Origin: Aphrocallistes beatrix
Taxonomy: Eukaryota; Porifera; Hexactinellida; Sceptrulophora; Aphrocallistidae
Length of the DNA stretch: 64,000 bases
NCBI GenBank assembly: GCA_963281255.1
Contig: OY725503.1
Location: forward strand, 2,790,001-2,854,000
Reading direction: 5' to 3'
Under the pieces are notes generated by a model. The model saw only the letters and a program-made list of their open reading frames with translations, was not told the DNA's origin and ran no database searches. Position numbers and translations under genes: made by a program. Position 1 is the first letter of the stretch. Each line of letters begins with the position of its first letter. This document shows positions 1 through 64,000 of the stretch, piece by piece.

Positions 1-398
1 GATAATGACCCCAAACATACATCTAAAAGGATTCAGATATTTTCGATCGAGAATGTTCAAAATAAGTTACCCTGCTGGCCCTCCCAAAGCCTTGATCTCA
101 CTCCAATTGAGAATCTCTTTGCATGGATGAAGAGCGAACTGCTTAAAATAGGCCCGAAAACAATTTTCGAGTACAAAGAATCTTTGGAAGAAATTTGGGA
201 AAACATACAACCAGAGTTCCTTAGACCTTTTTGTGATTCCATGACTCATAGGTGTAAATTATTCCAACATTCTAAGGGTCACCCCATAAAATATTAGAGA
301 TTAGAGCATTTACTTATGTTGAGTATAATAAAATTCGTTTTCTTATTAGTTGTGAAAAAAAAGCAATAAACAATTCTAAATAATTATGACACAAACTG
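1..398 (+). mobile_element. 3' part of a Tc1/mariner transposon
   Basis: The window opens inside a Tc1-type element. Frame 1 is open from base 1 to a stop at 295-297. It reads DNDPKHTS (second catalytic Asp), then LDLTPIENLF (the catalytic Glu context of DD34E transposases), then a Tc1-like C-terminal tail. The sequence at 381-398 (TAATTATGACACAAACTG) resembles the inner-to-outer terminal repeat of the Tc1 at 52353-53709, and TA follows at 399-400, so the element probably ends there. The 5' part lies outside the window, so whether this copy is intact cannot be judged. Confidence 0.8.
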
Positions 399-872
399 TA
401 CAGTCAAATTTGGGTGACATATCTCTGGTGCAAACAATCCAAACGTCATAGAAAGCTATGCAAAGCCTCAAAATACGACATATAAAAATATAATAGAACA
501 TCCCTGGTCCACACTATACATTGCTTCAAAATACAACCAAACAGACCTATATATTGATGGTAATCATGGGGACATATCTCCTTTCAAAAATACTTTCGTA
601 TTCCAAACAGCTTTTGATTCTTATGTATAGTGTTTGAGATACAGCGTCGCAAAGTCGGTTTTATTCGTTTTGGATAGCACAAATTAATGGTAGACCCCCA
701 TCTTCTCAAAGTAAAGTTTGGAACATACCATGGAAAAAATCCTTCCAAATTTAAATAATAGATATTGTATTATATTTGCTACCTCATAGACAAAAAGAAA
801 GTTAAAATAGCAAAATCTGAAAAAAATACCAAAAAACTGAAACGCCCGTTTTTATGGTAATCGGCAATTAAA
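399..872. other. Intergenic, no gene seen
   Basis: AT-rich and without a convincing ORF. The stretch around 560-700 resembles the inverse of about 38700-38880, so it is a dispersed repeat fragment. Confidence 0.5.
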
Positions 873-874
873 TA

Positions 875-2168
875 CCGTAAACTGGGGCGACTTTGGCCCC
901 AAGAGGTGACTTTGTCCCATAATAGCAATTTTAATAAAATATACTCAAACCATAGCCTACTCTAATAATGCCTCACAGTGAATAACCAAGGATGCGGTAA
1001 TATCCGAATGGATTATTACACGATTAGCCAAAAATAGTTCACCATGTAAGACAGGCATTAAGAATGTATTATCAGCATATATAAACATGGCATCAAAGTA
1101 CATATCTCTGTTGTCAAAATTTCGCTTAGTCATCATATCATTCCTCAACTGGTCATTTTAAGCATGATTTTGGCGATTTTATAATTTGTTTTAAGCCTAC
1201 ATCTAAATATTATTAAGATATAATCTTTGTGTACCAGTAAGATTAGTAGTTGATTTGAAAAATTTAGAATTTATCAATGGAATATTGTTACATTTCTGCG
1301 TTGCTATGGTAAAGCATTTTGATCAGTTTGAGCCATATTCTGCGAACCGTAATAACTAGGTCTTCAAATTTGATCGTAATTGATAGGCAATTGGCTACTT
1401 CCTATTGGGTAATAATACAATTTAAACTTCTAAATTCATAGAGTTATGAGATAATTTAGTGATTTGGTCACATTCTTAAAATCAACCCATAACTCAAAAC
1501 TCGTTGAATTTACAAGTTCAAGTTGTATCACCTAATTGGAAGTAGTTCATTGCCAATCAAACACGATCAAATTTGAAGAACTAGTTACTACAGTTTGCAT
1601 GAAATGGCCCAAACTGACCAAAATGCTTTACCATAGCAACGCAGGAATTTGACAACACTCCATTGAAAAATTCTAATTTTTCAAATCAACTCGTACTAAT
1701 CTTGGTTCTACATAAAAATTACACCTTAATACCATTTAGAAATAGGGTTAAAACAGCTTAGAAAATCGCTAAAATTGTCTTTAGAATGACCTGTTGCGGA
1801 ATAGTATGATGACTAATCGAAATTTTTCCAACGGATATATGTTCTTTGACGCCATGTTTATATATGCTGGTAATACATTCTTAAGCCTATTCTGCGTGGT
1901 TAACGATTTTAGGCTAATCGTGTATTAATCCATTCGGCTACTACTTCATCCCTAGTCCATAATTTTCAATCTACTGTGAGGCATTATTAGAGTAGGCTAT
2001 GCTCAAACTTATGAATCAATGTAATCACTTTGCTAATATGTTGAATGAAACTCTCAATATATCCAAAGGTATTTAAACTGCAGTATTTCTAAGTTGGAGT
2101 ATATTTTATTAAAATAGCTATTGTGGGACAATGTCACCACTTAAGGCCAAAGTCGCCCCAGTTTACGA
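875..2168. mobile_element. TA-flanked MITE interrupted by another element
   Basis: The stretch from CCGTAAACTGGGGCGAC on the left is repeated inverted at about 2096-2168, and roughly 70 bp match from each end. TA is found immediately outside both ends (873-874 and 2169-2170). The interior is filled by the CATAGCC element at 951-2001. The empty MITE would be only about 235 bp. No transposase is present; Tc1/mariner-type by its target. Confidence 0.7.
951..2001. mobile_element. CATAGCC-family foldback transposon, 1051 bp
   Basis: The left end CATAGCCTACTCTAATAATG is matched inverted at the right end, which finishes GGCTATG. The 7-bp sequence CTCAAAC lies directly outside both ends (944-950 and 2002-2008), a clean target duplication. 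Long inner inverted arms (about 1260-1430 against 1500-1690) give the whole element a foldback shape. The short ORFs inside are not convincing genes. It is nested in the TA MITE at 875-2168. Confidence 0.85.
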
Positions 2169-2409
2169 TAACTAAGCCTTAAGATATCGAAAATTGAGTG
2201 AATTGTGAATAATAAAAGTAATTCATATCAATACTACTACAAAGTAAAATCAATCAGTTTATAATGAATAGAGCTTCTTAAAAGTACATTAGGAAGTTAG
2301 AACAAGACTTTACGACTTTTGTTTCCGAGTTAGGATTTTAGAAAATGCTACTTTTTCAAATAGCAATAGATTTAAAACTTAAAGTCTGTTTCATAATTAT
2401 TGGTACTAT

Positions 2410-2714
2410 TTTTAAACGATTTTAGTAGTCGAAGGTGCATTGGGATGGGTAGCTGCTAATTTCCCTCTCAAATTACGAATAGACATCATCGGTGAGCACT
2501 TTAGAGTTGTAATTAAGGATTGTTTCTGCCGAAAGTGATAGTCGAAGGTCGACCTGCTCCCTGTTATGCTCAAGTGACTTGTTCTCGCGAATAAGTTTCA
2601 AAGTGCGAAAAACAGTATTTCTAGGGATGTCTGTTCTTCGGCAAATTTCTACCGGTGATGTTATTTCCGAGTCAAAAGGGTTTTAATAACATCCCTACGA
2701 TCTTTTTGAGTCAT
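2410..2714 (-). pseudogene. Tc1-type transposase N-terminal fragment
   Basis: Reading leftward from an ATG at 2714, the peptide starts MTQKDRRDVIKTLLTRK and stops. The neighbouring frame continues with SPVEICRRTDIPRNTVFRTL, a helix-turn-helix typical of Tc1 transposase N-termini (compare EIAKRCGVSLKTVYNV in the copy at 52.7-53.5 kb). Further frame changes follow, and no catalytic domain remains. A decayed fragment. Confidence 0.6.
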
Positions 2715-2949
2715 TTTAGCTACTAATTCGTTGAAAGAAGTAAGAATTGTTAATTTTTGAACGAAATATAAAATAAAAATAGGCTGTAAAAAGAACACGA
2801 AAAAACGGTAGCCGCCTCTCTCTATTTTGGATGCAAACTCGAAATACGGATAGTTTAGAGGTAATTTGCAGCCTAGTGGGAGAGCATGAAGTAAAATAAC
2901 TTCTTAAACCATTTATGGGTAATTGTAACACTGTTGAAGAAATACATAA

Positions 2950-4451
2950 ATAAATGTTCTATTTCCTATGTAGTACCAATAATTAGGAACAGACTGTAAC
3001 ATTCCTAGTATGTAATTTAGAGTAACTATTATTAATGAATCATATACACTGCCCTACCAAAGTATTCGTACACCCCAATAATTCCATACAAATTGTATAA
3101 ATCGTATCTATTTTGGGAGTCAATATTAATAAATCAGTAACAGTTTGACTAAATTTGGCTTAAAATTCATTTTCTACACACTCGATTTACTCATTGTATA
3201 GTCTTTCAACTCAATTACTCTATTTCCAACATAAATATTTGAACATTTACTTCATTGTGCCACATACCATAAATTGATGCCACTATATGATGGCGTTAGT
3301 GGCACTAGGTGTCACGGGTTGAAATATTTTAGCTTTAAAATAGAGTAATTGAGTTGAAAGACTATAAAATGAGTAAATCGAGTGTGTAGAATTTGAATTT
3401 TGAGGTAAATTTAGTCGAACTATTACTGATTTATTAATATTGACTCCCAAAATAGATACGATTTATACAATTTGTATGGGAATTATTAGGGTGTACGAAT
3501 ACTTTTGGTAGGGCAGTGTATGTATCGTTTTAAATCTATGTTAGCAACTGAGAACTAAGAATTTGGGCATATAATAATAGAGAATTCCCTTTTTGGCCCT
3601 TAAATCGGGGGTTTTGACCCAACATAGAAGGCCCAAGATCAGAACTTACAAAATAATTATGAAATCTTTTCGAATTTCTCTGTAACATTATTGGCAACAA
3701 TTTCATTGATTGTTTGCCTAATTGCCTCACTTGCACACATATTTCTAGATTAGATTCGCGATTTTCTAATTTAATCAAGGTCATCCATATAATTTGTATT
3801 GCAATAAAGTCAATGATAAGACGAGAAATATTTTTTTTGACAAAGGGATGTTTGAGGAACCAATATATGATCGTATATGTCCTTTCATTTATGTTTTAAT
3901 GGATTTTATATCTTCAATAGTTTTAGGATATGACATCGGAACCTTTCGGGACCTAGAGAGATTTTATGCCCGAACCTATAAAAAACCATAACTCACGAAG
4001 CAAAGGTCGGATCTGTACAGATTTTTTTAAAAATAGCAATAATTATATCGCTAATCCAATTATCGCTAAATATCTGAAATTAAACCAGCCATTCCCTGAG
4101 TATTATAGAAAGGCATTCTCCTTTAGATCTATTTTGAAGAGATTTTTTCTAACTTTCTTCTAAATCTTTCCATTATGTAATCTCCGAGGGGGCCAAACCA
4201 ATGTTTGAGGTCCAAATCTTCGAAGAAAATTCAAATAAGTAAAAAATCAACTGATAAATGCGTCAAAAACACTCCAATAATATTCAATTTTTAGTAGCGC
4301 TAAATTTAAGGGGGAAAACTCCATAAAACCAAAATAGGTACCGTCTAACTAGCAGTATTAGATGGTAGACCACTCTGTAAAACAGTGAAATCAACGGTGA
4401 AAAATTTTGTCGTTTTTTTAGGTTAAGTTCAGTTTTTCTAAGGCGGTATCC
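2950..4451. repeat. TTAA-type element copy (GGATACCGCC end)
   Basis: The right end reads GGCGGTATCC followed by TTAA (4452-4455). The body matches, inverted, the sequence at 34088-34630 and its continuation at about 37740-38110, interrupted here by the MITE at 3047-3518. The opposite end of this copy is not clear. No transposase ORF was found; the short ORFs here are shared repeat sequence. Confidence 0.5.
3047..3518. mobile_element. TA-flanked MITE with long inverted arms
   Basis: The ends CACTGCCCTACCAAAGTATT and its inverse are flanked by TA (3045-3046, 3519-3520). The inverted match runs through most of the 472 bp with a short unpaired centre. A longer relative lies at 50834-51727. Tc1/mariner-type non-autonomous element; no coding sequence. 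Confidence 0.85.
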
Positions 4452-4515
4452 TTAAGTTTTGCTTAACTTCATGCAAAAACTAAGTATTTGCTTAAAGTTA
4501 AGCAAAATACAAGTA

Positions 4516-4685
4516 CAGTGGAATTCGCTTATTTAGTAAATCCCTTATTTGCAATATTGTTCTATTAGCAACCAATCTTCAGGTCCCAGGTGAAGATTGT
4601 GTGTTGTGTTCCCTTATTAGCAACTTCGTGTATTAGGAACAATTTTATGAGCAAAATTCGAGTTGCTAATAAGCGAATTCCACTG
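4516..4685. mobile_element. Short TA-flanked MITE, 170 bp
   Basis: Terminal inverted repeats CAGTGGAATTCGCTTATT, with TA on both sides (4514-4515, 4686-4687). It resembles the pogo/Tc1-type MITEs at 7678-7862 and 19688-19847 in style (CAGTnnnnTTCGCTTATT) but is a separate subfamily. Confidence 0.8.
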
Positions 4686-4969
4686 TACTTAATTTTTAAC
4701 TTTAGTTATGTCTGGGGTTTACATAATTCCTAAAATCTTGCATGTACGTGAATAGTATTTCTGTCTATAAATCAGTATAAACTCTTGTAGGTTGTTTGTT
4801 TATTTATCTTGTATGAATAATCGACGTGCTGGGGGTATCCTGTCAAATATATAATTGTGGTATTAAAGTGAAAGTTAATGAATGGTGAATAACTGCTAGA
4901 ATATTATACTAGTATACAGTAGTTTTCGAGGAGTGATTGAATTGCGTAAATAATCCAATTGTTTAAATA

Positions 4970-5420
4970 CAAGCGCGCTCCGCTTGCTTGCGCTGCACGG
5001 CTGACGGACACTTTGTGTCCGCCGGAGGCTCCCTTCGGTCGCCTGGAGGTGACATTGGTTAATTATAAGGGATATATCATCTCTAAATATGTCCATCTTA
5101 GTTTTAAAATCGATATCACTCGAAAAAACACCAAATTTGTCAATTTTTAAAATTTTTGATTAGTAATGATGACGTCATAGCAAAGTGATGAGTCATCATT
5201 TTTGATGATAGTTGCATCATATGTGAGACGTGTTAGTATACAGATTCTATTAAAATTTCAGCCTTCAATCTCCTATAATGGCGGAGTTATGCACGAATAA
5301 CTGTGTTGCTTAACTTTTAAAAATGTGACAATGACGTCATAATTCCATGATGAGTCGACATTTTGGTCTGCCATAGCCAAAAGACTCCCACATGCCAAAA
5401 ATCAGCTTTCTACGCCTGGC
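4970..5420 (-). mobile_element. Helitron-like element, truncated copy
   Basis: On the minus strand the 3' end is the hairpin-rich GCGCGCTTG, at 4970. The interior carries the family's paired TGACGTCA sites. The copy is truncated on the right, where its sequence gives way to unrelated DNA near 5420. Non-autonomous; no Rep/helicase ORF. Confidence 0.75.
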
Positions 5421-5539
5421 GGCGTCATTGTCAACTTTTTGAGGGAAGACTACCGAAATGTACCACAGTGGTACAACTTTATGGCTTCTTTCCCATTTAA
5501 AATGGCTGGAGACTTCCGCGATATCGTGAATTTTCGTTA

Positions 5540-5897
5540 ATCTAGGGTTAATAATTAGAAATTTCAGCTTATCGACTCTAACCTAGCAATTTTAGGTGAC
5601 AGAAGGCTGAAATTTTAATTGAATGTGTCTATTAATATACTTTACATATGATGCAAATATTATCAAAAAATGATGACTCATCACTCTGTTATGACGTCAT
5701 CATTACGCATCAAAATTTTAGAAATTGATAAATTTGGTGATTTTTCGAGTGATATCGATTTTAACACTAAGGCAGACATATTTAGAGATGTTAACTCCCT
5801 TATAATTGATCAATGTGACCCCAGGCGAACGAAGGGAGCCTCCTGCGGACACAAAGTGTCCGCCTGCTGTGCACCGCAAGCAAGCGAAGCGCGCTTG
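5540..5897 (+). mobile_element. Helitron-like element, 5'-truncated, joined to next copy
   Basis: Plus-strand copy lacking its 5' end. Its 3' terminus GCGCGCTTG ends at 5897 and is followed, with no intervening base, by the 5' terminus TCCTTACTATTAAAACTC of the next copy: a head-to-tail junction. Confidence 0.75.
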
Positions 5898-6437
5898 TCC
5901 TTACTATTAAAACTCGATTAATTTGCATATATTTATATATTTATATATATACACATCTCTGTGACGAATTGAGTAGAGAAACTGCTATGCACAGAATACT
6001 GATCTTTTGCATATGGCTCCATTAGGTTCTGACCTCAGACGAAAATGTCGACTAATCATGGAATTATGACGTCATTGTCACCATGTTTATAATCAGAAAA
6101 TTCAGTTTTTAGACCTTGACTCAGCACCATTTTAAGGGCTATCTAGAAGGCTGATTTTTTAATAGAATGTGTATATTAATATATCTCACATATGATACAA
6201 CTATCATCAAAAATGCTGACTCATCACTGTTATGACGTCATCATTACGCATCAAAAATTACAAAATTTACTGATTTGGTGATTTTTCGAGTGAACTCGAT
6301 TGTGACAGTAAGACAGACGTAATTAGAGATGTTATCTATCTTAGAATTAATCATTGTTAGCTTCGGCACCCAAAGCGCGCCTCCGGTGGACAGAAAGTGT
6401 CTCCCGGCCGCGCAGTGCAAGCAAGCGAACGCGCTTG
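5898..6437 (+). mobile_element. Helitron-like element, full length 540 bp
   Basis: Starts TCCTTACTATTAAAACTCG, then an AT microsatellite, then the shared body with two TGACGTCA motifs (near 6066 and 6233). It ends in the hairpin CAAGCG...CGCTTG followed by T. A third 3'-end fragment (AAGCGCGCTTG) lies at about 6505-6515. Confidence 0.8.
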
Positions 6438-6851
6438 TAGAATATTAATAACCTACAAACGTTTTCCAGAACAAAAATTAGAAAATAAACTACTATTTAA
6501 GCGAAGCGCGCTTGTTAAAATATATGTTAAGATTATGAATTTAATGAAGTCTTGCGTATGAGTATCATTTAAATTATTGTATCTTCTAATTTCTTGCTAC
6601 ATACTTACATATTTTACTGAAAATCTGTCACAATAAATTGGAATTTCTAGAAAAGCAAACAGTTTTATGCAGTATTCCAGCAATGTCATTTATCTTCCAT
6701 ATAATAAAAACATTGTTGGGAATCACTACTATGATATACTATGTGTGTTTTGCACTCTGTTGAGCAATTTAGTTTGATATTGCAACTGATCATTGATGAA
6801 TAGATAAGGGTAAATTTGGGAAGTTAAAGTATCACTGTAGCAGGCAGCTCT

Positions 6852-7192
6852 CAGGATAAATGGGTGTTTGGCGAGATTGATAGGGATACTAAGGATGTTT
6901 TCATGATTCCATTAGAAGAATGCTCTGCATCCAAATTAATTTCAATCGTTGGGGAGTATGTTAAACCAGGAACAGTTATCTTCAGTCATGAATAGGCTCA
7001 TATAATCAAATTCGTCCAGCTAGTTTTACCCATTTAACCATTAATCATGGTATACAATTTGTTGCCCCAGGAACAGATATACTTATACAAACCATTGAAA
7101 GTACTTGAGGGCAAGCAAAGAAAAAGATGAGGAATTCCATAAACTACAAATCCGGAATTAATAGATATTATTTAGCCGAATTTTGCTTGTAA
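6852..7192 (+). pseudogene. Merlin/ISXO2-like transposase remnant
   Basis: The frame from 6852 reads QDKWVFGEIDRDTKDVFMIP and on to VKPGTVIFSHE, then hits TAG where family members usually have Trp. After a frame change it reads HLTINHGIQFVAPGTDILIQ and TIEST, then a TGA, then GQAKKKMRNSINY. This order (WxFG.IDR, PGT.I.S, NH.. F..P.T, ...IE..W...K) is that of the IS1016/ISXO2-like DDE domain found in animal Merlin transposons. Two stops and one frameshift make it non-functional. Terminal repeats were not located. Confidence 0.7.
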
Positions 7193-7409
7193 AAGAAGAA
7201 TAGCGAAAATTTATTTGAATCTTAGGTTATGGAAATAAGAAACCAATACCAAGTAATGTGATTATGCTTATTTTCTATGCTCAATACTCACTGCTCATAC
7301 TATTTACGCATAAAATTATATTATATAGGTTTTGCAATATAAACATTCTAGAAGTACCAATGCATGGAGGATACGTACATACACTTAAGCATTCAGTCAA
7401 GAATATCAA

Positions 7410-8060
7410 CTAGAGTATTTCAAAAATTCAAAAGTTTGAATCTTTAGATGCTTACCAATCAAATAGTTTACTTTGATCACCAAATGTTCACCATAACAAA
7501 TTCAAGCAATTAGGAGATTATTTAGTAGTCGCAAAAGGTAGACTCCTCCAAGTGCAGATTTATATTGGGATTTTTCCCGTTTAAGGTTAAAATTGCAAAA
7601 AGAGTACTACGAATATAAGCAAAGGATCTAGCAACTTAGTATTAGGATATTTGGGGGTGGTATTATATTAGCTAATACAGTCAGGTTCGCTTATTATGAA
7701 CCCGCTTAATATGAACATTCGTTTATTATGAACGAACTCTCAGGTCCCAATTCAACAGGTTCCATAGGATTTGTATTAGGTCGAGTTCGCTTAATAGGAA
7801 GTTTCTCTATTATGAACAGACTTTTTGGTCCCCAAGGTGTTCATAATAAGCGACCCTGACTGTAGTACATTTTCATGGACTAAAATTTACCGGTTTGGAG
7901 ATATTGGTGAAACCAGTTGGGACCAGCCTTCGTACTTGTAATTATTAATGGCCCCAACTGATCTCACCGATATCTCCAAAACGGTATATTTTAGCCCATC
8001 AAAATGTATTATTAGCTGATTTAAAACCACTCAAATACAAAGTTTCTAGATCCTCTGCTT
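7410..8060. repeat. Decayed copy of the 43.4-kb TA MITE family
   Basis: Segments around 7420-7560 and 7865-8060 match the interior of the MITE at 43384-43871 (for example TTTGATCACCAA and ATGTATTATTAGCTGATT). The copy is older and is split by the MITE at 7678-7862. Confidence 0.55.
7678..7862. mobile_element. TA-flanked MITE, 185 bp
   Basis: Ends CAGTCAGGTTCGCTTATTAT and its near inverse, with TA outside both (7676-7677, 7863-7864). The internal sub-repeats TTATTATGAAC suggest a pogo/Tigger-like non-autonomous element. Related to 19688-19847. Confidence 0.8.
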
Positions 8061-8231
8061 AACACAGTCCAAAATTTAAATAGATTGATAAAGTAAAAAC
8101 GTATACGATAGACCTTTGAAATGTATTATTACTTAATACAAACATCATATCAGGGTATGCAATTCAGTTGTCAAAAATTTGACATGTCATTATGGGATTG
8201 CGGGATAGGCTCTTTTTAGACATCGTTATCG

Positions 8232-8784
8232 GCATTTTAATGCATGAGTTTTTGATAGAGCAACAATAGAAAGGTCTAAATACCAAAAATCTGAAAATCT
8301 TTGTTGGAATGTCTATGCATTCCTCAGTTGCTACGGAAACAAAAATTTTACATTTAAGCCATAACTCAAAAATGTATAGCTCGTGGACACTAAGAAATTA
8401 TATCATTCAAACCGCAAAATATTACTTCCTATATAATAATAATACGGTTCACGTGTTTATTTTCAATATTCTCCGAGTTATCTAGGATTTTATCACGATC
8501 TATAGAGAAGTAATGAGATGTCACAAAATCGTAGAAATCTCAGACAAAATAGAAAGTAAACACGTGAACAGTTCATTAACATATAGGAAGTAATAGCTTG
8601 CGCATTGAATGATATAATTTCTTAGCGTCTACGAGCTATACCTTTTGAATTATGGCTTAAACATTCAATTTTTTGTTTCCATAGCAACTGAGGGTTGTTG
8701 AAATATTCCAATCAAGATTTTCAGACTTTTTGGGTTTAGGCCCTTCTATTGTTGTTCTATCAAAAAGTCAAGCATTATAAATGC
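8232..8784. repeat. Foldback repeat with ~220-bp arms
   Basis: The arm starting GCATTTTAATGCATGAG at 8232 matches, inverted, the arm ending near 8784, with about 85% identity by eye through both arms. No target duplication was recognised. The ORF at 8781 is not supported as a gene. Confidence 0.6.
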
Positions 8785-9330
8785 AGGTACTGAAACTGTA
8801 CCTATTATACTTTAGCTTTTATAGGATTTTAGGAATGTACCCATTAAAGTTCAATGCTGCTAAAATGAAAAATAGTGAGCAAGTCTTTGACGTATTTATT
8901 AGTTATTTAGTATATTTTTTAGCGATCTCAAACAATGCTCTGGTCGGTTTGGAGATTTTATTTTGAAAAGCTTGAAAGAAATACATTTAAAACCTCTTCA
9001 AAATTTTTCTAAAAGATAGCTTTTTTATAATACTCGGAGAATGACTGGTTTTATAGCAAATATCTAGCGATACTTGTTTCAGAAATAAAATTATGCACAA
9101 TTATTCAAAAAGGTCTCAGATCCGACCATTTGTCAATACGTTGTTGCGTTTTATAGGTAAAGTTCGGATTAAACCTCTCTAGGTTCGTCATATCTATTGA
9201 GGATAATATCCATTAAGATCTTTAATTAAAGCATTTATTCGATATTATATCAGATCCTCAAATATCCCTTTGTCAAAAAGCATATTTCTCAACTAATCAT
9301 TACCAATTGTCATACAATTTCAATGGACAA
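8785..9330. repeat. Fragment of the GGATACCGCC TTAA element family
   Basis: The sequence around 9030-9330 (ATCTAGCGATACTTG, CAGATCCGACCATTTG, TCCCTTTGTCAAAAA) resembles 34450-34560 and about 37770-37830. No gene seen. Confidence 0.45.
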
Positions 9331-9664
9331 CTTTGCATAAATAAAAAAATGGCATTCTGATCGAGAAATATGTGTCCAAGCATAGGCTCCGAATCTGGGG
9401 GAGCTGGGAGTCTCGAGCCACCCTGGATTCGAAGATGACCTATAGACGCAATATTAATTTTTTATCAAAAAATTAAATTAAATTTGAATGTCTAGCTCTT
9501 GCGGTTTTTGGGAAGTGGGAGTCTTTTGGTTATGGCACCACTAAGCTCAAACACAGGGCCTCTGAGAGAAACAGAGAGGCCCGACCAACTGCTAGAATTT
9601 AGACTACGATTCCAATAGATTAAAACATGAGAAGTGATAAATATTATACGATAATATAAGTGTA

Positions 9665-9965
9665 ATTATGTGAATACAAACGAGCTTTAATTGATACTTG
9701 TCTAGCCTTTTTCTGTGCGAATGCATCCATTAATGAGGTAAATCTAATCTTCGTGCGATATCATAATTGATATTAAACATGGCCAGCCCAGTTAAACGCT
9801 TTACATAGTTGAACGGTGGTAATTTGGACTTGCTTCAAAACATTGAAGGTGCGTTTCCCTGAATCCACTGATGCAGGAACACTAGCAGAAATATGTCGTG
9901 CAATTATGGTATTTGGAAACATTGCAGATAGCCCGTTCGAGTATTTCTCGATGCAATTTCTTTAG
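9665..9965 (-). pseudogene. hAT transposase C-terminal (dimerisation) fragment
   Basis: Minus-strand frames read, in order, SVPASVDSGKRTFNVLKQVQ, then after a frame change YVKRLTGLAMFNINYDIARR, then after another FTSLMDAFAQKKARQVS. This order matches the C-terminal dimerisation region of TTF-finger/ZMYM-type hAT transposases (usual pattern P.SVASGERSFS..K, LS.LA...I..DIA.., F..KKAR). At least two frameshifts. Only the C-terminal ~90 residues remain. Confidence 0.65.
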
Positions 9966-9980
9966 ATTGTACCCGTATAA

Positions 9981-10145
9981 TCTATATATTAAAACGCTAG
10001 GATTTTCTTTGTTGTTTTGTTTGCTTATCCGAATTGATTGTAGAATTGGCAAGTCGTAAGGATACGAAAATTGGCATGAGGTGTCAAATGATGAATTCAC
10101 GATTAAGTTCGAAGATCTAAGCGAAATTTTCACACCTCTGCAAAA
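9981..10145 (+). mobile_element. 5' end of a second Helitron-like family
   Basis: Begins A|TCTATATATTAAAACGCTAGG, then T-rich/GTTT repeats, then CCGAATTGATTGTAGAATTG and the motif GGCAAGTCGTAAGGATAC. A close copy lies at 11771-11950. The TC start and the ATTAAAAC block resemble the 5' end of the CTTG-ending Helitrons in this window. The 3' end was not identified. Confidence 0.5.
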
Positions 10146-10370
10146 AAATGGAAAACATTTTTCCACACCTTTTCTATACAATACTATATATGTACGGCTT
10201 CACTCTCACAATAGAAATCATTTTACGATACTATTGTAGGCTGTCATTGTTTTTAATACCTCAGAGCAATAGTTTATATAGATGTCTCAATTATATTAGA
10301 GTGTATAGCAATAAAAAAGGTTTTGTGTATATTTTCAAACCTTTATATACATATTTTAACAACATTTGTT

Positions 10371-10656
10371 GAATTTTTAAAAAATCGCTAGAGACTAGTT
10401 TCTAACGGTTGACATGGGGTTTTTAGGGGTGTAGAGTTTGAATATTGTATTTTTGATTCTATGTGGTATATTATTTGTTAACTCTTGTTTACGATAGATG
10501 CATAGAATAAACGAATTCTAAAAATAGGCTAGAGACTGGCATCTAACGATTGGCATGGGGTTTTCAGGGGTGTAGATTTTGAATATTATATTTTCGAACC
10601 TATATGAGAAATTCTTTGTTAAATTTTGTTAACAATATTTACATACTACAGTAAAC
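10371..10656. repeat. Tandem duplication, unit ~142 bp
   Basis: Two adjacent diverged units (10371-10512 and 10513-10656) share GCTAGAGACTnG, TCTAACG, GGCATGGGGTTTT and AGGGGTGTAGA in order. A third partial start (CCCAAATAGGTTAGA) follows. No coding potential. Confidence 0.7.
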
Positions 10657-10689
10657 AAATTCCCAAATAGGTTAGATTGACTAACTCCA

Positions 10690-10761
10690 GGCACCCGCAG
10701 GTTACTCTGCGAACACAAAGTGTCCGCAAGTCGCGCAGCGCAAACGCGTAAAGCGCGCTTG
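10690..10761 (+). mobile_element. Helitron-like 3'-end fragment
   Basis: Only the terminal GC-rich part remains: CACAAAGTGTCCGC, then GCGCAGCGCAAACGCG, ending GCGCGCTTG|T. Confidence 0.7.
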
Positions 10762-11039
10762 TATCTAATAAACTAGTATATACGTCCGTTCAATATAATC
10801 AAATCGTACTTTTCACTAGATAGGGTTTTCACTAAGTAGGTTTTCACTAAATGTTGAAAATACAGTTACTGTTATGGGTTAACAAGAACACTACATAATC
10901 CAAATATTGTAAAATATAATATATAATTAATTATTATCATGAACCCTGTCTATTTTTGTGAGACCCCTTGGAGGATGAGGTGGCCCCTTTGGAGCTGGAG
11001 GCCCGGGCTAAATGGCCCTGCTGGCCTCCCTCTCAAAGG

Positions 11040-11345
11040 GCCTGCTCTGACCTGAGACCAAAACGTCGACCCATCTTGGAATTATGACGTCATTGTCACC
11101 TTTTTACAATTTGAAATTTCAGTTTTTTTCATTTAACCCACCCATTTTAGATGGTAAAAGGCTGATATATTAAAAGAAAGTGCATATTATTATTCTTCAC
11201 ATGTGATACAACTAAAATAAAAAATGATACCTCATCATTCTGTTATTACGTCATCGTTACACAGCAAAAATTTCCAAATTGAGAAATTTGATGATTTTTC
11301 GAGTGACATCTATTTTAACAGTAAGACAGACATATTTATAGATGT
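11040..11345 (+). mobile_element. Helitron-like internal fragment
   Basis: Matches the family body from CTGACCTGAGACCAAAACG to GACAGACATATTTATAGATG and keeps one TGACGTCA (about 11085). Both ends are missing. Confidence 0.7.
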
Positions 11346-11513
11346 CTTAGTAATACGTTGCTAAATTTGGTTTTGATAAATCAATAAATTGAGATATCTC
11401 TCTGATTGTATTTAATGTAGTGGCGACAACATGACAAAATATGAATTCAATATCACACAAACAAACAAAATCAAAAAAATCTGATTTAAAACAGAAAAAC
11501 CAATTTTTATGAT

Positions 11514-11721
11514 AATCACTGCCCATTTCAATTGCTTTCAAACTCAAAATGCTCACTTTCGCTTTGCTCTTATAACGTTTGTTACAGAAAATGCCTACTT
11601 TCTCGCTTATTTCGGCATATTCCGATCTTAAAATGTCACTGGACCCCCCACAGGGAAGGAAAATGCTCCAAATCACTGCCCATTTCAATTGCTTTCAAAC
11701 TCAAAATGCTCACTTTCGCTT
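11514..11721. repeat. 51-bp perfect direct repeat, 157 bp apart
   Basis: The same 51 bases occur at 11514-11564 and 11671-11721, starting AATCACTGCCCATTTCAATT. They match perfectly while the flanks differ, so the duplication is recent. A minus-strand 113-aa ORF crosses this region but has no recognisable domain. Confidence 0.8.
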
Positions 11722-11770
11722 AATGATTGATAATTCGTGAATTAGTCAACTTAGGTATATATATATATAT

Positions 11771-11950
11771 CTCTTATATATTAAAACACTAGGATTTGTT
11801 TGTTTGTTTGTTTGTCCGAATTGATTGAAGAATTGGCAAGTCGTAGAGATACGAAAATTGGCACGTAGGTGTCAAATGATGAATCTAGGATTCAGTTCGA
11901 AAATCTAAGCGAAATGTTCACACCTCGCCGAGATAGGTGACAAAATGTGC
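11771..11950 (+). mobile_element. Second Helitron-like family, 5' part
   Basis: TCTTATATATTAAAACACTAGG followed by GTTT repeats and GTCCGAATTGATTGAAGAAT, nearly identical to 9981-10145 through to TTCACACCTC. The remainder is not defined. Confidence 0.5.
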
Positions 11951-12404
11951 TGACCAATAAAATTCGATTATTTTATAATGCAAATACATTGGAATAAAAT
12001 AGTAGTGACTTATGCATACAACCAATCAATTATCAGCCTTTTATAATGCCATTCACACGATTCTATTTCATATAAATGATTGAATACTGCTATTTTGAGT
12101 CTATAATTTGATTATTAACAACAATTAAAGTGTGTTATATGCTACGATCAATCAATTCGATTATAAAATAACTTTAAACGACATGTACTGGAATTGATTA
12201 TTTAAGTATAATAATCTTTAGCGATGTGAACTTTGTGTCAATTCAAATTGAGCTTACATTCAGGATTAGCTGACTTAATACAAAGTAAAATTTATGTTAC
12301 AGTTCTGATTTCATAAATGTAACCGTAGACAAATGACAATCCAGCGTACTTAGTAAGAAAGCGACGTATTTTTAAACAAGAAAGCGACGTATTGTTTCTC
12401 AAAT

Positions 12405-12465
12405 ATCCCTAAGCGCCCACTGGGTAAATCTGCGGACACGCAGCGCAAGCAAGCGAAGCGCGCTT
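12405..12465 (+). mobile_element. Helitron-like 3'-end fragment
   Basis: A short remnant GCGGACACGCAGCGCAAGCA, ending in the hairpin and CGCTTG|T. It is followed by a TA repeat. Confidence 0.65.
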
Positions 12466-12469
12466 GTAT

Positions 12470-13370
12470 ATATATATATCTTTAACGCTTCCGTATACAT
12501 CCATTGTATTACGTATGAATGGAAAAGTGGTTTGTGCTCAATTATTATCATAAACTGTGATATATGTCAACTCGGGTATATCAAAATAGTTAAAATGAGC
12601 GTCTAACATCAGTGACACCACTATTTGAACCCGATGTATTTTTTAAAATTCAAAATCTCCGTTGCTATAGGTAATAATACTTCAACTTTCCTCGAATTCA
12701 ACTATTTGGTATCTTAAGAAACTTCATTTGACATCGGATATCTCTTAATTGATTTATATCCTTAATTTCGACCGAGCGTTTTTCGTTAAAAAGTGCAAAT
12801 TTTTACATTGCCACCTGATTTACTGAATTTATTCAAAATTTAGTATATTTTTTGACTTTTTTTTGACGTATTCATCTAAAACTTTGAAGAGGGTAATCAA
12901 TTTGAAAATCTGTACGGTAATATTTAAAGCATTAGGCTTAGAGCTTATATTATGGTAACATAAAGCTTATAGAATGAACAAATTCTGAGAACGAAATTAT
13001 AAAAGATTGTGAGGATTGTCATTTTAACTATAAGTGAAGACCGCATACAACACTAAGTCATTTATCCATGGTTCAAAACAATATTAAATTTATATTCACA
13101 ATCTAAATTCATTATGATCAATTTTGGAATTGATTGAAATATATATATACATTGCGGTTCAATAATCAATCCAATATGTTATTATATCTGAAAATTTCAA
13201 ACTTTTCAACTAATTATTCTGCACGAAAAAGTCAGAATTGTGAAAAATAAACATGTAAGCATTTACCACAAATTTTTCGGACTCTTACATTCTGATCCAT
13301 GGTACAATTAAAATCAGTAAAAAGTGAATACAAACTTCTAATGCGAATATTGTTATCCATAGTTTAAGGT
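12470..13370. other. Intergenic, nothing recognised
   Basis: AT-rich single-copy-looking sequence, with no ORF above background and no terminal repeat seen. Confidence 0.5.
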
Positions 13371-13371
13371 A

Positions 13372-14562
13372 TGGTTCCATTGAGTTCAGACACCAAAGAC
13401 GAAAATGTTGAAAGACCACGAGATTGAGACGTCATTGCCACGTCTACTATATAATTAGAAATTTCAGTTTTGTACACTCAGCCAATTTAGGTCATTGAAG
13501 GCTGAGAATAAAACAATAGTAGGTGTAAATCAACATGCCTAGAAGCATATACTACCATCCATAAATTTGTGCGCAAGTTAGGCCTGCCTCCACAGATGAG
13601 CGAAGACCCCAGGAGTTGCGTGTTCCCAGTATGATTTGCGATTTGCAAGTTACGACTGATAAATAATAGGGCAGATATTGTTATTTATATTCATTGCTTG
13701 AGCCTACAATTGCATCGACATGTGTGGTCTAGCCCTTCCTTCCAGGTGATGAGATAATATAGGAAATATCATCAGCAATTCTCAGAAAAGTGAAGTGTAC
13801 GTATATAGGAACGCAATAGATAGTTTATGAATATTACTGAGAAGCATTCTAATATTGTAAAACTATCGTTTTATATCTAAAATTGGACATTTGAAGAAAG
13901 TATGAATATACGTAATACAATTTGAGTGCAGCACCAGTAGGGAGATGATCTTATAAAATGGAGTAAGTATCTCGTCCGTATGTATGTATAAATTGGAACT
14001 TAATAGTAGAAATGTAACTAATCCTCCGAAAATTCCTGATCGGTTCCACCAAGTTTGGTTACTGAGGTCAGGGCTGCATCAACCCATTTTGAGTTGGCAA
14101 AAAATCATATCAATGAGTTGATTATAGCCGTCATATGAAAATGAATTGTTGAAACAAGTTCATTTAGTACAAATGAATCATTCTGAAAATGAGTGGGCTG
14201 TAGACAACTCATTTTTTGAAAGAGTTGAATGAGTTGTGGGCAAGGAATTTCCATGAAAAATGACTTGTTTTTGCCAACTGGGTTGATACAGCCCTGACTG
14301 AGATAATCTGGAATGGAGTATTCCGTAAATTAGGCAATTACAATTAGAATTCCGGAAAGTTTCCGGCAAGTTCCATATCTTAGTGACTCAGATTTCAAAT
14401 AAAATTGACAATTTGGTGATTTTTCCAGTGATGTAGATTATAACAGTAAGACAGACATGATTAGAGTGATTATCAACCTTATAATTAACCAGTGTGAGCC
14501 CAGGCGCCCAAATGGCGCGTCTGGCGAACACAAAGTGTCCGCAAGCAAGCGAAGCGCGCCTG
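13372..14562 (+). mobile_element. Helitron-like element split by ~880 bp insertion
   Basis: The 5' body matches at 13372-13515 (through GAAGGCTGAGAATAAAA). The 3' body resumes at about 14395 (CAAATAAAATTGACAATTTG) and ends GCGCGCCTG at 14562. The material between has no recognised terminal repeat or ORF, so it is either an unidentified insertion or a rearranged neighbour. Confidence 0.55.
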
Positions 14563-14854
14563 TGTTTCTGTAAGTTAAAATGCAAGCCATCAAGTCCTAA
14601 ACCTTCAAACAGGTTGCTACGTTTTAGGCATTATACGCATTGAAATTAATAACAAGCGCTAGTTTAGTCTAAAAATAGATATATTACATCTATAGAACAT
14701 GTCTAAATTTAGCAACACTCATACACAGACACACAACGTACAATTACAACTGCAAATGGATAGCTATTAAATAGATATAAATACAAAAAATTTGCTCAAA
14801 TTATATCCAGAAGAAGTAAAATAATACAAGTCATTCTACAAAATACATCTGAAA

Positions 14855-15364
14855 ATGTCTAATAAAATGTTGGGAAAAATGAGTACACATCAACGTGCAT
14901 GTAATATCTTCCCTAGTGATGGTATCCAGTTTGTGCCAGGAAAGTTGCGAATTGGGGAGTGCAATCAGAACATAATAATTGAGAAGAGAGCCGGCCAAAA
15001 GAATATTCACTTGTGCAGAGACGTCATCGAACACATCTGGAGTGGAGGCGAGAGTAAACAGCTCCAGCTTACATTCCGAACAGAACGAAATACATTGACT
15101 ACCCATATCCGTCGTAGACGCCATCATTCTGATTATTGGCTGGACATCTTCGCGTCCTACACTGATGAACAATTCATGCAAGAATTTGGTTGTGACCAGT
15201 TTCATGCATACAAAGAGCATGTTAACCAATATGGTAAAGCTTTCCGGTGGAATCCACCGAAGCTAACATTCGAGCAAAGAGAAGAAAAATTCAAGCAACA
15301 GTATTTGCCAGCAGATATAATGCTCGACTATCCACAATTAGAGATACTCACTTACTTGGAGTAG
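14855..15364 (+). CDS. Hypothetical 169-aa protein, possible transposon partner gene
   Basis: Complete ORF, ATG (MSNKMLGKMSTHQRACNIF) to TAG, with AATAAA 79 bp after the stop. The protein is hydrophilic and basic, with no signal peptide or membrane segment. A basic patch HIRRRRHHSDYW lies near the middle, and the C-terminal third is charged (LTFEQREEKFKQQY). I do not recognise a family. It lies 1.7 kb upstream of the Mutator-like transposase, on the same strand, and both have simple 5' and 3' flanks, so it could be a companion gene of the same mobile element; that is inference. The antisense 132-aa ORF over the same bases is taken as a shadow. Confidence 0.55.
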   Translation: MSNKMLGKMSTHQRACNIFPSDGIQFVPGKLRIGECNQNIIIEKRAGQKNIHLCRDVIEHIWSGGESKQLQLTFRTERNTLTTHIRRRRHHSDYWLDIFASYTDEQFMQEFGCDQFHAYKEHVNQYGKAFRWNPPKLTFEQREEKFKQQYLPADIMLDYPQLEILTYLE

Positions 15365-15442
15365 ATTTTGTATGTATGTAACAATCATGTGATTCATTGC
15401 TATTACTTTACAACTATTAGTACATAGTATAACTATTATTAT

Positions 15443-15448
15443 AATAAA
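15443..15448 (+). promoter_or_regulatory. Poly(A) signal AATAAA
   Basis: Canonical hexamer downstream of the 169-aa ORF, in the expected orientation and distance. Confidence 0.55.
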
Positions 15449-15549
15449 GTACTTGCTGATAAATTAGTAATAATATCACTAGACGTACATAATACCATTT
15501 GTCTGCTTCATATATTATTATATTGGATCTACGTATGATCCTATGTAAT

Positions 15550-16465
15550 ATTGTAGCACAGTTCTAAAATGAGTGCTGGAGTCCGGCCTGGCGCAAGTGG
15601 CATGCACAGACCTGAGTATACAAGACATCACTAATTTCCCTGGATTTTCCATGGAATTCGCATTTTAAATCTAGAACATTTTTGAGAGGAGCTTGTAAGT
15701 ATACTCGAGTGGTTGGTTATACGGGAGGGTTGATTTGAAATTAGTTGATGTATCACACAGTAATAAAGTACTCAACATATTATCTAGAATAAGAAATAAA
15801 ATATTCTATTGATTGCAGATAGAAGATAATTGATGAAATACTACATGCGATAAAAACCATTTTTGGGTAAAACTTTCAAAGTCAATTTACGAGATTTAAT
15901 AAATGGGGGAGGGGGGCTAGAAAAAAACATTAATTAATAAGCGGGGGTCAGTTTATTCGGACACCTAGAGTAGATCCATCAGATATTTGCAGCCACAAAT
16001 GCGACAAATGACTTTGAATACAAGTCGTCTTATTCGGCAAACTTAGCCCTCTAGCAACATCATAGCAGCATAGGAATGTAACAACATTCCATTCTTAAAA
16101 CTTGTTTGAACCCTATCGAGTGATCCTTCTTGCGACTCCGCTCGGTCTAAATTTGACAATGATTTGTGAATAGGGTATTTCGTCCAAATTGCAAGATTGC
16201 AATAATTTGTTTTGATCCACAGGCACAGGGTCGAGAGACTTTCTCAGAATAAATGTCGTCTATTTCAAATTCATCCCCTTTTGGTCTACATAATCACCAC
16301 AAAAAGCATGCTGAACATGTCCAACCGTGCTCATTTCCCCAAACAATTATCAAAAGTCACTAGACCACAAATGGCTACAAATTTATGCGTTTACAAATAT
16401 AATCAACAAAAATAGATAGATAAATTTCCTTGATGGTGTTTGGACTCTAAGAGTACTTTCAACAT
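15550..16465. other. Intergenic, no gene recognised
   Basis: Contains short G-rich runs (about 15905-15920) and scattered short ORFs without domain features. It may be the interior of the transposon carrying the two flanking genes, but no terminal repeats were found. Confidence 0.4.
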
Positions 16466-16474
16466 ATTTTATGC

Positions 16475-16674
16475 CAGCGGTTCCCAAACTGGGGTGCATG
16501 AACTCCCTAGCGGTGCACGGGACAAGGATTAGAACTGAATATTGAGCATTTTTAACAGAATTATTTTTGAAGTTATATGCACTTACTCCTAGATCCTGGC
16601 ATAGGTCCTGGGGTGCACAAAATAATTTTTAGGTGTCAGGAGGTGCACGAGGTAAAAGGGGTTGGGAACCACTG
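16475..16674. mobile_element. hAT MITE, 200 bp, 8-bp target duplication
   Basis: The ends CAGCGGTTCCCAAACTGGGG and GGTTGGGAACCACTG are the classic hAT (Charlie-like) terminal pattern. The 8-bp duplication TTTTATGC is perfect (16467-16474 and 16675-16682). The short ORFs on both strands here are artefacts of the element. Confidence 0.9.
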
Positions 16675-17100
16675 TTTTATGCGAACAAAAAGTTTCTTTA
16701 CAGACCACATAAGGGTGCGCGTTATTGGGAGGTGCCCCATTCAAGGCTCCATTTTCCATCCCAGACAACAATATGTCACAATAGCAATGCACACATAACA
16801 GTAGATATGTAAGCACGATACAACCAAGTGCAATTGGAATTTAGCTTAGTAAGAATTGAGAAATGCAAACACCATCCATAATTGGAAAAATTCTAAAAAT
16901 ATCAACATGTGCATGTACACTGTACATGGCTAACTATATTTAGAATTCTGTCACCACAATACAAGAAACTACGTACATAGTTCTATTATTAGCATGTGAG
17001 GTGGAACAATTATGGGCACTACAACTGTAGTTAATTTTAACGTTGTTACACCAAACCAATATAAGTATGGAAATAATTAATGTCATAACTAATTCAAAAA

Positions 17101-19488
17101 ATGTCTTCTTCAGAACAAGAAACTATTTCTACATTTCGCAGCGCAGATCTCCCGAAGGTTTGCATTCCGGCTGATTTTGAATCTAGCATGGAGTCAAGTG
17201 GGTCTGACAATGAAGGTGATTTCATATTCAAAGTCCCAACAACCCCAACTGATTTAACACCAGCTACATCCACGCCTACTGAGCTCGGATCTACTCTCTC
17301 TCAAGTAGCCCACTCTTCGCAGACATCCGAAGAATCGGATAACACGGCACCAGCTACCCCAGTTCATACCAAAAAGCAGCGAGGACATAAACTCAACACT
17401 GGGAGGTTTCGGAAGGGTGAGGGAGTCAAAAGAAAATCTACTTTCACACCATCTACCACGAAGCGATTACCCCTTCATACTAGCACTCCGAAATCTAAAA
17501 CACTATTACAGCAAGTGAAGTTTCCTCAGCCCAATAAACGCCTCAGTATTATGGTACAGAAGGATGGAGCTCAATCATTTCGTGATCTCTACGTTCCTCA
17601 TGGCTCGCAAATAATTGATATCGATATACTGAGTACGGTATTTTCTCTATTGAGATGCACTGAGGCACACTGCACTGGTAATTTGAATCTGTATCAATAC
17701 GCTTTTCGTGATGGGTTACAATCATATCTCTTGTTGAAATGCAGTCGCTGCCATCTTGTGCTTGCTGAATTTCCCACATCCCGTCCGGTTGGAATGAAAT
17801 CTAATGAAGCCGTGAACGATCCTCAAATGCTTTGCCGGAAAAAGTCGGAAGTCAACGTTAGAGCTTTACTAGCAGCACACTGTACTTCCATGAGCTGGAG
17901 TGATTTTCTACTGACCTGCAATCTCCTTGATATACAAAATACCTGGCATAGAATGTCCAAGTCTCTACTCGCGCAATTGGTCCTTTCTACAGATAAAATA
18001 TGCCAGCAATCCATGTCCATGACAGCAAAAGAAGTGAGAGCCAAAGCTGAGTCATCTAACATTCCTGGTTGCAAGGTATGCGCGGTGAGCTTTGACGGAT
18101 CTTGGCACAGACGCGGACATTTTAGTAATCAAGGATTCGCCGGGGCTATTGAAGTCAAAACGGGGAAAGTCCTTGACTACGTCCTTTACGAACGCGTGTG
18201 TAACAAATGTATCAGATGGACGGAAGAACGTAAGAAAGAAAACCCAGAGGAATACAGCGAATACTGGGAGAAACATTCGAGCGAATGCCCAGCTAACTTC
18301 TCTGGAACAAGTCAGGCGATGGAATCTTCTGCTGCAATAGAAATCTGGGGTAGATCAGTTGACAAGCATTCTCTAGCCTATACTACATATGTGGGAGATG
18401 GGGACTCAAGCTCTTTCAAAAGGTTGGAACAAAATAATCCTTACAAAGGAATGGAAGTTATCCGGAAAGAGGAATGTCTTGGGCACACGCAAAAACGATT
18501 AAAGAAACACCTCAAAAAGAAGACAACTACGAAAACAATGCCCTCCAAGCCAATACCCGCATCAAAAGTCGAGAGAATTGCTCATCTATACGCTCTTGTT
18601 ATTGGCAAGAACAGAGGCAGAACACCACTAGACATTCAAAACGCCCTTTACACACTGATGAATCATTTGTTCGAGGAGCACGATCGTTGCCCACACTCAA
18701 AAGAATCCTGGTGTTACTTTCAAAAGGGCCTCGCAATTTCAGCTGAGAATACCTCTCATCCACCTCCCATACTCCGACAACCCTATCAGAATAAAGACGA
18801 GTATTCGCGCCTGGAAGATGTTTTCAAGAAATTTGCAAGCATTGAAATGTGTTCCGCTCTGACAATGGGATTAACACAGAACTGTAATGAGTCGCTACAT
18901 TCAGTTGTATGGCATAATGCTCCAAAGACAAAACGTGTAGGACAAAAGTCACTTCAAGCCGCTGCTGCTATTGCTGTGTGCACTTTCAATGAAGGTTCAA
19001 TGATGCTCGCAGCTATTCTGTCAGATCAACATGTACAATGTAGCCGTATAACTCTTGAACACTTAGCATCGATGGATAAAGAAAGGAACCGCTGTAAACT
19101 TAAAGCCGTTATGGCTACTCAAAAGAGGCGTCGGAGAGTTCTCAAATCCCAATTCATTGCAGCCGAATCCTCCAGGCGTAGACGTGAAAAGGATACTACG
19201 ACCTATAAATCTGGAGGTTTTGGTACTGAGCTCTCATCTGTTGCCATGAAAGAATTACCTTCCACGAGTGTTAACCCTGATGACTCTGAAACAGTTTGCG
19301 AGGAATGTGAACAACACGACTGCCCAACCGGGGGAAAGAGGGCGAATGATGACTGGTTAGGTTGTGAGTTCTGCCTGAGATGGTTTCACTGTGGATGCGT
19401 CAATACCAGTCTAAAGGACGTGGGAGATGATCCTTATATCTGTAGGAAATGTGACTTGGAATTCGAGTCCTGTGTAGAAGCTGTATAA
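17101..19488 (+). CDS. Mutator-like transposase with C-terminal PHD finger, 795 aa
   Basis: Single uninterrupted ORF from ATG (MSSSEQETISTFRSADLP). Residues 1-150 are low-complexity and Ser/Thr/Lys-rich. The central domain shows the metazoan Mutator-like transposase pattern: CAVSFDGSWHRRG (Asp332), a Cys-rich stretch, YVGDGDSSSF (Asp433/435), HTQKRLKKHLKK, and TQNCNESLHSVVWHNAPK (Glu597). These acidic residues are the likely DDE triad. A Cys4-His-Cys3 PHD finger follows at about 733-783 (CEEC ... GCEFCLRWFHCGC ... CRKC). The family is known as transposases, some possibly domesticated; the intact frame suggests a recent or preserved copy. AATAAA lies 69 bp past the stop. No terminal inverted repeats were identified, so whether it is mobile or a host gene is unresolved. 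Confidence 0.8.
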   Translation: MSSSEQETISTFRSADLPKVCIPADFESSMESSGSDNEGDFIFKVPTTPTDLTPATSTPTELGSTLSQVAHSSQTSEESDNTAPATPVHTKKQRGHKLNTGRFRKGEGVKRKSTFTPSTTKRLPLHTSTPKSKTLLQQVKFPQPNKRLSIMVQKDGAQSFRDLYVPHGSQIIDIDILSTVFSLLRCTEAHCTGNLNLYQYAFRDGLQSYLLLKCSRCHLVLAEFPTSRPVGMKSNEAVNDPQMLCRKKSEVNVRALLAAHCTSMSWSDFLLTCNLLDIQNTWHRMSKSLLAQLVLSTDKICQQSMSMTAKEVRAKAESSNIPGCKVCAVSFDGSWHRRGHFSNQGFAGAIEVKTGKVLDYVLYERVCNKCIRWTEERKKENPEEYSEYWEKHSSECPANFSGTSQAMESSAAIEIWGRSVDKHSLAYTTYVGDGDSSSFKRLEQNNPYKGMEVIRKEECLGHTQKRLKKHLKKKTTTKTMPSKPIPASKVERIAHLYALVIGKNRGRTPLDIQNALYTLMNHLFEEHDRCPHSKESWCYFQKGLAISAENTSHPPPILRQPYQNKDEYSRLEDVFKKFASIEMCSALTMGLTQNCNESLHSVVWHNAPKTKRVGQKSLQAAAAIAVCTFNEGSMMLAAILSDQHVQCSRITLEHLASMDKERNRCKLKAVMATQKRRRRVLKSQFIAAESSRRRREKDTTTYKSGGFGTELSSVAMKELPSTSVNPDDSETVCEECEQHDCPTGGKRANDDWLGCEFCLRWFHCGCVNTSLKDVGDDPYICRKCDLEFESCVEAV

Positions 19489-19556
19489 CTATCGTTTCTG
19501 TAGTAGCATGCCACCATTAGAATAGTATGATATACTTGTTTGCTCATTTATACTAT

Positions 19557-19562
19557 AATAAA
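19557..19562 (+). promoter_or_regulatory. Poly(A) signal AATAAA
   Basis: Hexamer downstream of the Mutator-like ORF, correctly oriented. Confidence 0.55.
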
Positions 19563-19687
19563 TATCAATGCATCAATCTAGCTCAGGGAATTTGAAACTG
19601 CGTCACTAATATTAAAAATAATGGTCGACATACCGATAGAAAAGCACCACAAAAACAGTCAATAATAGTTTCGAAATTGGAAAAGTA

Positions 19688-19847
19688 CAGTCAGGGTCGC
19701 ATATCATTATGAACCGCATGGGGGCCCAAAATATTTTCACAATAGAGAGAGAGTCATACATAGTAGCGAAATCGAAATAATAGAAATTCTATAGAGCCGG
19801 TCAAATTGGGACCCAGAGGAGTTGTTCATAATAAGCGACTCTGACTG
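19688..19847. mobile_element. TA-flanked MITE, 160 bp
   Basis: Ends CAGTCAGGGTCGC and GCGACTCTGACTG, with TA on both sides (19686-19687, 19848-19849). Same family as 7678-7862. A further right end of the family (GCGACTCTGACTG) lies near 44050-44065. Confidence 0.8.
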
Positions 19848-20559
19848 TACATATTGATATATGTATGCTATTGCACCGTTCAATTTTGATATCAACATTT
19901 TACAAGTGCGAATATCGAAATCTACTTTTACTAAATTACAATACAGGCTTATTTGCCGTTGAGATTTCTTATCTAGCAGAAAATACACGTCTACATAAAA
20001 AGGTGTGAAAATATGATTAAATTTTATGATATGATAAGCAGACGTGCGTTCGACACCGTCCATACGATAAAGAATCTCCTATAATAGGAGCTGCACTAGA
20101 AATGAGAATTCTCAAAACAATACAACTGCATCACAACAGCAGGAGGCCGCAGGGGGGAAGATTGTGATTTTTGTGATTTTCATGTACAGAATTCAATCAT
20201 TTTAGAAAGCAACATCAGAATGTATTTGTGGAAACAACTATCTCTAAGATTGGAATTTGGGATTTTTTCAATACACATAGCAATAGTTTTATTAATAAAT
20301 TAAACTTACATTCTTGCTGTAGGTGAAGTAGGCAAGTCACAGGTGTCCAAGACATAAAGTGATTGCTTTCATTTACTTGTCTGGATCATAGCGAATTGAT
20401 ACAGCGAATTAGCTAATTGTTGAATCCTGGTGACAGAGAAAGATTATAACTATATACTATCTACATATCTATTTATAATATTTAATTTTAAGTTACACAC
20501 ATATGTTAAAAATAGGTATTGAAATGGCGTAAACCAAGTTCAAATGGGAGATTTTCATT

Positions 20560-20990
20560 CTGGATCAATTGTCAAGTTTTCTAATTTTCAACCTCAACTC
20601 GGAAATTTGGAAAAACATGGAACCAGGAGCACATGGTTGTGAAACAAGACTCCCCAATAAAGCCCATTTCGAATGAATACAGTAGACATTGGATCCTTGC
20701 ATAAATGTAATGCCGATTCTTGGTAAAACTCGATCTGGTATATACTTTTTAGCCTCAAATCGCATGTGCGTTTACTTTCAATGCGATCCTATTACCAGAG
20801 ATTTCTGTACAATATATTAATTAGAAAAATTAATATGTGACTAATTTGAATGCGTATTATTCGAATCTGTAATCCAATTAGCTATATCACATACCGTTTA
20901 GAAGTAACCGTCTTCATGAATAGACACATTTTAGCATTATTTGTATGGGAAAGAATCAAGTGTTGAAATACTTTTGTCCGCTTAGTGTAT
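20560..20990 (-). pseudogene. Decayed Tc1 transposase fragment and terminus
   Basis: The minus frame near 20765-20565 contains RIGITFMQGSNVYCIHSKW, resembling the second-Asp block of Tc1 transposases (FMQDNA..H.SK). About 220 bp away, ATACTTTTGTCCGCTTAGTG followed by TA looks like a Tc1-type terminal repeat. Heavily decayed; weak call. Confidence 0.4.
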
Positions 20991-21141
20991 ATGGCCCAAA
21001 TTGGTCCAAATTAGTTCAATATAATTTCCAACAACGAGTGAAGCACGACGTTCCATATTGATCATGACAACTACTATACTAGGAGTTGCAGTAAAATATA
21101 AAATTTATTGCTTAATTTAGAAGATTAAAACTCACATTCTT

Positions 21142-21902
21142 CCCCTCCTCCTCCCCTCTGCCCCCGCCTCTAACGCCCCCGCTTCTGCCCCTGCTTCTAA
21201 CGCCCCCGCTTCTGCCCCTGCTTCTAACGCCCCCGCCTCTGCCCCCGCTTCTAACGCCCCCGCTTTTTCCCCCGCTTCTTCCCCCGCCTCTAACGCCCCC
21301 GCTTCTTCCCCCGCCTCTAACGCCCCCGCTTCTTCCCCGCCTCTAACGCCCCCGCTTCTGTCCCTGCTTCTAACGCCCCCGCCTCTGCCCCCGCCTCTAA
21401 CGCCCCCGCTTCTTCCCCGCCTCTAACGCCCCCGCTTCTTCCCCCGCCTCTAACGCCCCCGCTTCTGCCCCTGCTTCTAACGCCCCCGCCTCTGCCCCCG
21501 CTTCTAACGCCCCCGCTTTTTCCCCCGCTTCTTCCCCCGCCTCTAACGCCCCCGCTTCTGCCCCTGCTTCTAACGTCCCCGCTTCTGCCCCTGCTTCTAA
21601 CGCCCCCGCCTCTGCCCCCGCTTCTAACGCCCCCGCTTTTTCCCCCGCTTCTTCCCCCGCCTCTAACGCCCCCGCTTCTTCCCCCGCCTCTAACGCCCCC
21701 GCTTCTTCCCCGCCTCTAACGCCCCCGCTTCTGTCCCTGCTTCTAACGCCCCCGCCTCTGCCCCCGCTTCTAACGCCCCCGCTTCTTCCCCCGCCTCTAA
21801 CGCCCCCGCTTCTGCCCCCGCCTCTAACGCCCCCGCTTCTGCCCCTGCTTCTAACGCCCCCGCTTCTTCCCCCGCTTCTGCCCCTGCTTCTGCCCCCACC
21901 AC
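21142..21902. repeat. C-rich minisatellite, ~760 bp
   Basis: Tandem array of 15-, 18- and 27-bp mixtures built from GCCCCCGCTTCTAAC and GCCCCTGCTTCTAAC. One strand is almost free of G and very C-rich, unlike the AT-rich surroundings. Higher-order blocks of about 280 bp recur (for example 21250-21420 and 21490-21730). The opposite-strand frame would encode an endless Ala-Gly-Glu-Leu repeat, which I treat as non-coding. The strand asymmetry means the G-rich strand could form quadruplex-like structures. Confidence 0.9.
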
Positions 21903-22109
21903 TTCTCCTGCCTCCCTCCCTCTCAAGAATCTGTTTCTAGATTTAAAATAAATATTTAATACTGAATAGCAAGCAAATAAATTTCTATCTACTGAACACT
22001 CGTTTCTAATAGTTTTAATAATTAGTAACTTTCCAAGGAACCAAAGTGTTCGGATAACCGAGGATATGCACTGCCCTGTCTTCCAAGAGAAGTATACTAA
22101 TTAAAATTA

Positions 22110-22463
22110 GTGATGAGGCTAACAAAATATTTGAAATATTTTATATTTGTTCTGGCCTTATATTATATATTTACATGTTTTGGTAAGAGAGATCCACAGC
22201 GATCTCTGAACCTAATTCTGCATTCCCTACCATCTAACTACAACACCTTTTACCTGCATCCTGACTGCCTTCTGAATGGCAGTAGCAGTAAGCTCGTAAC
22301 TCTAGCTACCTCCTTCATTGCAACTTCAGATCTTCTCTCCGACCTAGAGAAGCTGCACCGCCACAACGCACAGCTCAACTTTCTCCTAACGACTCAGTTC
22401 CCGTCTCTCCTGCCTTTGTCAACTTCGTCATATTCACAAATGATTCAGAATGGGTTCGGCTGA
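22110..22463 (+). CDS. Hypothetical 117-aa membrane-anchored ORF
   Basis: ATG to TGA; starts MMRLTKYLKYFIFVLALYYI, a hydrophobic signal-anchor-like segment at residues 10-25. The rest is Ser/Leu-rich without a recognisable domain (one possible N-glycosylation site, NGSS). Base composition is more balanced than the surroundings, and the GC-richer stretch continues to about 22870. It could be the first exon of a type II membrane protein or secreted factor, or an isolated ORF. The only evidence is the N-terminal topology and composition. Confidence 0.35.
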   Translation: MMRLTKYLKYFIFVLALYYIFTCFGKRDPQRSLNLILHSLPSNYNTFYLHPDCLLNGSSSKLVTLATSFIATSDLLSDLEKLHRHNAQLNFLLTTQFPSLLPLSTSSYSQMIQNGFG

Positions 22464-22479
22464 TCAGAGCTGAGTACCA

Positions 22480-22870
22480 GTGTCACTCCCTGTCCCATAC
22501 CCCCAACCCCGACCCCCTCGCCCCCTCTCCTCCGAGACTTGCTCCAGGCGGTGGACTGGTTTCTCCATTTGTTATTAGTCAAAAAACTTCTATCAAAAGT
22601 AATTAATCACTTGACCATTGGGAGGGTGTGAGAAGCTCCATGGGGAGGCGAATAATTTAGGTGGAAGAAATCCCCTTGTGGAGTTGAAGGTTTTGGATTA
22701 TAGACACCCGGGGCTGTGAATACCCCAAGTGGCTGGTTGTGTATCTGGCCGGTTTGGCCGGAGAGTTTCGCACGGCTGGAGTGCGTCCTGCAGACAGAGG
22801 GGGACGTGCTGCAGTCACATTTTCTCAGTCCCACTGTAATTCCAAATGAAAGGAACATAAATTTCAATTA
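22480..22870. other. GC-richer stretch of unknown nature
   Basis: Composition clearly differs from the AT-rich flanks. A minus-strand 86-aa ORF and plus-strand open stretches exist, but none has a recognisable motif. It may hold exons of the gene starting at 22110. Confidence 0.3.
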
Positions 22871-23389
22871 TGGTATCAATGTTCGTTACTAGACCAGGCT
22901 TGGAGTACAGTTTACCTCTAAACAGTACAGGGAGCTCCGATTCATCCAAAATGCAGATATCAGATGTATAAATAAATGATCTACATATATCATTGCCGAC
23001 TCAAAGCCAAATAATCTACAATCAATTAGTTAGAAATAATATTGATCTCTCACATGTGAAGCATTTTGGACCATGGATAAGAACAATTGGCTTTGGAAAG
23101 TATTTTACTTTATCATCATTCGTCATTGGACCATGGATAAATGACTTAAATTATATTTCCCGCTTCTGTATCTGAATGATCTTTTCATTCATTATTAGTA
23201 TAAATATAATGAAGATTTAACTCCAAACCCCTTGTAAATCGTTAAGGACTCCTTTTCTAACCTTCCTGTAAAAAGAAAATAAACTTGAAAATTTGAAAAA
23301 AAATTCTTTATATACAAATAATAGTAGTATACGGGAGCGTTAACGAATTGATTGAAGAAACTGCCAGGCACAGAAAGCTGATTTTCAGT

Positions 23390-23708
23390 TAATGAATTCA
23401 ATGGATTTATGAAATATTTCCATGGTCAATGCTGCTAAATCGTCATAGAACATCGATTATGAAGACATTTTTTACAGAAGCAGTGACCTTGATTATCGAT
23501 TTCGCTGTGTTCCAGGACACATTTTTCCTCCATAAAACTCACCATACAAAACACAGTTCCAGGTCTAAGACTTGAAAAATCTTCTAAAATCATTGAAAAT
23601 TTTCGAACTACAGTACAATCTCTGAAGCCCAAAATAACTAGGATTGTTTGTGTAAAAGACATTTATAGTTAACGAAGCTTGTTTCAGAACTTATGAGCCA
23701 CCCTGTAA
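23390..23708. repeat. Right half of the CAGGGTGG TA-MITE family
   Basis: Matches the right half of the element at 28261-29027 (shared ATTATGAAGACATTTTTTAC, CTCACCATACAAAACACA) and ends CACCCTGTAA. The left half is missing. Confidence 0.7.
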
Positions 23709-23734
23709 ATACATCTGTTTTACTTTTATAATCG

Positions 23735-24062
23735 CTAGCACTCCAAAAATCACCAAATTGTTATTTTTGTTTAGTATTGATTACATGATAACAGAGTGAT
23801 GAGTCATCATTTTTTGATGATAGTTATATCGTATTTGAGATATATTTACATACACATTCTATTAAAATTTCAGCTTTCTATCACCTAAATTGCTGAGTTA
23901 TAGTCGAAAAATTGAAATTTCTAATAACACAAAAGGTGGCAATGACGTAATAATTCCATGATGAGTCGATATTTTCGTATCAGGTCAGGAATTAGTGGAG
24001 CCATCCCTAAAATATTCCAACATACCCAAAATCAGTTTTCTCTGCAAGGAAGTTTTTTCAAT
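23735..24062 (-). mobile_element. Helitron-like fragment
   Basis: Family body without its 3' hairpin end. The two CRE positions have decayed (ATTACATGATAAC and AATGACGTAATAATT), but TGAGTCATCATTTTTTGATG is retained. Confidence 0.7.
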
Positions 24063-24085
24063 CAATCCGTTGTAGATACATATGC

Positions 24086-24211
24086 AGTCGACGCTTAATA
24101 AGGTCACAACAGCAGAGGAAATTTTGCCCCGATTAAGCGAGGAACCCTATTAACCGGAAATATTTTGTATTAGTTTCTATGTGTGAGAGCTAATCCGGTC
24201 CCAACAATAAT
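24086..24211. repeat. Partial copy of the CAGTCGAC TA-MITE
   Basis: Shares GCAGTCGACGCTTAATAAGG and GCCCCGATTAAGCG with the element whose halves lie at 34635 and 37541-37711. Confidence 0.6.
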
Positions 24212-24215
24212 GCAT

Positions 24216-24702
24216 ACTTACCAACCATCCAGGGATCCCTGGATAATCCAGGGAAATGACCATGATCCAAGGATTTAATGAAAAATCCAGGGATTTTGGG
24301 CTTTTAACTAACCTATACTAACTTCCATTAATGCAATATGGTTTATGGAATTTAATGAGTAATTTTATGTTCCTCATTATTTAGCAAGTCTTCAGGGATC
24401 CTGGAAAATTTCGTGGACTCACGAATTTCGAACGCGTAAGATAACATTATATACAATAATTTACTTGTCCATTTCGAAATCTTTAATTAGATATATTCTG
24501 CCTTTATTTAAAATCCAGGAAATTCCTTGGATATCCTGGGATTTCCCTGGATCGCGAAATTCGAAATTTAATCTGTCTATTGATTCATGCTAATTTAATT
24601 AATCATTAAAATTTAAAATATAATAACATCCATGGATTTACCATTGAGATCCAGGGATTTCACTCCTAAAATCCAGGGGCATTTTCAGAGGGGTTGGTAA
24701 GT
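24216..24702. mobile_element. MITE with ACTTACCAACC ends
   Basis: Termini ACTTACCAACC and GGTTGGTAAGT are exact inverse matches. Sub-terminal CCAGGGAT repeats recur throughout (ATCCAGGGATTT). No clear target duplication, so the superfamily is unassigned. Confidence 0.6.
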
Positions 24703-25425
24703 GTGATAGTGGCACCATTATGCGGTTGATCAGATTAAACATTGACTTTAATGTGCGGGGTTGATTGTAAATACACAGTAATCGAGTTTTAATAGTAGGG
24801 TTATATAAATACACACACAACAAACGAGTTTAAATAGTAAGGATTTAATGATAGTAGCATTAAAATTTAGGAGTTTAAGACTAGGAGTGCATCTCTGGAA
24901 AGCTGCATAATACCCTAGATTTTTATCAGATAGTTTTACTCGAGTCCTCAAACTGTCAATTGTTGATATAAAGAATAATTGCCCATGAAATACAAGTACT
25001 AGTCATGAACTCTTTGGCTGCTTAGTTAGAATAACAAATGAATTCATCAAAGCTCTGCTCTGCACATTTAATCTAGCTAGTAAGTACTTATTAGAAATAC
25101 TAAAATTCCAAACTTGGAAATGAATTTACCCCATTTCAGTCATTAAGGATTTGAAAAGGAATACTACGATAATGACATTCCAAAAGAGTTTTTGGTTATC
25201 AATCATTCCTTGAGAAAGATATGCATTGGGTAGTCAATTTAATTGGCAGATTTCGCATAATTAAACTAAATTTCCGTTTCAATAGATTTCAGGTATACAA
25301 ATAATTGAAAAATTGAGACTAATATATGAAATTAAGGATAATAAGATGTAAAAAGAGAAAATCCAAAAGTAACAATAAATTGTAAGTATAATTTTTCTAA
25401 CATAAACAGTGATATAGTGAATTTC
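24703..25425. other. Intergenic / 3' flank of the CBS gene
   Basis: AT-rich with no repeat terminus or ORF of note. It contains the downstream flank of the minus-strand cystathionine beta-synthase; no canonical AATAAA was seen on the minus strand close to its stop. Confidence 0.5.
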
Positions 25426-26955
25426 TTAAGTTTTTGCGAATAATTCATTCAACAAACCAAGCTGAGTAACTATACCAACAACATCTCCCTGTGATAGATT
25501 GGGAGAATCGCTAGAAGTAATAATAATATATTGAGTATCGCGCCTCAATCTATACAATATATATTTTAACGAAGTATTCATTATTGCACGGGGAAATTCA
25601 CTATTAGTAAAAAGCGAAACACGATCTTCAATTTTGCGGAAGCCAAGAAACAACTTTGAACAAATACTTTTAGAATCAATGGTACCTAAAATTTCATTAT
25701 TTTCCCTACAAACCACAGCAACTGGAAATTTTTCTAATTTCTTCATTTTTTCTATAGCATCTCTACATGTGAGATTTTGTTTGAAAAATAAAGGCATTTG
25801 AAGAGTAATGTCTCTAAGTGTCATATCTGCAGCAAAATCTGTTAGGCTATCATTATGAAATGGAATAAATTGATTTTCGATCATCCAGTCTTCATTGAGA
25901 TGTTTTGTCATATAGTTACGAATGGAATCAGGTAAAATGACAACACATGTTTGACTAGATTGTAAAGAACTTGATACTCGTAGAGCTGCTACAACTGCAC
26001 TGCCACTAGATCCACCACATAATAATCCCTCTTCCCGAAGGAGTTTTCGTGCCATTAAAAAAGAATCTTTATCATTTACCTTCACCCATTCATCTATAGA
26101 ATTTCTATCTAATACTGTAGGAATAAAATCATATCCAATCCCTTCAACTTTATAACTATGAACCTTATCATTTAAGCTTTCTGGAAGTGCAAGTATACTT
26201 CCAACAGGATCCACACCAATTATTCTACAATGTGGAACTTTTTCTTTAAATTTCCTACTAATCCCAGTTATTGTCCCTCCAGTTCCTACTGAAACTACGA
26301 GAACATCGATCTGCCCGCTACACTGTGTCAATATCTCATCTGCAGTATTATCATAATGTGCAATAGGATTATATGGATTACGATATTGATCCAAGATATG
26401 AGAATGAGGAATTTTACTTTTAAGATCCCAAGCAACTCTAATATGAGACTCGGGACTATCAAAAGCTGCAGAGGTAGGTGTTCTTACTATTTCAGCCCCC
26501 AAACCTCTTAAAATATCCTCCTTTTCAGCACTCATCTTCTCTGGCATCACAATAATACATCTATAACCTTTAATAGAAGCAGCAAGTGCAATCCCTATTC
26601 CAGTATTACCTGAAGTAGGTTCAATTATTGTATCTCCTTCTTTTAAATCGCCTGTTCTCTCTGCCTCTTCGATCATACGCAACCCAATTCTGTCTTTCAC
26701 GGAACCACCAGCATTAAAGAATTCACATTTAGCCAAAAGCTGGCATTTAAGTTTATTAGATTTGGATAATCTATCTAATCTTATCATGGGTGTATCACCA
26801 ATTGCGTTTAATATTGAAGAATATATAGGTTCTTTTTTTGTCAGAAAAGAATAATGATGATGTGGTGATTCAGCAGAACTACTATTCCAAGAACATCTGA
26901 TAGGAATATCAGGGCGAATCCAAAAGGGATTAGAAATCTGATTGCTTTCAGACAT
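25426..26955 (-). CDS. CBS: Cystathionine beta-synthase, 509 aa
   Basis: The PLP enzyme of transsulfuration, condensing homocysteine with serine to cystathionine, also an H2S source. The complete single-exon ORF begins MSESNQISNPFWIRPDIP. An N-terminal heme site is visible: RCSWN (Cys ligand) and SPHHHYSF (His ligand), the animal CBS pattern. The fold II core shows AGGSVKDRIGLRM (PLP Lys), EPTSGNTGIGIALA, SVGTGGTITGISRK (phosphate loop), GVDPVGSILALPE and LLCGGSSGSA. The C-terminal third has the paired CBS (Bateman) domains, residues about 380-505 (MPLFFKQNLTCRDAIEKM ... GDVVGIVTQLGLLNELF), which bind S-adenosylmethionine in vertebrates. Length is close to human CBS (551 aa). No frameshift or missing key residue was seen. 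A splice-acceptor-like sequence immediately precedes the ATG. Confidence 0.95.
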   Translation of the reverse strand: MSESNQISNPFWIRPDIPIRCSWNSSSAESPHHHYSFLTKKEPIYSSILNAIGDTPMIRLDRLSKSNKLKCQLLAKCEFFNAGGSVKDRIGLRMIEEAERTGDLKEGDTIIEPTSGNTGIGIALAASIKGYRCIIVMPEKMSAEKEDILRGLGAEIVRTPTSAAFDSPESHIRVAWDLKSKIPHSHILDQYRNPYNPIAHYDNTADEILTQCSGQIDVLVVSVGTGGTITGISRKFKEKVPHCRIIGVDPVGSILALPESLNDKVHSYKVEGIGYDFIPTVLDRNSIDEWVKVNDKDSFLMARKLLREEGLLCGGSSGSAVVAALRVSSSLQSSQTCVVILPDSIRNYMTKHLNEDWMIENQFIPFHNDSLTDFAADMTLRDITLQMPLFFKQNLTCRDAIEKMKKLEKFPVAVVCRENNEILGTIDSKSICSKLFLGFRKIEDRVSLFTNSEFPRAIMNTSLKYILYRLRRDTQYIIITSSDSPNLSQGDVVGIVTQLGLLNELFAKT

Positions 26956-26985
26956 TCTAAAAATAAAAAATAGAGAAGTAAATAG
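26956..26985 (-). promoter_or_regulatory. Splice-acceptor-like sequence directly before CBS ATG
   Basis: On the minus strand the bases before the start codon read TTCTCTATTTTTTATTTTTAG then A then ATG: a strong polypyrimidine tract ending in AG one base from the start. This fits either a 5'-UTR intron or a trans-splicing site. Confidence 0.5.
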
Positions 26986-27327
26986 TGTATAATAATATCA
27001 AATGAAATATTCCAGGATAATTTATCCTACAGATAGGTACCAATGCTATGCCGAGAAATCTCAGATATTGTTGAAATTTTCATGTGTGAAACTGAAAACA
27101 GTATAACCAAGCAATATGCTTTGCTTCAATATCGTACTTTTTCGGCCGAGTTATCTCAACTACTTACATTTCGGGGATATTAAGTTCAATAATTTAATTA
27201 ACCTCTCTAAATGCGAACTAAGACGAATCTGTTCTAGTCGTGGAGTAGGGGCGAAACAAGAGAGGGAAGGGGGACTGCCGCCCTGGGCAGCAGCTCGAGG
27301 GGACAGCATATTGCATTTACAACTTAA

Positions 27328-27790
27328 GGTTTGCCTTTCCTATGGGCATTTTGTTTTTTATCAAAAATTCGCTAAAAGTAATTTTTTATCATTTTTGGAT
27401 CCCTAAAGGGGTTCTAGACATTAATCTCGATTTTTAGAATATCAATGCCAATATTTCGACACTTAGAGCCACTTGCATCACCTGGTGTTAGTCTAAAAAA
27501 GACATAGTTTTGAAACGAAATGTCCCATATCTATAACTTCTTTGAACCAGGTCATCATTTTAAGGATACCGCCCTCGAAAAACCATATGATTTGGTTTAC
27601 AGCATACGATGAATTCAGAAGGGTCCAAAGTGACTAAATTTTCAAAAAAATTAAAAAAATTGATTTTTTATTCTAATGACTTTTTCATGAAGATTATACA
27701 CCATATTCATCTATTATGAAATTTGGCTGCATTCGGAATGCTTTTGGAAGAGTTATAGTATATTGAAATTTGATAGTGTATATATCGTTG
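27328..27790. repeat. TTAA-element fragments
   Basis: TTAA (27324-27327) is followed by GGTTTGCCTTTCCTATGGGC, the family terminus seen at 41969 and 43171. At about 27555 an AAGGATACCGCCCTCGAAA terminus of the second TTAA family begins. Two element ends abut, with no right ends found nearby. Confidence 0.55.
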
Positions 27791-27794
27791 TAAG

Positions 27795-28200
27795 ATTTTT
27801 CAAATAAAATTAGTTGTAATCCAATATCAAGGTTAAAAAACTATCTTATATACAGTTGCTGATACAATGTTATATCTAATTACAGATAGCAAAGAATTTA
27901 AACTATAATTAGTTTTAATTCAATAGTTTAAGTCTAATTAATTAGACAAATATCCAGCTTATACTGTTTTGAAATTTCTAATTATAGTTTTCAATTCTAA
28001 GGATAATTTTAGGATTCATTATATGATTATATAATGTCCTTGGGAATATGATACATTCATAATCTAATATCCTTACATTTAATTTTGTAATTTTAGTTTT
28101 CAATTCAAAAGATAATTTTAGAATACGATATAAGTATATAAGATTTAATCCATAGAATACAAACGAGCACATATCAAAGTTTACATAAGAATATTATATA
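27795..28200. other. AT-rich intergenic, no gene
   Basis: Low-complexity AT-rich DNA with internal near-duplicates of TTTAGTTTTCAATTC (about 27985 and 28090). Confidence 0.5.
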
Positions 28201-28204
28201 TATA

Positions 28205-28258
28205 TACACTGCCTGGCCAATGGAGGTCAATTCATTCAAACTTTATGGCCAGGCAGTG
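28205..28258. mobile_element. 54-bp palindromic TIR remnant
   Basis: CACTGCCTGGCCA at the left and its inverse TGGCCAGGCAGTG at the right, TA on both sides (28203-28204, 28259-28260). Only 28 bp separate the 13-bp arms. Same terminal style (CACTGCC) as the MITEs at 3047 and 50834. Confidence 0.75.
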
Positions 28259-28260
28259 TA

Positions 28261-29027
28261 CAGGGTGGAGAATAAGTTCTGCCACAAGCTTCATTAGGTA
28301 TAAAATTTCTTATACTCAAACGATCTTAGTTATTATGGTCCTTAGAGATTGTAATTCGAATATCCTCAATGATTTTAAAAGATTTTTCGATTCTATGACT
28401 TAGTAATGTGTTTTGTATGGTGAGTTTTGAGAAAAAAAAATGTGTCCAGGTCCGCAGCGAAAATGGTGAATCAGGGCCCAATGCTTTTCAAGTTATCTTC
28501 CCAGTCTTTAATTCTAAGAAAAATTAGCTCACACATTTTCCTCGAACACTCTAAATTTGTAGAGATATAAGATGTTCAGATCAGTGCATTTTGAAGACGC
28601 ATTGGATCAGATTTCTTTGTGATGTGAACAAAAGTGCCATTTGGGGAATTTTGCAAAATGTACCTAATTTGAACTGCGACTGAATAACCTTTTCTCGTTT
28701 CTGATAACGAATTCAGTGGATTTATGAAATATTTCTATGGCGAATGAAAGCTACCAGGTGTTAAATCGTCATGGGACATCGATTATGAAGACATTTTTTA
28801 CAGAAGCAGTGGGCCTTGATTCACGATTTTCGCTGTGGACCAGGACACATTTTTTTTCTCAAAACTCACCATACAAAACACATTTCTAAGTCATAGAATC
28901 GAAAATCTTTTAAAATCATTGAGGATATTTGAATTACAATCTCTAAGGACCATAATAACTAAGATTGTTTGTGTATAAGAAATTTTATACCTAATGAAGC
29001 TTGTGGCAGAACTTATTCCCCACCCTG
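28261..29027. mobile_element. TA-flanked MITE with long arms, 767 bp
   Basis: Ends CAGGGTGGAGAATAAGTTC and the inverse GAACTTATTCCCCACCCTG; TA at 28259-28260 and 29028-29029. The inverted match extends more than 200 bp inward. It shares its left TA with the 54-bp element at 28205-28258. Confidence 0.8.
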
Positions 29028-29210
29028 TATATATATATTGCAATGGCATACAGATACCAATACGAATCAAACTTGTCCGAAGAGAACGACAACAGAGGCA
29101 ACAATCAAAACCAATACCACCTCCACATCCACGATCAATATCAGGAACATCTAAGGCGAATATAGAAAAACCATATGAGGAATCGCTTGCTCATCGAAAG
29201 CTTCAGTATA

Positions 29211-29254
29211 CACCTGAAACTTTCGAACCGTGTGCGGTTCGAAAGATTCAGGTG
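29211..29254. repeat. 20-bp-arm hairpin with 4-nt loop
   Basis: Arms CACCTGAAACTTTCGAACCG and its inverse with one mismatch, loop TGTG. It falls at the point where the open reading frame changes. Confidence 0.85.
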
Positions 29255-29608
29255 AGGATGCAACATACGACAACATGATAGTAAATCTTGAAACACTCAA
29301 AACCGTGTTTGATGATCAAATCTTGCAAAAAGGGCTCCATGGGGATGTTCCAATCAAAGCAGAGGGCTGGATCTGCTACTTACCTACAACTAAAGTGTAC
29401 AGCATCCAGCAAGGCTTTTGGAGTGTAGGGGGTAAATACCATGCAAAAATTCAAGTTGGCAACCAACAAATTCGAAAAAGAAACGAACTACTCTATGGTA
29501 GTATTTTGGGTGGCAGGCTTATTGGTGTAAGAATTTCCAAGCTTGAACTATATCACGCGCGGCACTAAGCATACCCATCCCCTGTTCTCGCAAAACTTAC
29601 GTTGAAAC

Positions 29609-29887
29609 TAGGGTCGCCAACCCTCCCGGAATCTCAACCAGTCTCCCGAAAATTAGCAAATATAATCCGGGAGGTTTTATCTTAAATCTCAGCAGAAGTA
29701 TACATTCAAACAGCAGAAATAGAGAAGGAGCACTAGACCTTTTTTAGTTAGTTTGCTTTATTACTGGATTATTAAACTTAGGCCTATAAATCGTTGTTCT
29801 CTGTTTCTAAGGAGCTCCCACGATTGCCCCCCCCCCCACGAAAACAAAAATCCCCCGGAATCAAAATGAGTCGAGTTGGCAACCCTA
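29609..29887. mobile_element. hAT MITE, 279 bp, inserted in PHD-finger ORF
   Basis: Ends TAGGGTCGCCAACCC and GTTGGCAACCCTA; the 8-bp duplication GTTGAAAC is perfect (29601-29608 and 29888-29895). Removing it joins open sequence on both sides in one local frame (RKTYVETKRKL). A run of 13 C lies near 29827-29839. Confidence 0.85.
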
Positions 29888-30092
29888 GTTGAAACAAAAA
29901 GGAAATTAATAGTTGCAGCCGAATATATTGCGGCAAAATCAATGAAAAATGCGGTAAAAGAACTCCAATCTCTCGCAGAATGCCGGTGTTGCCTCTTAGC
30001 AAAACAGAGACGTTTTGCTTCGAGGCAACAACGATATAGCAAAGTCGCAAGACAAATCAGAAAACATGGCGCTGGCTATTGTTCTGGAGCAT

Positions 30093-30160
30093 ATTCAACA
30101 GATCAACCCAAATTTCACAGCTCGTCATCGAGCTGTGAAATTTGGGCTGGTCTGTTGAAT
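30093..30160. repeat. 32-bp-arm hairpin with 4-nt loop inside ORF
   Basis: The arms begin ATTCAACAGATCAACCCAAA and are inverse with two mismatches; loop TCAT at 30125-30128. It is in frame within the PHD-finger ORF and translates through as STDQPKFHSSSSSCEIWAGL. Confidence 0.85.
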
Positions 30161-30412
30161 GATATTACACAGCCTCAATCAGCTCCGTTAGCCATATGCC
30201 AAATATGTCAAGGTACTAAAGAAAACTGCATAGTAGGCATTGGAATCGGCCTGAAAGTCCCATTAGCCCATATCAATTGGATTCAATGCGATAAATGTGA
30301 TCTGTGGAGCCACATGGAGTGCGTGGGTATCGCCGAAAACGAAATTGAAGATGTCGACTGGTATTGTATAGATTGTGTTTCCATTGAAACTTTTGTACTA
30401 AACAATATTTAG

Positions 30413-31004
30413 CAATAGACGTAGTGGTTGGAAAAGAATTCGACTATGCAATAAACCTAAATTTGGATCCATCAATAAAAACACACAACAATTGTTAGTT
30501 CCTGATTCGAATTCATAGGAATTTAAATGTTCTGAAATTAGAATGTAATTGGAACTCAAAATGAAGGAAAGAATTGAGTTCTAAAATAGCTCTGTTATTT
30601 AGAAATATAATCTATCTATAGAATAACTATGATTTAGAAACAATTATTGAAGTTATTATTAGATTATATCATCTTGAGATGATTTTAATTTAATTTAACT
30701 CAAACTATTGGTGAAATTTGATTCTAAAAACTACATTTTGAACAAATTCTCAAAGCCAAATCAAGTGAGAATTGAATGAATTCATAAATAAAACTAAGTA
30801 TATATAGTAATTAAGATAGCTGAATACGATCTTATTGTTTAATAACCCCGGTACGGCTTGGGGTATTTCCTATTTATAGTAAATACCCCAAATTTTTATG
30901 GCTTCCCATTGAAAATGGCTTAAACCGGAAATGACGCAACACATTCCTGTGGCAAGCGAGGGTTAAGCCAATACTTTAAGAACTGTGCGAATTTAAATAC
31001 AAAA
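30413..31004. other. Intergenic, AT-rich
   Basis: No ORF or terminal repeat was identified. There is an imperfect inverted pair GGGGTATTTCCTATTTATAG / TAAATACCCC near 30855-30890. Confidence 0.45.
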
Positions 31005-31008
31005 TTAA

Positions 31009-31660
31009 GGTTGGTGTTTCCCATGCGAAACTTGTTTTTTATTAAAAATGTGTCCAAATTGCTTTTTTAGCATTTTTAGATCCTTATAGAGGTTCTAAAC
31101 AATAATCCCGATTTTTATAACTCCAGCCCCAATATTTCGCCACTTTGAGCCACTTGTATCACCTGGTGTCGCTCTAAAAACGACACATTTTAAATGCGAA
31201 ATGTCCCACAGCTATAACTTCTTTTAACAGTGCTAGATCATCATTTTAATGCTGAATTCATGCTCAGGACTAGATTTCCAGCAATTTGATATATATATTG
31301 ACCATATTTGGAAACATTTTTGTTTGACCGTGCCTAGCAACGACCAGGAATTTTTTAACATTCCTGACCGTTGCTATGAAAAGGCAACCAAAAATATTTC
31401 CAAATATGGTCAATATATATACCAAATTGCTGGAAATTAATAATGACCTGGCATAGTCAAATAAAGTTATAGGTATGAGATTTCGGCGGAAACTATCGGA
31501 CATGGTCATTTTTGGGCCCCAAGTGATAACTGTCAACTTTTTCACACTTTTGAAGGTGTCATGATGTGATAATATTTGATATGTCATATTTTGAAGTTAA
31601 GTACTACTATAAGTTGTTGATTTAGGATGTTTTGATGTTATTTATTATCAGCAGCCGTAT
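31009..31660. repeat. TTAA-element half with internal hairpin
   Basis: After TTAA (31005-31008) the end GGTTGGTGTTTCCCATGCG matches inverted the end at 37536. The body matches inverted 37000-37536 plus about 35200-35330. It includes the recurring hairpin CAATATATATATCAAATTGC around a core with paired GGCCAGGAATT-like arms, seen again at 37120, 39140, 42760 and 44640. The ORFs here are repeat-derived. Confidence 0.6.
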
Positions 31661-31671
31661 TCACTAAGATC

Positions 31672-31898
31672 TTAAGGTTGGCCTTTCATATAATAGCTAA
31701 CTTTTGACTTTTTCAACCGGTTCATTTAATTATTTCGGTGCAGATTTGAATCGCAAAGTTATCTGCAAAACTGTGTTAATAATTGAAATAATTCAACAGA
31801 TAATTTTTTTCAAAAAAATTAGTCAATTTATAAAGAAGAAATCGGACACAATATGCTTACAACCCTTTAGAAACTTTTCAAATTCTTTCATGAATGTA
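31672..31898. repeat. TTAA-family left end fragment
   Basis: AAGGTTGGCCTTTCATATAA follows TTAA. Sequence through TATGCTTACAACCCTTTAG is near-identical to 41969-42180 and 44865-45060. Confidence 0.6.
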
Positions 31899-32092
31899 GT
31901 ATAATCATAGCCTACTACAATAAAGCCTTTTCGCTGAACAATTTTCCATGGTACCAGGGATTAGATAAAGTGGATTTTCTTACACACCCATAATATGAAT
32001 AAATATTTTTTGTTCCAAATCTAATTCATCATTTGTTTGATGCATAACTATATGGAACTAGTCTACGTTCCAATAAATTATATATCAATGTT

Positions 32093-33850
32093 ATGGCTAT
32101 TTTCTTTCTCTGCTATATGGTTCCTTTTTACTTTTACGTTGAAGGATGCAGCAAAGGGGCAATGGGGAGGCGGGATGGACCTACAAGGAAGTATCCGGCA
32201 AGCCAATTCCCTAAGAATGGTCGGTGCTTTATTTGCGACTCGGACAGGCACTTTATGGCCCAATGGCCGGAACGGCACTGTGCGAAATGTGGCGAAAGAG
32301 GACACGAGGTCCGCTATTGCCCACATACACGAAGTCGAAGAGGGGTATTTCAGGTCACGACGCAGCATAGTGTTGTACATGAGACGGCGGTTGTGGTACC
32401 AGTTAAATGGAACGGTTAACCCATCACTGTAATTGTTGCAGTCAAAGTGCGTTTTCAGCCAAAACGCGTTTTGGCTAGTCAGAACGCGTTTGGACTAGAA
32501 AGTCAGTCAAAATGCGTTTTGACTGACTTTCTAGTCCAAACGCGTTCTGACTATCCAAAACGCGTTTTGGCTGAGAACGCACTTTGACTGCAACATAATG
32601 ATGGACACGTGGGCGGATCCTTCGATAGTGGACAGAGGCACCGTACAAAAGATGAATATCCCTTACAGCACAAAGTACAGTCAAGTGTATGGGCTAGGGT
32701 GGACAGCGCTTGCAGTCTGTGGTACGCCCTGCGTGGCGATAGATGTGGGGGATGGCCGACCACTAGAACACGAAATCGAAGTACTAACAATAGGGTGGTT
32801 ATATTAGGGCGAAGGTTCCTCGCGCGCTTCAAGAATACTACTTTCGATTGGAAAAACATGAGTTAGGCTAGGTGGTTGTTGGAAAACCTCTAGCTGCGGC
32901 ACGCGGGGATACGCGGCGACTAGAGCAGAAATTATGCAGACTGAGATGGGAAAGGAGGGAGATAGCTTGGAGGCCAGGTTCGATATTAACCCGAAACTAT
33001 CACCGCGAGAAGAGGCCGCAATACGCAAGGTGCTGTCGAGATGGAAAGACGTTTTCGCGGGGAACCCGAAGAGCGCGCGCGAAATTGGAACCGCGGGACA
33101 CGTTATCACTCTTCTGGTTGAGCGGCCGACTAAAAGCCGACCGTTGCGTGTTTCTCCGGAAATTGAGGCGGAGGTATCCAAGCAGATAGATGAAATGCTC
33201 GAGAATGGGATCATACGTCCCTCTTCTTCCTCTTGGGCGAGTCGAGTGATCTTAGTGAAGAAAAAGGACGGGACCCATCGATTTACCGTAGATTGCCGGG
33301 ATCTCAATGATGTGGCGAAGCGAGATGCCTATCCGATGCCGAATCCCCGAGATGTTTTCGATCGTATGGGAGGGGCAACTGTATTCTCTACACTGGATGG
33401 GGCATCCGCATACTGGAGCGTGCCTGTGAAGGAAAAGCATAGGGAGTTCACTGCGTTTGTTTCAACGCGCGGCCAGTTTGAATTCAACCGCATGCCTTTT
33501 GGATTGTCAAACTCACAGGCTACCTATCAGCGAGCGGTAGACCAGGCTCTACGAGGGTGTCCGAATGTACAGGCATTTGTTGATGACACATGTGTTCACT
33601 CGCCCAGTTTCGATACGCACCTGGAGCATTTGGATGAGGCTCAGTGGCTATTCTAGAAATTGAGGATGAAGAATGTGAGGATTGGGCTTTTGAGTGTACT
33701 GATTGCTGTATTGACGGAAAAGATATGCTACGTTGTATTTTAATGACTTCAAGTAACTGTTTACTCAACAACAAGGCCAAGAATATTACTTCTACCACCT
33801 CTTGTTCCAAAGATACTCAAAGGAAGATACTTAAACTTACCTCTAATTAA
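32093..33850 (+). pseudogene. Ty3/gypsy gag-protease-RT fragment inside a DNA transposon
   Basis: In order: two CCHC zinc knuckles (CFICDSDRHFMAQW, the last Cys changed to Trp in this copy, and CAKCGERGHEVRYC); an aspartic-protease site altered to DTWADPS; then an open RT stretch from about 32934 with INPKLSPREE, RVSPEIEAEVSKQIDEM, VKKKDGTHRFTVDCRDLN and the active-site FVDDTCVHS. RT ends abruptly after HLEHLDEA; the thumb, RNase H and integrase are absent. The downstream frame (33644-33850) gives a short Cys-rich peptide, CEDWAFECTDCCIDGKDML, resembling the last knuckle of a PHD finger. Frames differ between segments, so it cannot make one protein as it stands. Confidence 0.75.
32434..32595. 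mobile_element. 162-bp near-perfect palindrome inserted with TAAT duplication
   Basis: Starts TGTTGCAGTCAAAGTGCG and ends in its inverse; 79-bp arms, 4-nt loop TGCG at 32513-32516. The arms contain internal sub-repeats of AACGCGTT. TAAT flanks both sides (32430-32433, 32596-32599). The homologous site in copy 2 (near 49410) has a single TAAT and no insertion. Confidence 0.9.
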
Positions 33851-34087
33851 TATATGTATATATATATACACCTATATATTTATGTAGTATTCCTTGTCCG
33901 TCAACTAAATTATGCCAGCAGTCAATAATATCATTATTGTGGGGTAGAGGATGTATAATTACACGATAATAAACATATCAAAATGATGTGTTTAATTTCA
34001 TTGTATTAATAACAGGCTATGGTATAATCTATCTAATGAACATACAGAATTTTGAAATTTTGAAAATTGCTAAAAATTCACACTTAA

Positions 34088-34630
34088 GGATACCGCCCTC
34101 GAAAAACTTTGCCTGGCGTAAAAAAAAAGGCAAAATATTTTATTGCTACTTTCATTGTAATACTGAGCGGTCTACCATCTGATAGCACTAGTTGGACGGT
34201 ATTATTTTGATTTTTAGTTAACCACCTAAAGTTTAGCGTTACTAAAAATAAAAAAATTATTGGAGGTTTTTGACTCATTTACCAATTAGTTTTTAACTTA
34301 TCTGATAATTTTTAAATGATAAGGATCTTAACATTCTTTTGGCACCTTTGGAGATTATATGACAAAAATATTTAGAAGAATGGCCAAATAAAATCCAAAT
34401 AAAATAGCTCTATAAGGGAGTTCATTTATATAATGCTCGGGAAATGGCTTGTTTGATATCAGATATTTAGCGATCACTGGATCAGAAATAAATTATGATC
34501 GTTTCAAAAAAAAATTTGCTCGGATCCGACCATTTGATCGTGAGATATCACTTATTATAGGTGAAATTCGGGCATAATATCTCTTTATAGTCCCGAAAGA
34601 TGCCGATGTCATATCTTAAAAACTATTGAA
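34088..34630. repeat. Left part of the GGATACCGCC TTAA element
   Basis: TTAA (34084-34087) then GGATACCGCCCTCGAAAAAC; the body matches inverted 3900-4451. It is interrupted at 34635 by the CAGTCGAC MITE and resumes near 37740. Confidence 0.6.
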
Positions 34631-35609
34631 GATACAGTCGACTCCGCTTAAGGGTGGTGTTTCCTTCCAGAACTAACTTTAAAAGTTTTCATTATTTTCT
34701 CCTGAAATTTTTTGAGGAAACTATTCTCGATGAGTTATCAACAAAAATACACATTTCGGGAGCACAAGAAGCAAGAGAAAAATCTTTTTTTTCCAAATGA
34801 CCTAATTTATAGAGGACATTCAAAGAAACTTCAATGCCTTATGCCTCTTTTAATCAATTATTCTTGCACGAAATGGTTGAATAAAGAAAATAATAGGAAT
34901 AGAATTTTCAATTTTAACCCAAATAATTTTTTCTTTCAAATTTCGTTTATACAATATTTAGAGGCAGATTTTCGTAAGGAAAAATATTTTACATTTTTTC
35001 TAAAGTAGAATATCAAAAATCTGTCTCTATCATTTTGTTCTACGTGACGAGATCTTTCTAAAACCGTCGAGTTTTTAACTCTACGACCTTTGTAACTAGA
35101 GATTCCTCCTTTGTAAAATTGATTTTTTAAAGTGCAAAAAACAGGCTACAAAGCAATTTCTTCGGAAAGGCTTGATTTCCATTTTTTACTGTATTCTGAT
35201 AATAAATAACATCTAAACATTCTAAATCAACAACTTATAGCAGTACTTAACTTCAAAATATGACATATCAAATATTTTCACATCATGACACCTTCAAAAG
35301 TGTGAAAAAGTTGTCAGTTATCACTGGGGGCTAGGGGTTACAATCCCGGGATCCCGGTCCATTTTACCTCCGGGATTCAATCCCGGGATTAGTTATATAA
35401 TCGCGATCCCGATATTTCAATCCCGGGATCCCGAATTTAGTGTTATGTCTACTCTATTTTAAGCAATTGAACAATTTCCTTATAATTACCAATCACACTA
35501 CTTGGAAACAAGATCGTATTTACAATGGTAGCTTACAAATACACTATTCAGTGTCAAATAACAACAATACGATTTACAAGTATGTACTGTATTACTATTT
35601 ATTAATCTA

Positions 35610-36120
35610 CAAGCGCGCTTCGCTTGCTTGCGCTGCGCGGCTGGCGGACACTTTGTGTCCGCCGGAGGCTCCCTTCGGTCGCCTGGGGTCACATTGGTTA
35701 ATTAGCAGGGAGATAGCATCTGTAAATATGTCTGTCCAACCGTTATAATCGATATCACACGAAAAATCACCAAATTTGTCAATTTAAAATTTTTCGAAGC
35801 GTAATGATGACGTCATAACAAAGTGATGAGTCATCATTTTTTGATGATAGTTGTATTCTATCTGAGGTATGTTAGTATACACATTCTATTAAAATTTCAG
35901 CCTTCTATCCCCTATAATGGCTGAGTTATGCTAGAATAACTGTATTGCTTAACTTTTAAAAATGTGACAATGACGTCATAATTCCATGATGTGTCAACAT
36001 TTTCGTCTGAGCTCAGAACTTACTGGAGCCATAGCCAAAAACTCTCACATGCCAAAAATCAGCTTTCTGTGACTGGCAGTTTCTTCAATCAATTCGTTAC
36101 AGATATATAGTATATATATA
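35610..36120 (-). mobile_element. Helitron-like element, 5'-truncated
   Basis: The minus-strand 3' end GCGCTTG|T is at 35610, with two TGACGTCA and one TGAGTCA. The 5' TCC end is missing; the copy runs into a TA repeat and a stray CAAGCGCG remnant (about 36124). Confidence 0.75.
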
Positions 36121-36140
36121 TGTACAAGCGCGTATATACA

Positions 36141-36629
36141 CAAGCGCGCTTCGCTTGTTTGCGCTGCGCGGCTGGCGGACACTTTGTGTCCGCCGGAGGC
36201 TCCCTTCGGTCGCCTGGAGGTGACATTGGTTAATAATAAGGGAGATATCATCTCTAAATATGTCCATCTTAGTTTAAATATCGATATCACTCGAAAAAAC
36301 ACAAAATTTGTAAAATTGTAAAATTTTGATGAGTAATGATGACGTCAAAGCAAAGTGATGAGTCATCATTTTTTGATAATAGTTGCATCATATGTGAGAC
36401 GTGTTAGTATACAGATTCTATTAAAATTTCAGCCTTCTATCTCCTAAATGGCTGAGTTATGCTGGAATAACTCTGTTGCTTAACTTTTTAAAATGTGACA
36501 ATGACGTCATAATTCCATGATGAGTCGACATTTTGGTCAGAGCTCAGAACTTACTGGAGCCATAGCCAAAAGACTCCCACATGCCAAAAATTAGCTTTCT
36601 GTGCCCGCCAGTTTATTCAATCAATTCGT

Positions 36630-36677
<48 letters not shown>

Positions 36678-36725
36678 TATAAATATATAAATAAATATAC
36701 ATTAATCGAGTTTTAATAGTAAGGA
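36141..36725 (-). mobile_element. Helitron-like element, full length 585 bp
   Basis: Minus strand: A|TCCTTACTATTAAAACTCG at 36725, a long (TA)n block near the 5' end (about 36630-36670), a body with two TGACGTCA, and 3' CTTG|T at 36141. Confidence 0.85.
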
Positions 36726-37739
36726 TAAATAGGCTTTCTACAATAATAAATAATCAAAAATTACGATTATCTCATATTTTTATGGCAGAAAGTACATCCC
36801 TTGTTTTCAAAGAGTTTGTCAAGAATTAAATTAAATAATATCTTCCATCTCTAAATTTTCCAAATTAAAATTTGAATAAATTTTGCTGCAAGATACAATC
36901 CCGAAAATCCCGGGATCCCGGGATTGGAAAGATCTTGAATCCGGGATCCCGAAATCCCGGGATTGAGAAATTTGCCCGGGATTGGAATTCCTACTGGGGG
37001 CCCAAAAATGACCATGTCCGATAGTTTCCGCCGAAATCCCATTCCTATAACTTTATTTGACTATGCCAGGTCGTTATTTTAATACTGAATTCGTACTCAG
37101 CACTAAATTTCCAGCAATTTGATATATATATATTGACTATATTTGGAAAAACTTTTGGTTGTCTTTTCCTAACAACGATCAGGAATGTGAAAAAATTCCT
37201 AGCCGTTGCTAGGCACGGTCAAACAAAAATGTTTCCAAATATGGTCAATATATATATCAAATTGCTGGAAATCTAGTGCTGAGCATGAATTCAGCATTAA
37301 AAAGATGATCTGGCACTGTTAAAAGAAGTTATAGCTGTGGGACATTTCGCATTTAAAATGTGTCGTTTTTAGAGCGACACCAGGTGATACAAGTGGCTCA
37401 AAATGGCGAAATATTGGGGCTGGTGTTATAAAACCGGGATTATTGTTTAGAACCCCTATAAGGATCTAAAAATGCTAAAAAAGCAATTTGGGCAAATTTT
37501 TAATAAAAAACAAGTTTCGCATGGGAAACACCAACCTTAATAGGGTCACATCGGTCAGAGGACATTTTGCCCCGATTAAGCGGAGGACCCTATGAACCGA
37601 AAATATTTTGTATTAGCTTCTATGTATGAGGGCTATTCCGGTCCTGCGAAAAGTGGGCCGATTAAGCGGCTGACCCGATTAAACAGTGGCCCTATTAAGC
37701 GGAGTCGACTGTATATAATCTATAATATTCTTAAATAAA

Positions 37740-39525
37740 AGGATATATGCGAAAATATATAGGTTCCTCAAACATTCCTTTGTCAAAAAATAAATAATTC
37801 TCAACTTATCATTTTTTGATTTAATTGTAATACAAATTCTACAGAAAACTTTGAATATATTAGAAAATGGAGAATCTAATCATTAAATATGTATCCAAAT
37901 TTGGCTATTATGCTAAATAATGAATCCAATTGTCGTTAATAATGTATACAAAAAAATTGGAAAACTTTTGATAATTATTTTGAAAGTTCTGGCCTTGGAC
38001 CACGCAGATTCGGTCAAAAACCCCCATTTAGGGTCCAAAAGAGATATCTCTCTATCTCTGTAAATATAAGCCTAAATTCTTAGTTCTCACTTCCTAATAT
38101 ACTTTTTATGAGGGCACATATATGATTCATTGATAATAATTGCACTACATCCTATGGAATGTAAGTTTTAGATTTTTGTCATATGATGACGTATCATTTT
38201 TCGAAAATCCTAATCGAAACTATAAATATTCGGGGTTAGGGGGGGCTCAAGGAAATTTCTGGATTTTCAGGGTACTATTTTTTGTAAATATTTGGTTCGA
38301 ATATAATTAAATCAGCAGTATAAATGCGAATAAATGTCTGTGAATGCTTTTGTTCATTATTAATAACTCATTTTACATTCTTCTTAACATCTAAACTTAA
38401 AATCTCTATATCTCGGGACTTTCAAATATCAAAATTGACCGTCTTTACAGAATATTAACTCAAAATTGGTTTGCCGATAGAGGTTTAAAAATTTCAAGTT
38501 GTTCCATATTACAGGCGATGAACGTAGGACCACTTTATTTTCGATATCTTATAATTTGGTGATTTTATCCCTGATTTCCCAAAAAAACCAGACATTTTCG
38601 CCGTTCTTAGCCCTATTTTTTCGGACACCGATAAAATTAACAATTTTTGTCATTTTAACTTTCTTTGGGTCCGATGAAGTTGCAACTATGGTAGACTATC
38701 TATGATTCGATTTTGAACGCATTTGATTCCTTCGTATGTCCCAAACAATTCCTTGAGTAAAATGAAAAAAGCAGACTTTGAGACACTGTATCTCAAAAAC
38801 TTGAAATGAGAATCAAAGACGGTTTGGAATGTGTAAGTATTTCTTGACGGAGATACCTGCCCACGCTTAACATCTCTTATAGCTCTACTTTCATCGTATG
38901 GTGTAAGCCAAATCATGTGTATATATCATTTTTCGACAACTTATATCAGTACTTAACTTCAAAATATGGTATATCAAAAATTTAACCATCAAAAGTGTGA
39001 AAAACTGGTCATTGATGACTGGCACCCCAAAAATAACCGCATTCGATAGTATCCACCGGAATCCCAGATCAATAACTTCTTTGAACCATGTCAGATCATC
39101 ATTTAAATTCTGAATTCGTGTCCCGCATTAAATTTTCAGCAATTTGATATATATATATTGACCATATTTGGAGAATTTTTTGGTTGTCCGTGAATAGCAA
39201 CGGCCAGGAATTTTTTCACATTCCTGGCCGTTGCTATGAACCCGCAGCCAAAAGATTCTCGAAATGTGTCCAATATATATATCAAATTGCTGGAAATTTA
39301 GTGCTGAAAACGAGTTTAGCATTAAAATGATGAACTGATATGGTTCAAAGAAGTTATGGATATGAGACATTTCGCATCATAAATGTGTCTTTTTGGGCGA
39401 CACCAGGGGTATAAGGGGCTCTAGGTGGTGAAATATTAGCATTAAAAGTCTAAAAATAGAAAATGATATTTAGAATCCATTTAGGGATCTAAAAATGATT
39501 AAAAAGGACGTTTGGCAAATATTTA
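37740..39525. repeat. Dispersed repeat mosaic, no gene
   Basis: 37740-38110 continues the GGATACCGCC element. 38310-38480 is inverse to about 40110-40290. 38930-39480 contains the hairpin module (CAATTTGATATATATATATT ... CCAAATGTG) and the tail AATGATTAAAAAGG of the TTAA family. No convincing ORF. Confidence 0.5.
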
Positions 39526-39528
39526 TTA

Positions 39529-40079
39529 CAAGCGCGATTCGCTTGCTTGCGCTGCGCGGTTGGCGGAAACTTTGTGTCCGCCGGAGGCTCCCTTCGGTCG
39601 CCTGGAGGTGACATTGGTTAATTATAAGGGAAACAACATCTCTAAATATGTCCATCTTAGTTTTAAAATCGATATCACTCGAAAAATACCAAATTTGTCA
39701 ATTTTTAAAATTTTGATAAGTAATGATGACGTCATAACAAAGTGATGAGTCATCATTTTATGATGATAGTTGCATCATATGTGAGGCGTGTTAGTATACA
39801 GATTCTATTAAAATTTCAGCCTTCTATCTCCCAAAATGGCTGAGTTATGCTCGAATAACTCCGTTGCTTAACTTTTAAAAATGTGACAATGACGTCATAA
39901 TTCCATGATGAGTCGACATTTTTGTCTGAGCTCAGAACTTAGTGGAGCCATAGCCAAAAGACTCCCACATGCCAAAAATCAGCTTTCTGTGCCCGGCAGT
40001 TTCTTCAATCAATTCGTTACAGATATAAATATATATATACACAAACAAACAAACAATAATCGAGTTTTAATAGTAAGGA
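39529..40079 (-). mobile_element. Helitron-like element, full length 551 bp, with empty-site support
   Basis: Minus strand: A|TCCTTACTATTAAAACTCG at 40079 and CTTG|T at 39529. The flanks GGCAAATATTTATTA and AAAATGCCCATAGG together reconstitute the TTAA-family tail seen uninterrupted near 43125-43165, showing insertion between A and T. Carries two TGACGTCA and one TGAGTCA. Confidence 0.85.
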
Positions 40080-40322
40080 TAAAATGCCCATAGGAAAGGC
40101 CAACCTTCATGGTAGAAATCCGGAAACAAAATTGTTTAGGACATACCAAGGAAACAAATTTTTTAAAGACGGTCATTTTGAAATTTTAAAGTCCCGAAAT
40201 ATAGATTTTAAGTTTAGATGTGAAGAAGAATCTAAAATGAGCTATTAAAGATTATCAAAAGCATTCACAGGCATTTATTCGCATTTATCCTTACTATGAA
40301 AAATCGATTAATGTATATTTAT

Positions 40323-41265
40323 GGGGCGCCTGCATTAGTTCGAATTTGGACAGTTGGCATTAGTTCGAATTTGGACAGTTGGCATTAGTTCGACAATAAT
40401 TTCAGACAGTTGGCATTAGTTCGACAATAATTTCAGACAGTTGGCATTAGTTCGACAGTAATTTCAGACAGTTGGTATTAGTTCGACAGTAATTTCAGAC
40501 AGTTGGCATTAGTTCGACAGTAATTTCAGACAGTTGGCACTAGTTCGACAGTAATTTCAGACAGTTGGTATTAGTTCGACAGTAATTTCAGACAGTTGGC
40601 ATTAGTTCGACAGTAATTTCAGACAGTTGGCACTAGTTCGACAGTAATTTCAGACAGTTGGCATCAGTTCGACAGTAATTTCAGACAGTTGGCATTAGTT
40701 CGACAATAATTTCAGACAGTTGGCATTAGTTCGACAATAATTTCAGACAGTTGGCATTAGTTCGACAATAATTTCAGACAGTTGGCATTAGTTCGACAAT
40801 AATTTCAGACAGTTGGCATCAGTTCGAATTCTGTATGTAGTCGTTAGTTCTATATGATCAATTCTTGATTTTTGTTCATTGTTATGCTTCTAAACCTCAC
40901 AAAATTAAAATGCCTACTTTCACGGTCAATTTGACATTGTTTCAAACTTAAAATGCCTACTTTCACTTTCTGCGATTATTTGCCAACTGTCTGAAATTAT
41001 TGTCGAACTAATGCCAGCTGTCTGAAATTACTGTCGAACTAATGCCAACTGTCTGAAATTACTGTCGAACTAATGCCAAATGTCTGAAATTACTGTCGAA
41101 TTAATGCCAACTGTCTGAAATTATTGTCGAACTAATGCCAACTGTCTGAAATTACTGTCGAACTAATGCCAACTGTCTGAAATTACTGTCGAACTAATGC
41201 CAACTGTCTGAAAGTATTGTCGAACTAATGCCAACTGTCCAAATTCGAACTAATGCAGCGGCTCC
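40323..41265. mobile_element. Foldback element made of tandem 30/31-bp repeats, 8-bp duplication
   Basis: The left arm has about 16 copies of GGCATTAGTTCGAC...TTTCAGACAGTT. The right arm has about 9 inverted copies (40980-41240). Outer ends GGGGCGCCTGCATTAG and CTAATGCAGCGGCTCC, with the 8-bp duplication ATATTTAT (40315-40322, 41266-41273). It lies just inside a Helitron 5' end (TCCTTACTATGAAAAATCG at 40288). The centre (AAAATGCCTACTTTCAC) resembles 11530-11720. Confidence 0.85.
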
Positions 41266-41282
41266 ATATTTATATATACTTA

Positions 41283-43362
41283 GGGTATTCAATATGTTCC
41301 GGGAATGACTCTGTATATCTAAATGTATTAGAGATAAGCTATATCCATTTAATCCATTGAACTCATTGAAGCCTTGCCTCCAGATTCGCGTATGGATTTG
41401 TTCAGCTCTTGAAAATTTTGCGGTTACCCAACTCCATATATAGACCTCAGTTTTGGGCACTTAAGAAAAATAGATTTTGCTGTTTTGTTAATCAATATCG
41501 CTGTTATCATCAATTCTACAGCAAAATAAATCATCGCAATGAATTTTACATAGAAAATAATATATACAATGATATTTTCAGCGACCTATCTTTTTTACCT
41601 AGCGAAGCAATATCAATTTCTTTAAGACCATGGCCCTATTTGCCACATTTTGAGGGGTGAAAAGTGGTTAAAATCCCATAAGACACTATTCGAATTTGCA
41701 TCATTGGATTCAAATGACTAGTTCCCGTTGGATTAATCCCATCGGTTCTTACATATCTGACTCAAACTTTTATTCTTATATAATTCCTAGAACTAGTATA
41801 TATATATGAAAACATAAATACATTGATTTTCAATTGTAAAACGGGAATTAGCATCAAGTGCGCAAAACTGAGGTCAATAAATAGAGTTGAGTAACAGCAA
41901 AAAATTTCAGAAAAGAATAAGCTATATACGAATCGGGAGGCAAGGCTTCAATGAGTTCAATGGATTAAGGTTGGCCTTTCCTATAATAGCTAACTTTCGA
42001 CTTTTTCAACCGATTCATTTAATTTTTTCAGTGCAGATTTGAATCGCAGACTTATCTGCAAAACTGCATTAATAATTGAAATATTGCAACAGATAAATTT
42101 TTTTCATTAAAAATTTAGTCATTTTACAAGAAAGAAATCGGACACAATATGCTTACAATCCTTTAGAAACTTTTCAAATTCATTCATAAATCGATGATCT
42201 AACTAATGAACAGACAGATTTTTGAAATTTTGAAAATTGTTAAAAATTCACACCAAACACCCGAAGAATTATATTTTTTGTAATTTTGACGCTATATTTT
42301 TCATAATTCTCTTCTTATTCCTAATATAAAAATATGTCTGTTCATTATGTTCTCCTCTTCGAGATCAATCAAAAACCGTTGAGTTTTCGCCCCTATGATG
42401 AATTTACAAAAAGTTATCACCTTTAATAATTGCTGAAAAAAAAGTCTCAGAAAATAGGATATAAAAAATATTTATATAAGTCCCTCGATTTCCATTAGTT
42501 TTACCTGCTTTGGAATATTAAATAACATGCAAATATCCTTATTCGACAACTTATAGCAGTACTTAACTTCAAAATATGGCATATCAAAATTTTTCACAAT
42601 CAAAAGTGTGAAAAACTGGTTATTGATGACTGGCCACCCAAAAATAACCACATTCGATTCTATCCGCCGGAATCCCAGATAAACAACTTCTTTGAACCAT
42701 GTCAGATCATCATTTTAATGCTAAATTCGTGCTTAGCACTAAATTTTTCAGCAATTTGGTATATATATTGACCATATTTGGATAATCTTTTGGATTTCCG
42801 TGCATAGCAACGGCCAGGAATTTTTTCACATTCTTGGCCGTTGCTAGGAATCCGCAGCCAAAGAATTTCTCCAAATGTGTCCAATATATATATCAAATTG
42901 CTGGAAATTTAGTGCTGAGGACGAATTTAGCATTAAAATGGTTATCTGACATGGTTCAAAGAAGTTATGGATATGAGACATTTCGCATCAAAATGTTGTC
43001 TTTTTGGGCGACACCAGGGGGTATAAGGGGCTCTAGGTGGTGGAATATTAGCATTGAAATTCTAAAAATCAAAATTAATGTTTAGAACCCCTTTAGGGAT
43101 CTAAAAATGATTAAAAAGGTCTTTTGGCAAATTTTTGATAAAAAACAAAATGCCCATAGGAAAGTCCAACCTTAACCCGAGCACGTCCAGGAATGTTGAA
43201 TTGAAAGTGAAAGTTAATTGAAAGTAAACTGAAAATGAAAGTGAAAGCTGGGTCATTTCTATTTATACCTTTGACCCCAAGTAATCCTCGGGTTAAGTGG
43301 ATATAGCCTATCTCTATCACATTTAGATACACAGAGTCATTCCTGGAACTTTTTGAATGCCC
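41283..43362. mobile_element. TA-flanked element with ~68-bp terminal repeats, split
   Basis: GGGTATTCAATATGTTCC at the left is matched inverted at the right (CTGGAACTTTTTGAATGCCC), continuing through ATGACTCTGT and TATCTAAATG. TA lies at 41281-41282 and 43363-43364. A TTAA element (41969-43171) is nested inside. Confidence 0.7.
41969..43171. mobile_element. TTAA-target element (GGTTGGCCTTTCC ends), 1203 bp
   Basis: Left GGTTGGCCTTTCCTATAAT, right CCCATAGGAAAGTCCAACC, TTAA outside both (41965-41968, 43172-43175). Includes the hairpin module around GCAACGGCCAGGAATTTTT. No transposase ORF. Confidence 0.75.
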
Positions 43363-43383
43363 TAAGTATATATATATATATTA

Positions 43384-43870
43384 GGGTGCTCCAAAAAATT
43401 CCATAGTTTGAATCTTATGATGCACACTCTTCAAATAGTTTACCTTGATTACCAAGTAAGTATTCACCAAAAAATTTTCATGCAATTTGGAGATGGTTTA
43501 GTGATCGCGCAAGGTAAACAGTTGGGACCAGCCTTCATACTTGAAATTATTAATGGTCTCAACTGTTTTCTCGGAACCGGTAGATTTTAGGTCATTAAAA
43601 TGTATTATTAGCTGATTTAAAACCACCCTCGAATATCACAAAAATCAAGCTACTAGTATATTTAAATGTCAGAAGTACGCTTTTTACAACTTCTGGCCTC
43701 AAACCGGACATATCCCATTATAAATTATTTCGAGGGGAAGGCTACCTTGCGCGACCACTAAACCATCTCCAAATTGCATGAAAATTTTATGATGAATACT
43801 TGGTGATCAAGGTAAACTATTTGAAGAGTGTGCATCATAAGATTCAAACTTTGGAATTTCTTGGAGCACC

Positions 43871-43871
<1 letters not shown>
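43384..43871. mobile_element. TA-flanked MITE, 488 bp
   Basis: GGGTGCTCCAAAAAATTCCA and its inverse at the right end; TA at 43382-43383 and 43872-43873. Inverted arms exceed 120 bp. A (TA)n tract and a Helitron 5' end remnant (TAATCGAGTTTTAATATGAA) follow to about 43940. Confidence 0.8.
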
Positions 43872-43916
<45 letters not shown>

Positions 43917-43939
43917 TTAATCGAGTTTTAATATGAAGG

Positions 43940-44860
43940 ATACTTCATAATATTCTAACTTGATTCAATACGAGTCCTATGTAGAAAATGAAATTGGGCC
44001 CAGGAGGTTAGTTCATAATAAATGGGTGTTTATATTATACGCGGGTTCACAATAAGCGACTCTGACTGTATACACATTCTATTAAAATTTCATCCTTCTT
44101 TCACCTAAATTGGCTCAGTAAAAGTCGAAAACAAATCAGTGACAATGACGTTATATTTCCATTAATAATCCATAGCCAAAAGAATTTTAGTAATTTTGAC
44201 ACTATTTTTTCATATTTCTCTTGATTCGTAATATCAAAAATCTTGTTCATTATGTTCTACTCTTCGAGATCTATTGAAAACCGTTGAGTTTTCGCTTCTA
44301 TGTTGAATTTGCAAAAGGTTATCACACTTATAAGTGCTGAAAAAAAAGTCTCTGATAATAGGATTTAAAAAATATTTATATATATCACTCAATTTCAATT
44401 AGTATTAATTACTTTGTAATATTAAATAACATTCAAATATCCTTATTCAACAACTTATAGCAGTCCTTGACTTCGAAATATGGTATTCCAAAGATTTTCA
44501 CATTCAAAAGTGTGAAAAACTAGCCCCATCCGATAGTATCCGCTGGAATCCCAGATCTATAACTTCCTTCAAACATGCCAGATTATCATTTGAATTTTGA
44601 ATTCGTATCCAGCATTGAATTTCCTGCAATTTGATATATATATATTGACCATATTTGGAGAATTTTTTGGTTGTCCGTGCATAGCAACGGCCAGGGATTT
44701 TTTCACATTCCTGGCCGTTGCTACGAACTTGAAGTCAAAAAATTCTCCAAATGTGTCCAATATAGTATATATCAAGCATCAAAATGATGATCAGGCATGG
44801 TTGAAAGAAGTTATAGGTATGAGACATTTCGCATCAAAAATGTGTGCTTTTAAATCGAAT
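43940..44860. repeat. Repeat mosaic, no gene
   Basis: Contains the right end of a CAGTCAG-type MITE (to about 44064), a Helitron fragment (44070-44165), and a decayed TTAA-family body with the hairpin module (44630-44790). Confidence 0.5.
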
Positions 44861-45094
44861 TTAAGGTTGGCCTTTCCTATAATAGCAAACCTTTGACTTT
44901 TGCAACCGATTCATTCAATTTTTTCAGAACAGATTTGTATCGCAGAGTTATCTACAAAACTGCATTAATAATCGAAATAATTCAACAAAATTTTAAAATA
45001 TAAAATAATCAATTTACATGAAAGAAATAGGACACAATATGCTTACAACCCTTTAGAAACTTTTCAAATTCTTTCATAAATCGATGATCTAACT

Positions 45095-47085
45095 CAGTGT
45101 TTCCCAACCTTTCCATTTGTAACGCCCCCTAAGGTGCTTGCAACTTTCATAAGGCCCCCCTACTTCATTATGTATTAAATCAGTTTTTAATTAGTGATTA
45201 CGCGTATATGTAATTATAAAAGTTAGAGTATTATGGAATGATAAGACTTTATCAATATGTTTACTAAGATTATAAGTACTAGTACTTGTAGTAATATAAG
45301 TTGAAACATGTGATCCTTGACATTGGTGGCTCTTTGCTAGTTTGATTACATCAGGTTCTAACTGAGTCAGTGAGAGTCGTAAGTCACCCTTTGTGGCTAT
45401 TTCCAGGCGATTTCTTTGTTTTGTGAGGAGATTAATAACTACGCTAAAACCCTTCTCGACAAGATATGATGATGGAAATGCGACAAACATCAGCTTTACT
45501 GCTTGGTATATGTGGGGATAGCGCTCAGATACTTCGTTCTTCATCCGCATTTGGTGAATATGGCTTTACATTCGATATCATTCTGCAAATCGAGGAATTC
45601 TTCTTGCAATTGTGAGTCCAAAGTTTCTACATTAGTTGCAAATGGATTTACAAAATCGGGGATAACTAGTTCTGTCAAATCCTTGAACCGAATCAACATA
45701 TCTTCTCTAAGGGAATCGATATGCGAACAGTAATTGTTAATATTTTCATCTGTAATGGTGATGTTATTTGTCATATCCAGTTCACGCAGACATAGTAAGT
45801 GCCCAAATTCACGACAAGCAATATTCTGTCGGAACAAGGTTAGTTTACTTAGGAAAGATAGAACAATTCCCTTCGCTTGAATAAGGGTAGTATTACTCCC
45901 TTGAATAATACTACCCTTTTTGATCATTATATTAAGTTTCTCGAATATGTCGGCTAAGTAAGCGACATCAATCCTTACCAGTTTAACCTTTTCTGCCAAA
46001 GTTGGATCATGTTCTTCAAAGAATTCGACAATAGAATCAAAAAGTTGATGGAACCGTTTCAAACAATTACCTTTAGAAAGTCACCTAACTTCAGTGTGAA
46101 GAAGGAGGCGTTTGTAATTTTCGTCATTGTTGTCACAAATTTGCTGAAAGATTCGATCATTCAGCGGATTCTTTTTTATTTTATTCGTTGCAGTAATCAC
46201 GATTTGCAAAGACTGGTAAAGATCAACTGTTAGGTGCTTTGCAATCAAATGCTGACGATGTATGACACAATAAATGATAAATATATTAGGTACAGCTCGT
46301 TTTAGATGAGCTATGAATCCACGATGTCATCCAATCATTGAAGGTGCTCCATCAGTAGCGCATGCAACAATATTTCCTAATGGTATGCTCTTCTGTTCAC
46401 AAAATTGCTTAACGACTGCGAATATTGACTCACCCCTTGTATCTGTTTCTAATGGCTTGGAGAAGAGCATTTCTTCCTTAGATACACCGTCACGAATATA
46501 TCGTACATACGCCATAAGCAAAGCTTTGTTACCACGCAAGGTTGACTCACCAAGCTGCAAAGCGAATTCTGTCGTTTGTAGAACTTCACACAATTGTTGT
46601 TCAACATTTAAAGCCATTTCGTCGATCTTCCTTGAAACTGAGTTATTACTTAAGGGAATTGATTTAACTACACTAGATGCATCTTGATGCATGACAGTAG
46701 AAATATCCTCACTTATAGCTGGAAGAATGAGCATTTCGCCAATGGTATGAGGTTTTCCACATTTAGCGATTAAGAGAGAAATATTGTAAGATGCAATAAG
46801 GCCATCCGCATTTTTATTCTGAACTTTGTTAAACATTCCATCAATGGAACTACGTTTTCCAAACTGCTTTTGAACAGCCTGGAAATAATTGAGATCCTTG
46901 TCTTTCTTATCAGGGTGCTTCTTTGTCAAGTGTTCACACATTCGTGAAGGTTTCATAGCTTCATTAGAAAACACTTGATTGCAGAGTAAACAAAAGGGTA
47001 ACTGTTGATTAGTAGGTGAAGGGATGAACCCAGATTTCAAGTAATCTATGGAGTATTGGCGGAATTTTTTCTTGTTCTTTTCACT
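45095..47085 (-). pseudogene. hAT transposase pseudogene (ZBED5/FAM200/SCAND3-like)
   Basis: The left end CAGTGTTTCCCAACC is a hAT terminus. The minus-strand frame from 47040 begins with a C2H2/BED-like finger (FCLLCNQVFSNEAMKPSRMC ... HLTKKHP), then SLLIAKCGKPHTIGEMLILP, SRKIDEMALNVEQQL, and the catalytic-region VACATDGAPSMIG. It continues with RGFIAHLKRAVPN, FIIYCVIHRQHLIAKHL, a long helical part, and the C-terminal PSSYLVEKGFSVV dimerisation motif to 45191. Interruptions: TGA after PSMIG (about 46327, an Arg codon in relatives), TGA at the Trp of VRxLSKGN (about 46080), and a frameshift near 45545. The right terminus was not found; a LINE tail abuts. Confidence 0.8.
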
Positions 47086-47088
47086 TTA

Positions 47089-47398
47089 GCTGCGCCTGTT
47101 GAGTGGAATCTTCTGCCTCCGAGCATTCGGAATGCCCCCTCACTTCTTCTCTTCAAAAAACTCTTGAAAACTCATCTTTTCCGTATCGCGCACGACACAT
47201 CCACTTAAATTAATTTCAATGCATATACATACCTTACAAGCATACATACACAAACATACGCATACATACACATACATACGCATACATACACATACATACA
47301 TAACACACACCTACTTTTATTGAATTGTACAGCGCACTTGAACATATTAATATGGAATCTGCGCTATATAAATGTATATTATTATTATTATTATTAAA
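47089..47398 (+). mobile_element. 5'-truncated L2/CR1-like LINE 3' end
   Basis: An open piece reads AAPVEWNLLPPSIRNAPSLL then FKKLLKTHLFRIAHDTST and stops at 47206-47208. This is the typical last 40 residues of CR1/L2-clade polymerases (..WN.LP..IR.A.S...FK..LKT.LF). The 3' UTR has a CATA microsatellite, GCGCTATATAAATG, and ends in (ATT)n, the tail style of L2-like elements. Confidence 0.75.
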
Positions 47399-47559
47399 TC
47401 TTTGACAAAAACCAAAATGCCCCTAGGAAAGAACAGCCTTAATAGGAGGTAGTCTCTTTGCTATCAAATGGAATTACATATGAATGTATGGCTCTTGCGG
47501 TTTTTATAATATGACCCCAACTGATAAAAACACGTCTCCATAGCAATACTGCAATGTAG

Positions 47560-47887
47560 CAACATTCCATGAAAAAATTCCAAATTTTTCGTATTAACCC
47601 ATTTACACCACAGTTTTATGCGAAAAAATGTATAATAAAAACACTTAGAAGTGCAAATCAATAAATTTGTCACAAATATAACTATTGCGCAACCATATGG
47701 TAACTAATCTAAATTTTAACAACGGATATGGGTACTTTGACACCATATTTAAATATTCTGGTAAAACATTTCCATTGTGCTTTGTTAATGATTTAAGGCA
47801 GCCCGTGTATTATTTCAACCATCTTCTACCGCATGCCTAGTCCCTAATCCGCAAGTTACTGTGAGGCCGTATATACAGTAGGCTATG
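47560..47887. mobile_element. Right part of a CATAGCC-family element
   Basis: Matches 1690-2001 (CAACGGATATG, TTTGACACCATATTTA, GTTACTGTGAGGC) and ends ACAGTAGGCTATG at 47887. The left half is missing. Confidence 0.65.
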
Positions 47888-48029
47888 GTCTGTCATACTG
47901 TTATAATCGATATCACTCGAAAAATCATTAAATTTGTCAATTTTTAAATTTTTTTGATGCGTAATGATGACGTCATAACAGAGTGATTAGTCATCATTTT
48001 CATATTTGGGAAATATTCATATACACATT

Positions 48030-49988
48030 CATAGCCTACTACATACAGGCCGTTTCACTACTTTAGACCAGGGATAAGATAAAGTCGAGTTTTTAATACA
48101 ATTAAATTTAACACAATATCATTTTGATATATTTAATATCGTGTAATTATACATCCTCTACCCCACAATAATGATATTACTGACTGCTGGCATAATTTAG
48201 TTGACGGACAAGGAATACTACATAAATATATAGGTGTATATATATATACATATATTAATTAGAGGTAAGTTTAAGTATCTTCCTTTGAGTATCTTTCCGT
48301 CAATACAGCAATTAGTACACTCAAAAGCCCAATCCTCACATTCTTCATCCTCAATTTTTAGAATAGCCACTGAGCCTCATCCAAATGCTCCAGGTGCGTA
48401 TCGAAACTGGGCGAGTGGACACATGTGTCATCAACAAACGCCTGTACATTTGGACACCCTCGTAGAGCCTGGTCTACCGCTCGCTGATAGGTAGCCTGTG
48501 AGTTTGACAATCCAAAAGGCATGCGGTTGAATTCAAACTGGCCGCGAGTTGAAACAAACGCAGTGAACTCCCTATGCTTTTCCTTCACAGGAATGCCCCA
48601 TCCAGTGTAGAGAATACAGTTGCCCCTCCCATACGATCGAAAACATCTCGGGTATCCGGCATCGGATAGGCATCTCGCTTCGTCACATCGTTGAGATCCC
48701 GGAAATCTACGGCAAATCGATGGGTCCCGTCCTTTTTCTTCACTAAGATCACTCGACTCGCCCAAGAGGAAGAAGAGGGACGTATGATCCCATTCTCGAG
48801 CATTTCATCTATCTGCTTGGATACCTCCACCTCAATTTCCGGAGAAACACGCAACGGCCGGCTTCTGATCGGCCGCTCATCCAGAAGAGTGATAACGTGT
48901 CCCGCGGTTCCAATTTCGCGCGGGTTCTTCGGGTTCTCCGCGAAAACGTCTTTCCATCTCGACAGCACCTTGTGTATGGCTGTCTCTTCTCGCGGTGATA
49001 GTTTCGGGTTAATATCGAACCTGGCCTCCAAGCTATCTCCCTCCTTTCCCATCTCAGTCTGCATAATTTCTGCTCTAGTCGCCGCGTATCCCCGCGTGCC
49101 GCAGCTAAAGAGGTTTTCCAACAACCACCTAGCCTAACTCTCATGTTTTCCCAATCGAAAGTAGTATTCTTGAAGCGCGCGAGGAACCTTCGCCCCAATA
49201 TAACCACCCTATTGTTAGTATCGAGTATTTCGATTTCGTATTCTAGTGGTCGACCATCCCCCACATCCATCGCCACGCAGGCCGTACCACAGACCGCAAG
49301 CGCTGTCCGCCCTAGCCCATACACTTGACTGTACTTTGTGCTGTAAGGAATATTCATCTTTTGTACGGTGCCTCTGTCCACCTCCGAAGGATCCGCCCCC
49401 GTGTCCATCATTACATTGATGGGTTTGCCGTTCCATTTAACTGGTACCACAACCGCCGTCTCATGTACAACACTATGCTGCGTCGTGGCCAGAAATACCC
49501 CTCTTCGACTTCGTGTATGTAGGCAATAGCGGACCTCGTGTCCTCTTTCGCCACATTTCGCACAGTGCCGTTCCGGGCATTGGGCCATAAAGTGCCTGTT
49601 CGAGTCGCAAATAAAGCACCGACCCTTCTTAGGGAATTGGCTTGCCGGATACTTCCTTGTAGGTCCATCCCGCCTCCCTATTGCCCTTTGCTGCGTGGCG
49701 CATCCTTACATGTATAGAAACAGTTGAGAGCTAACATTCAAGAACAAATACAACGTAAAAGTAAAAAGGAACCATATAACAGAGAAAGAAAATAGCCATA
49801 ACATTGATATTAATTTATTGGAACGTAGACTAGTTTCATATACTGATGCATCAAACAAATGATGAATTAGCAGATTTGGAACAAAAATTATTTATTCATA
49901 TTATGGGTGCGTAAGAAAATCCACTTTATCTTATCCCTGGTACCATGGAAAATTGTTCAGTGAAACGGCCTGTATGTAGTAGGCTATG
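48030..49988 (-). mobile_element. CATAGCC-family element carrying a gypsy fragment, copy 2
   Basis: Both terminal repeats are intact: CATAGCCTACTACATACAGG and its inverse, continuing through CCGTTTCACT and GGGATAAGATAAAGT. The 7-bp duplication ACACATT is perfect (48023-48029, 49989-49995). It is inserted in a Helitron-like body (47888-48029, resuming at 49989), whose uninterrupted form reads ATACACATTCTATTAAAA. Homologous to copy 1 over its length. Confidence 0.9.
48358..49668 (-). pseudogene. Ty3/gypsy gag-protease-RT fragment, copy 2
   Basis: Same segment as copy 1. The second zinc knuckle CAKCGERGHEVRYC is intact, the first reads CFICDSNRHFMAQC, and the protease site NVMMDTGADPSEV is intact. 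RT keeps VKKKDGTHRFAVDFRDLN and the active-site FVDDTCVHS. A frameshift lies near 49100 between the protease and RT frames, and a 17-bp deletion relative to copy 1 near 48595 interrupts RT. RT ends at the same position as in copy 1 (HLEHLDEA), followed by the same Cys-rich tail, so the truncated segment was already fixed before the copies separated. Confidence 0.75.
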
Positions 49989-50047
49989 ACACATTATATT
50001 AAAATTTCACCCTCTAATCACCTAAAATGGCTGAGCTATAGTTATAC

Positions 50048-50090
50048 CATAGCCTACTGTATATATATACAGTATATACAGTAGGCTATG
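50048..50090. mobile_element. 43-bp CATAGCC element consisting only of termini
   Basis: CATAGCCTACTGTATA, then ATATACAG, then TATACAGTAGGCTATG; flanked by the 7-bp duplication GTTATAC (50041-50047, 50091-50097). Confidence 0.85.
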
Positions 50091-50255
50091 GTTATACTTA
50101 TGCATCCTAATATTAAAAATATAGATGTACGGATACTTCAACAAAAATAACTAAAATGAGAACTACAATTAGTGTCTCTCATAAATTGCTGTATAGTATA
50201 CAATCAGTAACTATGGTTGCAGTTTAGAAAAATCCTATAAAGTATTTATGAACTA

Positions 50256-50798
50256 TCCTTAAATTAAAACTCGATTAATTTATTTGTGTATATATATTTA
50301 TACTTCTGTAACTAATTGATTAAAGAAACTGCAAGGCACATAAAACTAATTTGGCATGTGGCTTTCCTTTGGCTATGGCTCCACTAAGTTTTGACCTCAG
50401 AAGCAAATGTCCGCTCAGCATGGAATTATGACGTCATTGTCACCTTTTTATAATTAGAAATTTCTGTTTTTATACTATAACTCAGCCATTTTAGCCAATA
50501 AAAGACTGAAATTTTGATAAAATGTGTATATTCATAAATCTCAAATGTTATTCAACTCTCATTAAAAAATGGTTTCTCGTCACTCTGTTCATCACGTTAT
50601 CATTGCGCACCAAAAATTGACAAATTGACAAATTTGATTTTTCAAGTGATATCGATTATACAAGTATAACAGACGTATTAATTAAGAGATGTTATTTACC
50701 CTATAATTAATTAATGTGATCTTGGGCACCCAAATTCCGCCTATGACGAACACAAAGTGTCTGCCAGCAGCGCAGCACAAGCAAGCGAAGCGCTCTTG
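50256..50798 (+). mobile_element. Helitron-like element, full length 543 bp
   Basis: A|TCCTTAAATTAAAACTCG at the left and CTTG|T at 50798. One TGACGTCA is kept (about 50428); the other has mutated (ATCACGTTATC). Confidence 0.8.
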
Positions 50799-50833
50799 TT
50801 CCTATTATTATTCGACGAAAATGACATCATATA

Positions 50834-51727
50834 CACTGCCTGAACAAAAGTATTCGTACACCCCATAATTCCCCATACAAATAGTTATAATACTGATTTA
50901 TTTAGCGAGTCAATGTATTTAATTGGTAAGAGATACACTTAATTTGACTTCAAATTCGAATTCTCCACATTCAAATTACCCACTTTATAAATTTTAACTT
51001 AGTTACTCTTCTTCAAGATTAAGTAGTTTCAGCATTTGCTTTCCTATGCCACATGTCGCGAGTGATCACCATTGTATATGATGGCATTGGTGGTATGAGG
51101 TGGCGCAGTTTGAAAAATTTTAACCTTGCGGGTGTGTAAACAAGTTGAAAGATTAAAAAGTGAGTAATTCGAATATAGAGAATTCGAAAATGAAGTTAAA
51201 TTAAGGTGAGACTAATCTCAAAAATCAATATTATAGTAGCGCTAATTGAATGGTACAAAATCATCACTCTATACTAAGTACACCTAAAACGTGCGAGAGT
51301 ATACTGCTCCTATGCATAGTTTACTCTGAATCCATACTTAGTATGATCCATATCAATTACAGCCACAACTTATGTTGAGCATAACTCAACTTCAGTACTA
51401 CATAGAGTCAAAATCAAAATTGCGTTATGAAGCATATTCAATAAGGAACAAATTGGCTCGATTAGAATGTTTTAAAAAGTGATTATATTTTTAATTAATG
51501 GAAATTTTTCTTAAAAACTTACAGATAAACTAGTTCGGATATCAGACTATAGAAATATATCAATTTAAAACAAATCTAATATTCATCCAAAATTTCCAAT
51601 TTTGAGATTAGCCTCACCTTAAGCGTATCTCTTACCAATTAAATACCCTGACTCGCTAAATAAATCAGTATTATAACTATTTGTATGGGGAATTATGGGG
51701 TGTACGAATACTTTCGTTCAGGCAGTG
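50834..51727. mobile_element. TA-flanked MITE, 894 bp
   Basis: CACTGCCTGAACAAAAGTATT and its near-inverse end, TA at 50832-50833 and 51728-51729. A longer relative of 3047-3518. The middle (about 51240-51600) has no homologue elsewhere in the window and may be an insertion. Confidence 0.8.
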
Positions 51728-51729
51728 TA

Positions 51730-52350
51730 TTCAGTAAAAAATGTGGATTTGAATCTTTCATAAATAATAATGCGCTTTAACAAATTAAATAAAACGCAAC
51801 AGTTCATTTTCGAACTTAGTTTATTTTGACTCAACTCTGAAAAACTTTTTTAGGTTTTAGCTCTAAATATATTATCATCAATGTATAAGAAACTGCTGTT
51901 TTTGCATGGAAATTTTCTCCGTACTGCGTGTTCATTTGGTTCGGATTTACCGGTTTAAAAAATATTCTTTTACATATTTCGAGTTTTACTTGGCTTTTTA
52001 TTAGTGTAGGGTATATAATATCTCAAATTGGTTTATATCACAATTCTGAGCACTTTCAAAGGGAATTTTTAAAACTCAGATTTTCGGACGAATTGTCCAG
52101 AAAATTTTCTTCCGGAAATTTAGAATTTCTTGGACTTTTGATATGTTTTCAATGCTACCTTTGACTATCTTTAGTGATATTTTGGTTTGTTCATATTCTT
52201 TTCGTTTTTCGTCGATTACTCTTGCACTATTAAAAAATTGCTGTTGCAAAAATAGTCTGATCTCCTTGGATGAATGTTCTTTGGAGCTCTAACAGCCATT
52301 CAAAAGTAGATGATTTTAATCAATTACTACTTCGTATATATGGAGTAAAG
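51730..52350. other. Intergenic, AT-rich
   Basis: A short plus ORF (78 aa, 51928-52164) has hydrophobic stretches but no recognisable domain. No terminal repeat. Confidence 0.4.
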
Positions 52351-52352
52351 TA

Positions 52353-53709
52353 CAGTCTGACACGAAATTATTTACAATTTTAAATTAAACATTTTTTATA
52401 TTTATAGCGTTTACTTCAGAAAATCGCAATATTTTATATTTGCATAAGCAACAAAGAATTCTTTTTACAATATTACAACTAGTAATTTATCTTTTTCCCT
52501 CCAGAGGCTATGACCAGATCGCATCTTTTTTTCATCGATTTTGTGAACTTGGTCAGAAAATCCGGATCAAAAGTTTCCCACTGCGAATATATCATCGTTT
52601 CCACCTCGTCAATTGTCTTGGGAGAGTTAACCATTATTCGTTGCTTTAGTACTCCCCATAAATTTTCAATGGGATTCAGATCGGGGCTATTAGGAGGTCA
52701 ATCTATGCTTCTTATCCGGTGTGTCTCTTTGAAAGCACATGAAATTTTAGATTTATGGATACTCGAGTTATCCTCTTGCAGTTTCCAGCCATCAGGATAT
52801 AATATTTCTGCTGTCTGAAACAAAACTTCATTTAATACATCGCAGTAATGTTCTGAATTGAAATTTTGCTTGAATATTTTCACTGGTGTGGCACCACGAG
52901 CTGAAATGCCTCCCCAAATGTGTACTTTTGGTGTATGACGTGGAATGTTAAGGATTGGACGTTCGCCTTTTGTCCACATTTGAATTTTTCCTTGATTGAG
53001 CCAAATTGAACATTCATCTGTGAATATTATTTTATGCCAATGAATATTCCTATGTTTTTTGGCCCAATCAACGCGTGTTTTTTCATTCTGGGGGGTAATT
53101 CCAGGTCCTCGAATTGGTGTTTTCTTGGAAAACCCCATACTTTTTATTGTCCTGCGTACAGACTCTCTCGAGATATTCAGACCCTGAGAAGCTTGAAATT
53201 CATTTGCTAAACTTCTCACAGAAATGCGCGGGTTGTTTCGAAGTTTAAATGACAGAGAAATCTTATTATTCTTTGACATTTTCATTGGTCTCCCTGCTCC
53301 TTTACGATGTTTCAAACTTTGGAGTTTTGAAAGCTTAGTCCTGACATTATAGACGGTCTTCAATGAGACTCCACAACGCTTCGCAATTTCTTTCACAGTG
53401 GTTGTTTTCGATTTTAATAACTCAGATACGTTTTCACGCTTGCTCTGTTGCATTTTGTGAAGAATTTAGATCAAGTAATTACAAGTATGAGAGTACACGA
53501 GAAAATATTTGAAATTTGTACAGTAATCTCGCAAGATGACGCTACAAAAAAAATTGGAAAACAAATTTTGGAAAATAAAAGTCGAAAGCAGAAATTTTGA
53601 ACTATTTGGGGTGTATAAAGTGATTCAGGGTTATTTATTTATTTATCTTGAATGATTACGGGTTTCTATTAAACAACAAAAAAAATGTAAATAGTTTCGT
53701 GTCAGACTG
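52353..53709 (-). mobile_element. Complete Tc1 transposon, 1357 bp
   Basis: Terminal repeats CAGTCTGACACGAAA(T/C)TATTTAC at both ends, TA duplications at 52351-52352 and 53710-53711. It contains one transposase gene on the minus strand, typical of Tc1 size and organisation. Confidence 0.92.
52479..53453 (-). pseudogene. Tc1 transposase, one in-frame stop
   Basis: ATG at 53453 to TAG at 52479-52481, 324 codons, interrupted only by TGA at 52698-52700. The N-terminus has two helix-turn-helix units (IAKRCGVSLKTVYNVRTK; RISVRSLANEFQ ... ISRESVRRTIK) and a GRP-like linker (GAGRPMK). Catalytic DD34E: Asp in IIFTDECSIW, Asp in LQEDNSSIHKSK, Glu in SPDLNPIENLW, exactly 34 residues between the last two. 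The stop sits where Tc1 proteins usually have Trp (D-W-P). Otherwise intact, so inactivation looks recent. The second Asp block (EDNSSIHK) is unusual next to the common DNDPKHTS. Confidence 0.9.
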
Positions 53710-53876
53710 TATCATGTGGCTAAATTATTTTGATGCTTGAGTATTTTTTATAGAGTATATTCCTTATATCAACAATTGAGTTTACTAAATAGTCTATACT
53801 ACTGTATTTTGAATATTTTAACAAATCAATTTTTAGATCTTAAGTTATCTCTGCACTGGTTATCGTTGTGTTTAAA

Positions 53877-56873
53877 ATGTCAAGAGAAAAAGATGTTGTA
53901 ATTCTAACTTCATTTTCATTACATCATAATAATGCATCCAGTTGTGATGATACAGATAAATGGATTATTGGTCATGAAAAGAAAATTATCACACTAAGAA
54001 ACCATTTGAGTGAGTATCTGGACTCAAACAAGACGATTGCTCTCGACATGGAGATCAGACATAAACCTGATTGGCACATAAACCTCATTGGCCGAAAAAC
54101 TGTTATTCTTATTGTTTTAAATTTGGGTTTGATCAGCTTTTATGAAACTAGGAGGGACTATCTTACAGAAAATGATCGACATACATATTATGTGGTATCT
54201 ATCATTAAAAGTTTTGATTCTAATCCCAACTGTACAAAGAGCCATTTTTTTCTCATTTTTGACAGCATTGACATAAATACAATTCCTGTCCTGTGGCATT
54301 GTTCTGTTAAATATCTAAAGGGAAAAAAAGTTGATTATGACAATTTAATTGCAGCTATTAAAGGTGAAAGTATTGTAGTACCTAGACGTTTAAATGAATC
54401 TATATCATTTCAGGTGATAACTGATAAAGCTGAGGCAGATTTTATTAACTATTGGAAAAAAATATTTTGTGAAGATAGATCTCATCTATTATCTTGTAAA
54501 TACTTCATTGATCGAAACCTTTCCCATCAACCGATATCTTATTTCGAGGCTTTCGAGAAAGCACTTAGAAATGATAATGTAGATAAATCTTTAATGATCA
54601 GTCAACTTTATGGCAATGATATAAACAATGAGAATTGGAAGTCTAAAATAATTTTGATCCATGGTGCGATGGGTTCTGGAAAATCTACTATTGTCCATAT
54701 TCTTTCCCATTATTGGGCAAAGAGTGAAAGATTAACCATGTTTAGAGCTGTAATACCAATTAAAATCAATAATAATAATTTCAAAGACAATCTAATACAA
54801 CTTGTCAATTTTGTTCAATATGAGTCAGAAGAATCCAAAGTTAGAATACTAAATGGGTTTTTAAAAACGCCAGGCGAAGTATTATTTATATTCGATATCG
54901 AAAACTACCCATGGAGAGATTGGTCAGAGTTCTATATCAGTGATATAGGCCAATTTCTTCTGAACAACAAATCTAATAGCATCCTGGTTTTAACCAATTT
55001 ATTATCCTATGGAATGCCTAGAGATAAACAGTTGATGAATCACGTTGATATAATTTACGAGTTACAGTGTTTTAATCATGAGCAGTTGAAACATTTTTTC
55101 AGAAAAAAAAAGTGTCTTATTGACATGAAATGTTCCGAAATATTCCAGGAACTATGCAAGTTCCCGCTCTATGCAGCCATGATCCCTCATAATAATCATA
55201 TTACCCAATATTCCAATCTGACCTTATTCTGTAAGGACATTGTTCAGGATATAATCATTAAAAATATTTCTAATATAACCCCTCCTATTACAATTGCACT
55301 AGAGTCGCTTCATGAATATCCACGTATTTATTCACTATTTAGTAGTATTTGTGATCTGGCCTGGGAATTCGTACTTAATAGCACAAACATGGGAGAATTA
55401 AATGGTAAGAGAGTTCATTTATTTAATGAAATACCAGATGGATTGGGATTTATTGATCAAATTACAAAACCTGATCCTAATAAGAAAGGAATAATGACAA
55501 ATTATATTTTCTTTCGCTTAACAACGATTCAATATTTTCTTGCTGCATTTCATTTTGTCCATTTTCTATGCGCACCTATAGGAGAGATCGGGAGAAGATT
55601 TTTAAGTGGCATTGGGCAATGTCATCCCATTCATCATGTTTGGAGATTTATAACAGGTTTGTTGACGGATATAGAAAAGAAAAATGCCCTATTAGAAGCA
55701 TTAGGAGGTAATCAAGCGCCTCCAAAATTACAGTACGTTCAAGCTATATCAGAAAGCGGTCTTGAATTTCTTGATGTAACACCGAAGCTAAAAAACATAC
55801 TTTCAACCTGGATAAATTCTTTTAGATGGGAAAAAATAAAACTATATCCCAGCGATTGTTTAGCAATTATAACAACGTTCAAATATTTGGATAACAAAGA
55901 ACAATTAAATATTTTGAAAGAAATTCAGGATGTATATTTCTCTAACTGTAATCTTGACAATGAAGGGATGATTCATTTGATAGAAGTTTTGTCAAAATTC
56001 AGAAATGTAAGACATATAAATTTAGGTGGAAACTCTAATTTATTAAACCCTTTGTCAAGAAATGGTTGTGTTGGATATATTAACGAAATTCTCAGAAACA
56101 ATTGTTCCACAATGACTGAATTATTCATTAGTGCTTCTGGTCTAACGAATACTGGACTTCGTATTTTAAAACCTGCCTTTTATAAATTAAAGAATTTGAA
56201 GCAATTAGATTTGTCACGAAACACAGAAATGGGTCCAGAAGGCTGGTATATTTTTGTTGATATTCTTGAAAATTTAAAGATTGGTAAGTTGTCAAAATTA
56301 TTTCTAGCGGATAATAATATTGATGCAGAATGTCTTGAAAGGATTCTTTTTGAATTGTCTAGTTTTCGAACAATTACGTGGTTAAATTTAAGTGGTAATA
56401 AAGTAAACTATAATACAATGACTTGTTTAATCGATGTCTTGAAAGGAAACAAATTACGAAAACTCTTTTTATCGAATTGTTTCATAACAAATCAAGTGTT
56501 AAAAATTTTGTTATGTTTTATTGATTGTAACCAGGATAAAATAAATGATCTTGTTTCACTGGCGTTATCTTGGAACAAGTTTGATAATTATATAATGGAG
56601 GATATTATGAAATCTTTGCGAGTAACAACTAAATTACAAAAGCTAATGCTAGACCACAATAAAATTGGTTCAGAATCTTCGATGGAAATCCTCTCAAAAT
56701 CTTTATGTCACATGACACAATTAGGAGAATTATCAATTTCACGATGTCATATCGATAATCTTGGCGCAAGCTATTTGGCTCCTGCCTCGAAGCATGTAAC
56801 TATTGATTTACGAAAAAACAATATAGATAATCCAGAAAAACTTGAACTGCACTCACACACAATATTTATTTAG
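53877..56873 (+). CDS. NLR-like protein: (TIR/SEFIR-like)-NACHT-LRR, 998 aa
   Basis: Single uninterrupted ORF; I start at ATG 53877 (MSREKDVVILTSF), since upstream in-frame codons lack an ATG. Residues 1-150 alternate hydrophobic strands and helices (DVVILTSFS; RNHLSEYLDSNKTIALDME; IGRKTVILIVLN; HFFLIFDSID) in the order of a TIR or SEFIR domain; this is inference. The NACHT ATPase has Walker A GAMGSGKST (263-271), Walker B VLFIFDIEN (Asp340, weaker than the usual acidic cluster) and a sensor-like NSILVLTN. Winged-helix/HD-like sequence follows to about 680. Residues about 685-985 form some nine ribonuclease-inhibitor-type LRRs (for example LKQLDLSRNTEMGPEG, ITWLNLSGNKVNYN). Such proteins are intracellular immune sensors in animals; the ligand is unknown. 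No transmembrane segment is evident. It begins 168 bp after a Tc1 and ends 144 bp before a Ginger element. Confidence 0.85.
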   Translation: MSREKDVVILTSFSLHHNNASSCDDTDKWIIGHEKKIITLRNHLSEYLDSNKTIALDMEIRHKPDWHINLIGRKTVILIVLNLGLISFYETRRDYLTENDRHTYYVVSIIKSFDSNPNCTKSHFFLIFDSIDINTIPVLWHCSVKYLKGKKVDYDNLIAAIKGESIVVPRRLNESISFQVITDKAEADFINYWKKIFCEDRSHLLSCKYFIDRNLSHQPISYFEAFEKALRNDNVDKSLMISQLYGNDINNENWKSKIILIHGAMGSGKSTIVHILSHYWAKSERLTMFRAVIPIKINNNNFKDNLIQLVNFVQYESEESKVRILNGFLKTPGEVLFIFDIENYPWRDWSEFYISDIGQFLLNNKSNSILVLTNLLSYGMPRDKQLMNHVDIIYELQCFNHEQLKHFFRKKKCLIDMKCSEIFQELCKFPLYAAMIPHNNHITQYSNLTLFCKDIVQDIIIKNISNITPPITIALESLHEYPRIYSLFSSICDLAWEFVLNSTNMGELNGKRVHLFNEIPDGLGFIDQITKPDPNKKGIMTNYIFFRLTTIQYFLAAFHFVHFLCAPIGEIGRRFLSGIGQCHPIHHVWRFITGLLTDIEKKNALLEALGGNQAPPKLQYVQAISESGLEFLDVTPKLKNILSTWINSFRWEKIKLYPSDCLAIITTFKYLDNKEQLNILKEIQDVYFSNCNLDNEGMIHLIEVLSKFRNVRHINLGGNSNLLNPLSRNGCVGYINEILRNNCSTMTELFISASGLTNTGLRILKPAFYKLKNLKQLDLSRNTEMGPEGWYIFVDILENLKIGKLSKLFLADNNIDAECLERILFELSSFRTITWLNLSGNKVNYNTMTCLIDVLKGNKLRKLFLSNCFITNQVLKILLCFIDCNQDKINDLVSLALSWNKFDNYIMEDIMKSLRVTTKLQKLMLDHNKIGSESSMEILSKSLCHMTQLGELSISRCHIDNLGASYLAPASKHVTIDLRKNNIDNPEKLELHSHTIFI

Positions 56874-57016
56874 CACTTTTGGATATGTAATTGAATATTT
56901 GTATATATTTTGGAATTTTATTTAAAAAATGTGTTATATTTAGATTTAATGCTATATCTCTTGCATAAATTTTGTATAGCAACACAAAGTCCCGAATTTG
57001 TTTTAAAGCATAGTCC

Positions 57017-60000
57017 TGTTTCGTGCGTTTTTAACTCACCGTGTGATTTTAACTCACTAGTATTACTGAACCAGGGATATCGTGTGATTTTAACTCACTC
57101 CGTGTGATTTTAACTCACTTGTATTACTGGAACAGGGATATCTTCTACTAGTACTGTGTGATTTTAACTCACTAAATAAGTATAGGGATATCTGATACTG
57201 TGTGATTTTAACTCGCTGAATTGTATAATATGACTGAAGATGTTAAATTGTTTCTAAATTGATTAATATTTTTTATAATTTTCTCATGTCTCACAAAGTA
57301 ATTCCTTTATTTAATTAAACCCCATTTTAATAAAGTCCAGTGCGGTTCAATGACAAATTATCCCTCTGATCCATACAAACCAACTTGTGATGAATTACTC
57401 TCTTAAGGAATATGAACTCATAAACGATCCATTCTTGTGTATATATGTATGGTATGTTAGAAGATTTATAATAATTCTTTAATTATAATGTATTTTTTGA
57501 AACCCCTTTCACTAATAAACATTATATAACAAAAAGTCAGATTTTATCATTTATTGAGTAAATATAAGCATTCATTGTAAAGATATATCAAAAAAGTAAC
57601 ACTATTGATAAATCAAGTAATATTATTAAGAATATGCAGAATGTACAAGTATACATATTTGACAATTCAATAAAAATGAAAATGAAAACAAAGTTGAAAT
57701 CAAATACGTGATGGCCTCCTCCTCCCCTTAAGCCATCCCTTTCCTCTCCAGATGTTCGTGTACTAAGTGTCTGTTTGTGTTTGATAATGTATAGATGGAA
57801 TGTACCATAGCTTGGACGAATTTTATTTGAACAGCGAGTTGGTATATTCCAGCTTTAGAGTAAAGTGTGTAATGTTGTGTGAGTTTACAGTCAATTCACC
57901 AGACAAGCCTCAACTCAGATGGTTCCCCAAGTGAGTAGATGTTTTAAAGCATTCAGGTCAAGGGTAACATCACGCAAGGGTTGAGCCATGTAAGTGTGTA
58001 CTGTCGACAGAGTCTATCTCTTATATACATTCCCAACACTTGCCCCGCTAGGCTAGAGTGCTGGTCAGTTTGCTGTTGGAATTGGATACCTAACAAATCG
58101 CACTTTTCTTTCTGCCACTCGATCGTAATGGGGGATATTATGGGATTGTCGGACTTTAGGTGATGGACGAGTTGTGGAAATCCATTCACATTTAGGGAGA
58201 ATAACTGATTTTCGATGAACTCCAATGCCCAAATTAAATTAATTTTGAAAGCGTGTTATATCAATCAATGTACCTATGTAATACTCGGATGCAACTAACC
58301 ACTCCATATAGAACTTTATCAACGTAGTCGCAGGTTCGATAAGGTCCCAGCTCTGGATATATTTGCTTTGCGAACTCCACTAGCTTGTAATTAATCTCTC
58401 TCCTCTACCAACATAAGTATAGAATGTTAAAATTACCACATTCAATTTCTGCTGAGTAGTTTTGTTACGCGTTATCCAAGTTCGTACTAACGAGAGTTAC
58501 CGTATGGACCGTATGCATATCTATACAAATTTATCTTTGAAAGGTTGTGCTTACCAAAGATTCGGAGCTGGAATCTTTCAGTACTTGGTAAACGATCACA
58601 TTTGGGACATAGAATCCCTTAACATTTCGTGCCTTATCCAATTCCTCGTGAAGTATGGAGAGGTATACTCCACGCTTTTTGTGATCTGTAAACGCTAACT
58701 AAAGAACATTTGTCGAGTTATAAAATCAAGTCTATAATCTGACTAGAAAGAGAAGAAAACTGACTTTGAAATTGTCCAATTCATTGAGGACTGAGTCCTT
58801 TGATATGCCAAATTTCCAATTGTCTGTATTATCGCGGGGCTTTGTCACTTCACTTTCCTATTAAAATTAAATGTAAAGTAGCAAATAATTTGCATATAAA
58901 ATTCATGTCATAAAGTATATGTACAAGTAATTTCTACCTTTAATTTTTTGGTTGCAACATCTGTAGGGAGATCAGTACACTTGCGTTTAGTCAGTTTGGC
59001 TTCTGACCGCGGAAAGTATTGTCTTGAGATGTGAAGTGGATATTTGCTGCATTTTGAATCACTGCCTTTCTTTAGAACCAATGCATGGCTATCTGTTACT
59101 TCAACTGCTGTCATAGGTCCGATATACTTCGCTTCTTTCTTGGTTCCAGGCATTCTCTTTGCTTTTCGCATGTTACGAACGAGTATCTGATCTCCTGGCT
59201 TTATATTCGAGCTGAACAGGATATTCAATAAATATCAATCAAAGTTTGCCGCGACTAATAGAGTTTGACATAAAATTAAATGATCACCTGTTCTTCTTAA
59301 CTTTTTTATCAAATATCAATTTTTGCAATTGCTGCTCCTTATGAATATTATCGCGAGCTTGTAATTGAGATTGTGCTCGAGTGTCTAGCAGAGGTTGTAG
59401 CCATGCATCTTGATTTTCAGGTTCGGGAGAGAATGCATCTACTTCAGTTGTTTGATCTAACTCCTCCTCTTTATTCTCATCATCTAACACCAGGTTAGTG
59501 TGCGCCAGTAAATGTTCACTATTAGCTTCTCTCCCGAACATCAGATAGAATGGTGAGTAGTTTGTTGACCTCTTCCAACAAGTGTTCGCAGCTAGCACAG
59601 CAGCTTGCAATTTGCTTGGCCATTCTGCTCCTGTTTGCTTAACCATTCTTTGTAGTTTGCTAATGAATGAGGAACTAAATAGAAACGAGATCTATTTTAT
59701 CTATACTGGTAGTATGTTATACTTACGTTTTGATTATTTTGTTATGAGCTTCAACAAGCCCATTGCTCTGTGGATGGTAGGCAGCAGTCCTACGGTCATC
59801 GACTGCTAATTTTCGGTGAAATTCTTGAAATTCCTAATTCAGGAAGGAATTAATCTGAGAAATATAATCTTAGAAAATTGCTAATAAAAAAGTGAAATAC
59901 CTTGCTGACAAACTCAGGTCCTTGATCATGCTGGATAACCTGAGGCACTCCGAGAGTAAAATAGATGCTCTCCAGCTGAGACAACACCTCACTACTCTTT

Positions 60001-62058
60001 TTCGTTCTCAAAGGGCGAACTGCACAGAATTTAGAGAGATAGCAAGCTGTGACCAGGAGGTGTTTGTAACCCTGAGAATTCTCCTGCAAATCACAGACCA
60101 GATCAATACCGATGTGTTTCCAGGGTTGATCTGGGGGAGGAATTGGTTGCAGTTTCCTTTGAGGTTGAGGTGGTAAATTAGCATCAGTCTGACAGTGATG
60201 ACAAGTTTTTTTCTGAAGAGAGAAGATTGGTACGTCATAACACAGGATGTTTACCGCAAGTCAACACAGTATCAGTTTCTATGTGACAAGTCATTGAACA
60301 TGACTTGAGTCAAAAGTTCAAACTCTATTCAAGTCATGTTCTATTACGTAATAGCTATGTATTCAATTTTGAATTCTACTTGGTGGTTCGTCTGAGAAAA
60401 CAAGAATATCTGTTCTCGCACAAACTACGTGATGCGAGTACAACAAATTTTGATCGTTTCGCAACTAAACAAACCCCTAATTCTCAATACATCAAGCAAT
60501 CTAATTTAGCTACAGTTATCTCTCGTTAAAATACGAACACCTGGGGACCAATGAAATGCGTTCATATTATCCGAGATCTAATGGCGTGATTGGAATGTAT
60601 ATTCATTTGCGAGTGTGTGGGATACATAATTCGTTCGTCTTATCCAGAGTTACGAATTACAAGTCTACTACAAATATATGCGTAATGCTCCATAAGTGAA
60701 ACAAAGGTGTAATAAAAAACAAAGATGGAATAATTAACTCGATACTTACATAGTTTTTGATATCTTCATTCATTCCTGGCCAAACATATTTCTGTCTGAT
60801 AGCTTTGATGGTGGCGTTGATGCCAGGGTGTGCAGGACCGTCATGGTACAGTTTGAGTACCTCTTCAACTTGACCTGAACACACTACTTCGTATGAAGTT
60901 ACTTTATTTCCACTGATGGTCACCTACTCAAAATTAATATTTTTAAATTAAAATTATTTCAAATGTCATACATACAAACTATATCAGTATAACCGCACCT
61001 CTAGAAACCAGAGATCCAACTCCCATGGAATCACGGAGTTGACAAAGATCTTACAGTAGCATGGTCTCAAACAATTACCCAATCTAAGAATTTTCTTATT
61101 TCAGCCCCAAATTAATCTCATATAAATCGCTAAGGGGGAGGGCGGCATTTAATAGCAATTTTGTGATTATTCAATGAAGCGGCAAACAAGTTTCCAATCA
61201 ATAAAGAGGGATGGGGTTGGTTAACCGATTTTCGGGCTCGGATATTTTGATTTCCTACAGGACGGTTAACTGGTTATTAACCGATGTCAATATTAATTAG
61301 TAGAAATATGGGTTTTTCGACTAATATTTAACCTGATATTTAATTTTTAGTGGTCTCGGAATATACTTTTTAGTTAGAAAAATAGAAATAATATTGTAAC
61401 ATCGAAATTTTAGAAGTAATATTCATGAATCTCCATCGATAAACAATGAAATTAGTCTAAATATTTAGAAAATAAATCAGATCGGCTAACCGATCCAAGA
61501 TTTCCATAACCGTTAACCGTGATTGACGGCGGATTGCCGGTTAACCGGTTAACTGAATCCAGCCTTGCAATAAGTTTGTTCCGAATAAACTATCAATAAA
61601 AAAAACAACCTTGAATATCTTGTTATCCTCTCCAATCTGATATTGTGAAGCCTTTACCCGAAAGTTCTTCTTGGCGTGACATGTCTTCTTCGAATCGAGA
61701 ACGTACTTTGGATACACATTGCGTGTAAGAAAGTCTGAGATTGCACTGTACTCGTCTGCGTTCATCTTCGCGAATTACAATGCTGTTACTTGATACGTGC
61801 TGTGAAAATTCTGCTTTGAAAGTCTGTTTCGGAAATTCTGCTTTGAAAAATTCTGTTTTGGGTAGTTGATACATTAAAGAATCAACAATTTATATTATCA
61901 ACAACTAAAAATACCATAATGCAGAATATCCCTGTTCCAGTAATACAAGTGAGTTAGAATCACACGAAGTGAGTTAAAATCACACGGTAGTAGAATATCC
62001 CTGGTTCAGTAATACTAGTGAGTTAAAATCACACGGTGAGTTAAAAACGCACGAAACA
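57017..62058 (-). mobile_element. Complete Ginger-type DNA transposon, 5042 bp
   Basis: Ends TGTTTCGTGCGTTTTTAAC and its inverse, with 4-bp duplication GTCC (57013-57016, 62059-62062). TGT...ACA ends and 4-bp duplications agree with Ginger elements. The terminal repeats (~130-150 bp; 57017-57215 and 61920-62058) contain tandem copies of GTGTGATTTTAACTCACT separated by ACCAGGGATATC-type spacers. One multi-exon integrase gene lies on the minus strand. AATAAA on the minus strand at 57550-57555 could end its transcript. Confidence 0.88.
57953..61765 (-). CDS. Ginger transposase (gypsy-integrase-like), multi-exon
   Basis: Exons read by eye, GT-AG and phase-consistent: 61765-61610 (MNADEYSAISDFLTRN, a gypsy-integrase-type N-terminus), 60923-60750, 60212-59901, 59833-59727, 59659-59288, 59211-58938; then about 58857-58770, 58695-58555, 58420-58310 and 58240-57953, which are less certain. 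The H2C2 zinc module spans exons 2-3 (LYHDGPAHPGINATIKAI ... KTCHHCQTD). The DDE core: Asp in KHIGIDLVCDL, Asp in QHDQGPEFVSK, Glu in HPQSNGLVEAHNKIIK. A GPY/F-like module follows (KYIGPMTAVEVTDSHALVL). The C-terminal exons have no family I can name (GVYLSILHEELDKARNVKG). No stops within the assigned exons, so this copy may encode a full protein. The first ATG (61765) follows the family pattern; an upstream ATG at 61874 is in another frame. Confidence 0.75.
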
Positions 62059-62146
62059 GTCCTATTCGATAGATCTGATATTTGAACAACCATTATCACT
62101 AAAATCCATAAGAATTAGATATTTACATTTGATATTAATTGATGAA

Positions 62147-62687
62147 CAAACGCGCTTCGTTTGCATGCGCCGCGCGGCTGGTGGACACTGTGTCTGCTGG
62201 AGGCGTCCATAGGACGCCTGAGCTTACATTGATTAATTCTATGGGAGATGATATCTCGAAATATGTCTGTCTTACTGTTCAAATCAGTATCACTGGGAAA
62301 ATAATCAAATTTGTCAATATTTAATTTTTTGATGCGTGATGATGACGTCATAACAGAGTGATGAGTCGTTGTATTTTGGTGATAGTTGTATCACATTTGT
62401 AGAATATTAATTTTCACATTCTATTAAAATTTCAGCCTTCTATCACCTAAAATGGCTGAATTATTGTCGAAAAACTGAAATTTCTAATCATAAAAAAGGT
62501 GACAATGCCGTCATAATTCCATGATGAGTCGACATTTTCGTCTGAGCTCAGAACTTAGTGGAGCCAAAAGACTCCTACATGCCAAAAATCAGCTTTCTAC
62601 GCCTGGCAGTTTCTTTCAATCAATTCGTCACAGAGATATATATACTATATACATATATACACATTTATCGAGTTTTAATAGGAAGGA
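62147..62687 (-). mobile_element. Helitron-like element, full length 541 bp
   Basis: Minus strand: A|TCCTTCCTATTAAAACTCG at 62687 and 3' GCGCGTTTG|T at 62147. Retains one TGACGTCA (about 62343); the second has a changed base (AATGCCGTCA). Confidence 0.85.
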
Positions 62688-62689
62688 TA

Positions 62690-63495
62690 ATGCACTAATT
62701 CGAATTAAATCAATGTATAATTTCAAAATTCTAGACTGTATTGAGTTATGCAGCATTTTACCATTGTGGTCATATTTTAATATTACAAATATAATGTTTT
62801 AGCAGAAGATAAGCATGTTCATAGACTGTATCTAGCTTCTTCAAATTGCGAGATCCTTTTCACCAGCTGATTACTACATATTGTACTCTGCTATGATAGT
62901 CTATAAAAACACAAGAAAGAAATTAGAAGTTTGCTAGTAGGTAGACATCAATACAGCAGGAATTAATTAATTTTTTCAACTTTCTCTTTTCGGCACCTTT
63001 GGAAATCATCATCGAATTGTAATTTTTAAAATTATTTGCTAAAAAACAATTCCCAGCTACGAATATAAGCTTCAGAAGGATAAAGAAACCACTTACACCG
63101 CAAGACGAACATTGTTCTCTCCAAAATTGATAATCACGGGCGTCTAATATGACATTCATGGATGAATCGACAATGATTTAAATATAAATATACTACTCTT
63201 AAATATAAATATACTACTCTTAAATATAAATATCTCTTAAATATACTCTTACTCCTTAGATAAGGTTTGAAATGTTTAAAATAGTTTTTATTTTTTGCCT
63301 AAGTATTGATACCTGGATTCCAACTAGTTTATAAGTCTTAAATTTTAAACATGCAGTAATGAATTAACCACTAATGATTCTTGAAAAAGTTACAAACAAT
63401 TTCGACTTTCAAAGCATGTAACGCTAATTTATTTTATTAAGAACTAATAGCCGAATGTCATTAGAATTGATGCCAGAAATATTTTAATTCAATAA
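62690..63495. other. Intergenic, AT-rich
   Basis: No gene recognised. A short tandem repeat of AAATATAAATATACTACTCTT lies at about 63178-63235. The minus 78-aa ORF here has no domain. Confidence 0.5.
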
Positions 63496-63953
63496 ACTTT
63501 GTGTCCACCAGAGGCGGCTTTGGGCGCCTGGGGTCACATTGATCAATTATAAGGTAGATAACAATCCCAACGTCTGTCTTACTGTTATAATCGATATCAC
63601 TCCAAAAGTTACAAAATTTGTCAATTTTGAGATTGATGCGTAATCATGACGTCATAACAGGGTGATGAGTCATCATCTTTCGATTATAGTTGCATTATAT
63701 GTGAGCTATACTAATCTACACATTCTATTAAAATTTCAGCCTTCTATCACCAAAAATGACCGAGTTATAGTTGAAAACTGAAATTTCTAATTATAAAAAA
63801 GGTGACAATGACATCATAATTCCATGATGAGTCGACATTTTCGTCTAAGGTCATAACTTAGTAGAGCCATAGCGAAATGACCCACATGCCAAAAGTCAGC
63901 TTTCTATGCCTGGCAGTTTCTTCAATCAATTCGTTACATATATATATATATAT
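63496..63953 (-). mobile_element. Helitron-like element, both ends eroded
   Basis: Body from ACTTTGTGTCCACCAGAGG to CAATTCGTTACATATATA. The terminal hairpin and TCC end are missing. TGACGTCA at about 63648 and TGAGTCA are kept. Confidence 0.75.
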
Positions 63954-64000
63954 ACAGTAAGACGATATAATTATTTAGAATCAAAGAACTCTCGAGTATC

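Follow-up and report, generated by a model that had tools for sequence, protein, structure and literature searches.

The CATAGCC-ended repeats in a 64,000-nt stretch of the Aphrocallistes beatrix genome (GCA_963281255.1, OY725503.1, positions 2,790,001-2,854,000 of the forward strand; hereafter, the window) very probably represent a large cut-and-paste transposon family within the P superfamily and, judging by the target duplication and the target motif, one of the 7-bp type to which 1360 and Galileo belong; the same reading encompasses an excision scar and two elements that are P/retrotransposon chimeras (Table 1). The initial annotation described a DNA-transposon family with four copies, each flanked by a strict 7-bp duplication, and, on re-examination of the window, the coordinates, termini and perfect duplications of all four CATAGCC...GGCTATG pairs are exact. 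Three of these are elements (A, B and C), whereas the fourth (D) is most likely a scar rather than a copy. Among the 20 CATAGCC...GGCTATG pairs in the window with a spacing of 20-12,000 bp, identical adjacent 7-mers are found in exactly four, namely A, B, C and D, and identical adjacent 5-, 6-, 8- or 9-mers in none.

Table 1. Features of the window related to the CATAGCC family (window coordinates).
Feature	Position	Strand	Details
Element A, non-autonomous foldback, 1,051 bp	951..2001	.	duplication CTCAAAC at 944-950 and 2002-2008
Element B, P-derived chimera, 2,116 bp	31906..34021	+	duplication GTATAAT at 31899-31905 and 34022-34028
B: near-perfect palindrome, 162 bp	32434..32595	.	arms 79 nt, 97% complementary
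B: Ty3/gypsy-like RT fragment, 264-aa open stretch	32862..33656	+	RVT_1 5.9e-20
B: P transposase C-terminus remnant, 70 aa	33638..33850	+	tblastn, genome search
Diverged A-related relic	47441..47887	-	66-73% identity to parts of A
Element C, P-derived chimera, 1,959 bp	48030..49988	-	duplication ACACATT at 48023-48029 and 49989-49995
C: CCHC knuckles, aspartic protease and RT fragment	48358..49705	-	PF13650 5.1e-7, PF13975 7.8e-7, RVT_1 3.9e-9
Site D, probable excision footprint, 43 bp	50048..50090	.	duplication GTTATAC at 50041-50047 and 50091-50097
P-transposase C-terminal relic, 67 aa	62971..63171	-	51% identity to intact transposase

The 11-base tip CATAGCCTACT occurs 2,838 times in the genome (1,437 + 1,401), compared to 8 + 8 occurrences of the same pattern read backwards; another candidate terminus, CATAGCCCAT, was a wrong guess and was dropped. 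Tabulation of duplication lengths, which the initial annotation had proposed, supports the family: in the collected loci and the window together, flanking repeats are exact and precisely 7 bp long in 17 of the 19 filtered end pairs, and the remaining two have 6 of 7 identical flanking bases. Because the filter (longest exact flanking repeat of at least 5, or at least 6 of 7 bases identical) omits duplication-free pairs, this proportion speaks for the length of the duplication and not for how often it is present. Copies that lack the duplication, which had been named as potential evidence against the family, do exist as a minority, accounting for five of 34 short sites (3-4 of 7 bases matching) and two of the 13 B/C-type copies examined (2 of 7; another three have no scorable end pair). 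The commonest bases over 37 target sites are G-T-T-N-A-A-C, and 7 of 50 joined flanks match ungapped across the junction elsewhere in the collected sequence, as expected of empty sites. The duplication length itself is less unusual than was claimed: 1360 and Galileo, both of the P superfamily, already have 7-bp duplications, so that the CATAGCC family belongs to a known kind.

The superfamily had been left open, with P-like elements and Dada as candidates; the P assignment is now the one that holds. Three elements in the same genome that are flanked by 7-bp duplications encode THAP-domain P transposases. Two of these (L040 and L094; 3,637 and 3,572 bp) have CATAGCCTACT ends and perfect duplications, and the third (contig C15; 3,591 bp) has CATGGCC-type ends, CATGGCCTACT, and encodes a 958-aa transposase in an uninterrupted frame. 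The N-terminal THAP zinc finger (PF05485) is detected in the 958-aa protein (6.3e-14), in L040 (2.3e-12) and in another locus, L092 (3.1e-9), and the TNP-like RNaseH_N domain (PF21787) in the 958-aa protein (1.3e-13). Residues D368/D450/E704 of the latter align with D230/D303/E531 of the Drosophila P transposase (6p5a), described as its catalytic triad (PMC7776569). The GTP-binding insertion domain (PF21788) gives a weak match in L092 alone (E 0.0033, 18.2 bits versus a cut-off of 24.8), and the Pfam scan reported no match to it in the 958-aa protein; a phmmer search at E 0.01 retrieved no solved structure for the C-terminal frame of L040 alone. The terminal inverted repeats (TIRs) begin with CAT (CATAGCC or CATGGCC), as is typical of the P superfamily, and the 7-bp duplication of the C15 element, L094 and the filtered pairs is within the superfamily range of 7 or 8. 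Several other loci were not counted as proof or were rejected as autonomous copies: L093 combines a 926-aa frame with CATAG-type ends spaced 3,605 bp, yet its flanks match at only 4 of 7 bases, L092 (986-aa frame) has no recognisable ends, and the longest frames of L052 (5,830 bp) and L042 (2,731 bp), both with 7-bp duplications, are 109 and 71 aa, respectively, at the cut-offs used. The window was said to contain no transposase, which is correct for a complete one but not for C-terminal remnants of P transposases, found in the stand-alone relic and in the 3' coding part of B.

Element A has TIRs that are perfect over 29 bp, is about 80% self-complementary along its whole length and yielded no long frame in a frame search. 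The A-related relic carries a CATAGCCTACT end at 47887 on the minus strand, without a partner end.

Elements B and C belong to the same family, as indicated by their alignment, and by all sequence indications are P elements whose interior is replaced by a Ty3/gypsy-like CCHC-protease-RT fragment. Residues 897-958 of the intact transposase match the remnant in B (tblastn, E 2e-6), and in some copies of this type the retrotransposon fragment continues in the same reading frame into the final ~70 P-transposase residues; the DTGA and FVDD motifs are kept in the chimeric frame. The coding region of C is split into three overlapping frames. The right terminal repeat of B is mostly lost, with the outermost CATAGCCT as the sole remainder, and its palindrome, which C lacks and which falls in a gap of the alignment of the two, is a later insertion. 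An empty site of C, with one copy of the 7-mer, is present at 23832-23904 of the window. These are not Ty3/gypsy retrotransposons as such: the four frames scanned contain only protease and partial RT domains, the retrotransposon-aligned part breaks off within RT, at L044 residue 452, and the elements are bounded by TIRs with 7-bp duplications as opposed to the LTRs of a Ty3/gypsy retrotransposon. No direct P parent was found among the matches listed, where the closest tail outside the cargo family is a fragment with 61% identity, and no direct retrotransposon donor among the best 145 of 722 candidates, which reach about 59-61% in RT. The retrotransposon piece was probably taken up when the gap left by an excision was repaired.

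Site D consists of 18 nt of tip, the 7-nt filler TATACAG and another 18 nt of tip. A genome scan delineates a separate class of such sites: 34 are 24-43 bp long, none of 44-52 bp was found although these lengths are within the scan range, and a single site, of 82 bp, falls between 53 and 82 bp. The duplicated bases agree at 6 or all 7 positions in 28 of the 34 sites, 20 of which have perfect duplications, and one further site has a perfect 8-bp duplication. The tips retained are 12-20 nt long in 65 of 68 cases and 21-24 nt in the other three, the last bases being blurred by AT-rich palindromes. The length distribution is consistent with cleavage about 17-18 nt in from either end, and the inner strand may be cut there, as in flies, where the junctions of excised P elements are reported to retain as much as 17 nt of either tip along with microhomology or filler (PMC2895639).

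Four alternative readings deserve consideration. It is extremely unlikely that the CATAGCC ends come from a different superfamily, be it Dada or an undescribed one, and enclose P transposases by coincidence. The elements of the window indeed lack a full transposase and a 7-bp duplication is not diagnostic, but the same ends delimit elements that encode P transposases and have duplications of their own. In addition, B and C include a transposase tail of the P type, and the family shares its target motif with 1360. Interpretation of D and the other 24-43-bp sites as ultra-short MITEs that arose by internal deletion and transposed as such is unlikely as well, even if both tips and usually the 7-bp duplication are present and two of the sequences are each found at two places with unlike flanks (L062/L088, 30 bp; L070/L073, 32 bp). 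These identical pairs are palindromes, which joining at microhomology would produce again and again, and the other interiors are mostly site-specific, tracking different end subtypes. Free deletion would stop neither the tips near 17-20 nt nor the lengths at 43 bp, with one site beyond this up to 82 bp; furthermore, the excision junctions of the fly P element look alike.

The other two readings concern the chimeric frame. That it is a maintained functional gene rather than passenger sequence seems quite improbable, despite its continuation into the P tail, the retained protease and RT motifs, and six matches that reach cargo-level identity and have open frames of 515-524 aa (among the best 145 of 722 candidates). 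Across 15 B/C-family copies, the summed pN/pS is 0.61, with dN about equal to dS in many pairs, and only five copies have a frame of more than 500 aa. In six of the 15 (L104, L105, L106, L107, L109 and C), the open stretch begins at one shared break, an indication that amplification started from a broken copy. The amplification of B and C shows little sign of selection. A very improbable extension is that B and C constitute a new hybrid mobile element, in which the body of the P transposase was swapped for CCHC-protease-RT in frame with the tail and the fusion protein of intact-frame copies has a role, for example, in regulating or targeting P transposition.

Under the preferred scenario, a THAP-domain, RNase-H-fold transposase supplied by autonomous relatives of ~3.6 kb would bind the common ends, cut one strand at the edge of the element and its partner about 17-18 nt further in, and integrate it at a weakly palindromic site (GTTNAAC flanked by A/T-rich sequence) whose two strands are cleaved 7 bp apart. 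The P transposases would thereby mobilise the non-autonomous CATAGCC copies in trans, including the foldback element A as well as B and C, which would be deleted P elements with a retrotransposon gag-pol fragment in place of the interior; D would be what end joining left behind when an element was excised.

Drosophila 1360 (Hoppel) has the same 7-bp duplication and GTTNAAC target (PMC3276498) but resides in another genome and has another terminal sequence; the likeness drawn here is one of duplication and motif. Drosophila Galileo, as described in PMC4168063, shares 7-bp duplications (in most copies), a THAP transposase, foldback-like copies and, in some copies, fragments of other transposons; its target in D. 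willistoni is, however, GTATTAC, and the inserts named are other DNA elements, in contrast to the sponge case, where a gag-pol segment is joined to the transposase frame. The Drosophila P element is similar in transposase domains, triad and the build of excision junctions but has 8-bp duplications and the terminus CATGATGAAATAACATA, which begins with CATGATG. Zebrafish Pdre2/THAP9 is reported to combine a THAP transposase with a terminus starting with CATA (CATACCTGTCAAC; CATACCTG) but differs by its 8-bp duplications and 13-bp terminal repeats (PMC10983969). The P-MITEs of Anopheles gambiae resemble B and C in having P ends around an amplified, P-unrelated interior but have 8-bp duplications, and the relevant passages of their description mention no retrotransposon cargo (PMC1562414). 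A literature search covering titles, abstract openings and passages turned up neither a precedent for a P/retrotransposon fusion nor, for any organism other than flies, a survey of P-element scars across a genome.

Altogether, these findings settle the superfamily as P, with 7-bp, GTTNAAC-type insertion and a very high copy number in this sponge genome. In the P/retrotransposon chimera, a coding piece of one transposon class is clearly carried by another. The 34 short sites constitute a natural excision record that allows the cutting geometry of a P transposase to be estimated without bench work; if the cut at ~17-18 nt is confirmed, the unusual long stagger of the fly P element would extend to a relative whose duplication has another length.

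The CATAGCC...GGCTATG-ended family is, judging from sequence, a member of the P superfamily because elements with such ends, or in one case (C15) CATGGCC ends, encode THAP and RNaseH_N transposases, the C15 protein having triad residues aligned on those of the solved Drosophila P transposase (6p5a). The genome (100.5 Mb, 28 contigs, window included) was searched, and the recovery of elements with P transposases settled the superfamily, which the initial annotation had left to a search for an autonomous copy. L040, an element in one of 20 fetched stretches, encodes on the minus strand a first frame in which THAP (2.3e-12) is joined by weak matches, under the cut-off, to P-element HTH and RNaseH_N; a second, overlapping frame contains the remainder of RNaseH_N (3.7e-6). 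When this second frame served as genome query, at least 93 matches were obtained (77 of 1,076 candidates scored). Four regions containing long frames (L092, L093, L094 and a locus on contig C15) were then retrieved, two of them with extended flanks. L093, with ends present but flanking bases matching at only 4 of 7 positions, and L092, with no recognisable ends, were rejected as clean elements. In the domain scan, the 958-aa C15 protein matches THAP (6.3e-14) and TNP-like RNaseH_N (1.3e-13); its residues 307-726 match 6p5a (E 5.5e-5), and D368, D450 and E704 align on D230, D303 and E531 (chain positions counted by hand in the printed alignment), given as the catalytic triad in the account of PMC7776569.

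All four end pairs with perfect 7-bp duplications initially reported in the window, namely the non-autonomous foldback element A, the P-derived chimeras B and C and the 43-bp site D, proved exact. Among 20 CATAGCC/GGCTATG pairs 20-12,000 bp apart in the window, these alone are flanked by identical adjacent 7-mers, and none by identical adjacent 5-, 6-, 8- or 9-mers. Genome-wide, CATAGCCTACT occurs 2,838 times on both strands versus 16 for the reversed-pattern control; among the first 100 matches listed, at least 12 plus/minus pairs are spaced 1,042-1,083 bp apart, close to the size of A, and are candidate A-type copies. When duplication lengths were tabulated for fetched loci and the window, 17 of the 19 end pairs that passed the duplication filter (pairs without any duplication fall outside this count) had exactly 7 bp and two had 6 of 7. 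Copies without the 7-bp duplication do exist, but as a minority (5 of 34 short sites with 3-4 of 7; 2 of 13 B/C-type copies with 2 of 7), whereas the majority keep it.

The suggestion that this length is uncommon, with some P-like elements near it, holds in part: P elements of fly (PMC7776569), Anopheles (PMC1562414) and zebrafish (PMC10983969) are described as making 8 bp, in contrast to 7 bp here, whereas 7 bp is reported for 1360, at GTTNAAC (PMC3276498), and for most copies of Galileo (PMC4168063). Like the 1360 target, the commonest bases over 37 sites with exact 7-bp repeats are G-T-T-N-A-A-C, each weak (39-55%), within A/T-rich flanks; 19 of the 37 are short sites, and the sample includes the related flanks L077/L078 as well as L020 and L094, which lie in copies of a single repeat. 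Because both orientations were counted, symmetry is built into the profile; in a separate test of palindromy, each site agreed with its own reverse complement at a mean of 9.8 of 26 informative positions, versus 7.9 (maximum 9.4) in 1,000 shuffles.

Insertion with duplication of one 7-mer is further supported by putative empty sites. Seven of 50 joined flanks with a single 7-mer (C, L044, L048, L020, L067, L084 and L088; fetched loci and window) match elsewhere, gap-free near and across the junction, with 3 to 7 of 7 bases of the 7-mer agreeing among the matches printed: 7/7 for C (window 23832-23904) and 5/7 for the sole match of L048. B has a gapped match only (window 41999-42253, 88.8%). 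A dispersed repeat at 5372, 36030, 36561, 39949 and 50377 (minus) opens with CATAGCC by chance (CATAGCCAAAAG...) and has no relation to the transposon ends; its relatives host some insertions and are thus the source of the empty sites.

Only three of the four reported copies stand as such: D is most probably the scar of an excision, closed by end joining. With the most frequent end type as reference (GTATATAAGGCCT, found at 8 of the 52 distinct ends), it consists of an 18-nt tip, TATACAG and another 18-nt tip, the tips being readable as 20 and 19 nt against rarer types. A genome scan with CATAGCCTACTN{0,30}AGTAGGCTATG, which admits 22-52 bp, found 34 sites, all of 24-43 bp, and a control found 0; the next size class (53-82 bp) is represented by a single 82-bp hairpin, whose arms are much longer. 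Duplications at the short sites are perfect 7-bp in 20 and 6 of 7 in eight. L086 (G000:C17:1071249-1071362) is the lone short site flanked by a perfect 8-bp repeat, possibly arisen by chance in AT-rich flanks. L076, L077 and L078, near-identical in scars and flanks and on one contig, may represent one event, probably one scar spread by local duplication. Scored against the 52 ends, tip length falls between 12 and 20 nt in 65 of 68 cases (the others 21, 23 and 24); since an AT-rich palindrome can by chance lengthen a tip to 19-20 nt, the limit agrees with a cut at 17-18 nt without fixing its position. The fly enzyme is described as cutting 17 nt inside the element (PMC7776569), and the reported fly P excision junctions have the same build: an 8-bp duplication is followed by at most 17 nt of tip (CATGATGAAATAACATA), then by microhomology or filler and the mirror image (PMC2895639).

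The window contains several other coding features (see the table), among them a 1,009-aa frame resembling an innate-immunity protein. By eye, the long frame at 25426-26997 (minus) resembles a cystathionine beta-synthase and those at 45191-47085 (minus) a hAT-type transposase; two of the three frames at 45-47 kb gave no match in the Pfam scan.

Features of the window and of related loci in the same genome
Feature	Location	Strand	Details
L040 element		- (transposase)	3,637 bp; ~130-bp terminal repeats 89% alike; duplication GTTGATT
L094 element			3,572 bp; CATAGCC ends; duplication GATGGAC; longest frame 720 aa
C15 element			3,591 bp; ends CATGGCCTACT; duplication CCCGAAG; uninterrupted 958-aa transposase
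L076-L078, near-identical short sites	G000:C9:4207590-4207703, 4334804-4334917, 4395300-4395413
P-transposase relic	62971-63171		tblastn with intact transposase
Mutator-like transposase frame	17089-19488	+	uninterrupted, 799 aa; PF20700 6e-52
Intronless frame	53844-56873	+	1,009 aa; LRR matches; NACHT 8e-6, just under Pfam cut-off
Tc1/mariner-like transposase fragment	52698-53465	-	HTH_Tnp_Tc3_2 1.6e-16; DDE_3
Retroelement integrase core fragment	59850-60260	-	rve 4e-7, just under Pfam cut-off
Two 31-bp tandem-repeat arrays	40349-40827, 40981-41239	opposite	15.6 and 8.4 copies
Coding-like GC-rich tandem array	21157-21897	open on both	periods 12, 27, 54 bp

B and C, 87-96% identical in pieces and richer in GC (0.45-0.46) than their surroundings (~0.33), encode in their interior CCHC knuckles (identified by eye), an aspartic protease (PF13650, 5.1e-7 in C) and a partial RT (PF00078, 5.9e-20 in B). 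Residues 897-958 of the intact transposase match the 3' coding end of B (tblastn, E 2e-6); the window, initially described as lacking any transposase, thus retains C-terminal relics, in B and in the tabulated segment, but no complete P transposase. Five loci (L044, L099, L100, L101 and L102) carry a single 516-524-aa frame of knuckles, protease and RT followed by a P tail; in L101 the final residues deviate, as if after a frame shift. The tail of L044, starting at about residue 454, is 43% identical to L093 over 70 aa (E 1.5e-12), and L111 contains a retrotransposon frame colinear with L044 residues 14-452 at 53% identity. With a P tail and a retrotransposon-colinear body in one frame, B/C-type copies are P elements whose middle was exchanged for a gag-pol piece. 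The family numbers at least about 40 copies since 40 of 145 candidates were scored in the DNA search with C (at least 138 matching pieces). Thirteen copies (12 newly fetched and L044) include eight with a perfect 7-bp duplication and three without a scorable end pair. Among 15 copies including B and C, a frame above 500 aa is present in five and absent from ten; pN/pS is 0.61 overall, 0.58 in the five long-frame copies and 0.69 in nine others, and dN is close to dS in many pairs. The retrotransposon-derived coding piece is likelier a passenger sequence, and would have been captured by template switching while an excision gap was repaired.
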